Below, in pieces: positions 1 to 64,000 of a DNA stretch of 64,000 nucleotides. The stretch is from Cymodocea nodosa. Lineage: Eukaryota > Streptophyta > Magnoliopsida > Alismatales > Cymodoceaceae. The stretch is from NCBI GenBank assembly GCA_036874045.1, contig CM072347.1, positions 3,226,501-3,290,500 of the forward strand, written 5' to 3'. The translations under genes and the position numbers were made by a program. The notes beneath the pieces were generated by a model, which searched no databases, had not been told where the DNA came from, and worked only from the letters and a program-made list of their open reading frames with translations. The stretch's first letter is position 1. Every line of letters starts with the position of its first letter.

Positions 1-299
1 CTTGAATTTCCCTAGTTATTTCATCTATAAATAAAAGGAACAGATATAGAATTAGTAAACACTTAATCCCTACTTCACCCTCATATTTCCACAGTTCAAA
101 AGAAATACCATCTAGCAAATAGTTCCCTCATATTTCATTTTCCTAATGAATTCTACTTTCAAAGTACTTGTTCTTTTAAAATAACTATAGTTTATATCTT
201 TTGTACTAACCTAAACTTTACATGTAAAAGTTTCATATGATAGATTCATCAAAAAGTTTACAAAAATATCTATACCATCTATCTTTTATTTCATTTTCT

Positions 300-770
300 T
301 TTACTAAAACCCAATCATCCTCATCTTTATCTATAACTCTGTCATCCTCATCTTGAATATACTTAACTTAAATCTCTAGATTTGCTTTCTGTAGCCTTAG
401 TCAATTTAAACAATTTAAAAGTCGCAAAATAAGAGTTTGCTACTAAAAGGCTCCAAGCTACATTAAAGTCTAAAAATAAATTTTCCTCCTTATTTCTATT
501 ATCAAAACCAAATTCTCTATGTTGTCATTCATATCTTATATTTTTCTCTCCTACATGACCATTTAGATCCCCTTGAATAAATAAAATTTCATACTATTAC
601 TAGTCAAGGTTCCTATATTCCAAGTTGTTAATCTAATTTTGGTTTTTTGAACTAACTTATTTACCTACACCTGTAGATTAAGATGTAAGAAGGCTTACTT
701 ATTTTCATCTACATCTAGACACCAATGCAAAATCCTTAACTTCAGAACATTACACCCAAAATTTGAAACA
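300..770 (-). mobile_element. RTE-type LINE fragment, endonuclease part (copy A)
   Basis: The minus strand gives broken pieces of an APE-like endonuclease in order. First comes a TWNIGTL-like start near 640, then GDLNGHVG near 590, then a DFNVAW...VANSYF stretch near 450. The same GDLNGHVG block recurs at 35810 in a second copy. It is frameshifted and lies in XPO4 intron 16. Only the endonuclease part is visible. Confidence 0.7.
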
Positions 771-1455
771 CTTCCCCCTTGTTTTTTTCATTACACCCAG
801 CTATGAAGGGATGAACAAGCAAAGTTTAACCAAATATTTAACAAGAAATAAAAATACCTGGAAAAAAAAATCATATGATTAACCTCACGTCGTAGAATTA
901 TAACTCAAATCATTGTTTGTTATTGTTGGCATGTTTGTTTTTCCATTTAACCAAATTTACATTCCTTATCCCAGCATCACCATGAACCAGGATCCTCCTT
1001 GGCAATCATTCTAATCCTTTCTAGCCACCAACACCAGTGGATCAAATGTTGTAACACTTCACAAATCATTTTTTCCTTTCTAAAAGCCTCTAAGCTTGTA
1101 AGGATGCCTCCCGAAAAGAATGCAAGGTGTCAAATTTCTAGCCCATGGAGCCCAACATAGCCAACCACCAATTGATCACAAAAACAGGCATTTGGCAGAC
1201 ATATGATCTTTGCAACAAAATCCAACACTCGGCGATGCCTGCATATCCAAAGGAAAAATTTTTGCATATATGTAACTCAAGCCAATCACAAGGATATTTG
1301 TCTTGTGAGCATAGAATGATTATTCAAGTGTCTAAATCTTGCCTTTTGATTCAAAAAAACACCCCATGAGTGACAAATATAAAAACCTGAATAGAACCAA
1401 CAAGCAATATTATATAACCAATTAAAAATAAAACATATTGCTACAATCAAATTAC

Positions 1456-1560
1456 CAGCATTGTTTCACCCTCTCCTGAATCAGTCAGAATGTACCCAAT
1501 AATCAATATGAGCCAGTAAAGTTCTTCCATAGTGCAAGTTACCTCAGTTTGGCTTTTTCC
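1456..1560 (-). CDS. XPO4: XPO4 exon 16 (residues 537-571)
   Basis: It reads [18 protein letters not shown], then [14 protein letters not shown]. The borders are TTGCAG and GTAATT. I found no further exon between here and position 1, so the next one should lie outside the window. Confidence 0.92.
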
Positions 1561-4500
1561 CTGCAAATAAATGAAACAAAATGAGAAGGAAGCCTACGGT
1601 ATATTGTTAAGTTATACATCTAAAATTATAAGATCAAAAAAATTGTGCAGTTCTCGCTTCAAATAAAACACAAGAAAGTCTGCAACTAGTGAGTGGAATA
1701 ATGCTCACATTTATAGCTAAAGTAAGCAAACCTCTTCCCAGGGAATAAAGACATCAAAGATAAATATTTTGTGTTACATATAACCAGGTAGATCCAATAG
1801 ACGAGGCCCCTATCCATGTGAGGAACGTCTATGTGTATGTTGCCTAACCACAACAAATGAGAGATTATTTCCTAGTGTTTAAATTCTTGAACTCCATTTT
1901 ACAATAGAAGAATCATAGCACTACAGAAAGGATTGCCGTCTATGTTGCCCCTATTCATGTGAGGAAGATCTAACTGTATGCTGCCTTACCTCAACAAGTG
2001 AGAAACAATTTCCTAGTGTTTAAATTATTGACCTCCATTTCACAACAGAACAATCCTACCACTATCCAAAAGGCTTGCCATCGATGTGTTACTTATAAAC
2101 GAGTAAAACATAACTAATTCAGAATACAAAATAAGAAGATTATTTTATGAAGTCTTCCAATGATTCAAATCTATGAATGCAGGATAAAATTAGAGAGCTC
2201 ATATACTGAGCGGCATAAACAAGGAACTATTTAAATATTTTAAAGTCCAACCCATACCTTCATCAATAATATGTCCCACATTCCACACCCATCCAACTTC
2301 AATCCCTAATACTATCAAAAAGCCTAGCCATTGAGATTAGGGCAAGAACAAATAAATAAATAACATCCATTACTATGAGAGATTACATATCTACAAATGT
2401 GTCACAAAGATACCCTAATATATATGTGAAGAATTAAGGGATGATCACTTGATTAAGGGGATAAGATGGATTACAAGATGTATAAATAAGACATAGGTAA
2501 ATGGATCATACTCCCCCACAAGCTGGAAAATATATATTAATCATACTCAATTTGTTACAAAGATTATCAAATACACAAGAGTTAACCTTCTAGTAAGAAT
2601 AGCAATTGGCTATTTTGACAAGGAGTATAAGGTGTAAAGACTAGTTCATTCAACCACTAAGTCTTGAATATAATGACAATCTATCTCAAAGTGTTTGGGG
2701 TGCTCATAAAAGGTCATGTTCTTTGCAATATATATGACAATCTGATTATCATAATGCATACTTATAGGCAAATCAACTCCAATCTCGAGTTTGCAAAGAA
2801 GAGATCTATGTCACATCATTTTGCAACTTGTCTCCCTCATTGACTTGTATTCTACTTTAACACTAGAAAGTGAGACAATCATTTTTTTTTTACTCTACCA
2901 AGTGACTAAGTTGCCTCTTACATATGCGACAACACTAGTATATCCTACATCAGAGAATATCTCCACCCTTAAGTGCCCATGAGCCTTGTACACTAATTTT
3001 TTCTTTGATGTGGCCTTTAAATAGGCAAGTACCCATTGTGCTCCAAGCCAATGAACTTATCTCAGATGGTGCATAAACTGACTTAGTAATCTCATAGTTT
3101 ATGTTATATCTAACCTTGTAACAATAAAATATATCAATATTCCGATCAATCATCAATATTGATCAACATTGACTAGCTTCTCTAAGGACTTATCCCAAAA
3201 AGGGGAGTTAGGCTCTATAGGAATAGTCTCAAGCTTACAACCAAGATAACTGATCTCTTCTAGTATATCCATCGCATACTTATGTTGTGACAATATCATT
3301 TTCTCTTTAGAATATGCAAACTCAATTCCAAAGAAATAACCTAGTCTACCCATTCTACCCATGTAACAAAGAGCTGATGAAGATGACTTTTAATATATGC
3401 AAATCCAACTGCATACATAAACAACTAAAATGTCACATCTTATGCCAATTCTCTATACGAAAATGGAGTGATCAATGATGCACTACTGAAAAACCCTCAC
3501 TTAACAAACTCTACTTGAGGCCATAAATACCATTCTTCAAATGGCAAACAGCATTCTCCTCCTAAGCAACATACCTTAGAGGTTATCTATGTGGATTTCT
3601 TTCACCAGATCTCTATAAAAGAAAGCATTTTTGACATCCAACTAATAGAGTTATCAACCAAAGTTAATTACAATAAACAAGAGAATACAAATAGAGTTGA
3701 GTATAGTTATAAGAGAGAATGTCTCAATATAGTCCACACCATAAGTTTGAGTAAAGTCACGAGCAACAAGGCGCACTTTGTATTAGGCCACTAAACCATT
3801 AGAGTTATACTTGACATTAAAGACCCATTTGCAAGAGACCATTTTTGCCCCAACAGAATAAGGTACCAATTCAAGTACCATATGACCCCAAAGTTGCTAC
3901 CTCTTCATCTATAGAATCTTTCTAGTATAGTAATTACAAAGCATCCTAATAGGTTCTTGGGATAGATTCAAAAGAGGCCACAAGAGTAAAACTATGATAG
4001 AAGACATAAAGGTGATCATAAGAAACAAAATGGAAAATAGAGTGATGTATACAAGTTCCTATACCTTTCCATAGGCAATAAAGATGTCCAAGTCATCGAT
4101 GGGTAGACTAGAATCTACATTTAGGGAAGTGGGTGGTTCAACCAAGGAAGGAGATAGGTATTGTCGACATCATTAATACACCTGCAACGGCTAAGAAGTC
4201 CCATCCTATTCATTACTAGTGTCTTGTCCAATAAGATTAGGCAAAAAAACAAAGTCATCACTACCAAACTCAAGAAAAGGATAATCAGTTGGAGGAGCCA
4301 CAAGGATAAGGGTAGGAATAAGAATATTGTACATCAACTCAGAATCTAGTGCTACATTCTCAAAAAAATATGTTGGAGACTCAGAATGTAACATTAGCGA
4401 AAACAATAACATTTTTATGTAGAAGCATGGAAACAATGATACCCTTTTTAAATCCTAGAATAGCCAACAAAGACACATTTAAGGGTTTAAGGTGTCAACT

Positions 4501-7500
4501 TGTCCAACCTAGGGGAAAGATTTGACACAAAGGTAACACACCCAAACACTCTCGAAGGTAGAGCAAAAAATTCAACATTGGGACTATGAACAAAAAGAAG
4601 TGTCTCACCACCAAGAGGACTAAAAGGCATTCGATTGATAAGATAAAATGTTGTAAGAACAACATTAGACGAAAGATGTTTAGGTATCTTTATCTGGAGA
4701 AGAAAAGTTCAAGTGATATCCAAATATGACGATATTTTTGCTCAACAACCTCATTTTACTAAGAGATATGAGAGTAGGCGGTTTGATGAATTATCCTAAG
4801 AGAAGTACAAAACAATTAAAAAGCATGGCCAACAAATATCAAAGCATTATCAATGTGCAAAACTTTAGGAGTACCAAAATACTAACTTTTATTTCAACAA
4901 AAAAATTTTGAACAATACTCAAAATACTTTGACAACTTTTAAGAAGGTACACCAAGACACCCTAGAGTAATTGTCTACAAATACAATGTAATACTGCCAT
5001 CCAGACACAAACATAATACAATTGGGACCCTAGATATCACAATGAATTAACTCAAAAATATTACTATTTAAGCCAAGTTGAAAATGTTAAAAACTAGAAT
5101 GATTATGCTTCCTAAACTAACAAGACCCACAATCAAATAGAAAGATAGAGATCTATGGTAGAGCCAACTTGAGTTTGTCCATAGAAAGATGACCAAGCCA
5201 TACATGCCATGGGAAGGACTCTGTAGTGGACAACAAAGCCACCAAGCCACATGACAGTGCATTACAAACTAGAACATATACCCCACCTCACTTACAACCC
5301 AAACTAATTCTCTACCCCATTTGTAGATTTTGAAAAGTACAATCAAATAGGAAAAAAGCTACAAAACATAAAAGTTGCATAGTAATAACACTAATATATA
5401 AAAGTCATAGGAAATTCAGGAACATAAAAGGTTTGATCAAATCTAACTAGAGACATGGCATAAATGATACCTCATAATCATACATTTATCACTTAGGAGC
5501 CATGTGAGATGAAACTCTCATGCACAATTTTGAACAAGAGAAAAAGGAGATACATTAGTTACATTTATATATGAAAAATCAAGATCCGATGAAATAACGC
5601 AAGGTCTTCCAATGGAAATAACATGGAATAAGTTTTGATCCTACTCATAGGGATTTCGTAAATATTCCATTCCAAAATTCTAAAGTTCAAAATAGGAGTT
5701 ATATGGATCTTTCTTATACAAAGGTCTTAACTAGAAGTATAAGACAACTAGCCCAATTCTTGGAACTTCCTCCTAATGGCTCCATTCCATGCCTTATTTC
5801 ATAGGGAACCTCAAAGTGGCTCTATTTTCATTATATTACCACAACCAAAAACTTGACATAATCAACAGTGACACTCTTACAATTTGGTAGAAACTATAAG
5901 TAGATAAAAAAGTTTGCACTACCTATCATATGATAGGATGCTCCTAAATCTATAATCCAAGAACCACCAACCTTAGTTGTCATGGACAAACTCATACCTA
6001 AGGTAGTAGCTACTGCAACAACAGGTGTGGAGTTAGTAGCCTGTAATTGAATATAGTGTTCGTCATCAACTTGAGAGATCGTCACTCCAACATTATCTAT
6101 TGTGGAACCACTTGTAGAGACACCTATAAAAACATCAGCAATGTCTATAGCCACACGAGCTCAAACGAGACACCCACATTTCACACAACAATGCTCAAGT
6201 TGATGATTTATCCACCCACAATGAGGACAAGGCATGCATTTCTTCCCATCATACCACCTACTTTTGTTATTTCCCCCTAGGCTTTGAACCACTATTCTCT
6301 AACTAACCCTAGACCACCATAGCAATAACTTCCACAGTTTAAGAACTTTGGCCAAGATCTAAAGAACTCAAGAAAAACTATAGATAGATCTAGACTAGTC
6401 TCTCCACCAAGAATTTGTCCTTAAGCTTATGACTTCAAATCAAATTGTAAACCTACGAAAAAAGCTGCAACACAAAGATCATTCTTATACTGCTTAGCAT
6501 ATTAGGATCCATTGTGAACAATTGATAGGCATCCAACTCCTCAAATAGTGACTTCAATGCACCATAATATTCCTATATAATTTTCCCACACATATGTAGA
6601 GAGAAAATCCATTCATAAATCTCATACATCCGAACGATGTTCTTTTGATGATCATATATTTCCCTCAAGGTGTCCCAAATAGCTTTGGTAGGATGAAACA
6701 TCACAACTCCACTTGCCACATTGACTTTTATATTATTCTCCAACCATGTCACTATTGTTGAATCATCACCAAACAAGTCATCATACACATCATCCTTGAC
6801 ATTAAGTAGGGATTTTGTCAAGTGACATCTCTTTCATTGCATAGCTACAAAGGTCTAAAACCTCTTGACTCACATAAGATAATTCTTACCATTCAATTCT
6901 TTGAAGTTCCTGTAAGCTAACGAATGGTAGATTCCTTATATACTATGACACCACAACATGCAACAAATTCACATTCTATAGCAATCCCAGTTCCTACAAG
7001 AATCAACCCTACCAATGACCTACCATAGCCTACACTAGTTTGAAAAAAAGGGATGATGGTCAAAGTCTTGTTGTAGACCACTAGAGGTTCATTATCAAGT
7101 AGTCCTTACATGGACTACTTCACTTGAATGGCCTATTGAACTACTGGCGTCCACTATTGGTAGTCTTATCATGGACTACTTCAGAAAGCAGCCCTAGCAT
7201 GGGTCATAAAGAGAGGAATTACCCTAATGACCTAGCTCATACAATCATTAGGGACAAAGAGAACATGGACACTACCACCCACTACACAACTTCTAAATAG
7301 ATGACTAAAAGATGTCACACAAAGAGTACCACACAAAGTCGTGCAACCAAGAGTGCATATGAATGAGCGACCAATGCACATGCACAGATGAAAGTAGGCT
7401 CACCTAACGTCAAAGAGCTATTGAGCCACCAGTAAAGAACAACAATGGATTAGGGTAAGGGATGAGATGGCTCTAGTACCATGTGAAGAATTAAGGGATG

Positions 7501-10500
7501 ATCACTTAAATAAGGGGATAAAATCGATTACAAGATGTATAAATAAGACATTGGTAAATGGATCCTTAAACAAATCCTTACCAAATTACAAAAACCTCCT
7601 CTCACAATATAGATATCCAATAGTCCAAACAAAGATAGACCTAATAAACCTCTAATAGATATAATAAACTCTCTAAAACTGAAAATAAGCTAATTAAAAA
7701 GAGCAAACTTAGTGCACCCCCTTAATTAGGGTATGAAGAAAGTCTAATTGTATGAGCTTTACCCTCATAAATAAAGAACTTGTTTCCTAAGATTTGAACC
7801 TGTGACCACTAAGTTGTAATGTGCGACCTTACCATTGTGTCAACTCTACCAAGGCTCACCCTCAACAATGACAATAAGCAGATAAATAAGTTAAATATAC
7901 AGAGACTACTACATTTGGAATTTTTCAGAAATGAAAGAGAAATGGGGGAATTGCCGTGATAAAACCAACTATTAAAGAAATTGCTTTGTCCTAAACAAGA
8001 AAATACTTTACTTGAAGAAGAATGGACACTCTTTGTGAGAAGCAAGTAGCAAGCATAGGTATAGTGGCATCAGCTGCTGCCCGTGCAATAAAAGCATACG
8101 AACTTAACCTTTCATCCCTTTCTGTAAAAGAAGAATCAGGAGATCAACATTCCATCAAATAAAAAACCATGCTCCTACTGAAGAATGGAAATTAAAAGAA
8201 CAATACAGAAACAGGAAAAAATAATAAAGCACTAATTATGCATACTTAAAATGGATGCAGTGAAATGGTCAGAATCACAATCATCTTCAAAGGCCGAAGA
8301 AGCAGCAGCTGCATCAGGATTCACAAATCATCACCCTTAATATGATGAAAGAAAAAACCTTAACAGAGCTTAAAAATAATCCACTACTTCTGAAACATAC
8401 AAAAAAAAACTTAAAGACAAGTAGCAGTTACCCTTTAGCTGAGAACCCATAAGAGAATCAAACAATCTTGCACAAATACTTTTTCCCTCGGATGATAGAG
8501 CATTATCACCAAAACTGGTATGCTGTGGAATGTGGAAATCAAGTGGCATTTTTCCAATTCATTATTAAAATCTCGAAAAAAGTACAGACAAGCCTTCTGA
8601 AAATTGTTTTCTAAATATACCACAAAGTGTGGAACATTATTCATTAATCTTACATGTGAAATGTGCATAAATATCATTTTGCATATAAACTCGTTTCTAC
8701 TTTTGACACCACCAAAATGAAAGTTTTTTAAAGAATTTGGAATTTTTTACTGTTTCCAAGTTTTACGGATATGTTCCAACATATTATCAATTTGTAAACA
8801 TGCTGAAGTCCAGTGCAAGGGGCACACACCAATATGGGGTATGAGAAGGGTCAAATTGTACAACGTTCAAACACCATGGTTTCTACTGAGAAATTTACTA
8901 GAAAGAATTTATACAATTTTGGGGAAAATATGATGCATGCAACTCCCATTTCATATGGAAGCATGTGGTACATAGGTTTTATAAGACTCATTATTAAATC
9001 TCCACGAATAAGAAATAACAACAATAATCCAAGCTATGGTCTCACTACGTGAGGTCAACCACATGAATCCTTTTCATCCAACTACTTCTACCTATTGTCA
9101 AGTCTTCAATTAAATTACATAAATTTAAACATTTTCTTACAACTTCTAACCAAGTAGTTTTAGGACCACCTCTACTTTTTTTTAATTTTTTCTACACTAA
9201 TTAAATCTCCTCTTCTAAGTAGGACATTCCTTGAACTCATAAAGATATGAATAAACAACCTAAGCTGATTTTCTCTTTTATCTTATTTTCATTAGGTGCA
9301 ACTCTTACACTACTCCTAATAAAATTGTTTTTAAGCTTATCCCTTAATAGCATTACCACTCATCAATCTAAGCATATGCATCTCAACGTTAACTTTTTGC
9401 ATATAATCATTCTTACTTGATCCCAAACCTCATCCCCTAACTTTTGAAGTCATGTCAAGCATCACACAACTTCAGGTGGTCGTTGGGATGATCGTTGCTT
9501 TCCTATGGAAATAATGGTCAACAAAGGGTGGTGAACCAACTCCTCTACTCTATTACGAGGGGTGAACCTCTCATCAAATCTTCCCACTACAGTGAAAATT
9601 TCAAGGTGGAACAAGGATAAGAAATAAAAGGGTAGAATCTTCTCATCCCAAGCCACCTAATGCTTTATTTATAACATGATATAAAAGTTAGTTATAGCAC
9701 AGAACACACACACCTCAGCCACGTAGGCTCTAACTACCACACAAAAACATGATTTGTATAATTCCTCCCCCCTACTATGGACTTCACCCTTGACATCACA
9801 AACTAGATGTAGGTCTCATGAAGCCTCAAAAGTCAGTACTTGAGCCACCCATGTAGGACACTTGTATCGTAACTCTATAAAATCCTCCCAAATCACTTCG
9901 TCACATCCCTAACCATCCCATTGCACAAGCCAATCTGTTGCAGCCCATTTGTGAAGGTGTGCCATGCAATGATCCAGCACAAGCTGTGGCTTCTAATCAT
10001 TTGGATCTACAGGCCACAGTGGAGGTATTGTTGCTAAGATAAGCATCAGACCAATCTTACATTTCAGTAGCGAGACATGAATCACAGGGTGAACTTGTGA
10101 TATACAAGGTAAATTGAGCTTATAAACCACAACACTGATATCTTAGAGGATCTAGAATGGTCCAAAATAGAAAGCAAACAGATTTTGATAGGAGCGGGCA
10201 GCAAAGGTGGTCTATCAGTATGGGTGAAGCTTTAAGTACACCCAATTGCCCATGCAAAACTCACACTCTATACATTTCTGATCTACAAAGTGCTTCATTT
10301 GTTCTTGGGTTTGTGCAAGCTTGTGGACTAAAATTTTGTCACACACACAAAGTGATCCTCCATGATGATCACCCTGGCTCCTCCAAGCACAAATGGTGGG
10401 AGTGCAGGAGGAGGGCATCCGTAGACAGCTTCAAATGAAGTCATAGCAATTGTTGTGTAGAAGGACAAATTGTAGCAAAATTCTACCCACAACAGCCACG

Positions 10501-13500
10501 ACAACCATTATTTCAGACATCCACAACAGTAGCACCATAAATACATCTTCAGCCCCCAATTGACCACCTCCGACTGCCAATGTGTTTTGGGGGTGATAGG
10601 TGGAGCTCATGTTTAGAGTGGATCCCACTTGATAGAAAAATTCTCACCAAAATTTACTTTGAAATGGCAAGCCATAGTTGGATAGAGGGAAATCCATGAA
10701 GCATGACATGTTCAATGAATTTTACAGTAACATTCTCAGCCGTGTAGGGGTGGCAGAGTGCAACGAAAAGTCCAGATTTGGAGAGATGATCCACCATGAC
10801 GAGAATGACAAAAAGCCTTTGGATGGTAGGTAGCCCTTCAAGGAAATCCACCGCAATGTCTTCCCACACCTTGTCAAGGATGAGTAGAGATTGCAAGAGG
10901 CCTACCAGGTGCATATTTTCTATTTTGGCTTGATGGAAAGTGTTGCATCGATGCACATACTCCTTCACGTCTACTTTCATTCCACACTAGGAAAGCAACT
11001 TCTTGATGCACTGAGATGTGCATAGGAAGTCATATGCCCTATCATGGGTGCCTTACGACATTCTTGAAGCATCAATTCCTTAAAAGTTTAATGGCTGTCA
11101 ATGACCAGCCTGTGTTTGTAGTATATTCTTGAGATTATACTTACTAGGGTCCAACACTCCTTTGTCCTATTGATGGTGAAACTCACATAGAAACTCATCT
11201 CACTCAAACTCCTGTCGCACCTCCTCAAGCCACATAGGTTGGATTACTGAAATAACATGCAATTATTCTTGTTCCACATGGCACAAAAAAGCATCAACTA
11301 CAACATTGGTTGTTCCCTTTTTATACTCCACAACCAAATCAAAGCCAAGTAACTTTATAAACCATTTGTGCTATGCCAAGGTTGTGATCCACAGCTCAAG
11401 CAAATATTTCAAGCCGTGTTGGCATGTCTGTATGATGAACCACCATCACACAAACACAAGTGTATTGTCTTCACCACCAACAAGATTACAAGGAGCTTGA
11501 CTGATTTATGAGATGGGTCAGCCCCTTTGCATAAGAACAACCCCCATTCCAATGCCAAAGGCATCACATTCAATGAAAAAATCCTGCATGAAATCAGGGC
11601 GGACAACAATTGGGAGAGTGCTGTTGGCTAGCTTCAATTTGACTGCCAAGTTTGACTCCAGAACTTTCATCCCAGGTTCATGAGTAGATACTTGAAGCAG
11701 ACACCCTAACAGATCTAGAGATAGCCTTTGCTCATGACTTACGAATCATACTGGCACTGGCACACATATTGGTGGCCACTCAACCATGGCTGCTGCCAGA
11801 AGTTGAGGGTGTAGCCAAGGCAATGGAGGCCATGCAGATTACCAAGGGCACACACCATACGAGCACTATGAGCACATAAACCACAAGTCTAAGTAATGCT
11901 ACAATCATACAATCAGCATGGGCACAAGTAGCCACAAAGACCACTACCACTACAATCATACATGGTACCACCACCACGGTTTGACATATCAATCTGGATT
12001 GGTGATTTTATGCTGATTCAAATTTTTTTTGGAGGGTTTGATATGAAACCTGCCCAAACCTCCAGATTGACTGATCAGCATCGACAAGTTAACTCTGGAA
12101 GAGAAGGCTTTGGATGGCACCAAAGCCATCAGCAACCCACGCATCTTCTGCTGCCTCTCCATCACCAATGTCATGCTCAACTACGTCAGTTACTCACACA
12201 CCCTCGGCCCTTTCATCTGGCAATTGTCATTTTATTTTCACATAGAAAATGAAGCAAAAAAAGAAGACAGAAGGACAAAAATAAAGAAAAAAAAGAGGAA
12301 GAAAGAGAAAGAACAAGAAAAAGAAAAGAAAGAAAGAAAAAAAGGGAAAGGGGGAGAGCAAAAGAAAAGATAAAAAAGGCGGAAAATTTTAAATAAGAAA
12401 TTCCTAAAGATAGATCACATCTATCTACGTATTTTTACTTCCTGAGGTTAGACCACATTTGTCTCTTTATTTTATTACCTCAGATTATATTATCTACGAC
12501 AGTCTAAGATATAATTCTTCTTAAATTTATCTTAGATTATTCCTATTGTTGCCACTTTCATTACAGCACTTACTATTGTATTTTCTGCTACTACTGTTAT
12601 AGCAACTCATTCTTATATTTGTTTTTGTATCTTAGCTATGTTTAAGTTTATTGAGTTGTAATTGAGTCTGTTGCAAGTTATATGCTCTAATTAAAGGGAA
12701 GTATTGCAGTGTTAAGATATTATACGTATGTTTTATATTATATGTAGGCTTAATCTCACTTTGTTTAAATTATGCTTGTCTTCTCTATACAAACTTTATA
12801 TATAGAAATCTTATATTTGTCAATGAAATAATTATACTTCTACATATTTCTTTGTTTTCACAGTGGCAATAAGTGGTTCATAGAAAATGAAATAGAGGAA
12901 AACTAGCTGGTTTCGTGGGTTCTATATAGCAAAAGAAGTGGATAGATGTGATTCTAGATTGATGGTAAGGGAATTAGGTTATCACTTGATGGTTGGATTG
13001 GGCTGTACTTCTTTGTATCTTGTTCCCACCATCCATGGCAGTTGCAGCCTCCAACCTAGGTGAATATACATGAGCAATGTGTGATCCAAGGCAGGGCATG
13101 TTTCAAATATGAAATTTTAGGAGAGACCTTACGATTGTGGTAATACCAAAATTACTGGATTTTAAGACTCATATCTCTCCTGATATATCATGGTTCCTCT
13201 TTGACATATTTAGCTTCTGTCTTGCAGGTAAGGTTGTCAAGTAATGAGGGAACTTATCTGTTATCAGTTAAAGCTCTACATCTTCTATGATGGCTGTGAT
13301 AGAATGGTCAGCTCTGAATGCATTTGGAACAAGAGGGTACAATCGAAAGTCTTATTCTTCATCTTCAGGGAATTACCACCAGAATCAAGTATCGACAAAT
13401 GTCAAAAAAAATTTGTCAACATGTGTAGGTTTTTTAATCCAACAGTGCAAAATGTACAGCAATTCAATGACAAATAGTATTTTGCTAGAAATATCAATGA

Positions 13501-16500
13501 TATTTCATATCAACATGACATGTCAGTTGATATGTGGGATTTTTCAACCAATTATCCATTTATGTCAACTAATATTTTCACAAGTTGGTCAAACACATGA
13601 TACTAACAACCACAATAGTCTATCTCTTGTTTCTCCGTTCTCCATTTTTCCTCTGTTCTTTCGTCCTCATTTCATCTCCTTGTTGTATGTACCAACATGG
13701 GTACTCTCTAATCAAATTCAATATCCAACATAAATCTAAATTATATCTCTTAAAAGGTCTTAGGTTTGGCCCATAGTTACTATGTGTTTTAATGTTAATA
13801 ACTTCATATTACATAAGTTTATAATAGAGTATTGCATAGATCCAGCCATATCAAGTTTTCTTATGTTGATTGTATGCATTTAACAACTGATCAAGATGGT
13901 AGTTCTATATTTAATTTTGTTAACATTGATTGTTCACTTTTAGCTTTTTCTTGTATTTTAACATGTTGCTTTCAACTGTATACCATATTTTTCATGTCAT
14001 ATCTGTCCAAAAATTAAAAGTGAATGGTTTTCAATGTGTATTATTGCTTCAACTTGCACTTTTACCACATTTCTATGGATATTGTGCTTTTATGAGATTT
14101 CCACCAACATTTGCACCAAAATATAACATATTTCAATTCTATCGAACTGAAGCCCAGAATAAAACCGAAATTGAATTTGTTTCATGTAATATTTATATCT
14201 TGTTATGTTGTATGGTGGGTAAACAGATATCCATTTTATAGATATCCAAATACTCACTATGAATACTCATGTAACCCTAATTTCTGAAGTTGATGCCATT
14301 CTTCATCCTCATCTAACATGGTACCAGAGCCCAAGAGAAGACCCAAGGGATTATTTCCGGCCACCACCATCCCCTCCAACCACCATTCTCACAGCACTAC
14401 ACCCCACCATCACCACTTGCCACCACCGTCAGCCCTTGCATCACCCATTTATATAACCAACCAGTGGTTTCAACTGGCCCTCCACCCCCAACAAAACCAC
14501 CTACGCCCTACTCCTTCCTCCTCCTCCACTTACACCAACCCTAGGGTTTTCCAAAGCTCCCAGCCACTAGTCCCTCCCAAGCCTGGAAATCCACCCTTCA
14601 CCACTTCACAGCTGCATACACTAATCACCTCAATGTCCTAGGCTGTGAACTCAATTTTTTTGTGTTATCCACACAGAAAGGGCAACACCTCAATTTTTTC
14701 ATCCTCAAAGTAATAGATACTATGTCTCCACAAATGTGACATTTGAGACAAAATCCTAGTTTACCACCTCTAGCCAAAGTGATCCCATTTCCTAACCAAT
14801 TCCTGTCCAGTTAAAGTGTGACAACCAAACTTCAGTGTCTTCCAACATAGAAACATCTGTTCAGAACACACAAGATCAACAACTACAAGTGTATCATTGT
14901 CGCCAATGGCCACCTTCAACACTTCCAGCACCAACCTCCTCAACCACATCTGCAGATTCACCAATTGATATCACCACTTTAGACTTCAACCAAACCTAGC
15001 AGATATTCCAATTGGACCGTAAAAATGTCTACCCCTATGGTAATTTAACTAAGCAGGTACATCTGGGCATATTACACAGAGGGAAACACAACTATGCATG
15101 CTCAACAAGGAAATCTATAGGCTTAAGAAGAGCCTCAAAGCCCAGTTTGACAAGTTCAACAAGATCTCTTGTGATTGCGGTTTCCATAGATATGTTGTTA
15201 ATCATTCAGTATTTTAGAAGAAGACAACCACTAGACATGTTGTACTTGCAATTTATGTAGATATCTTGCAAACAAAGAGTAATTCAGTAGCTATTGTAGA
15301 AACAAAGTAGTAATTGAAGAAACACTTAGGGAGGGTTTGTGTCTCTTAAAATTCCAAGAAACGAAGGAAAAGGAAAGTCTAGAAAGACCAATTTGTGCCT
15401 CCTAGAATCTTGAGAAATTCGGGAAAATATTTACTCGGTATAATAGAAATAAGATTCTCAAGATTCCACAACTAAACCCTCGAAAACCAAGGAAATCCTC
15501 CCCACATGACCTTCCCCCACCTGCAACCTCCCTGCCCACAAGCTCTCTGCATGTGACCTCCCCTCCCATGACCTCCCCACCAAAGAGCTCTCTGCACACG
15601 ACCTCCCAACCTACAACCTCTCCTTACATGACCTCGTGCACGACCTTCAACATCTGCCCACGACCTCCCTACTGACGAGCTCTCTACACGTGACCTCTCC
15701 GCCCACAACCTCCTACGCGACCTCCCCACCGGTGACCTCCCTACATGCGACCTCTAACGTCTGCCTACAACTTCCCCGCTCATGACCTTTTCGTGCTTGA
15801 CCTCCTTGCATGTGACCTCCAACAACCAAGCACGACCTCCCTGCACACAACCTCCCCACCTACGACCTCCCCTACCTACAACGTTTAACCTTTGACCAAA
15901 ATTTATCACTTACATAATATGAAAAAAGGTCATGCAAAAGAATAAAGATCTTACTATAGAAGCAAAATGTAAAAAGTTTTTACAATAGAAAAAGGCTTCT
16001 ATACTAAGTATTGTTTATGACATTATTAATAAATAAATAAGTACAATTAATAATAAAAATAAATGGAATAAATAACTTTTTTGAAAATAAAATTATTATA
16101 AAGTGAAGAAATTAAAAGTAAATAAAAAGTAAATCACTAATAAATGTTAAAGTATTTTGATTAAAAATAAAAATAATCTATTTCTAAACATTCCATTAAG
16201 CACAAATGAATTTAGGAATTTTAACTTTCTTGACTTTCTGTTACATGCACAAATACCTCAGTTTTTCTTGAGATTCTGAACTTTTCATTTCCAACAATTC
16301 TGAACTTTTTGTTTCTTCCATTTCTAAACTTTCCAACATACACAAACAAACCCTTAGTTACAAAAAATATGGGAAAGTCAAAATATTTCATAAGAATTGA
16401 GCTTACATGTGCCAGGAGAGATTGTCCTTGTCCCAAAGTATCCACCAAATTTTCTAAAGGAGGCTAAGATGATAGAATGTAAACCAAAAAATACACCTAT

Positions 16501-19500
16501 TGAGCTAAATCTTCATTTTTGAGACAACTTTAAAACTATTAGAGGATCCAAAGAGATAGAGGACGTTAATTGGGAAGATTATATATCTACCATTCAACTA
16601 GATATAACATATGCAATGAACCTACTTAGTCAATTTATCCATGAACTACTAGGAGGCCATCAATGTGTTAGCATATGTTAAACAGCTCCAAGAAAAGGAT
16701 TCATTTATAGGAAGCACGGACACTTAAATATTGAAGGATACTCAAATTCTAGCTAAATTGTAGACAAAAGAGACAAGAAGTCTACCTCTAGTTGCTACAC
16801 ATGCATTGGAGGTAATTTAATTACATGGTGTAGTAAAAAGTAGAAATGTAGTCTCTAAATCTAGTGTAAAGGTAAAGTATGTCCCTGCCCCATAAATTGA
16901 ATAGGAAATTACAATAATAATAAAAAGCAAAGGTAAAGTATTAATCAATGACTCAATTTGCATATGAAATTAGTCAAAGTCATTCATACAAGAGTTGGGG
17001 TTTACTGTCAACACCCCTATGGTGATGTATTCTAACAATCAAACTACTATTTTCATTACAAATAATCCTACGCTTCATGAGAAAATGAAGCATATTCAAG
17101 TTAATTGTCATTTTATTTGAGATATGCAGACCAAAGGTGTTATTTTCACTCCCTCCACTCAACTTCAAATCAGTTGGCAGATGTTTCACAAAAGGCTGGA
17201 GAGTATATAGGTATTTGAAAATTTATGTACCAAACTAAACATGTTCGATATATATGTTTCAGCTTGAGGAAGAATAGTAAATGTAATATTTATATTTTGT
17301 TATGTGGTATGGTGGGTAAGCAGATATCCATTAAATGAAGATCCAAACACTCACTATCAAAACTCATGTAACCCTAATTTCTGAAGTTGATGTCATTTTT
17401 CACCCCCATCTAACAGAATTCATTGATCATTACTGACTTCTTTATGAGAAGGGCTTTCCAATTGGTCAATGTCGTCTGTGCTTTCATTCCAAGGAAGACT
17501 AGTGACATCACTTTTTTTTCTGTCCTACCATGTCTGTTTGGGGATCTAACCTTGTTGGTCATGCTCCTGTGGCCAAGATCGAGATTGATGAATTCTAGGA
17601 TAGGTGGAGTAGGATGGGAACAATGAATAGTTGCAACAAGAAATAGTGGATGGTGCTTCCCATGTCATAAGTTATCATTTATGAAAAATCACCTATGGAA
17701 TCAGATTGTGTTCAAAGGATGATAAGTGGTCGAGGACCAAGGTTGATGTACTAACTCCAACAGATATAGCTATTTCTGTATGGTTTGATGTGTTTGTACC
17801 TCTATCCTGACCTTTCCCTATGTTTGTTTTTAGTCTTCTAATAGTATTCTTCTTTGTTTCCGTTGTTGAATGCCCTTTTTATTTCATTTTCACTGATTCA
17901 CACGGTGACCTACTAATCTTGTAATTATTCCTTTAGTTTTAATGGAACTTCTTGCTTCTCACTGCTAAAAATAAATGTTACTCACATCAACTTTCTCACA
18001 TGTTTAATGCTTTCCTTTCGTATCCGATGAACCTTTCTTGAAGAATATTTTATGGTCGTATTAAAAAAAATGATTAAATAAATCATATTATAAAAAATTA
18101 TTAATCATAGATACTGTTAAAAGATGAAGTATGACAAACGACTGTACCTCATAGTCACTATAAAATCATATGATCATATACTAATTCACGATTATTGCCT
18201 ACATTCAGGTTAATTTAACATAAATACCATAAATAAAGCACAAATCAATACAATCATCAATGTTTGTAAAATAAGCACATTACAGAATATGTCAATATCC
18301 ATGAATATTAATGATAGAAATAAAAACCATGTATCAGATGTAGAATGATACCCCAAGAAGGACATTCCATGTGTCCAACAGGATATCCATAGCTTCAGAA
18401 CGCCAAGTTTCCTCTTCATTGTGTCGACCAGCAAGGCTGTTTGCCACTTCACAGGTTAACATGGCCAAGAGTTGAAGAGTTCCAAAGGATCTGAAAGAAC
18501 AAAAGATGAAGAAACTAATTTAGCATATCATCCATGATGCCTCGATATAAGTAATCCAGTACAACTATTCTTACAAGCATGGGCACCTCAATTTTTCAAT
18601 ATAAAAGACATGGACAAGGATAGCATTTTGAGGTACACTACCTCAAAAATAGCAACTTGAGATAAAAGCCTTTCTTGTAAAATAGTTTTTGTTTTATAGT
18701 TTTTACATTTTAGTATTCCTCAAAATGGGAAATGTTGGCACCTAGAAGGAGGTAGGTGCTAACAATTGATGGATAGGATCAATTGTTCCCTCATCATTGC
18801 CCCCTCCCACCCACCTGCCTCCCGCCTACCTATCCTCCCATCCCTCTCACCTCCCAAACAACCAAAGAAAGAAGTCAATTCCACAATCCTTTTCTTGTAT
18901 CACAAGCGAAGAATGGATCTTCTATTTCTTCAACTTCTTTTCTGCAGAAAGGGTATGAGACATCATTCTCCATCTGCATCTATTTCTAGTGATACATCAT
19001 AGTGTTATCTCCCATGTAAACAGTAGATAAAGGCTCTCACCTCCATAAGTGATCTGCATTTCCAAACAAACTTGTAAAATGGCCATTTTAAGTTATTATT
19101 ATGTATTTTATCATAGTAGCTTTCAATTGAAAAAACCTCTCTTAATCATTTTCCAAGAAATGAATAATCACTTCATTAAAATCTTTTGCTTCACTCCACT
19201 AGCACGGTTGTCAATATTCATCTACTGCGAGCATGGATTGTCAGTTTTATATCAACCACAGCAAAACAGCATGGAATACAAGTACCTTGCTCAACAAATC
19301 TGAGATCCTTTATTTGCCAAAAAAGAAAGAAGAAGAAAAAACTAATCTAGGCAAAATGAAGCAACAAAAAAAATCATTGGGAATGTGCTTACATGCATTG
19401 CACATGACCACTTAACCATCAAGCACCTACATCATATTTTCAATTTTTCATAAAATAAGTGCAAATGTTACACCTCTCGAGCAACTAGCAGGGTTTAATT

Positions 19501-22500
19501 AACTCCTCCTGGCAACTACCCCTAGGGTTGCATTTCGCACCTCTTTAGATGACTCCCCTTCTTTTCTTCCCTTAGATGGCTCCCTAGGCTTGCTGCCACC
19601 TTGATGGCAACCCCTAGGGTTGCTTTCTACAACCTCTACTGGCAGTGCTCTGCTCACATATACATCAACCAGCCAAGGCCATCCCTAGTAGTGGCCATAA
19701 GGAAGCTTTCTGTAGTTGCCAACAAGTCTCTCCATGGTGACTAAGGGTCCTTGAATGAAGATGGAGGTTAGTCTCAAATTGCCCGCACCTTTTATGAATT
19801 CACAAGCATCGAGCAAAGAGCTGGGTTGCAAGTCCTTTGCATCTACCATGAAGGATACACTGATCTTGCCTGCCTTTCAGGCATCCCTATCCATCAACCG
19901 TTGGTGGTTGATGACAAGTCTCATATTGTCTTCAATCAAGAAGAAGTTGACGTAGGAATAGCCCCATTTCAGTGGACGCTTGTCAAGCATTTTTTTAGAA
20001 AAAGGCCAGAAATGCAAACCATCCATGAAGAAAGCCCTATAGTTCCAGGAAGACTTCAGCAACGGATGCAAGGTACATCTTAATGCAATTTCTAAACAAG
20101 GAGAACTCTATTTGTGCCTTGGTTAAGGATTCATGGCAGATTCAAGGAAAGAAGATGATGATGTTCAGATGGTCCTTGTCCTTCTCCCCAGGGCTTGAAT
20201 CCACTTGGGCTCTGATTTGGGTTCAGCTCCCTAAGCTCCATGCTCATCTTCAAACCCCAAGCACAATTAATTCCATTGCTTCTTCGCTTGGTAAATTCAT
20301 TTGCATGCATAATGATGTTAAGAATTTCACTTCTCTTAGAGTCACGGTTATTTGTGCAGAGATGGATCTTTCCAAACCTCTTCTGAGATTGATTATCATT
20401 GAAAATGAAGAAGAAATTATAACTCAACCTATTATATAGCCTTTTGAACAAAAATTTTGCAAAACTTGTTGTAAGATTGGCCATACTGATGCTGATGCTG
20501 ATTGCTGGAGGGGCCATGGCAAACCAAATGATATCTATTGCTCAGGTTCAACATCTAGTGATGGAAACTCCCAACGAAACACACAAGATTTGGATCAATC
20601 AGCTCATAATGACAGAAGATAGGATAAGTCTGATTAGGTGAAAGTTGAAAAGAGGAAAAAAAGGCAAAGATAACACTTCTAGTGGGTAGAGGGAGGACAC
20701 AAGTTTGCTGCAAACGACTCCCAACTCCTAAGAAGCAAGCACCAAATGATTTAGCAAGCAGTCTTCTGTTTATTGATGGTGTTCAATTGTTACCTGATTG
20801 GAGGTGAATTTAGTGTCATACAGAGTAGATCTAAATTTTACAATCTGGTTTCTATTGATTCTAGAAGCACTATGGAGTTCAATGACACCATCGAGGTCCT
20901 AAATTTACTTGAGCTACAACATGTAAGTGATTTCTTCACTTGGTGAAATAACAGAAAGGAAACCAACTATTAAATTATTGCTTTAAACTTGTTGCTGTTA
21001 TAACCATATCCCAATTCTAAGGCAGAATATTTTGGTTGAACTAGTCTATAGGCAGTAGTTATCTCTATTTATTCTTACCACATCTCATGCCCTATTCTTT
21101 TGCCAGTTTTTAGGTGTTTGAGTTAGTGGGTTGTTTGGTTCCTAGTTTTAAGGAATTAGTCTTATTTCTATTTTATAACTATGCAAGCAGTCTATGTACT
21201 ACCGTGTGTGGTCTGTTTAGTTTTTTAATTAAAAAAATTTTCATTTCCTAATACTCGAGCCTTCTCCTCCATATTCTCTATTTCCCCTCTTCAATTTTTG
21301 CATTGCTGTAGTGCAATTTCAACAACTGATATCAAAGCTATGGCGATCCAGGCAAACCTTCAGCAATTTCATGACGGGCCCCAGCACCTCCTTCAATCAG
21401 CTCTCACCCCGTGTTTGATGGAGAACATTACTAGCATTGGGTGATCAGGATGACCATATTCCTTAAGGCAATGGACCTTTGGGAAGTTGTGAAAGAAGAC
21501 TTTGAGATCCCATCGTTGTTGACCAATCCAACCATGAAGATGCATAAGGAGAGAAGAATAATGAAATTGAAGGCTAAAGCAGCATTGTTCACCACAGTTT
21601 CACCGGTCTCACCAGAATTATGGCATTGAAATTTAGGCTATTTGGGACCATCTGCAGTAGAAGTATACTGGAGACGAGTGTATCAAGGGCATGAAAGTCT
21701 TGAACCTGATTCAAGAATTTGAGTTGATAAGAATGAAGGAGTCAAAGAGTATCAAGGAATACATAAATAAGTTGTTGGTCATAGTTAAAAAGGTATGTCT
21801 TCTTGAATCAAAGTTTTCTGATTCTCATATAGTAGAGAAAATTCTAGTTACAGTTCTCGAGAAATACGAACCATCGATCACGACACTTGAAAATACAAGA
21901 GATTTGTCAAAGACCACCGTAGCAGAGCTTATAAACACCTTACAAGCACAAGAGCAGCACAGAATCATGCATCAAGAAGGTGCATTAGAAGGAGCCTTGG
22001 TAGCTAAAGCTTTGTAAAGAAGAAGGGAAAAAAGAAGGATTCAAAAAATCAGGAAGAAAGCTCAACATCTCAAAAGGAATCTAGCAATAAATCTTACCAC
22101 ATCTATAGCTTAGAATCAAGAGTAGGGATAACAAAGTCAACTAGAATCAAGGCATTTGGAAAACTTCTATCCCCACAAAGATTTCCTTTTTCCTTTGAAA
22201 ATGGTTTTGGAGAGTCTTACCAACGAAGTAGGATTTTAAGAAGAGAAGCCATTATCTAACCTCCATGTGTGCTTGTAATTTTTCTAAAAGAGAGGATACT
22301 TCTGAACATCTTTTCTTTAAGGGTGAAAATGTTATTTTATGTAGGGCCTAGTGCAATAAATTATCTGATCTTCAGATATGCAATCTAAAAAACTAGCAAC
22401 ATTGGGTTTTGGATGCTCTAAAGGCTAAAGGTAAGAACAACTCTTGCAACTTGTGTAAATTAAGGGCTACCTCATCCATTTGGGAGTGTTGGAAGGCTAC

Positions 22501-25500
22501 GTGCTTTATTATTTTAGGAGGTTGCAATGTTGGCTTCAATGTTATAAAACAAAATATCAACAACTCTATTATCCTTTCAAAGAAGGCCCACAATTTAAAT
22601 GATAAAGGTATTAAAAGCAAGACTAAATGGATTAAGTGGTATCCTCCTCCTCATGGAAAATGGAAATTTAATGTTGATAGTGTGATGAGTTGTAATAAAA
22701 ATGGAGCAAGTGGGACTATTTGTTGTGACAATGTGTGTAGACATTCTTCAAAGCGCAGACAACAGCAACTATAGTCAGATGATGGAATGTCAAGGCCTCA
22801 ATTGAAGCGCCCAAGGGTATTCACCCAAAAATCAGCCCTTTAGCTAAAAACAAGGGGGGTCGACTTACTAGTCGGCCAACAAGTACAATTGAAGGGGCTT
22901 TCAAAAGTACATGCTAGAACCCAACTATTGTGTCCAACAAAAACTAGAGTAAACTTGTAATTATTGTAACTAGAGTTTGTAGCTTACCTTATAAATAGGG
23001 TTGTACATGCACAAGAGTATAATGCACTGAAAGAATAGAATACAAGAGTTTCAACATCCATGAATGTAGGTCGTTACCAAACAACGTAAATCCTTGTGTA
23101 TTTCTCTTCTCCTTCCTTTGTTACTTTTTCTTCTTCTTAGCACTAATAGTCGAGAGAGAGAGAGAGGTCCTCATCAAAATAAGGTTGTCGCCTATTAAAA
23201 CATCTGGATAAGAGCAAAACTCGTCCATTCTTCCAAGAGTCGTTCTCATGTAGACAGCTAGAGGTGTAAGTAGAGACACCAAGAGATAAGGTGCAACAGT
23301 AGATTCTAGCAGATATCAAAGAACATATTCAAAGTGGATGTTCGTTGGAGAACTCTAACGATAAACGACTTAAGGAGCAAGGGAGACAAGTTTTTCCAAC
23401 CTCCAAGTGAACCTCTGCAACATTCAATAAATGCAATTGCAGGAAGTAGATTCTAGATTAGGTACGTGGAATCCAAGAAGATAACAGAAGATAGAAAGTT
23501 CAACATCGAGAAGTTTAACAAGAAAGATTTTGATTTCTAGCGAATGTAGATGGAAGATTGTCTATATTAGAGAGATCTTTACATGTCGTTGACCAATAGA
23601 AAATTGGAGATGGAACAGGAAGAGTAAGAGCTTTTAAATCAAAAAACTTTCAAGCAAATGTAATTATCATTGACAAGGAACATGTTGTTGACTCAACTAG
23701 ACTAGGTGAAGATCATGTTCGACGACAAAGTCCAAGCATTGATACTGCTATCAAGTCTGCCATCAAGTTAGTCAATCGTGGTGACTTCTGTGAGCAACTT
23801 ATTGGGGTACAAAAAATTAGACATAAGCTAGATTACAAACTTGGTACTGAATGTGGACATTTGCTGAAAGAGCAACGAAGAAGCGTCAACTTCAACACTC
23901 AACGTGGAGAATCGTAGGTGAAGCCAGTCTAGAGGTTGAAGTTCTAGAAAGAATCGACAGAAATCTCAGAGTAAGAGCGAGAGCCAACTAAATATCAAGT
24001 GTTGGAATTATGAGAAGTTTGAACACTTTAGATCGTAGTGTCCAAAACCCAAGATAAATAAGATCGAAACCGACAAAGGAGCAAGGTTGAACGCTTTGGC
24101 GAATGATTCAGAGGATGCCTTAATTTGTCGTGTTGACAAACCAGGTGACACATAGAAGATGGACTCTAAAGCATCTTTCTAAACTACACTCCAAAAGAAG
24201 TTGTTATACAACTATTATGCAATGTCAGTGTAGAAGGTCTATCTGACCAACAATTCGAGTTTGGACATGTTAAGATGAGATGAAATCTAAATCCAAACAA
24301 ACAAGGATTGTGGAAACTTCATGAAGTAAGGTATGTCTCAAGTTTGACCAAGAACCAGATTTCTATGAGCTAACTTGACGAGAATGGTCACCACGACGTA
24401 TTCAAAGCTGACAGATAGAAGATAGCTAAGGGTGTCTAGGTGATAGTCTTTAGTCAAAGGTCCAAAACCATGTATCTTATGATGGGTGGAGCAGATGAGG
24501 ACCGATCATTGGTAGCGATTACCACCACAAGAGAGTCTGATAAGTGGCATTGCAAGTTGAAGCATATGAGCAAGAAATAGCTGAAGATTCTGGCAGCCAA
24601 CGATAAAATTCCAAGGCTAAAGAATATCAATTTGGATAGCTATGAGAACTACATCTTGGGAAAGCAGAAGCAAGTTAGTTTCTCAAGGACGGTATAGGAG
24701 CCAAAACTAAGAGACGTAAAGTCAACTACTAGGATGCTTGGTAGATTCCTTTGCCTCTACTAAGACACCCAACACTTCACCCAACCAAGGATAATGGTTG
24801 TTTGCATGGAGATGGACTTGTTGAGACACATGTCAAAGACTGTAAAGATCAATAATGGGCAAGAAATGATTATCCAACTTGTTGAATATGGGCAAAGAGA
24901 ACCCAAGTTCTATTCGATCCATTTTAAGATTGGACATTTGATGGAAAATTGTCATCGATCAAAGAAAGACAACTCACTTTCAGAGAACCATCTTCAGACA
25001 GAAAAATCTCAAGACACTGCTAAACAACCCTTAAACCACTACCTCCCAACAACAACATCATAAGGCTAATGATGAAGAATGGACTCAAGTTGGAAGGAAA
25101 AAGAAAAAGACCAAAGAAGAAAATATATGTTATAGAAAAGGAACAAAATATCCAACCAAAAGTGAACTCCCAATAGGAAGAAACACTGAAGGAAACATCA
25201 CATGCAAAGGCTCAAGAACACATTGACCAACTAGAGAATAGCAACAAGAACACACCATTAGACCCAATTACAAACCCTCTAATTTCTCCAACCTTTCCTA
25301 AAGTCACCTAAGTGGATATGAATGATGAATCAAAAAAAGAGGCACCAACACAAATTAAGATAGTTAATGATTCAACCAACCCTTTGAAGTCTGGTAGCAA
25401 ACAGAATGGCAACCTAATTCTATTAGTGAGGAGATGGATCCAAATCATTGGTATGAAGATCATGGATTGCCTTCAAAAATTCGCAGGTCCTACTAACAAA

Positions 25501-28500
25501 GCAAATTCAAATCCAAGAGAAAACACCTTGTCCCAATGATCATTGAGAATGAAAGGGGAACCTCCCCCAAACATCCAACAAAACATTAACCACATAAGGT
25601 GGTTTTTGCTTTTTTCCAAACCTTCTTCTATGAAGACACTTATATGGAATTGTCAAGACCCAGGTAATAAGGCCTCTTGATTCTATCTCAAGGAGGAAAT
25701 TCAGCATCACAACATTCAACTCGTTGCTATCCTAAAACCTTTCATACCCACAAAAAGAGGGTAGGATACTACACACTTCATTCAACTTCCAATTGGAGGC
25801 CTAACACTAAGATTAGAAAAATTTGGCTTTTCTGATCTAACAAGATAGTTCTATCATTGGTTAACGAAACAGGTCAATCCACAACTTGCTGGATCACTAC
25901 ACCTAAGAAGAAAAACTCTCTTTTCATTGCCATCTACACAGCCTACCAAGCAAATGATAGGTGCCTCCTATAGGACAAGCTCCAAGGAATCAATAATAGA
26001 TTTCTTGAAGACCCTGGATTATAAGCGGCAATTTTAACATGTACAGAAATAGTGATGAGGTTATATCCAATGGCCTTCTAAATCTCTTAGGTGTAGGGGA
26101 TTTCAATGATATGATATTAGACATTGGCCTTGAGGAATCACCCTTCATGAGGAACTCATTTTTCTAGTGTAACAATCATAATGGACAAAGCAAGCAGTAT
26201 TGTAGGTTGGATAGAACCTTGATGAACAACTTATCCACCCACAATTAAAGGCTTCTTACTAAATATAAAACTTGAGTGCACTTGAACCACTCACCCATGC
26301 TACTCACTCTTACTACAGACTCATGGGTAGGAGCTATCCCATTTCGACTCCAAAAAATGTGGAATCATCATGAGGATTTCCAAAGGACTATTGCTTGCAC
26401 GTGGCAAAGTGTGATAGACCCTTATTCAATTTATAGACTTAGCAAAAAGCTTTCTAACCTTAAAAGTCACCTTAAACACTAGAACAAATAGGTCTTTGGC
26501 AATATTGACCAAGACAAGCAGAGACTTTTGGCAAAGATAACCCAATTGGAGGCTCAAGTACAAGCCCATTGGAGCAAGGACAATCACTCTCAACTAGAAA
26601 TGGCCAAAACTGCACTAGCTAGGCACAATCAGCAAAAGGATGTTTTCTTGGCCAAAAGGCCCAACTTAAGTGGCTTTCTCAAGGAGATAGAAATACAACT
26701 TTCTTCTATAAGATTATTAATAAAAGAAGGCATGCAAACTAGCTTGAAGCCCTAGCAACTAGCAACAATTTCACCTCCATGGAGGATGTCCAAGCAATCG
26801 CCCAAGCTTTTTATAAGAAATTCCTATCATTGAAAGGATCCAGGAAGGTTGGACTCCTCTAGAACATCCCATAGATCATTGACCAAGATGACAATGAACT
26901 TCTATCTTGCATCCCCAATGTAGATGAAATCAAAGAAGCCACCTTGTCCATAGAGAGAGACCACGTGTCAAGTTCAAATGGCTTTACCACAAATTTCTTC
27001 AAAAGTTGTTAGGACATCATCGCAAAGGATGAAAATTCAAGCAGTTCAACAATTCTTCAAGGGTGGAAAACTAGATAGGTCTTAGAAAGCTAAAAGATTG
27101 TCCAAATGCCTCCTGAAAATAATCTCTCTAGCCCAAGGGGCCTTTGTAAAAGGCAAAAGCATTATTGATAACATCTCATTGACTAAAGAGATGGCCTAGA
27201 GTATTGAAAATAGATATTGAGGAGGAAACTTAATCCTCGATCTAGATATAGAAAAAGCTTTTAACAAATTGGAATGGCCTATCATCTGGAAAGGTCTAAA
27301 GAAGTTTGACCTTTCAACAAACAACATTGGTCCCCTCAAAGAATGTGTGGAACACAATTATTTCTCTGTAATGATACAAGGGAGGAGGACTTTCAACTTC
27401 TTCAAAGCTTTTAGAGGCCTCCGTCAAGGGGATCCTTTATCCCTTACCTTTTCATCCTAGCATAAAAGGTACTCAACCGTAAATTGCATCAACTATTTGT
27501 CACTAACAGGATCACCCCTTACAACGTCAGGATTGATAATACTATCATTTCCCATCTCCTTTATGTAGACAACATCATCCTTTTTTTGAACAACACGAAA
27601 AATGACATCAAAGAGGTCCTCCAACTATCGCAGGACTATCAAGACTTGTTTAGCCAAAAGATAAATCTCAACAAAAGCTTTTTTGTCATCCCAAAGAGCA
27701 TATTAGGGCAAAGAGTAAATATGATTTAAGAACTCACAAGTTTCCAAAAAGGAGACTTTTCATTCCACTACTTGGGTTGCCCTCCCTTCAAAGAGCACAT
27801 TAAGAGCATCTATTTCAAAGGATTGGTGTAAAAAGTACAAGATAAACCGGCCAAGAAGAGTAAACTTCTCTCCACCAAAGTGAGAATAACTCTTTTGAAG
27901 CATGTTCTATCTAGTTTACCTATACATAATAAGAGTTTTTGAAGTCTCGATGGGTGTAATAGACAAGAAACAATGCCTTTCGCCAAGATTTTATGGGGAG
28001 AAGACAAGGCATATTGGACCAGCTAGAACAAGGTTACCAAGCCTATAGAAAGAGGAGGTCTAGGCATTAGAAACCTTAAAAGGCTCATGACCACTTTAAG
28101 GATGAAGATGGCATGGTGACTCAAAAAAAAACGGACATTGTAGGCTGAAGCCCTATCAACTAAATATGGTCTTCCTTTCCATAATCCTTACAAGTATGAA
28201 CCGACCAGATAGAAAACAATCTATGCAGCATGGAATTCAATATCTCGCCACTATAGATAGCTGGGTAGAAAAGGTAAAATTACTTTCTAGATAGACCAAC
28301 GGTTTCCAACTAGCATTTTCTTAAATTTCTCTGAAAAACTAGCAAGCCTTTTTTTTTTTTAACTTTTTTTTTTTTTTTAACCTGGTGAACACCAGAAGTA
28401 TCTTTAAAGGTGATAAAAGGTGAACCTTCATGGACACTCAAACACTAGCAAGCCTTGAACACCTCACTGTGGAGGTCAAAGCTAACCAAGGGATTCTAAA

Positions 28501-31500
28501 TGATCCCAATCACCTAAATTGCATTGTAGATGAAATCCAAGCCACTTTGAGAAAGGTCAACCAAACAAAAGATGACTTTAATTGGACCGAACTATTTTTT
28601 GGTGATTTTAGTGTCAAATCTGCTTGGAAAGCAATTCAACAAAAAGGTAGGCAACATAGATGGAATGGTGGTCGATTATGGAACAACATCCTCTCTACCA
28701 AGATATCCTTCTTCCTTTAGAGATTATTCCACTCTACCCTCTTGATAGAGACCAATGTGCAAAAGAAAGGTTTTTACCTAGTATCCACATGCAAGCATTG
28801 CAGACACTACCATTGGGAAGACTCAAGCCACCATTCATATTTTGAAGGGAAATGGACCACACCATCTAAATTCTAGTTCAATCAAAAGTTGGGATACAAT
28901 CTTCAAAAACAAATAGAGTGGAAGCTCCTTGTTCATGATGTCTTGTTCAAAAAAAGCAAGTCCCTCTTCGCTAGGGCTCAAAAACTCATTGTAGCTAATG
29001 TTGTTGGAAAACATTTTTCTAGTCTCTATGACAATCAAAGAGGATCCTTTCGTAGCATCACAACTAGAGTGGAAGCATTGCTTGAATATTTCTCTAAATC
29101 TGGTGGTAAAAGGAAGTATAAATATATGAAGCCTCCAATCCTTACAAAACTTGGTTTCAACCTAAATGAACCCTATAGGACACGCATCACTTGGACAGCC
29201 TGATATAAACTTGTTCAGCAACATATTACACTGAACACTGACAGGGTAGTCAGCATGGAGGGAAGGGCTGTCGGTGGTGGAGTAATCTGGGATGCCAATG
29301 GTAATATTCTAACTGCTTTCTCTAAAGCTTATGGCCAAACAAGTGTTCTAATAGCAGAGCTCAAAGCCTTACAAAGAGGATTGATAATTTGCAATGATTT
29401 AGCCATTAATTATCATCATCTAAAGATTGAAATAGACTCACTAGATCTCCTGAACTGTCTCCATCCAATACACAATCTCCCTTGTCAAGCAATGCTCGAT
29501 TGGTCTACCTTCCAACAACTCATCAGTCAAACATGCATTCTAAAACACATTCCTCGTCCTATATTGAAACTGTGACTACCAAAATTCTAATCTGAAAGAA
29601 ACTACCTATATTGAAAATCATTTATTTAATCTTCCACCTGCCAAAACAACCAAGAAAAATCCTCTTCCACTGACCAACATCATAGTTGAACAATGAAGAG
29701 GAAAAATGATGTATATGATTAAGTTAGGGAGTATAAGAGAATATATATACAGCTCCATACATGGATATCCATTTATACTTAAATGGATCCTAACATATAA
29801 ATACTAACTACTAATACTCTCCCTCAAACTGAAGCATATATATCAAGCATGCCCAACTTGTTACAAAGATTTTCAAAAACATTAACACTAAACTCCTTAG
29901 TGAAAATATCAGCAACTTGATCTTCAAATCGAGTGAAAGGCGTAGAGATAATCTTTTTGGCCACATAATCTCTAATAAAATAATAGTCAACCTCAACATG
30001 TTTCGTTCTTTCATGAAAGGTAGGATTGCTGGCAATATAAATAGCTATTTGATTATCACAACGCATAGGAATGGACAAGTTTACATCAACTTGTAGTTCC
30101 TATAATGTCTTTAACCAAATAAGCTCCATGATAGTCTATGACATAGCTCAATACTCAACTTCTGCACTTGACTTAGAGACCACATTTTGTTTCTTGCTTC
30201 ATCAAGTAACTAAATTTCCTCCAAGATAAGTACAGAAGACAGAGGTAGACTTTCTATCAACTTTGTCTCCTACATGACCAACATCTGAGTACCCTTCAAC
30301 ATTCAAGTAGCCATATTTTTGATATAAAAGACCCTTCCTCAGGGCATTTTTGATGTAAGCTAAAACACGAAGAGTCCCTTGCCAATAGACATTTTTCGGG
30401 GCATGCATGAACTGACTAAGTAGACTTATAACATAAGAAATATCCGATCTTGTCACAGTAAGTATATCAATTTTCCCACTAACCGTTTATATCTCCCTAT
30501 GTCTTCAAAGGAAGGAGAGTCTTCATCCTAAAAAGAATGATTTTGTTCTATGGGAGTATTCTCCAGTTTACAACATTCAAAATTGGTTTCCTTCAACAAT
30601 TCCAAGGTATACTTCCTTTAGTACAGTGATAGACGTCCTCTGGAATAAGTCAGTTCAATGTCAAGGAAGTATCTCAATGAGCCTATGTCCTTGTGGTAAA
30701 TGTTCTTCAAAGAAATTATTTTGTCTCTTCTATATCTTGATAATCATCACCTGTCCAAAGCATGTCATCAACATATACTGTAAGAATAACAACTCATTTG
30801 TCAATACATTTAACAAAGATAGAGTGATCAACCCTGCAGCTGTCAAAACCATGACTCCACATGACACTGCTAAACTTTTCAAACCATACCTTTAGACTTT
30901 GCTTAAGTCCATAAATTGCCTTGTTAAGCATGCAGACCTGATTGTCCTCTTGAACAGCATAACCTAGGGGTTGTTCCATGAATACCTATTCATTAAGATC
31001 CTCATATAAGAAAGCATTATTGACATCGAGTTGGGTCAACCCCCATGATTTATTCACAACCATAGATAGAATCACACAAATGGAATCAAAGCAGGCAACA
31101 AGAGAAAAGGTCTCAGAATAAACAATACCATACTTTTGTGGTCTTAATCCTTGTGATCTTCTACCTTACCAGTCTCAATCCAGATGTTGCATCTCAGATT
31201 CAAGGCCATGTATTGGGTGCTGATAAAATGTCAGATTTAGCTAAGACCTTTTCTAAAGTCATGTGTGTCTTTACTCAAGCATCCTATGGATCAGCTCCTA
31301 TCCACGCGAAGTAATCTGCTCTTGTGGTCTCTGGTGGTCATGAGCGTGGACGTGGTGGAGGTCAAAATGATCGTCAACGACCCAAATGTCAAAGGTGTGG
31401 GCGGTTTGGGCACAAGTCTGAGAAATGCTAAGACAAATTTCCCTATTTAAAGTCATCTCCTCAAGCCAATCTTAGTGTAGATCCCTCCAGTATGGTTAAT

Positions 31501-34500
31501 GCAAACTCAGAACCAATGGTTACCATCCCTCAGTCAAACTACAAGCGCCTTCTTCAGTCACAAGGAACCACACCTACAACCATAAGAGCTCAGATCACTC
31601 CATCTTCTCATCTAGGTACTAGTTTGCTTCCAATGATGATCCCTGAGTTATAAATTCAATAGCTTCCTCAAACATCTCAAGTACATCTTCTTTATTTGAC
31701 CGCCTAAATATTATTACCAACAAGTCAACTATTACCATTGCTAATGGTCATTCATGCCATGTTTCTGGCCAAGAGGAGGTTCAAGCCTCCTCTTAGCTAA
31801 GGTTGAACAATGCTCTTTATGTACCTGAATTTTCATTCAACCTTCTATCTATTAGCACTATTATTGTCCAACTACAATGCTCAGTTACCTTCTAGCCTTT
31901 CCATGCTTGCAAACGGGACAGAGGATTGGTTTGGGCCATAGACAAAGAATTGATGAGGTGTACTTGCTAGTTCGCAACAATATTCCCCGTAGATTGATCA
32001 TGTGCTTGTCAAGTACAGACACTTCAATTTTGTGGCTTGCACTCTCTTGATACATATGCAAGTTTCCAACTATCTCTGATTTGATGTCATCATTACTACC
32101 ACTTATCTAATCAATAGGATGCCCTCAACATCCTTGAGAGGCGCTATCCCTTTTTAGTGCATTGTACCTGAAACTAAGTTATTTTCTATTACCCCTTGTG
32201 TGTTTGGATGTGTTGGTTTTGTTGAAAATCTATCCCCAAGATTAGATAAGTTATCCCTTAAATCAATCAAATGTATGTTTGTCGGATACTCTCGCACCCA
32301 AAAGAGGTATCGTGTGTATCATACTCCAATCACGAAATATTATACTTCTATAGATATAACATTCTTTGAATCTCAACCCTACACAAACGCTACGGAAGCC
32401 TCTCCTCCAGTAGGTTCTATCTCTAAGAGTACTCTTCAAACCTGTTGATACCAAGTTGAACAATGAAGAGGAAAAATGATGTATATGATTAAGTTAGGGA
32501 GTACAAGAGAATATATATACAGCTCCATACATGGATATCCATTAATACTTAAATGGATCCTGAAATATAAGTACTAAGTACTAACAGTCATTGATGCTTG
32601 TTTCCATCTGCTGCTGATGTGCAGATTGCCTCCCTCATCCTGGTCCTATAGAAACAAAGTACTACAAAAAATTTCTGTAGCAGAAATCTTTTAAAAAACA
32701 GTGGCATGAGTGCAGCCATAATCCTAAGAACTCATGTTTACTGACAAGACACAACATGGTAAAATTTTACCGATGTTGGTCCAAAGACTCCAAACTAATA
32801 CAACACAACCAAAGTCCACTTGTTATTGTGTTGGCCCATCCAAATTCCAACACATGTCAATAACACATCACAATGAAACTCCATGATCGGAACAAAAAAT
32901 ACACTATAGTGAAAACTTGTAATGTGTACACAACCATGACTCACCTGAAAGACTTCAACAAACTGTCAAATGTCATTGTGTTTGTAAGAGTTGCTATTGA
33001 GAGCAGCACATGGCAACCATCAAGTATTTCACTGTAAAAATTATAAATAAAAAAAATCCTGAGTCATAAAATTCTAAGATAACAAAAAAATGTGCTTCCT
33101 GTTTAATACCTTTCACTTCTGCCCATGCCAACTGCTGCTATAGTCACACCAGGAGGATCAATCCATTCTGTAACAGTTGACAGTATTTGAAGAAGGTTCT
33201 TCTTTAAGCTTTGTCCATCATCTACAATACAAACAATTTGATTTGGTAACAAAACAATTTTCCAAAAAAAATTGTAAACCACAAAGGAAAAAGTATATCA
33301 GCAATATAATCATGGAACAGTAATTTAATTATGTATCACAGACAGTAATCATGCACATCAATGGATTCCACTGATATCTCTCTTTTCCAACACAATGCAT
33401 ATATAGCAACAAGACATCTTAAATTCTGAAGAATGATTTGTTAATTTATAAATTTATCTATGATCTTTGTTTGTACAGTGTCATTGGTCATGCAAACAAT
33501 AGAAGATTTATAAAATCAAGAAATAGGATCACTTGAAAATTATAAGATTACCCCACTAGATCACAACTGTATGATTTTTTGAGTGGCAACAAGATAAATA
33601 TCATTAAAAACGAGAAAAGGGTGGCCTAAACAAGATGTAGACATAACTAGAAAACAAAATGCATGAAAAAAGGATTAGCCACAAAAAAGACACACTAAAG
33701 CAGGAAAAGAAATATATCACTCAAAACCAAAAACACAGCAGCAAAGCTCAAAGTGCAACAAGAGAATAAAGCAATGCCAGCACTGGCCCATTGATATATT
33801 AGCAGCCACTCTCCAGCATCTTGTCCATTCCACAACACAGATGAATACAATGGATCAGAAATTGTTGTCATCCACTGATAAACCCAAAAAAATCTTCTTA
33901 TGGAGTTGCATACCAATGCTTCTTCGAAAAACTGTCATGTACAAGAAAAATTCAAGATTATTCTATAACCACTTAAAGAAGTTTTCTACTTGGCATACAC
34001 AATTTATCATATATAGTTTTCCATCTTTCTTTCCATGGAGAGCATTATTTCATCATTATTTATGTTCCTAGCTATAAAACTAGAACACATCATAGTTATT
34101 TAAGGTGTCAAGGCTTCCAAGAGGTAAGCCAAGGTGCTTGGTGCATAGATCGCCTAGATGGTACCTACACATCCATTTCTATTTTTCATTTTCCATATAT
34201 ATATTATAAATATTTAATCATAATTATGCATAATTTTAGCTCTATTATTTTCCAAGTAACATTGAAATACAAAAATAATCCTAAGACAACATTAAAATAT
34301 AAAGTGTAATGATACCAATAATGTATAGTTTAGTAATATATATGTTTGTATAATTATATATTTCAATAGTATTCCAACAATGTTTGTATGTATGTGTTTG
34401 TACAAGTTTCTTGGAAGGAAAAACATTAAAAACATATATTTAATTCAATAGGCTAAGCAAAATATCCTTTTAAATAAGACAATGTGAGGTTTGTTTTCTA

Positions 34501-37500
34501 AACCTTTGTCACCAACCTATCATCTTAGTTAACAATTGTCAGCAACATTTGATTCTAAAGATGGGCTAATTAATAATTTTTGAACAAATAAATTTAAATT
34601 TTTCTCATAATTTTTAACATGTAGTTTTAAACCTTCCTCTACTTACTTTTGGTTTATTTTATACTAATTAATTCTCATATCCTAATTGATGCATTATTTA
34701 GCCTTTAAGGATAGAACCAAACTACCTACACTGATTTTCTCTTATTTTATCTTCAATTAATACAACACCTATTTCTAACTTGTCTCTTATAATATTACCA
34801 TTCATCTATCTAAATATTCACATCTTTACAATACTAACTTTTTGTACATTTCTTTTAACAAGAAGTCCCCGATCTATTTACGGGAAAGAATAGCTTTCTG
34901 TACATGAACATGTTTTACAGCTTAACATCATAAACCATAAAGTACAAATAGGCAAATAGTAATTTTATAAAAAAAAATTCAATTTTAAGGATACACTTAT
35001 CATTCACACTATTTTAATATTATGAATAGCATCCTTTATAATTTCTCTATTGCTGCTTATTATAGATTCTAAATATTTAAAAGTCTTACTTTATGAATCT
35101 TATGGTCATCATTAATTATAATTATGTTAAACCTACATTCTATATATTTAATTTTTGACCTGCTTAATCTAATTTTACTGACAATTTTCTTAGAATTCAT
35201 TTTTTCCAACTTATACTTCTTTAAATTTTTATCATTTCTACATTTATGATAGGTTTTATAGCATTTTTTCGTTTCTTTTATTATTTCTTGGACACCTTCA
35301 TTCCAATACCAACTTTCTATACCCAATGAAGCTATCCTACAAAACTTCCCTAAAATTTCTTTAGCAATCTTTTTAATACAAGTAATCATTCAATTTAAAG
35401 CTTATTTACTTCACCATCTAATTCCCATATTCCTACTTTTAACAAGTTATCTCTATATATCATTTTTTTCTCTTTGTAAATTCCAACACCTAACTCTTGG
35501 GTTCTTATTTACTTTAGTCCTCTCTCTGTTTTTGATATTAACATCTACCACTAATAGCCTAATATTGCATAGTTAAATTTTCTTTTGGAATAATCTTAAA
35601 ATCCTTCCATAATCTTTGATCTATTTCTCTAGTAAGTAAAACTTTATTTGATTAGCATTTAAACTACTAAATATAAAATAAGTGTTTGCTACCAAAAGGT
35701 TTCAAGCTATATTAAAGTCTAAAATTCAATTTCCATCAATTTTATCACCAAAACGAAATCCCCTATGAATTCTTTTCTATCATCTATTTTGCTTTGCTTT
35801 CCTACATGACCATTTAGATCCCCTACATTTATAAGCTATTTATAAATAATTAAAAAATTTTGAAATTACATATTCTAATGGAAAATTTAATGATGGAGAT
35901 GAATGATGGGATTAAGGCATTGATTGTTGTTATTATTCTATATTTTCCTAATTCTAGATTAGGAACCTACTTTTATCCTCTTGGAGTAACATGCTTGGCA
36001 TCCCTGTGCCCTAATTTTTTCCCACTAAATCGATTTGCTACTACTGCTTTAAAAAATGTTTTATATACTTGTATGGCGATTAAGAGATGTTCTAAATAAA
36101 GCAATTTTCAAAAGGGTCAGTTTGTTGAAGAAGACAATTTGTCGCTGCAAGCAAAGTTCAAAAGCATGTTTGACAAATTCAGCCATACAAGTGATTCAAT
36201 TTCAGAGATGTCTCACAAGAAACACCACAGGAGCATTATTTTGAAATAAATATCAATGAATCACTATTGTAGTGAATGAACCATAGGTTGTTCTAGCTTG
36301 TTTCATCTTTATAGCTTCTAACTGTAGTGAAAATCTAGGTGGTTTTAAACCCAGCCAACTCCCCTTAACCTAAAATTCAAAAAAAAAAAAAAAAACTCTC
36401 CCTAACCTCACCTTCAAATCAACTCCTTGTTAGCAATGTTTGTCTTGAAGGTCCCCCTTGTCATTGTAACTCCTTATTACAGTGCCATTACAGCAGAAAG
36501 ATCTCTACACCATACAACTATTCCTGGTCTCAGAAGTAACAGTCTACCAAGACAGATATTATTGGGAAGAAGTTAGGGGTTAATCAATTGATAAAGGGAG
36601 AAACCAAGATAAAGAGAAAGGGAACAAAGTAGATGGTTATAACTGAGGCCCACAAAGATATGCATCAGTTTAGGAAAGAGTAATAATGTCAGTGTGATTC
36701 CCCTAACAGAATATAATAGATAAGTTTTATGCTCTCTCAGATGTAGGAATTCTAAATCATCTCATCATACATGTAACGTCTATCTCTCAACTATTTGATT
36801 TTACTTGAAAAAAACAGCTTCAATGAGTTTTATGATGATTACTTTCAGATTAAGCATCATTTTGCAAAGTAAGAAAATATTTGTTGGCTTTAGTATGTCC
36901 AAATGGTGTTCCTCATCTGATATATTTTAGACAATGGCAATCATTCCAGCCTTTATTGTACCAAAAAAATGCAGCATTTATATAAACGAAAGAGTAAGAT
37001 ACCAAATAATCCATTAGATCCATTATGATAGAGATTGCAGTAGAAGGCACAAAAGAAGATTCTAAAGGAGTACCAGAGGGAAAAATAGTCCCACTTAAGG
37101 AGCATAACTGCACTATAAGCTGTCGAGAAGAGACAGCAAGTGGAGAATCAAACCACAAGACATCATCTACAAATCTTTTCCGCAATGTTGAATACAGACC
37201 AAGAAGCCATGCAATATGTCCACTCAAAATCAAGACATCGTACCATGCATTTCCAGGCTATAAACAGCACGATGTGGTTAATGACAAGAACTCTAATCAT
37301 GATACAACAGAAACATGAAATAAACCAAATCACTTAAATTAAAATTCTACCTAGGGCATCTAGTTGAATTTTAAAATCAATTTAAATGAGCTTAGCATTC
37401 AGTATTTTAACTTTGATTCCTATTTGATCAATGATTATTAATAAACCAAGTGAAGATGTCATGTATTTTTCTACGACTGATGGTATAAAAGACAAAAAAG

Positions 37501-40500
37501 GTTGTGTGAATATCATTATAATGGTGCTCCTGCACAAAAATTAACCATTATTCAAAAAGCCAGTAACAAATAACAATAGCAATACCAAAAGATAATAACT
37601 ATGTTCAATAACGGAAATTTAATAAAAGGCCAACAACCAGTGACAACAAAACTAGATGCAATCCAACTGTACACATTCCATAGTGAGACCAACAGTCTAA
37701 CACAACTAAAAAAAGAAATAATAAAGTGGATCCTAAATCCTGACAGAGAAAAAACTTAAAGTACCAAGTAATTCAAGAAAAGGAACACCTGTCGGAATCA
37801 TCTGATAAGCAATGCACACAATAGAGTTTTAAGCAGTGCTAAATTGCATTTAGGATGAGAAATTTCCAATAAGCATAGGAATGTAACATGGATTGATGTA
37901 AAGCCCTTACCTTTTGTCATGGATAAACAAAGGGCAAACCAATTGTTGAATATTATTTGCACATGCTATACTCTTAGAACTAAATCTATTTTTGGAATTG
38001 AAATTATAATCATGGAAATATACCCTAGGATATGAAGGATCTAAATTATGGTCAATTAAGAATAAAGTTTTTTCTTAAGTAGTTTGTGAAGATTTAGATT
38101 AACCACTGAACTTCTAGAAAAAAATTAAGGCACTCGAGTGTCCAAGAGTTTAACTTGGGCACTTGGGTGCTAATTAAAATATATTTATGGTAGTATTTAA
38201 TAATTATATTACATGCCATTATAAACTTATAGTATATAATTATGTGCATTGAGTAATATCTTAGTAGAAAAATTTCTTAGTGATGTTTATTTCCATAATA
38301 TACAAATATGTATATTTCAATAAATATCTTAAAACATAACATAACACAAATATACAAATATGTATATTCCCAATTACAATATACAAATTATAAAAAAAAC
38401 CTAAAACATAACATAAATATCTTAGAAGATGGTGGCAAACCTTCAAGCGAGAAGAGAGGAGTCAAGACAAATGCAAGGAGGAAGAGAGCAATGCAATGAT
38501 AGGTGTGGCGATGAAGCTTCAAGCGAATGGGCAGTAAGTAACAAGCAATGGGCAATAGGCAGCATGTGATAGTCGAATGGACAATGCAATGCAAGTGTAG
38601 GGTGACGAACAAGAGCATTGCAATGATAGGCAACTATGAAAATGCAAGTGACAATGAACGAAGCTTCAAGGGAGAAGAATGAATGCAAGGAGGAAGAGTC
38701 AGGTGATTTTTGCCCAATTTTGATGGGGGGAGACGAGAAATGAAGTTATGGTAAGGTATTTATACAAGGTAAATGGGGGGGGGGGGGGGGGGGGGGGCTG
38801 GTTTATTTCAATCTTACACAAGCAAAGGTAACCATAGGAAATGTTTTCCCTTCTTTTCTTTTCCCTCCATTTCCTCCCATTTGTCGTGGTTACCCATGTG
38901 CATAAACCCCCCTAGATCTACATTAAAATAAAAGAAATAAGAAGAAGGGAATCCACCTTAAGAAAGAGTTGTAAAAGAGAAATTAAGTGTTGATTTGATG
39001 TCTTCCCTCAAGAAAAACATAGGTAAACATTTCCTATGGTTACCTTTGCTTGTGTAAGATGGAAATAAACCAGCCCCCCCCCCCCACCCCCTAGATCAAG
39101 GGTCTTCTATTTCATGGAAACAAATCTAACCAAATAAAGTGAAGATCAATAGAATAGAAGAGAAAAGTGAAGGAGAAAATCATTAAGGTAGTTCCTGCAC
39201 TAAGAAAATGAAGGAAAAGAAAGTAAAGTAAATTCCAACTTTCCTAATGTTTGTACATCTAAGAAAGTGAGGAAAATGATTTTTTCATTTTTTGAAGTAT
39301 AAAAACTTTCTTCCCCCAACATTCCCTCATCCTCCCTCTATGGAAAGACAAGGAATCACAAGTCTCACCCATCTAACCTAACTGCTCAACCTCCCCAACC
39401 TTCACCCTCTAATTGTCAACCCCCTATCTAGGTCATCCATTTTGTTGTCCATCTACCCAACCTCCCCTCCCACCCTATCTCCCTACCCAAACCATCCATT
39501 TCATTGTCTATTTTATCCAATCTCCCCTCCCATTGTCGATCCCCAACCCAAGCCATTCATTTTGTTGCCTATTCTATTTAACCTCCCCTCCTACCCTCGA
39601 CGGCCCACCTAGGCCATTCATATTACCACCCATTCCATCAAACCTACGCTCCTACTCCTAATCCCTTGCCTAGATCATCCATTCCACAACCTATTCTACC
39701 CAACCCCAACCCTCCCCCCCCCCTAGGCCATGTGTCCCACCTCATTCAAATTTCAACTTCCAAAACTAGGACAAACACAAGGAAAGTCAAGGAAAGGATT
39801 TTCCCTTATTTTCAATTTTTTATGAATTCCTTTGATTTCTAACTTTCCTTTCCTTTACAAGTGCACAAATAGACTCCAAATCATCTTCAATTGCACCTAC
39901 CATTGGCAAGTGAAAAGGATTAAAAGGATCGATCAATATAATACTCTATAATACAAAAAATCCTTGGATTCAATCAATACACCAATCTAGATCAATTTAG
40001 AGAGCATTGGAATCGGGTCGGTCATAAATGAATATCCTATAACTAAATTATACCAATCAACAATACATAAAACATAAAGACTATATGACAACAGACTCTA
40101 ACATTTCTCACAAACCGAAGCATATATATCAATCACACCAAATTTAGTGCAAAGCATGTCATAAGACCTAAAAACCTTAGCTTTGATTGACAATATCTTT
40201 TTTTTGGTGGATCAGAGGATTTACAATGGTATTTCAAATCAAAATCTCCAGATGGGAAAGACTGCATCATTGGATTTGTTTGGAATGGTGCTTAATTGCT
40301 TCAGGTGAAAAATCTTTGAGGTTAGAAATTAATCAATGATTGCATGTTGAAGTTCAGTTCTGTTGTATTAATGTTCTATTTCATGTTTCCTTCTTCCTGG
40401 AAGCCCCTCTATGTGTTGAAGACTTGAAGTATGAATTGTTCTTAAAAAAAAAGAAAAAACAGCCGTCTAAATGCCATTTTAATGTTTTGCATCCCAATAC

Positions 40501-43500
40501 AATTTTTTTTTGGAAAAACAGGAAAAAACGATATGGAAAAAATCGGTGGCTTTGTAATTGGCATTTTTTATTTTTTAGATTTCATCTTTTGAATTGTTTA
40601 CATTGATGCTAGTGAATAACATGGGCAAATTGCACGTGAATCATTTTGGATTACTATTTTTTGTAAATAAATTGTTTCTTTACACTTGTAAAGCTTTGAT
40701 AAGTGATTTGAAGTAAAAAATAATAAATGAAATTTGATATAGTATTGAACAAACAAAAGCTTGCTCTAATGGTAGTGATGTTGAATGGCCAGGGATGTGA
40801 ATTTGATGCCTCTCTTACACGTTAGTGAGTTTCTTTATTAAACATAAGGTTGAAGATCAATTAGGAAATTTCAAAAAAAAGCCAATCATGAGGGTCATCT
40901 TTTGGAAGTGAGGGGTGTTTCACTTTATATATAAGATATTTTCACTATTTGATGCTTATTATGTTGTTTACAACTTTAATTAATTTTTTATACATTTATT
41001 AATGTTTTCAATTTAATTATTTAATCTTGGCTGAAAATTACACATGATACAAATATGTTTCTGAAATTGTACTACAAGTAATTCAGTTAAAATTTAATGT
41101 ATTCAATTATTTTGATTATTGTGATGTTTGTATATTTGTAAATGTATTTATATTTATTTATTTTTTATTTATACTATTTTCCAAAAAATATCCATTTAAA
41201 CCCTTACTTGGAAAACATTTTAATTTCTAATCTGTATAATGTCCTCTTCCTGTTTTTTACTACCTTGGAAGTTGTTCAAGCTTATCTCTTTTTGTTGCGA
41301 CTATCTGACAGTTGTTTTGCATGTACTTTTGCTTTTTTGGTAAAATTGTTTCCATTGCTGTTTATGAAAAAAACTAATTCAAGTTTCCTGCATGAGAGAG
41401 GATAGTCTGACCATATTCAAAAAGTTGTGTCCACCTGTAAGGAGGGCACAAACAATTAAACGTGTTGATGTTAAAAAAGGTAAAAAAAAATTCTAAAGGT
41501 AATCAATCAAAGATAACATGACAAATGCAATAGAACTAGAAAGCAATAAATTGCAAGAAAATGTCATAAGCTGATAGTTATTGTCATCACAATAAAGAAG
41601 ATAAACAATTGGGATTTCTAATAAACAAAGACACCTTCTGTTATTTTTTCTTGGATGAACTTTTCAAAAGATTCACCCTACTCCCCTCAAATTACAGAAG
41701 AATACATAAGATAATATGTGAAACATATTACCTGCACTAAAGTATGTTCAATTTTTTTCAGAAATAAATTTTCTGGATTAGTTCTGCTGCTAGAGGAACT
41801 GGAAGGACTTTTTTCAGGTTTGAAATCCCAATTCATAATCTGAAACATAAGTCGCAATGCTGCAGAACAAACTTTTTCTTCAGAAACAGATAGATTATTC
41901 TTTAGAATCTTGTCAGTGACTGACAATGCAGCATCGATGGCCCAGACATAAAAATTCTGCATGTTCAGAAATTAAATTTAACAAAAGCAATAAAAAGTAA
42001 AAGTAAAGAAAACAAGAGATGATGATCTTAGCATGCTTGGGGAAATAAATATAGATCTCCTTTAGGTATGCAAAGGAAGATTGTTACCACAACAAAGCTA
42101 AAATTCAATATCTGCTTTTTACATATGAAAAAGGGTGTACTTCTAACACATATCCCAAGCAGATGTAAACATAAAATATAGATATGCTCAATCAGAGGGT
42201 ACTATGTGTTTTTCACCCATCTCTCCTTATTCCTCAATATAATCCCCATATCGTTTAAATAACAATTATTTAACAATTTTCCCTTACATATATTTGTAAT
42301 TAGTTATACTTGTATCTTTCCCAAGAAATATGAATCTGCTTCTCACAATCCATGTGACACTAACTTGTCAGTCCAACTGTAATTATATTTCTGAAGTCCA
42401 TTGGAGGATCTAACAAGAAATTTTACATTCAGAGGATCTAAGTACTGATATTTTTCTTTGCAAACAGATGTGGTAAAAACAAACCTTTAAGTATTGCACT
42501 TCAAATTGAGATTTGCATTGCCCATGGAACTCAGCAGGCAAGTTCATGGCAGAGGATGTAGAAGGTGAAAATTCAAACACCTGAGAGACCACCATCAAGT
42601 CATTGTAATGGTACATACTGCTGGAAATAAGAACATAGATTACATCAAAAGAAAACCCTCACTAAAGATTCTAAGAAAGTAACTCCCGAGAATTGTGCTT
42701 CTGGTCCATGAGTACCAAGAATAGAGTGTCTTATCTACAAAATTCAAGCAAAATATTAAACAAAAACCTGTGCAAATTTAAATAGTTCAAGTTTATGTCA
42801 CATATAGCATTCAAAAAAAATACCTCGTTTCATATACTTTTCTGAACAGGTTTTTCCCATATTTCAGAGATATATACAAAGCAGGTTTTCAAATTAAATA
42901 TGAAACATTATGTCAAATATAGGGTAAACAGTCCCACATTGAGAGTAGTGTGTTTCACGGTATTGTGATTCTTATTTAAAGGGAATTAATCCTTATGAGT
43001 AAAACATCTCTCTGACCTGGTCCTCCCCTCTCAACATGATATCAGAGTCAGGTCACCTAACCCTAATCCCCCACCCATTGGTTCAGCTGTCATCCCCTTT
43101 CCACTGCCACCACCATCTTCTCCTCCACTACCACTGTCAGCTACACAAGCTGTCATCATTCTGTCTACTTCCATTGCCACCACTGCCTGATCTGCACCTT
43201 GGCTGCATCCACAGCTCTTGATATCATGACAGATGCTCCCTTATGGCTGCACACTCTATCCTCCCATCTGTGGACCCATGATTGTCCATTCTATCTGCTG
43301 TTGTCTCGTCTATTTGTTCAGATTTGATGAAAATCACATACTTGCATCACTGCTATGACATCCTCACCAACTTCCTCTACTAGTGATGTGTGGTTATGCA
43401 ACCAGCAGTATGTATTGATTGCAAAAACTATTCTTTTAATGGACCAAATCTATTCAAGTCTTCATTGATGCACATAGAAAAATCAAACATATCATGTAAG

Positions 43501-46500
43501 CACCAACAGATATCAAAGACTTAAGTTATGATTGGTTCGCATGTGGTTATGATTTATGATGCTACTACATGGTTAGTGAATAACATGGAGCGATGATACT
43601 CTCCCCTGTGAAGAAGATGCATACTCTGATTGGCGATGGACATGAGAAAAATATCTCCCATGTCATAGAACTTGAAGAGCAATTCTTCATTCTACTGCAA
43701 GGTGATCAGACCATTCAAGGGTTGTAGACACCTCACATTCCAACAGAGAATAATCTTCATGGACATACAGCCCCAGTCAGTAACCAAAAACTGCCAAACC
43801 CTATTGTTGAAGTTCAAAGCCTGACCCTTCAACGCATAATCCATTGGACTCTAGACATGAAATAATCTCATCAACCCTCCATGTGTCCTGCATTCCTCTA
43901 GGAGGTGACCAAAAAGGGTTGGAGGGTGAATACATCCCATCTGATCCTACACCATTACCTGAAACAGAGTTACAGACACTGCCAACCCATTACTGACCTT
44001 TCACTCCTTGGATTGCCACTATCAAACTACTGAGGCAACATATTCCTTTAAACTAAAGTTGCAGGCCATCATGATTATTGTCTGCAGGCATTGTTGAGAA
44101 GCTGTGGAGGTCATCAAACTCAATGTCTGTGTGTGAAGCTTTCAGTCTAGTCTGTCAAGGTCTGGTCATAAAGCGAGGAGGAAGAAATATGGGTTCCAGT
44201 CACTTGTGGGGGAAGAGGTAGACTTCTGTGGTAAAGGAAGAGGATCATTGATCATGTTCAATTGATGGTGTTGATTCTGATGTTCACAATGTAGTGGAGA
44301 GGTTGTTTGGAGATTTGGGTGAAGAAGAAAGGAATATTGATTGGATTAATCAGAGTCGTCAATTCAATCTCTAATGGATAGGGTAAAGTAGTAACATGTT
44401 ACTATAAAGACCTGGTGCTCTCAGGAAATATGGATAGAAGGGCCAAAGTGTCTAACGGAATAAAGTTGGTTGCAGTTGATTGTCAAAGTTTTGAAAGGGG
44501 AGGTAGGAAAGTGAAAAGGAGGTAAGGTTAAAGGAAGTAACAACTAATTTTCTCTTTTAAAAACATAGAAAAGGATATCAAACAGAATTATGTATAGAAT
44601 TTATTCTATAAGATTGGGAACAAAATTTATATCAATGTATAGATTAAATAATTTAACCCTCCCTGTGGAGGCTAACCTCTACATAGCTGATCCCAAACTT
44701 AGACAGAGGGTTCGTTAGGTATACAACTAATGCTAAAAATTTATCAACTCTTCATGAATATGAATCCTAAAGATAATTCATCAACACCTAACCCTCTTAG
44801 CAATGTGTTATACTGGACCTCAATTATAATGGAAAGAAAACACGAGAGAAGCATTGCATACTTAAAGTATAACATTCTTAAACTAGAGGCTCTACATCAA
44901 AATACCAGGACGCAAATGAAAATAGACTAGGGTTCTCACATTAATGGATAGGTGTGAATAAAGAAATCCAAAACACCAGAATTAGACTAGCAATTTGAAA
45001 TATAAAAACCTTGGCAAGTAAAAGTATGGAATTAGTGAGTATAACAACCAGGAAAATTAACATATCATGCTTGCAAGAAACTAAATGGGTAGACAAAAAA
45101 TTTATGTCAGTTAGGATAGCAGTTTTAAAATATGGTATTCAGAAAAAGATAATCATAAGAATGAAGTTAGAATATTAATTGATAAAAGTTTAAAATACGA
45201 AGTTAGAATTATGATAACTAAGTTTGTGATAGGAAATTAGATAACAAATTAGAGCACATACACCATAAGTAGGTTTAGGAAAAGTAAGTTTAGTTCATGG
45301 TTTACTCATTAGTGAAAAACTTTTTATTCAAGGAGATCTAAATAGTTATATAGGAGAACAAAATAAAGGATATGAAAGAAGCCATGGGAGATTTGATTTT
45401 AGCAATAGAATGAAGAAAGAAATTCAAATTTAAACTTTAATGTAGCTTCCAACATTTTGATAACAAACACTAATTTTAGGAAAAGAGAGGAGCACTTAAT
45501 TACATTGAAAAGAAGTTCAAATATTAGTCAGATAGATTTTTTACTTACTAGAAAAATAGATCAAAGAATGCAAAGAATGTACAAAGATTATAACATTATT
45601 TTGAAAGAAAACTTAACTCCACAACATAGGTTATTCGTGTTAGATGTTAGTATCGAGATTAAGAAGAAAAATATTAAAATACATAAAACCCAAGAATTAA
45701 GTAGTGCAATCTAAAAGAAGGAAAGAAAATGAGATTTAGAGATGACTAGTTAAAAGAAGGAATATGAGAACTAAATGAAGAAATAAATAAACTTTGGAAT
45801 CAAAGGACTACTTATATTAAAAAGATTGTTACAAAAAGTTTAGATCTACTTGTATTAAAAAGACTGGAATGACTTTTATATACTTAAGATCCATAATAAG
45901 TAGCAATAGAGAAATTATAAAAAATGTTATTCATATGATTGAAATATGGTGGATGAAATGAAGAAATACTTCTAGAGTAATATATGATAAGAGAATATCT
46001 TTAAAATTAAAAGGAAAATTTTATAAAATGGTTATTTGTCTAACTATACTTTATGGTTTAGAACGCTGAAATATAAAACATAAGCATCAACAAAAAGTTA
46101 GTATTGCAAATATGCAAATACTTAGATGAGTTGTAATGCTATAAGTTAAAAAATGATTTTATTGGGAATAGAGTAGGGCTTGCAACAATTAAAGATAAGA
46201 TTAAAAAATTAGCTTAGATAGTTTGATCATATCCATAGTAAGCTAAAGAATGCATCAATTAAAAGAAAATAATTAATTAGTTCTGAAAAAACTAAAGGTA
46301 GAAGAAAGTCTAAAACTATTTTGTTAAGAATTGTGAAAAAAGATTTAAATTTATATAATTTAACTGAAGATTTGAACATAGATGGAAATATATGAATGAA
46401 AGAATTTAGGTGACCAACCCCACATAGCAAGATCATAGCACAAGTAGTTGTTGTATAGATTAAATCATTTATACCTCAATAAAGAAACCATCCTTTTCGG

Positions 46501-49500
46501 CTGCAGAAAAATCCATCCTGTGTAAATGTACACGAACAAAAAAAATAAGCAAAATATTCCTTTTTCAAAAAAGATGGGATAAATGCAGACTGGGATTCAC
46601 ATAAAAGAATATAAAAGTAGTCTAGTCTAGAATAACAGTGAACAATGTCCTACTACTATTATGTAAACTTCAGCAGCATGAAACATTTCTCTCAATTTAT
46701 TTCTACCTAACAATCTAACATTTGATCCTCTGTTGAGTTATATGATCTTAAATCCTTTTTAAATATCACTAACCATGTAATTTTCAGTCTTCCACACTTT
46801 TTCTTTGATTCCCTGGATCTTAAATGTTGATGGGATAAGTTCCACGACTTGTGTATTGTGGACTTAGTGAGCTCAATTATTTTTAAGTCAAATGTCAAAG
46901 ATGCAATGGTTGACTAGACTGTACTCTTGGTGTCAAGCTCATGCATTCTCTTGCTATTAGGTGGGCAAGATAGATGGAGCACAACAGAAGAATCCTACTA
47001 GAATGTTGCTATGGACACACACAATCGGCAATCTTCAACTAAAAAATATTATATCTGATGAGCTTTATTGTTGTTCCCTGTCACGACCACGATTTTTACC
47101 AAGCTTCAGTGAGTTTGTTAGTGTAACCCTTTGTAAAGATTGTACACTCTGTGCAGGTCGTTGGTATCCTGTAAGACAAAAAAGATAGTATCATCTCTTC
47201 TGTACCAGAACAGACCCTGTGCCAATCTCCCAATGAAGATTCCGACCAATGTGACAGGGATTGAATAGAGCTCCTTCCAATCTTGTGGTTGTGTTATTTA
47301 TGTTCCCACTATTTCCATTTGGTTAATCACTTGATAAGCCTTTACTTTTGTCTTATTGCATTGTTTTATTCTAATTAATGAATTTCTTTGCTTTACAGTT
47401 AAAAAAAAAATTCCCAATTTTTTCCTTGTTGGATTGCTCACCAGATGGATGACAATATTATTTTTACATTTTATTTATATTAACCTAATATATTTCTCAC
47501 TGCTTAAAGAAATCAAATCTTCCTCTACCACTTTTAGTTCTCATTATTTGCATTTTTTGTTTAATCCAAATGGATTGTTTCTCCCTTCCTAATGGAAACC
47601 TATATTAATCTCCTTTAAAAGGAATCTACCCTGTGAAAAAAATGTTACGAAATAAAAAATTTCATAGTGGTTCACACCACTTTTCACTAGATAAGATCAC
47701 TAGTCAACATGAAAGAAAATGTCAGCTTTCAATATTCATACAACTGAGATGTGATAAGCATACCTATTAAGGTGAGCACCTGCATATTCAGGCATGACTT
47801 GGTCACACCTTGCAGGTTTGCCTCACTTTGTCTTAGTGAGAGGATCTTCTGTCAAATCCATTTAATTATATATATATATACATAAAGATTTTACTTGCAA
47901 ATAAAACTTAAAGGTATATTTTTGATGGAATATTGCTGAATTATACATAATTATTGAGATAAATAATTAGATATGTTACTGAATTATACATAATATTATT
48001 ACACTTCATATTTGATGTTATCTTGGAAGGTTAGACAAGTTGCACATTGGTAGATATATTCACCACTGTACTTATTATGATAATCATTGACTAACAAGCA
48101 TAAAACAGTGTTGTGGTAAACAGGAGACTAGATGAAGAATTGGGTTTATGATGATTTACATTTGTGAATGCAACAACATCAAACAGGTCTTAAAACACAG
48201 AAGCCAGGATAAGGAAAGTGCTTGCGTTAATTCATGTAACTATTTCTCAGACCACACAATCGATCAAAGCCAAATTACAAAACATACCACCCTCTTTTCA
48301 AAAGCTGAGCTGCAACTGCACAAACTTTAGCCCGGACATATGCCTCAGTAGCAGATGAGTGCTTCATGACATAGTGCAGACAGAAGCTACAATTCAAATT
48401 TAAAAAAAAAATCAATACTAGCACATCCAAAGAGGAGAAAAAACTTTTTTTTCTGTTGTGTATTTCTTTGACAGCTACTCAATGATTTTGAGTATCAAAA
48501 GAAGGTAAGAAGTAAATTGTATGTAGGTCAAAACAATAAAAGATTATATAAGAAAACAGAAAATCATATCCACAACAACAAAAAATGAACTGCTGCAAAC
48601 CAATAATGCACATGCTTTATGATACTTACACAATCAAATTTTTCCTGTCCTCGTCAGTAAGAATCACCCATTCCCTTATAGCTGCATCCCTGATGGCTGC
48701 TGCAGCTTGAAATCTTGCATTTGCCAGTTGAGAGTTTTCTGAACAAGTGTGAGAAATATTGGTTTGAATGTTTGAAATGACTTCAATAAAATTTGAAATA
48801 AGCTGTATGACCATGATGAGCCAATAATGCAGCTCATACAATGAGTTAAGTTGGGAATCAATAGCCATATGATAGCAATGAGCACGGCACAATGCATTTT
48901 CTTTAAAAACAAGAGCATGCATTTCCTATCTATTCCAAAGAATAGAGAGGTATGCTTATATATTTAGCCCTTATACCTGGAATCAATTTTTAATCTAAAA
49001 TGAATTCATACTAACCACCCATTCCCTTAATTTCAAGCAAACCTATTTGCAACCTAAATAAACTATCAGACTGAAAAAATGTTCAAGCATTCAAGGGATG
49101 ACCTCGCAAGATAGCTCTATCATCTAATACTCACCACTTCGCAAAATGGTTCTTCAGATATATCACTTCAAAATTAAACAGATGCACTCAAGCAAAATGA
49201 GTGCTTGACATTATTATTAGCATACTTTTTAAGGCACCCAGGCACTAATTACGATATTTATTTTTTTAGTATATAACATATATATATATATATATGATAA
49301 CAATTATGTATAGTTTTGTCTCAATTATTTCCCAAATAAATTCAAATACATAAATAATCCTAAGATAACATCAAATATAAGGTGTAATAATATTAATATA
49401 TATAATTATATATTTCAATAATTATGTGCACTTTAATATTATTCCATCAAAAGATTTATATTTAAGTTTTTTTTACAATAAGAATATTTAAAGCCATTAA

Positions 49501-51285
49501 AACATATATTTAACCGACTATATTAGACAAAAGATCTGATCAATTAAAAACAAGGAGAGGCAAGCAACCAAGGCATGGTCAATTCACACCTTGTTGCCCA
49601 GGGGCACTACCTAGGTCAATTCACACCTTGATGCCCAGGGGCACTACCGAGGTGCTCACCTTAAAAAGCTTGATTATTAGATAATGAAATCTAACTAGTG
49701 TGAGCCTGATTCACGAGAGACCAACTTCTCAGTGCAACCTTTACAATCTGTTGTGCCCATCAAATTAAACATTGACAAATGTTGACAAAATTTCATTGAC
49801 ATATGTCAATTTCTTGAATTATCAAGACTATATAGAAACTGATATCAACATAATATTTTTGTTAACAAATGATTATTTTCTTTGTTAAATTTCCGCTGAT
49901 ATAATTTCAACATACAAAATTTTACCAATATGTGTCATTTTTCGATTTACCAAAGTCCAATGTGAAATCAAAGTTGAATTCCTTGGTTATTGATGCCAAC
50001 AGGGGAGAGGACAGGGCCAGTCAAAGCCCACATTCTTGTATAGGGCAATGACCCTGAATGAAGGGGAAGATGAAGAAGAGGGCAGAGTGCAAAGGAGCCT
50101 TTCAGATGCTACGAACAGGGTTGTTGCTAACCAGCAAGAGATGTTGGTTAGCCCATGCAAAGTGGTGGATGAGCAGTCATTTGGGGAGGATATTTTCTCA
50201 CATTCAGACACACTATTTCAGTCGAGAGAGGAGGATGAGACCCTAAAATGTTCTGAGGATGTATCCAGGGCTACATCACTGGTCATCGATCTGAAGGTGC
50301 AACTCAAAAACTTCAGAAAATCTTGGTCAAACTTGGAGGAAAGACTCAAGTGGGAACTTTAAATTATCAATGAAAGCCATAGAATTTTTCTAATTTTCGA
50401 CAGCTATGGAAGTTATATAGGGTTTTTTTTTTCTTTTTAATATAGATAGACAGAAATTCAATCAAAAAAATACATGGTCCTGTTGCCAAGAATATCCACT
50501 ATTTGTATCTTATGGAAGTAAAAATAGATTGTTAGATTTTAAAAAATTAAAGTCAAGCTTCAATCAGGATATCCCATAATCATCCATGAAAGCATGCTAA
50601 AATAACAAATCACAATGACAAAACATACCGAGTATGTATATGCAAGATTCATAAGGTCGAGGAGATTGGCGAAATGCAGTAATAGCTGCTTCAGCTGCTA
50701 CTGGATTCAAGTTAGTCTGCTCCAAGAAAAGAATACATGAGACATACCAAGAGTGCTGTAGAACATACATACAGGCACAAAACATAGAAAATTTTCGCAA
50801 TAAAAATATATAATCAACGAAAATTAAACATAAAAGCGATCATTTTTTTACTCGTCATAAATTCCTCATCGAAAGAAAGCTACTTCTATTCATCATGTGC
50901 CACAAGCCTGAGGAAGTGTTGAACAACAGGCACTTCCGACCATTAAACATTCGAACAGTTGCTTTATGATCCAAGACAGGTAAATATTCGATTCAAACAT
51001 TCTGAAGGGAAATCAAACAACTAGTCGTTACCCAAAACCTCACTATGAAATCGCCCTATTAACAAAAAACGTCTAGTACATTCAGCAAAACTAAAAAGGT
51101 CGATTACAATTCTTTGATCGACAACGGTATTTCCGATCGTCATTAGGAATACACGAACAATGGAAATCCAACAAAACTCGTCCTGTGGAGTTCACCTGCA
51201 TCATAGAGCAAGCATTCTCGATCGTTTGCATGGTGGAGTGGAGACGGGCCACATTCGGCGCAACTCCGGGCGTTAAACCCTGCAT
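1456..51285 (-). CDS. XPO4: Exportin-4 (XPO4), N-terminal half, 16 exons, continues past the left edge
   Basis: Exportin-4 is an importin-beta/karyopherin receptor made of HEAT-like helical repeats that moves cargo through nuclear pores with Ran-GTP. I joined 16 minus-strand exons: 51285-51196, 50716-50629, 48738-48630, 48386-48288, 46517-46475, 42734-42663, 42580-42485, 41956-41732, 37257-37074, 33221-33110, 33031-32945, 18490-18352, 8522-8432, 8308-8246, 8121-8012, 1560-1456. Every junction is GT/AG and every phase fits, giving 571 codons without a stop. Family signatures include [39 protein letters not shown] and MEELYW. Full-length family members have about 1,100-1,170 residues, so roughly half lies outside the window. 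The start is the first ATG and gives the plant-type N-terminus. Introns range from 78 bp to 14,454 bp. The reading is by recognition of the family, not by alignment. Confidence 0.93.
1807..2085 (-). repeat. Tandem dimer of Au-type SINE-like units
   Basis: Two diverged copies with a 141-bp period start at 1807 and 1948. Read on the minus strand, each resembles the Au SINE of angiosperms: an AAGCCTT-TAGTGGTA-like A-box side, a degenerate GGTTCAA-like B box, AAACACTAGGAAA, then TAGA(C/T)...CCTCACATG. They are more degraded than the copy at 7696-7859. Au assignment is by recognition only. Confidence 0.55.
2425..2508 (-). repeat. 3' LTR of copia 1 (84 bp)
   Basis: On the plus strand the repeat begins TGTGAAGAATTAAGG and ends ATGGATCA, directly before the polypurine tract complement CTCCCCCACA. 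It differs from the partner at 7482-7565 at only a few bases. Confidence 0.8.
5894..6154 (-). pseudogene. copia 1 protease and preceding gag fragment
   Basis: This 86-codon open stretch contains [17 protein letters not shown], the copia aspartic protease region. The catalytic motif normally reads D-S-G-A, and here the Ser is Leu. The piece is a remnant of the pol polyprotein and not a separate gene. Confidence 0.75.
6573..6821 (-). pseudogene. copia 1 gag N-terminal fragment
   Basis: The stretch reads [20 protein letters not shown], then [14 protein letters not shown]. This is the copia-type gag (UBN2/DUF4219-like) domain. It is the 5'-most coding piece of the element on the minus strand. 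Confidence 0.75.
7482..7565 (-). repeat. 5' LTR of copia 1 (84 bp)
   Basis: It is a near copy of 2425-2508. It directly follows the primer-binding-site complement at 7468-7481, which fixes this end exactly. The outer end is GATCC where the partner has GATCA, so the TG terminus has mutated. Confidence 0.8.
7696..7859 (-). repeat. Au SINE, near full length
   Basis: On the minus strand it begins GTGAGCCTTGG and has an A-box-like CAATGGTAAGG and a B-box-like GGTCACAGGTTCAAATC. It then reads GGAAACAAG, GGGTAAAGCTCATACAATTAGA and ends GGTGCACTAAGTTTG-CTC-TTTTT. These blocks in this order are the Au SINE, a tRNA-derived retroposon moved by LINE machinery. It lies next to the 5' LTR of copia 1 in XPO4 intron 15. 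I saw no clear target duplication. Confidence 0.85.
8012..8121 (-). CDS. XPO4: XPO4 exon 15 (residues 500-536)
   Basis: It reads [20 protein letters not shown], then MLATCFSQR, and ends LLQ in phase 0. The borders are TTACAG and GTAAAG. Confidence 0.92.
8246..8308 (-). CDS. XPO4: XPO4 exon 14 (residues 479-499)
   Basis: This 63-nt exon encodes an Ala/Ser stretch, then [16 protein letters not shown]. The acidic low-complexity piece is typical of this point in plant XPO4. The borders are ATGCAG and GTATGC. Confidence 0.87.
   Translation of the reverse strand: MLLLRPLKMIVILTISLHPF
8432..8522 (-). CDS. XPO4: XPO4 exon 13 (residues 449-478)
   Basis: It reads [18 protein letters not shown] and ends SQLK plus one base. 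The preceding intron 12 is 9,829 bp. The borders are TCCACAG and GTAACT. Confidence 0.88.
9060..9440 (-). mobile_element. RTE-type LINE 3' fragment (copy B)
   Basis: The minus strand gives broken RTE C-terminal residues ([16 protein letters not shown], then RENQLRLF) just before the end of the element. The same stretch recurs at 34590-34870 (minus) and 46050-46450 (plus). It lies in XPO4 intron 12, about 540 bp from exon 13. Confidence 0.7.
9690..11660 (-). mobile_element. Ty3-gypsy chromovirus fragment (RNase H, integrase, chromodomain)
   Basis: Reading down the minus strand, I see RNase H ([19 protein letters not shown] near 11580-11520), integrase ([16 protein letters not shown], then [15 protein letters not shown], 10980-10654), and a KMSSTYHPQ block near 10600. 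After these come [17 protein letters not shown]...[10 protein letters not shown] (10418-10215) and chromodomain-like WLVQWDG...EVIWEDF (about 9940-9850). The order and the chromodomain place it among plant chromoviruses. Stops and frameshifts are frequent. No LTR pair was found. Confidence 0.85.
10654..10980 (-). pseudogene. Chromovirus integrase core fragment
   Basis: The 108-codon open stretch holds a zinc-finger tail with [10 protein letters not shown], where the expected second Cys pair is partly lost. The catalytic-core start [13 protein letters not shown] follows, then [18 protein letters not shown]. It is a remnant of pol and lacks the later catalytic acidic residues. Confidence 0.85.
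11800..14184. other. XPO4 intron 12 sequence without a recognised gene
   Basis: Apart from the polypurine tract I can name nothing. Open frames at 13244-13733 and 13930-14241 on the plus strand match no family I know. They lie in AT-rich sequence just before copia 3. Confidence 0.4.
12240..12375 (+). repeat. Polypurine low-complexity tract
   Basis: About 135 bp of nearly pure A/G (GAAAGA-like units, ending GGGAAAGGGGGAGAG) sit between the chromovirus fragment and unannotated intron. An apparent Lys/Glu-rich reading frame here is an effect of composition. Confidence 0.85.
14185..14318 (+). repeat. 5' LTR of copia 3
   Basis: This 134-bp repeat runs TGTAATATTTATATC to TCATCTAACA and is directly followed by the primer-binding site. 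About a tenth of positions differ from the partner, so the insertion is not recent. Confidence 0.85.
15329..16353 (+). mobile_element. Harbinger-like non-autonomous DNA transposon (1,025 bp) inside copia 3
   Basis: The insert begins GGGAGGGTTTGTGT and ends ACACAAACAAACCC, imperfect inverted ends, and is flanked by TTA at 15326-15328 and 16354-16356. Removing it with one TTA restores the copia reading frame across the join (LKKHL / VTKNMGKVKYF). TTA duplications with G-rich ends of this kind are typical of PIF/Harbinger and Tourist elements. No transposase is encoded. The middle is a pyrimidine-rich minisatellite. Confidence 0.82.
15478..15890 (+). repeat. Pyrimidine-rich minisatellite (CGACCTCCC-type units)
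   Basis: About 410 bp of irregular short units with the core (A/G)CGACCTCCC or TGACCTCCC are interspersed with GAGCTCTCTGCAC. Unit length varies from about 10 to 20 bp. It is the cargo of the transposon at 15329-16353. The open frames on the minus strand here come from the repeat. Confidence 0.85.
17282..17415 (+). repeat. 3' LTR of copia 3
   Basis: It is a 134-bp partner of 14185-14318 with the same TG...CA ends. Purine-rich sequence precedes it. Confidence 0.85.
17416..19770. other. Sequence around XPO4 exon 12, no other gene seen
   Basis: Outside exon 12 (18352-18490) this is AT-rich intron. A short proline-coding stretch at 18783-18860 comes from CCTCCCACC-like low complexity. No transposon domain is visible before L1-1. 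Confidence 0.4.
18352..18490 (-). CDS. XPO4: XPO4 exon 12 (residues 402-448)
   Basis: It completes the Arg codon from exon 11 and reads [20 protein letters not shown], then [17 protein letters not shown]. The match continues cleanly across the 14.5-kb intron. Confidence 0.94.
19780..22770 (+). mobile_element. L1 LINE remnant (L1-1), interrupted by copia 5
   Basis: ORF1 remains show a DUF4283-like stretch ([21 protein letters not shown], near 19930) and a zinc knuckle [15 protein letters not shown] near 20455-20500. An endonuclease piece ([20 protein letters not shown]) lies near 20880-20940. After the copia block, 22250-22720 gives the zf-RVT region ([11 protein letters not shown]) and the start of an RNase H domain ([15 protein letters not shown]). 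The reverse-transcriptase middle is missing. It lies in XPO4 intron 11. Confidence 0.75.
20990..22220 (+). mobile_element. Ty1-copia 5' part: LTR, primer site and gag (copia 5)
   Basis: An LTR-like stretch ends TTTCAACA at about 21330, followed by ACTGATATCAAAGC, which resembles the primer-binding site. Gag (UBN2-type) follows in broken frames: [20 protein letters not shown] (21441-21629) and [20 protein letters not shown] through [12 protein letters not shown] (21691-22017). No pol follows and no second LTR was found, so only the 5' end remains within L1-1. Confidence 0.75.
22780..24745 (+). mobile_element. Ty1-copia 5' half: LTR, gag, protease, pre-integrase (copia 4)
   Basis: An LTR-like stretch (about 22790-23200) ends before CATCTGGATAAGAGC, a weak primer-site match. 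Frame-broken pol follows. A degenerate zinc knuckle ([15 protein letters not shown] near 24005) is followed by a protease-region SKASFQTT-like piece near 24165 and the GAG-pre-integrase block WHCKLKHMS near 24550. The element stops near 24740 at integrase, just before L1-2. Confidence 0.7.
27269..27729 (+). pseudogene. L1-2 reverse transcriptase core (inactive)
   Basis: Two adjoining open stretches (27269-27460 and 27484-27729) encode RT motifs: [28 protein letters not shown] and [14 protein letters not shown]. The second catalytic Asp of the YADD/FADD box is Asn and a stop separates the two parts, so no activity is expected. Confidence 0.82.
28351..28443 (-). mobile_element. Short poly(A) retroposon, 93 bp, with 13-bp target duplication
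   Basis: The plus strand shows two T runs, TTAACCTGGTGAAC, then TTCATGGACACTCAA. It is flanked on both sides by ACTAGCAAGCCTT (28338-28350 and 28444-28456). Removing the insert with one flank restores the L1-2 frame (EKLASLEHL). The T runs mean a poly(A) tail on the minus strand, as in LINE-driven retroposition. Confidence 0.85.
29250..29575 (+). pseudogene. L1-2 C-terminal RNase H domain fragment
   Basis: The open stretch has [17 protein letters not shown], then [10 protein letters not shown] and [11 protein letters not shown]. This is the RVT_3-type RNase H carried at the C-terminus of many plant L1 LINEs. It may have been the best-preserved part of L1-2 before copia 2 inserted downstream. 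Confidence 0.8.
29687..29816 (-). repeat. 3' LTR of copia 2
   Basis: On the plus strand it starts TGAACAATGAAGAGG and ends ACTACTAATA next to the polypurine complement. The terminal TG on the minus strand has changed to TA. Confidence 0.87.
29824..31160 (-). pseudogene. copia 2 reverse transcriptase and RNase H remnants
   Basis: The pieces in order on the minus strand are an RT start ([14 protein letters not shown] near 31130), [20 protein letters not shown] (30979-30794), [24 protein letters not shown] sequence (30456-30202), and RNase H with [20 protein letters not shown] (30078-29824). Frames shift between the pieces. Confidence 0.85.
31165..32445 (+). pseudogene. copia 2 gag-protease-integrase remnants, inverted
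   Basis: In plus-strand order there is the end of gag, a zinc knuckle [17 protein letters not shown] near 31390-31440, and a protease/pre-integrase region ([14 protein letters not shown] near 31810). The integrase C-terminal region comes last: [13 protein letters not shown], then [17 protein letters not shown], 32200-32448. It stops three bases before the primer-site complement of the minus-oriented LTR. Confidence 0.85.
32457..32586 (-). repeat. 5' LTR of copia 2
   Basis: It matches 29687-29816 and ends AGTACTAACA on the plus strand (TGTTAGTACT on the minus). The primer-site complement lies directly to its left. Confidence 0.87.
32945..33031 (-). CDS. XPO4: XPO4 exon 11 (residues 373-401)
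   Basis: It reads [16 protein letters not shown], then FDSLLKSF. It is separated from exon 10 by only 78 bp and followed by the 14,454-bp intron 11. The donor is GTGAGT. Confidence 0.93.
33110..33221 (-). CDS. XPO4: XPO4 exon 10 (residues 336-372)
   Basis: It reads [14 protein letters not shown], then TEWIDPP, and ends GRSE. The acceptor is TTGTAG and the donor GTATTA. Confidence 0.92.
34091..34480 (+). repeat. hAT-type MITE, diverged copy
   Basis: It starts CATAGTTATTTAAGGTG, like the inverted end of the copy at 49221, then has an AGGTGCTTGGTGC block. A long AT-rich middle (AATCCTAAGACAACATTAAAAT, ATATATTTCAATAG) lines up with 49320-49450. The right end is lost. It lies in XPO4 intron 9. 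Confidence 0.65.
34590..35850 (-). mobile_element. RTE-type LINE (copy C), minus strand
   Basis: On the minus strand the endonuclease block GDLNGHVG lies near 35815, the linker region at 35389-35069 ([18 protein letters not shown], then [19 protein letters not shown]), and the C-terminal RENQ-R-FGS block near 34740. The RT core between about 35050 and 34880 has been deleted. This is the best-preserved RTE linker in the window. It lies in XPO4 intron 9. Confidence 0.82.
37074..37257 (-). CDS. XPO4: XPO4 exon 9 (residues 275-335)
   Basis: It reads [20 protein letters not shown], then [15 protein letters not shown]. The acceptor is TTATAG and the donor GTACTC. It ends after the first base of an Asp codon. 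Confidence 0.94.
38113..38310 (+). repeat. hAT-type MITE, short diverged copy
   Basis: AATTAAGGCACTCGAGTG...GGGCACTTGGGTGC is followed by AT-rich sequence with ATATAATTATGTGCA. This is the same head-plus-middle arrangement as the copy at 49221. It is truncated on the right. Confidence 0.5.
38775..39085. mobile_element. Foldback element with 61-bp inverted repeats ending in a G/C run
   Basis: Arms 38786-38846 and 39025-39085 are inverted copies with a single mismatch (G-run, CTGGTTTATTTCAATCTT, then ACACAAGCAAAGGTAACC). They are separated by a 178-bp loop. The left outer end is a run of 23 G and the right is 12 C. No ORF and no clear target duplication is seen because the homopolymer hides the ends. 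A MITE is the likeliest explanation. Confidence 0.75.
39249..39872 (+). mobile_element. Probable MITE carrying a 61-bp minisatellite
   Basis: The ends GTTTGTACATCTAAGAAAGT and the complement of AAGTGCACAAATAGAC look like imperfect inverted repeats, each followed inwards by (A)GGAAA-rich sequence. The centre is a C/T-rich minisatellite. The plan matches the element at 15329-16353, but I cannot see a defining target duplication, so the borders are provisional. Confidence 0.5.
39410..39715 (+). repeat. C/T-rich minisatellite, about five 61-bp units
   Basis: Units share the pattern CC-CC(T/A)A(C)CC(A/T)AG(G)CCATCCATTTT-TTG(T)C-TATT, then CAACCTCCCCTCCCA. They are spaced about 61 bp apart, with successive units progressively diverged. 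The proline-rich open frame across them is a by-product. Confidence 0.75.
39873..41731. other. XPO4 intron 8 remainder, nothing recognised besides a SINE-like head
   Basis: This is AT-rich sequence with A and T homopolymers. Frames at 40340-40606 and 41142-41405 are rich in Phe, Leu and Lys from composition and match no family. Confidence 0.4.
40745..40840 (+). repeat. Possible tRNA-derived SINE head
   Basis: GCTCTAATGGTAGTG resembles a polymerase III A box. About 30 bp later GGATGTGAATTTGATGCC resembles a degenerate B box (GGTTCGAATCC). The rest of the unit is not recognisable. It is not a tRNA gene, since no acceptor stem is formed. Confidence 0.35.
41732..41956 (-). CDS. XPO4: XPO4 exon 8 (residues 200-274)
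   Basis: At 225 nt this is the longest exon seen. It reads [17 protein letters not shown], later [12 protein letters not shown], then a serine-rich linker and EHTLVQ. The serine run looks like a flexible loop between helical repeats. Confidence 0.94.
42485..42580 (-). CDS. XPO4: XPO4 exon 7 (residues 168-199)
   Basis: It reads [18 protein letters not shown] and ends QYLK. An 82-bp intron separates it from exon 6. An alternative acceptor 39 bases further upstream would break the family match. Confidence 0.93.
42663..42734 (-). CDS. XPO4: XPO4 exon 6 (residues 144-167)
   Basis: This 72-nt exon reads [17 protein letters not shown], then TFLESL. It fills the family block between the short exon 5 and the FSPSTSS exon. 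The borders are TTGTAG and GTGAGG. Confidence 0.9.
42900..44560 (+). mobile_element. Probable Ty1-copia 5' part (LTR, primer site, degenerate gag)
   Basis: A short LTR-like stretch ends CCTCTCAACA at about 43036 and is followed by TGATATCAGAGTCAGG, a good initiator-tRNA primer-site match. Downstream are low-complexity Pro/His/Cys-coding sequence and scattered gag-like words but no long frame. No second LTR was found. It lies in XPO4 intron 5. Confidence 0.5.
44640..46460 (+). mobile_element. RTE-type LINE (copy D), RT core deleted
   Basis: The endonuclease reads in broken frames from about 44970 ([18 protein letters not shown] near 45080, GDLNSYIG near 45330, [16 protein letters not shown] near 45380, [21 protein letters not shown] 45530-45600). 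After a gap it resumes with [16 protein letters not shown] and [15 protein letters not shown] (46010-46130), ending [20 protein letters not shown] near 46350. The missing piece is the reverse-transcriptase core. Its 3' tail stops 15 bp from XPO4 exon 5. Confidence 0.85.
45457..45714 (+). pseudogene. RTE LINE endonuclease C-terminal fragment
   Basis: The 85-codon open stretch has [20 protein letters not shown], then [10 protein letters not shown] and [10 protein letters not shown]. The last block corresponds to the DHxLV-type end of the endonuclease, with the catalytic His retained as QHRLFV. It is a remnant of copy D. Confidence 0.8.
46475..46517 (-). CDS. XPO4: XPO4 exon 5 (residues 129-143)
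   Basis: This 43-nt exon completes the Trp codon begun in exon 4 and reads [14 protein letters not shown]. The borders are ACACAG and GTATAA. Confidence 0.88.
47759..48020 (-). repeat. hAT-type MITE copy, reverse orientation
   Basis: It begins CATACCTATTAAGGTGAGCACC, the reverse form of the right end of the 49221 copy. Its AT-rich middle is the reverse complement of the shared AACATCAAATAT-AAGTGTAATAAT block. The other end is lost. It lies in XPO4 intron 4. Confidence 0.6.
48288..48386 (-). CDS. XPO4: XPO4 exon 4 (residues 96-128)
   Basis: It reads [17 protein letters not shown], then [11 protein letters not shown] across the junction. The 243-bp intron before it is one of the few short ones. 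Confidence 0.94.
48630..48738 (-). CDS. XPO4: XPO4 exon 3 (residues 60-95)
   Basis: It carries the most recognisable XPO4 block, [15 protein letters not shown] followed by IRDAAIREW. This is the importin-beta N-terminal type helix pair. The acceptor is TTCAG and the donor GTAAGT. Confidence 0.96.
49221..49672 (+). mobile_element. hAT-type MITE, 452 bp, with 8-bp target duplication
   Basis: Terminal inverted repeats CATACTTTTTAAGG and CCTTAAAAAGCTTG match at 12 of 14 bases. The element is flanked by a perfect ATTATTAG on both sides (49213-49220 and 49673-49680). Eight-base duplications and CA...TG ends are typical of hAT elements. The middle is AT-rich and non-coding. The right part holds a 41-bp tandem duplication (TCAATTCACACCTTG...CCCAGGGGCACTACC). 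It lies in XPO4 intron 2. Confidence 0.88.
50036..50362 (+). other. Unassigned 108-codon open frame in XPO4 intron 2, antisense
   Basis: The frame starts [20 protein letters not shown] and ends in a charged, helix-prone stretch ([20 protein letters not shown]). I do not recognise a family. Two shorter frames overlap it. It is slightly more GC-rich than the flanking intron, which suits a fragment captured from elsewhere, but nothing shows that it is expressed. Confidence 0.25.
50629..50716 (-). CDS. XPO4: XPO4 exon 2 (residues 31-59)
   Basis: It reads [12 protein letters not shown], then [11 protein letters not shown]. The acceptor is GAGCAG and the donor GTATGT. The exon ends after the first base of a Glu codon that exon 3 completes. 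Confidence 0.92.
51196..51285 (-). CDS. XPO4: XPO4 exon 1 (residues 1-30)
   Basis: The exon begins with the ATG at 51285 and reads [10 protein letters not shown] onward to CSMMQ. It ends in phase 0 at a GTGAAC donor. The sequence just upstream on the minus strand is GC-richer than the introns and contains a trinucleotide repeat. Confidence 0.9.
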
Positions 51286-51397
51286 TCTCTTCCTCCACTC
51301 CTTTCGTTTCGCACTTGTCGAGAGTGTTCTGCAGAGTTAGGTCTTTTTTCCGATTCGGAGAAGCGTGAAAGGTAGCCTCGAAATGAACCGATCCAAA

Positions 51398-51419
51398 ATA
51401 ATAATAATAATAATAATAA
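51398..51419 (+). repeat. (AAT)n microsatellite in the XPO4 leader/promoter
   Basis: About seven AAT units on the plus strand lie 113-134 bp upstream of the XPO4 ATG. They probably fall in the 5' untranslated region or core promoter. No clear TATA box is seen on the minus strand nearby. Confidence 0.8.
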
Positions 51420-51429
51420 GGCATCGAAA

Positions 51430-54400
51430 GGGGCGACAGTGGCGACAGTGGAGGGGTGATATCGTAAATGACAATAAAAAATAATTCTAATATTTGTAAT
51501 TTTTTATTGAAATTTAAATATTAATAAATATAAAAATTGTTATTATCGAAAATCATACAAATCTTATGAATGAAAAAAATAAATGAAAGTATAGATTTTC
51601 AAATAAAAATTTATATAATATCAATTTCACAAAATGACAACTGTTGGTGACATTAAAAAATTACCTTATAATCAGTCAGAAACTTTGGATTTGGATGTGT
51701 ATGACCGAATGTCAACAAATAAAAATAAATAAAGTCAAAAAAGTTACAATATAAAAAGTAAAAAAAAAGTTATTTGTACATATCACGAAAAATCAAGAAT
51801 TTAAAGTAATAAATTTTATCTTTAAAATAAAACATTAAATATTAACATCAAATATTAATATTAAATGTATAAATTAAATACAAGTACATAAACTATCAAT
51901 ATTAATTTTATTTTTATTTATTGAAACTCATATTACTTTCTAAATTTTTGAAATAGGAATAAAGAAAAGTTTGAAAAACCTTTAATATTTATATCAATAA
52001 AATTTTAGAATTACTTTGGGCTTTTTAGTTTACATAAATAATTTTATTTACTTTTCAAACTTTTTTTTCTAGACTTTCTTGACAGCAAAAACTCCCTGTT
52101 AGAATGTATCGAATGAATGACTATGAATCAATCAAATATATGAAGATGCAAGCTTACAAACGCAAAAGAAAAATAATAACAGAACAATAAATTATTCAAT
52201 ATAACCGTAATTTAAAACAGCATCATACAATTATACTCTAACGTAAGATAGAGTACATTATTAGAGAGTTTTATTATTAGGTAGAGTATAAGAACATTAA
52301 GCATTAAACCTTAAAACTTATTTTAACATTTTAAACATTACATCTCATATTCATTTATTTTGCATGATAGGAAGTATGGTGGCAAATTTTTTTTTTTGTA
52401 AACTTTTAACTTAAAATCAATTAGTAATGAATAAAAATGTATATATAGTTCAGAATATTTGTGAGTAAATATGTAATTCACACCATTTGTAGGTGAGAGC
52501 GATAATGATTAACAAACAAGAGTGAATTATACGATTCGTGATATTAAATACGAAATTATATGATTTACAATATTTACAACGAAAAGATGCATTGTATCAA
52601 AGTAACGGTGGAAGTAGGAATGATAATTTCATCTTCTTCTCATTTGAAAATTTATTTTATTTTTAAAATTAGATTAAAAAAACATTGAACTTTTCATTCA
52701 TTGAAACTCAAATTTTAAAATGCATTGTACTTAACAAAAATTACAAAAATATTTTTTCAACACAACAGTAAAATACTGTCTATAGGTAGTTTTACACTTC
52801 TTCTTTTTATTCTCCTTAAATACTCAAACAATTTAATGAATATTAAGAACATCTTTGGAGGTGATAGAAAGTAAGTCTTCATAGACACTCAAATAACCTA
52901 ACATACACTAAAAATATCCATAGAATTAATGATATGTGAGCCTTAATGGACATTCAAATAATCTAGTATATACTAGGAATATCCAGGTTAAACATAGTTA
53001 ACTCCATAATTCTTATAGAAATAGGTGTTTGATAGTAGGTGTAAATACACCTGAAAATTACAAAAACATAAGAAAGAAAAAAAATTAATTTTTTATAAAA
53101 TAAAAAGAAAAAAATAATTACTTTCTCTTAGTTTACTTCTAAAAATCATTTATCTAATTATAATATTCTTATTAAATATGATGATGAATAAATTCTCAAT
53201 TTTTAGCATACGTTAAAATTTCTAAAATATTTACATTTAACCTAATTTTTTTCATCTAAAATATTTCTACAGGTGCGGGAAACTTATTCACATGTAATAT
53301 AAAGACATTAGATTTCCAACTAGCATTTTGGAGTGTTAGTGGATTTAAGTGTAATATTTGGAATTTAGAAACTTTTTATTAAATAAAATTTTAAATAATT
53401 TGAACTTATTTTAAAGAAATCGTTTTTAAAATTAATATGTAAAGACCACCCTACAATTTGTAACCATTCAATAGGTAACAAGATAGCCGCCATGGAGGGA
53501 CAATTTAAAAAGTTAATTATTAGTTGAAAAAAAAACCAAAGATGGTCAAATTGGATGGGCACCCATAGTTAAGGGTGCATTTGTACATTCAACATTGTAA
53601 ATTGGACGTCCTTCAAAATAAACATACCTCAATCAATATGGCAATGGACGTGAAGTTAATGCACTCGACACTATTCATGCGTTAACTATTAGAGAGTTAC
53701 AAGAGTATTGCAAGAAGTCAAACTCTATACAAGCTTTGCAACTCCTAACTAGTTATTTTGCAAATTAACCCTTCAAAACATTTATCCAAATGAATATAAG
53801 GGCATTTTTGAAATTTTGATAGCATGAGACAATACTTTGAGAGTTTGTTAACATGGGCTTTTTATGTCAACAATACTTTGGGTCTTTAGAGGAATTGAGT
53901 CTAAAATACAATGAAAATAGCCAAAAAACAAGAAAAATAAATGAAACACATACTGCAAATAAGACCCCATCACACAACAATGATTGGATTGGAAGCCAAA
54001 GCTATTGGACTATAGTCAAACCACTACAAAACTAGAGTGGCATGATTGAACAGTTGGAAGAAATTTCTGACCGAAAGCTCAATTGGATCAAATTGTAGTA
54101 GCGATAGATTCAAGTAGTAAAGCTAAAGAAATCATTGATTGGGGCAAGCTCTAGAAGTAGAGTGATTGAACTTCAAAGGAAGAAAAGTAGTTGGACCAGA
54201 TGTTCAAATTGGTAAAACTTGACAAACAACCCAGCTAGACTAGAATCCAGCAATGGTATGATCGAACAAGTAGGAAAATAATCTAGCATTAACAATGACA
54301 ACGCTGAAGGACTTAACTGGTTAGGAATTTTAGTCTTCTGTGTGAAATACCTTAAGTATCTAAGAGGAATAGATGATTGACGGTTGTTTGATAGGAGTAG

Positions 54401-55490
54401 TCAGAGATTATGGCTGGAGTGGAAGAGAGAAGACTGATAGTGTTAGAGTTGGAGTTGACCGTTTCCTCAATTTGCTTATGTCATTTCTTTTTATTTTACT
54501 TTACAACTAAATAACTTAAATCACATTAATAATCAAACATTAGATATAATAAAAATTATCTAAATAAACTAAAATAATAAACATCTAATACATAACCAAA
54601 ATATGATTCCAAACATTAAATATAAAATATGTGATTTAATTTATGCAGTTAAACATATTTAAACTTAAATAACATGTATAAACATTTAAAAGTGCATTAC
54701 ATGTAATTTTTCATAATATATTCATTATTTTCACATTATAATCATAATATACATGAATAATAACATATAGAATAGCATAAATTGACATTGTACACATCAC
54801 CATATCTTGAAAACATCTTGCTTTAAAATCAACGAAGTTCTCATTGGTTCCTTTGAATTTGTCAAGTGTACTATTTTCTCAATGCAACTAATCTTATGTG
54901 ATCGTACGATTTTGTACTTCGTTCAAGCTTCATTGCACTAAAAATACTTCATGTTTCAAAATTGATCGATTTTTCAATAGTCACTTTGAATTTGTCAAGT
55001 GCCTTGTATTTTCAGTGCATCTAGCTCCTCATCCAGTTTAACAATCTCCTTTCTAATTTTTTTCTAAGATATTTTTCTCTTATTTGGTTGGATTCAAATC
55101 CTCTAGTAATCTAGATGAATAATATTGTATTAGGATTTCTATAAAAAAAAAGAACCAACTGGCCATAGTTTCTATAGACATCATAGGCTTACCTATTCTT
55201 CTAAATGCCAACTTATCTCATGTTTATAGTAGAAAAAGGAAGTGATCAAAATCTATGGTAACACAAGCTCAAATTTTGCTATTGTTCATGAAATATCGAT
55301 TGCTCACAATTCTACATAACATTTTAAAATTATCAAACCCTCAATGTTGATTGTGAGACCTCTTGCTTTACATTCCTCTTGAAGTAAACCCTAAGAAACT
55401 AAATTAGCTTATTTATTGTTTAGTTGATTCTCTTGGTGATTTGGAGCCACAATCTATGCATATGGCAAACTAGACAGTAACAGTACCATT
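51430..55490. other. Upstream spacer of XPO4: AT-rich, no gene recognised
   Basis: About 4 kb of mostly very AT-rich sequence. Notable parts are the first 100-200 bp next to XPO4 (GC-richer, presumably promoter) and a diverged tandem pair at about 52855-52990. The 53840-54460 stretch is more balanced in composition and has no usable frame. I see no transposon domain. Confidence 0.5.
52855..52990. repeat. Diverged tandem pair resembling the 28351 retroposon
   Basis: Two units of about 68 bp contain (A/G)GTGA...CTTCATAGACACTCAAATAA and GTGAGCCTTAATGGACATTC. Both resemble the body of the poly(A) retroposon at 28351-28443 (GGTGATAAAAGG...CTTCATGGACACTCAAA). This points to a small dispersed family. 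Confidence 0.5.
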
Positions 55491-56844
55491 AACTTCTTTC
55501 CCTCCTCGTATGGAATGACCTTCTATAAATTCTGAACTATAGGCAATTGAGGTAGAACATAATAGTCCATTATTAAGTGGCTTTTAGAAAGAAAACTCTA
55601 TTGAACCAATAGTTTTGGAACAAGTGTTGGGGACACACATTGGGATGTCATGTACAATAGAGTTACACTTTACAATGCGTACAAAGAGAAGAAAGGAAGA
55701 AGAGAAACAAGAAAGCAATCACACATAAATGAGATATCAAGATTTTATGTGGTTTGGCAAAGCCTACAACCATGAGCATAAGGAAAATGCTATTGTTCTA
55801 TTGTGTCGTCAAGTGCTATGGTACAAGTTTTGCATTCATGTCTTTTGAATATAGCCACCAAATAATTATTTATATAATTAGCATTAAGGCACACATACTG
55901 TTAGATGAGATATGGAGCAACTCTTTGAGTTTGCACTTTCTTTAGGTAGGTAGTCACTAACTATCTGAAATTTGCAAGTATTTTAGACACTTAAATGGTT
56001 TAACTATTTGTTTGTCCACTATATTTCACTAACTAATCGTCTAGTTGTAAATCTTCATATACTTGGTAGGCTAACTCTCTGAAAATTTTAAACACTTGAT
56101 TGCTAACTTGTCGATCAGCTTCATAGTCTTTAACTAAACAAGACAAACCTCCTTTGTTGTATTTGGTTAAACACAATGGACCTTCAGTGTTGACTCTCTA
56201 ACATTTTTAGAGAATTAAGCATTAATTCACTGAGTTTCTTTAGCTAAGCCAACCATTAACTATCTAAAGTTTTGTAGTAATTCTTCACTTGACCTTCACT
56301 ACTTCATAGATACTTAGGAAGCTATCTAACTATTTGCTCTACATAGAATCCTATATAGTCTCTACATAGAATCCTAGCAATCTCCTACTTGGAGATTGGC
56401 AGCAACTCGTTGACACACACTCCCAATTTCATAGTAGCTTCTAACAAATTCCCTATGCCATGCCTCCATTCTTCAAGTGCTCAAGAAGCCAACTGAGGTC
56501 ATACATAACCTTAGTTTTTGAGTGCTCACACTCTTGATCATCATATTAGTAGGATTCTCTACACTTGTAATTTTATTCAACATTAGCGATCCTTCTTCAA
56601 TCATTTCTCTAATGAAATGGTATTTGATCCTAATGTGCTTGGATCTAACATGAAATGTTGAATTTTTGGTCAAACAAATGACACTCTTGTTATCACACCA
56701 AAGTATGTTACTTTCGTTTTCCTTGTGTAGTACTTTTAGGAAATTCTTTAGCTAGATTAGTTCTTTTGTTGCTTTTGTAGCTACAATTAATTGCCTCAAT
56801 GGTTGAAAGAAAAACACTCATTTACAACTTTAATACATAACTTA

Positions 56845-59472
56845 TGTAAGGAGTAAAATTGTGCATTTTTATGTGATATTATTTGTGCTTCTTATGACTT
56901 AAATGTTAAATAATGCATGATTATAATTGAAATATAATCACATAGGCATTTACATGAGTATGCATGATTATGGGATTTAATGACTTAAATTTGCACAACT
57001 TAGCCTTTTTGTTGATTATTGACTTAATGATCATGGGAATGAATAGTGATTATTTACTTAGATGCTTTAGATGTTTTCTTCTTGTTATATTTTAATTTGT
57101 TTGCTTAAGTTTTAAAGGTTATCTAAAGGAAATAAGATGGATAAATCTCAACCGTTGGATCTACCAAGGAAGAGATCAACTACCAAGTCTATTTAAAGGG
57201 AAGGACAACCCAAAACTAGGTTTTGTCTTCTCCTATCCAAGCAAAAACGTGGCTCCTTCTTTTCCTTGGATTTCCGACGGCCAAAGCTCATTGGAAGCAA
57301 GTCACTTCCTCTTCAGTGTTGCTGATTTCGGTGGTGTGTGGAGAGAGCAAGTTGGACCCAAGGGAGGTGTGTTCGTGGAAACTCTAAGGAAGGACGTGGA
57401 TGCATAGAAGGTGATTTTGTTAGGTGCAACTCCCTTTCTTCTTTAATGTACAACTTTCTTGCGTGGAGGACAGTAGGAACCTCTTGTGGAGAGGTCTCTT
57501 CATCCGATTTAGAGGTGATATATGTGGAGAAAGCAAGGAAGGAGCCAACTAGGGCATGGTTGGTGGACGTCCATGAGAAGGAAGCTTGTTGCCTTCATCC
57601 TTTGGTGAAATCTTGAAGCCCCTTAGTATTTCAAGAGGAAAACGTGGTGTGACAGGCCATGTTGGAGTCTTGAGGACGTGAGGGAGGCTAACTTCAGGAG
57701 CTTACTTCAAGGTATTGGAGATTTAAAGGTATAACTTGGAGTGGGTTGACTAAAAACTAATATTATGTTTGCATATGTTGTGTCTTATCATTGTGTTTGA
57801 TATTGTTTGTGTATTGCATATGTCTTTGCATGTTTAGGTTTATTTTTAGTAGTATAATCTTCATTTTTATATTGTAAAACTTTTAGTTTGTTTAATGAAA
57901 CTTGCCTCTGAAAATGAATGATTTTCGTGTAGATATGTGAATATATGTAGTCAATGTGTTCGTTTACTGTAAAGACATAACTTTCCTTGTGTTGTTTTCT
58001 TTGTAAATCGAGTTTTTCTCAATGTTTTTCATATCGATTCTTAATCCATTTTTGTAGAGAAATAAAAGATGATTCTTTCTGTATACTTTGTTTAATTTTT
58101 CGAGCATGTTTGGTTTGATTTTTCCATTTTATACGAAGAGTGTATTCTCAATCCGAAATCACATTTTCGATCAGTAGTTTTATGAAAATGTCTGATGCGA
58201 TTTCTCCCTCTATGCAATATGTTTCTAAGATCTGTAAATTGGGTTTATTAGATTGATAAGTTTACTTTCGTTCAGCGGTGATTTAATAGATTTTCATGAA
58301 GAATTGATAAAGTTCTTGAGTTTTTACTGTGAGTGCGCATTTTACATTATTTCAAGATCGTTTTGCGCACCTTACTAGGGCTTAATGTTATTTTCAATTG
58401 AAGACGATTTAGACTATAAAATCACTATGTCCTTTTAGATAACTTGAAACCCTTTCCAGTTCATATTTTTATATGATTTTTCAATTCCTATGTTAGGAGA
58501 AATCATTATTATAAGTAGAGATATTTTCTGTGATTTCGGAGAACAAGTTAGGAAGGGAGCGGATTTTCGTAGTTTTGGATTCTAGCCAAACAGAATCCTG
58601 CCTTACATTACTCCTTTCATAAAAGACGTTTTTCGTAGAATTTTTTAGTATTTCTTGATTTTATTTTGTAAGAAATTTCGTGTAGATTACAGTCATGTAA
58701 ATTTTGTATTTTTTTAGAATGTATTTCGTTGGTTTTTGATTTTTTCTTTCAGAGGTCGCAACAATTTTGAATTCCTGTTTGGTTGCCAGTTTTAGTGTTC
58801 GACGCTTGAGTGTTTCCTGTATTGCAAACTTTTTGGAAAGTTGTTTTGTGAATTTTCCATATTAGTAGTACGAGTTTTTGTTCAAAGCCCTTTGATTTCG
58901 CAGGATTTCATAGAGTTTTGACCGAGTTATGATTTTTGCACCAAAGGTGTATTTTTGGAAAGTTTACGTAATGGTTCTACGCCCTGTTAGTAAATTCAAC
59001 ACTTCTAGATTTTTATAATGATTTAGTCTATGAAATTACTACCATTTCGAAGATAACTCGAGGATCTTTCCAACCAATATTTTCTATGGATTTTTCAATG
59101 TCTAGGTTGGATGTAAGGAGAGTTAGAAGTTAGGCTTAATTTTTGTAATTTCAGAAACGAAACTCATTAATTTTCTTGAGTTTCCTAAGGTTTAACCTTA
59201 GGAGCTTATTAGATTTATGACGATACTTGAACTTTTTATCGTATTTATGTAATTATTACCTATTAATATGTAATTAAAGTTTTTATCATGGTTTTAGTGA
59301 TGTGAATATTTTGCTAAGCATTTATTTCTTTGAATTCATTTAAAACAAGCTTCTTGTGGATCGACCCGCTCTTGCATATGCTTAATACAATAGATATCGT
59401 GCACTTGCGGTTTATAAATATAAAATTTGAGATTTTTGTGTTTTAATTCTAAATACAACAAATTTCCTTACA
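56845..59472. mobile_element. Solo LTR, 2,628 bp, probably of a large Ty3-gypsy (Tat/Athila-like) element
   Basis: It begins TGTAAGGA and ends TCCTTACA, with ACTTA on both sides (56840-56844 and 59473-59477). Removing it with one ACTTA restores the copia 6 RNase H reading (VVSYVLKL...SVFLSTIEA). Near the right end are GGATCGACCCGCTCTTGCA and GTGCACTTGCGGTTT, words I associate with long gypsy LTRs. No internal domain is present, so it is a recombination remnant. Family and orientation are inferred. Confidence 0.85.
57338..57616 (+). other. 92-codon open frame inside the solo LTR
   Basis: It reads MERASWTQGRCVRGNSKEGR and continues with charged, Cys-containing sequence that I cannot place. Long LTRs often carry chance frames like this. 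It is listed only because the stretch is more GC-rich than the rest of the LTR. Confidence 0.15.
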
Positions 59473-59949
59473 ACTTACAACTGTGTCATTTAGAGTGAAA
59501 ACATATCTAAAAGTATTTTTGCCTTTGTCTAAATTTCTTGCCAAGTCTAAATCACAAAAGCCTTATAGATCTGCCTTTCCTTTTTTCCTAAAAATTAATC
59601 CTACCCTAGTTGATCCTCTTAAGTAACATAAAATCTACTTGATTCTTTCCTAGTGCTCTTTTCTAGGGTTTGATATAAACCTACTAACAACTCTTACAAC
59701 ACGAGTTATGTCAAGATTAGTGTAAATCATTACATAGATTAGGCTTCCTACTACTAAAGCATAAAAGATATTGACCATGTGCTCCTTTTCTTCTTGATTT
59801 CTTGGCATATGTTCTTTAGACAATTTCAAATGACTTCCTAGAGGTGTCTCCACTACCTTAGCATTTGTAAAATTAAGCTCAGTGAGTACTTTCTTTAAAG
59901 GGATTACAAATGATCTTAATTTCAAGTATTTACTTTGCAGCACCTAAAT

Positions 59950-60700
59950 ATCAAAATATGATGCTTCTAGAGCCTAAACTATCTATAATATCAAATAAGT
60001 TTACAATCTATAAGATTCTAAATTAATATCAATATATTTGAATATGATATAAAAAAAATTTAAAACATCTGATATTTATGAATAAAAGTTTAGACATAAG
60101 CTTAAACTATCTAAAATATTGATGCTCTTAGATATGAGCTTATCTTAGATTTAGAAATGTTTAAAATAAATATGTTAGTTAATATTTAATATTATCTGTT
60201 ATTTACTTTATAAGTTATATAACATCATTTTTTGTAATTTTCCTTATGAATAATAAAATTATATTTAATATACATTATATTATAATATAATGTATATGAT
60301 GTATCTAAGACATTATTTAAAAAAGGATGTGAGGTGCAGAGTTATAACATTAATTTTTAAGGATTTTTTTTAATCAATTAATAAATAATTATTGAGGTAA
60401 AAAATTTACATTAACAATTATATTGAATTTTCTCTTTACAGGTTTCTCGATATCACTCTTTAAGATTTGATGATGCTCTATGAGGTAAACACATTTTCTT
60501 GTGCGTTAAAATTGTCACTCTTCTATAAAATATATATAATATAGATCTAACGTAGATAATAAACCTTAAGTAATACCAAAACTTAAGTAAATAATAATTA
60601 GCATTGTGCTATGATTTTAAATATTAAAATGACACCACTCTAATGTAGATAAAAATAAATAAATATTATTTTAAATGATACTTAACTCTATGTAGATATA
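59950..60700. other. AT-rich spacer upstream of RPL12
   Basis: Strongly AT-rich sequence without a frame or repeat I can name. The last 100 bp presumably form the RPL12 promoter. Confidence 0.5.
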
Positions 60701-60717
60701 TATTCCATCTTCCAAAC

Positions 60718-60725
60718 AAAACCCT
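60718..60725 (+). promoter_or_regulatory. telo-box (AAACCCTA) upstream of RPL12
   Basis: AAACCCTA lies about 75 bp before the RPL12 ATG and is followed at once by a pyrimidine-rich stretch (CCCTCTTTTTCC). In plants this element is common in ribosomal-protein and translation-factor promoters, where it supports expression in dividing cells. A TATA-like ATATATAT lies at about 60695-60702, so transcription probably starts close to the box. Confidence 0.75.
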
Positions 60726-60798
60726 AGCCCTCTTTTTCCACGACCCTTCTCTAAGTCGAACCGAAGTTGCCGACGCCGTCGCCCTCCTCCCCTACGCG

Positions 60799-61299
60799 AT
60801 GCCCCCGAAGTTCGACCCGTCCCAGGTTGTCGACGTCTATGTCCGCGTCACCGGCGGAGAGGTTGGTGCCGCCAGCTCCCTTGCCCCGAAGATTGGTCCC
60901 CTCGGTCTCTCTCCCAAGAAGATCGGAGAGGACATCGCCAAGGAGACGGCCAAGGACTGGAAGGGCCTTCGCGTGACGGTGAAGCTCACCGTCCAGAACC
61001 GACAGGCGAAGGTTTCGGTTGTGCCCTCCGCATCCGCGCTTGTCATCAAGGCGTTGAAGGAACCCGCGAGGGACAGGAAGAAAACGAAGAATATCAAACA
61101 CACTGGAAACATCTCGCTGGACGACGTTGTGGAGATCGCAAGGGTGATGAGGCCTAGATCAATGTCGAAGGACCTGGTTGGAACCGTGAAGGAGATCTTA
61201 GGGACGTGCGTGTCTGTCGGGTGCACGGTGGATGGGAAGGATCCAAAGGACTTGCAGGCGGAGATTTCCGACGGCGATGTCGAGGTTCCTACTGCTTAA
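60799..61299 (+). CDS. RPL12: 60S ribosomal protein L12 (uL11), complete and intronless
   Basis: This is a cytosolic large-subunit protein that binds the GTPase-associated region of 25S rRNA at the base of the P-stalk, where elongation factors dock. The 166-residue protein starts [20 protein letters not shown] and has the family's usual length. The N-terminal domain includes [15 protein letters not shown] (about residues 33-47). The C-terminal rRNA-binding domain includes [19 protein letters not shown] and ends in [18 protein letters not shown] plus an acidic tail. The ATG is the first in the leader, and overlapping frames on both strands are shadows. The coding region is far more GC-rich than its surroundings, with many C/G third positions. 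No intron is needed to give full length. The gene looks functional. Confidence 0.98.
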
Positions 61300-61440
61300 G
61301 CGCTTCTGGTTTGCACGTCGATTGGCTTTTCTTCTTAGTTTAAAATCTACTCTTTTTTTATTTGGAATGCCTTAGACTCTGTTGAGTCATATGTTTTGAG
61401 CATTCTCGAAATTAAAGTGATTGCAGTATTAATTCGTAAT
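61300..61440 (+). other. RPL12 3' untranslated region (probable)
   Basis: T-rich sequence follows the stop codon. An AATTAAAG near 61410 is a possible near-upstream polyadenylation signal. The end of the transcript cannot be set from sequence alone. Confidence 0.4.
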
Positions 61441-62949
61441 AGTTCATGCCATTGTGATTCATCCAAAGATACTAAATTGATCTTTGCAATTTGTTTTATC
61501 CTTCTGCCTTTGTTTGACTCTTCTCACGATGCTTATGATTTTTGGAATAATTAAGCTTTCTGTCTTCAGTAGTGTTTGGGAAACTTTGTTTCACCCAGGT
61601 GAAAGGGTCGTCCGGGCCAGAGGTGCTCCTTGAGGTGAACAGGTGAGCTCATGGCACTCACCTGATCAAACTCCAGTGCCTCTACGGGTGCCCTGGTAGA
61701 GATCCTCTGCCTTGCCTTGCCTGCATGGTCACCTTAGGCGACCGGGCATGATGACCTAACAACACTGACGAGATCATATACGGATTGTGGTTCGGGAAAT
61801 TTAAATTAGTTTGTGTTTCTTTCTATTCTCTGTTTCACTAAACTTCGAAACCTTATTTGAAGTTGATGAGCATTGGAAGATGTTGGAGAAGGCTGCTTGG
61901 GATTTTTTTATAATAAAGGTTTGGAATGATAGAAAAGAAAGATTAATTAGGCCTTGTTTGGTTCAAACGACATTGTTTGTTTACTAGTACAATCTGGACA
62001 AACATGTTTCACGCTATAGATTATGTGGAGAATGTCTTAAATTTCTACAGTAGGTCTGTATTCTACATTCCCCTGATCTGCATAAACATTTTTTCAGGTT
62101 ATGTGATTATGGTGTTGATTGTCGAAATCCTTTCTAGTTTTTTTCCCTCGAATCTAGCATCTGCAGTCTTGTATAGCATGTTTGCAGTATTCTCCCATCC
62201 TCGTTTAATGAATGTAGATAAAATCCTTTTTGTGTTGAACCATAAACCTTCAATAGCCAAAGTAAACCAAAGCATTAAGCAGTGTAACAATGCTTTTGGA
62301 TTACCAAGTTTTGTGAATTGGTTATGTAATTGGATTACATTACATATAATACTCATAATGCACATGAGGCCTTAATTCCATAGTATTATGCACATGTAAA
62401 ACGATATTCTATGTTTTAAGAAGTATGATGGTTGATTTATTTTATTCTCTAATCAGAGAACTTTAATAATGGTGTTCATGCACTTCCTTTTGTTCAAACT
62501 TGGGGTAATATTTGTGTAGTTTGTTATTTTTTTTTACATGTTTTAGTTTATGGCTTCTGATTTCTGGCTTATTTGTTATATTAGGGCCAAAGCTGCTTGG
62601 CATTAGGGAATATTCTATTTAAATCGGAACTAATCTACTGAAAAGAGTGGCATCCTTTTGAGATTTGTGATGTTAGATCTTTATTATTGTCTAAATTGAA
62701 TGATAGATATAACTGTAATTTTCCTTAAATCCTTTAACATACAAAGTTGGGTAGTGCCTTCAGATAGGTTGTTTTTTAAAATGTTTTGGTTTATATGACT
62801 TTTATTGCATTGTGTTTTTATTTGATCAAAATAATGTGTATACTATGAAACTATGGAAAAAGTTAATTTAGCAAGGACTAAGATATAACTAAAAGTATAG
62901 AAAATCATTTTGAATTTTTGCTAGGTAGGTAGATGTTGAAAACTATTTA
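61441..62949. other. Downstream of RPL12, no gene recognised
   Basis: Apart from the GC-rich block at 61590-61760 this is ordinary AT-rich spacer. A 132-codon frame at 61977-62375 is hydrophobic and matches no family I know. A minus-strand frame overlaps it, and I treat both as chance. Confidence 0.45.
61590..61760. repeat. GC-rich non-coding block with AGGTG/CACCT inverted words
   Basis: About 170 bp downstream of RPL12 are rich in AGGTGA, CACCTGA, GGTGCTC and GCCTTGCCTTGCCTG. The word content recalls the GC-rich heads of the hAT-type MITEs at 49560-49660, so this may be a MITE head without its AT-rich middle. Confidence 0.4.
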
Positions 62950-63500
62950 TTTACTTAGACAACTATTAGAAAATTTCAGAATTAAGAAAAAGAACCTTCT
63001 CATGATTTACATAGTTTTGAGATAGCTTATGATAGGGTACCTAAAAAACCATTGTGATGGGTATTTGAAAGAAAAAAGGTATTTATAAGATGTATTGATA
63101 TTATAAAAGAATCCTTAAAAAGGGTAATTACTAGCATTAAAACTTTATAAATATAAATTAAGGAAGTTTCAATAGATAGGTTTAGAGCAAGGGTCCTTTT
63201 TGGACACATCTGTTTATCATTGTTATAAATGAAATAATTAAGGAAAAGTGTGCTATTTTCTAATAATATAGGTTGTAGAGCATGATCATGCAAGAAGAAA
63301 TTACTAATTAGTTAGGAGGCTAAAGGATGCATCAATTAGGAAAAGAGAATTAATTAATGTAGCTAAAAGTAGTATAAAGTTTAAAACTACTTAATTGGTA
63401 ATTGTGAGAAAAGATTTAAATGTATGTAATTTAATTGAAGATTTCACTATACATAGAAATATGTAGAAGAAAAAGATTCATGTGATCAATCTCACATAAT
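62950..63500 (+). mobile_element. RTE-type LINE fragment (copy E)
   Basis: It gives the RT motif (EIAYDRVPKKPL-WVFERKKVF, near 63020-63090) and RCIDIIKESLKRVITSIKTL (63090-63145). It then jumps to the C-terminal end (RKDLNVCNLIEDFT-like, 63400-63450) and CAATCTCACATAATG. A deletion removes the middle. This is the only copy here with the RT domain start. Confidence 0.75.
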
Positions 63501-64000
63501 GAAATTATGATGTTGCTATTGTAATTGGTATTAAGATGTTAATTGTTTTTTACCTTAATGTTTTGTTTGGGTTGATTTTAATCCTCTTTCTTATCAATTG
63601 CCCTTGGGCATCTTTGATGGTAAGGGGAGTTGCCCTTTGGGTGTTTTGATGTTGTAAGGAGCCTGGTGCTCCTCCATCTCCCTTGTTGATAATGGATTCC
63701 ATATCTTGTTGAGGGTCTCCATTATCTTCTTAGACTTGTGTTAGTTGCTATATCAGTATCCTTTTTTGTCAATTCTACAAAGTTCACTTCACAACCATCA
63801 TACTCTAATTTTCTCTTTCAAGTAGCTGCATTTTGCTTGTCATTTGTTGGTTGGTCTTCGGCTCCTTATCATTCTTCATGGCTAGCCCATCTTGTTAGAT
63901 AGAGGTTCGACGGGGGTTGGATTTCATTCTTCAAATGATTTATTACGGTGGATTTTGCTAGTTGAAGTTCAGGTGCCTTGTTGGTTTCGCGTTGGACCAT
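63501..64000. other. Right edge, no gene recognised
   Basis: T-rich sequence with moderate GC near the end. There are no domain words, and a gene starting beyond the edge cannot be judged. Confidence 0.4.

Follow-up and report, generated by a model that had tools for sequence, protein, structure and literature searches.

The window, a 64,000-nucleotide stretch (C21:3226501-3290500) of a 374.6-Mb genome in 28 contigs, holds the N-terminal half of a gene that, judged from its sequence, codes for exportin-4 (XPO4). We consider it very probable that XPO4 is a single-copy protein-coding gene with 32 intact exons, and that about half of its introns have grown, at least partly by retrotransposons, to give a gene of 121 kb.

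Structure and identity of the XPO4 gene

The N-terminal half of XPO4 is formed by 16 exons on the minus strand, which run from position 51285 to position 1456 of the window and span 49,830 bp. Exon 1 was delimited by its GT donor and reading frame.

51196..51285, minus strand: exon 1, with the ATG at 51285-51283
50629..50716, minus strand: exon 2
48630..48738, minus strand: exon 3
48288..48386, minus strand: exon 4
46475..46517, minus strand: exon 5
42663..42734, minus strand: exon 6
42485..42580, minus strand: exon 7
41732..41956, minus strand: exon 8
37074..37257, minus strand: exon 9
33110..33221, minus strand: exon 10
32945..33031, minus strand: exon 11
18352..18490, minus strand: exon 12
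8432..8522, minus strand: exon 13
8246..8308, minus strand: exon 14, acidic-loop region of low conservation, with the least certain borders
8012..8121, minus strand: exon 15
1456..1560, minus strand: exon 16, followed by a 17,152-bp intron that runs off the window

These exons contain 1,713 coding nucleotides, which make up 49% of the 3,489-nucleotide coding sequence including the stop codon. A first-pass annotation of the window had described 16 in-phase exons, free of stops and frameshifts, with 1.7 kb of coding sequence spread over 49.8 kb; its end points and counts are correct, as is its statement that only half of the protein lies in the window. It had also proposed a search to the left for the C-terminal exons. 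Within the 200 kb examined to the left of the window, 16 more exons (exons 17-32) are located in order and on the same strand at C21:3156954-3210803, and complete the gene. The whole model encodes 1,162 residues with no internal stop. Measured from the ATG through the stop codon, the gene occupies 120,832 bp (C21:3156954-3277785), in line with the earlier expectation that the full gene may exceed 80-100 kb. Neither the window nor the 200 kb to its left contains any N.

The exons were located by tblastn, with an Arabidopsis XPO4 sequence as probe. GT-AG ends are present at all 31 introns (15 of 15 junctions in the window), a count that is partly a matter of construction, since exon borders were set by hand at frame-keeping GT-AG sites. 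That usable sites of this kind are present at every border is a real result. Phases match and the reading frame is open throughout; the borders of exons 14-15, where the sequence is poorly conserved, are the least certain. The same probe gave 27 ungapped tblastn matches of at least 28 bits in the real 122-kb region, and none at that score in five dinucleotide-preserving shuffles of it. Therefore, the exon chain is not a product of chance.

The spliced protein was compared with the PDB using phmmer, a search in which the Arabidopsis probe plays no part. Its best match is mouse exportin-4 (5dlq_B), with 283.5 bits and an E-value of 3.3e-83, and covers residues 12-247, 309-576 and 613-1161 as three separate stretches. 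The sole other chain at E<=1 is CRM1, with 21.1 bits, and this difference bears out the identification as exportin-4. The protein is 55% identical to the Arabidopsis XPO4 probe over 1,170 columns. Among Pfam domains, CRM1_C scores over its cut-off (34.1 bits) and IBN_N under it (17.5 bits, cut-off 21).

Ten residues of mouse Xpo4 touch Ran or eIF5A, and E390, D470, E537 and S631 form part of the hypusine pocket (PMC4912631). The mouse numbering is shifted by a 20-residue loop deletion, and with this shift all ten mouse letters agreed. Three of the ten residues are identical in the plant protein (E401, E537 and S631), and D395, D396 and E465 are replaced acidic for acidic. The remaining E390, E462, L466 and D470, from the pocket and the acidic loop, are unmatched, and the alignment is gapped there. 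Of the four pocket residues, E537 and S631 are conserved; E390 falls opposite H and D470 opposite S, in a part of the alignment that is gapped and rich in loops. The protein probably functions in the RanGTP-dependent export of eIF5A.

XPO4 was the only locus recovered convincingly from the genome. All 15 matches to the N-terminal half of the protein and 16 of the 18 matches to the C-terminal half are located at this locus. The other two C-terminal matches are weak (E 0.13 and 0.58, 34-37% identity). A second, compact XPO4 locus, which the first-pass annotation had named, if it were the expressed one, as a finding that would speak against its reading, was sought genome-wide with both protein halves; scored exon by exon, the best candidates included no second copy.

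Introns and their transposon content

The XPO4 introns total 117,343 bp and fall into two size classes, with 16 introns of at most 543 bp and 15 of at least 1,770 bp, nine of which exceed 5 kb. The longest is intron 16, whose 17,152 bp cross the left edge of the window. The sizes given earlier for six introns, 3.7-14.5 kb, are all right: 3,740 bp for intron 5, 4,474 bp for intron 8, 3,852 bp for intron 9, 14,454 bp for intron 11, 9,829 bp for intron 12 and 6,451 bp for intron 15. Large introns occur throughout the gene, the first being intron 2 and the last intron 30, and show no 5' bias; intron 1 has 479 bp. Remnants of mobile elements in the window are as follows, with Pfam values in brackets.

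18491..32944, minus strand: intron 11, 14,454 bp, the longest wholly inside the window, with copia-type and other retroelement fragments
20029..20436, plus strand: DUF4283 fragment in intron 11 (2.5e-14)
21661..22014, plus strand: copia gag fragment in intron 11 (Retrotran_gag_2, 3.2e-14)
29204..29572, plus strand: RVT_3 fragment in intron 11 (3.1e-11)
29684..32584, minus strand: copia-type remnant in intron 11, with 131-bp repeats 95% alike and 2,640 bp apart
30797-30985: RVT_2 reverse-transcriptase fragment between the repeats of this remnant
32158..32445, plus strand: SH3_retrovirus fragment in intron 11 (9.1e-17)
14178..17415, plus strand: LTR retrotransposon remnant in intron 12, with ~135-bp repeats 89% alike, TG..CA ends and a GAATT target-site duplication
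11521..11745, minus strand: weak RT_RNaseH_2 fragment in intron 12, under the curated cut-off (1.6e-5)
5897..6160, minus strand: weak Pol_BBD fragment in intron 15, under the curated cut-off (0.0064)
3156..3389, minus strand: weak RVT_2 fragment in intron 15, under the curated cut-off (6.3e-4)

The LTR element of intron 12 is just 3.2 kb long. Its left repeat is followed by what we take to be a Met-tRNA-like primer site. The one ORF inside it that was compared with Pfam (14294-14638) has no match, and the element is perhaps non-autonomous. In intron 11, no target-site duplication was found for the copia-type remnant, and the SH3_retrovirus fragment lies within this remnant on the opposite strand, so the stretch is composite. 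The DUF4283 fragment is presumably LINE-associated.

Introns 11, 16, 17 and 25 all hold copia RVT_2 sequence that passes the curated cut-off, in intron 17 only barely (32.3 against 31.6 bits), and intron 16 also holds SH3_retrovirus and RVT_3. Self-comparison listed 29 repeat pairs of at least 120 bp, five of which resemble LTR pairs. Their repeats are 95% alike in intron 11, 93% in intron 29, 89% in intron 12, and 84% and 82% in two pairs of intron 18, which points to elements of different age. We suggest, from these differing divergences, that the introns grew stepwise. Apart from the pair in intron 12, no LTR-like pair has a duplication adjoining TG..CA ends; candidate duplications of five or six bases are present at the intron-29 pair and one intron-18 pair. 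Introns 5, 9, 12 and 16 have diverged dispersed repeats in common.

Firm domain or LTR-pair evidence is present in seven of the 15 introns of at least 1,770 bp (11, 12, 16, 17, 18, 25 and 29), a set that reflects sampling of intron content and leaves out intron 15 with its weak matches, introns 5 and 9 with dispersed repeats, and introns 2, 4, 8, 19 and 30. The elements observed are fragmentary or degraded. Of 28 ORF pieces sent to Pfam, two lie outside the gene, one being a ribosomal protein ORF and the other an ORF past the 3' end. The 26 intronic pieces, a part of all intronic ORFs, gave no sign of a nested host gene: they matched retroelement domains, in some cases below the cut-off, or had no match, as was so for one ORF of intron 2. 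The one exception, a sub-threshold Gliadin match (E 0.026), was taken as chance. The earlier description of six introns as full of transposons thus holds for intron 11 by its domains and for intron 12 by its LTR element, is limited to sub-cut-off matches in intron 15 and to dispersed repeats in introns 5 and 9, and finds nothing to support it in intron 8.

XPO4 is not located in a gene desert. On its upstream side, ~9.5 kb from the start codon and in divergent orientation, lies a ribosomal protein ORF, presumably the gene for 60S ribosomal protein L12.

60799-61299, plus strand: 166-codon single-exon ORF with Ribosomal_L11_N and Ribosomal_L11 domains (Pfam)

The nearest downstream gene seen, a Methyltransf_29 gene with ORFs within ~4.6 kb, lies ~14 kb past the XPO4 stop. 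Further downstream are SAD_SRA (one 694-codon ORF), Psb28 and Methyltransf_16 ORFs, interspersed with ORFs of transposons.

The length of XPO4 was compared with that of other loci of the same genome. With 104 genomic bp per residue, it is first among 14 exportin and callose-synthase loci, a convenience sample and not a genome-wide ranking. The values that follow are 67, 52 (39 without one weak outer match), 38, 26, then 22 and 20 for the XPO1 genes, down to 3 at two loci where the domain is uninterrupted. The XPO1 genes were found with an Arabidopsis XPO1A sequence as the probe. The one on C16 spans 21.9 kb (residues 3-1075), the one on C21 at least 23.2 kb (residues 33-1075), and XPO4 is five times longer than either. 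At eleven callose-synthase loci, the portion of the PF02364 domain (819 positions) that was matched extends over 2.3-44.7 kb; these spans are lower bounds for the genes, from 55 of 76 candidates scored, with exon matches grouped by place. XPO4 tops a continuum and is not isolated, as several genes of the genome have large introns. The word extreme, applied to it in the first-pass annotation, is too strong: XPO4 ranks first and exceeds XPO1 fivefold, but it belongs to this continuum, and plant genes or introns of comparable length are published.

Two by-products of these searches are recorded here. The callose-synthase loci C6:15889007-15901915 and C6:15962057-15974965 are exactly 73,050 bp apart and have identical scores for the listed exons, except for the largest (173.2 and 172.3 bits); either they arose by tandem duplication very recently, or the assembly contains this stretch twice. 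At C9:4621825-4622094 lies a piece similar to the C-terminal domain of XPO1 but with four internal stops, which may be a fragment of a pseudogene or include intron sequence translated along with the exon.

Transcription through long introns and alternative explanations

About half of the XPO4 introns appear to have grown at least partly by insertion and decay of retrotransposons, and insertions may account for most of the growth. The gene is probably expressed and under selective constraint. To produce its mRNA, the cell would have to transcribe 121 kb, and the ordinary spliceosome would have to remove all 31 GT-AG introns. In plants, DNA and H3K9 methylation often silences transposon-bearing introns, and the IBM2/ASI1 and EDM2 machinery helps transcription to pass through them; when it is missing, transcripts end early. 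In rice, heterochromatic introns occur in more than 10% of genes, and polyadenylation takes place prematurely inside them when OsIBM2 is lost (PMC7145194). In Arabidopsis, transcription downstream of intronic transposons can drop when these lose their methylation (PMC4417168). XPO4 has in common with the genes described there transposon-bearing introns in a coding gene. By analogy, XPO4 may be read through like the heterochromatic-intron genes of rice and Arabidopsis, and as far as the letters tell, nothing in its exons or splice sites prevents this.

The same observations could arise in other ways. XPO4 might be intact in sequence and recently silenced, its transcripts ending early in long introns. 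Introns of 10-17 kb do carry retrotransposon remnants, and premature polyadenylation in such introns upon failure of the read-through machinery is documented (PMC7145194; PMC4417168). Yet 3,489 nucleotides contain no stop, frameshift or broken splice site, while the LTR-like pairs differ by 5-18%; had any such insertion silenced XPO4, lesions would be expected by now. No other XPO4 copy was found that could take over, and we regard silencing as very unlikely. Least probable of all, to the point of being barely credible, is that the length of the gene is an assembly artefact in which transposon-rich sequence from elsewhere was placed between blocks of exons. The round contig sizes of 12,865,000 and 16,077,500 may hint at fixed-bin scaffolding, but a wrong join would have to preserve 32 of 32 exons in order, on one strand and one contig with matching phases, and a sequence free of N across the window and the 200 kb to its left.

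Selection could also have kept the introns long, for regulatory elements or for a response to chromatin state. The first rank of XPO4 in bp per residue among the 14 loci and the apparent compactness of its Methyltransf_29 and SAD_SRA neighbours, judged from their ORFs, agree with this idea. It is opposed by the decayed remnants of mixed type and orientation, by the lack of nested host genes among the intronic ORFs compared with Pfam (a part of all), and by the grapevine data, in which intron size is unrelated to gene function (PMC3058033); we judge it unlikely, if a shade less so than silencing. Retention of full coding capacity in a gene enlarged partly by retrotransposons thus remains our preferred reading. 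We also speculate that XPO4 has become chromatin-sensitive, its intron load acting as a regulatory switch on full-length mRNA and hence on nuclear export of eIF5A, because a receptor without a second copy depends on transcription through introns that total ~117 kb and bear transposons over much of their length. This too is improbable, albeit slightly more plausible than selection for long introns. XPO4 mRNA would then drop where intronic silencing or IBM2/ASI1 weakens, as in stress, pollen or endosperm.

Comparison with known long-intron genes

If XPO4 is expressed, it shows that a transcription unit of 121 kb, in a genome of 375 Mb, is tolerated for a housekeeping transport receptor. With its clean single-copy set of 32 exons, the gene allows intron growth to be traced from one exon to the next, and it is a natural test case for how long introns that bear transposons are transcribed and spliced. 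It is also a hard test for gene annotators, as gene models break apart at long introns. Grapevine had 99 EST clusters with matches to several successive annotated genes each (PMC3058033). A potato survey reports that XPO1 and XPO4 are absent (PMC7037939). Loss of XPO1 in potato would be surprising. We infer that these absences may partly be an artefact of gene models split at long introns.

Genes with expanded introns are already known in plants. Grapevine has 2,697 introns of 3-100 kb with no bias in gene function (PMC3058033); in 39 compared genes the large introns are mostly 5', whereas XPO4 has them all along the gene, up to intron 30. Of 2,184 conserved orthologs in Chloranthus, 876 are longer than 20 kb; LTRs are present in the long introns, and the long-intron genes are expressed (PMC8626473). 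Sapria has 23 genes with introns of more than 100 kb, and 640 of the 1,000 genes most expressed in its flower have introns of at least 1 kb (PMC10246380). The Chloranthus and Sapria passages describe genome-wide trends and do not name XPO4, and the literature consulted gives no length for a plant XPO4 gene. XPO4 lies at the long end of this pattern and is ordinary in kind.
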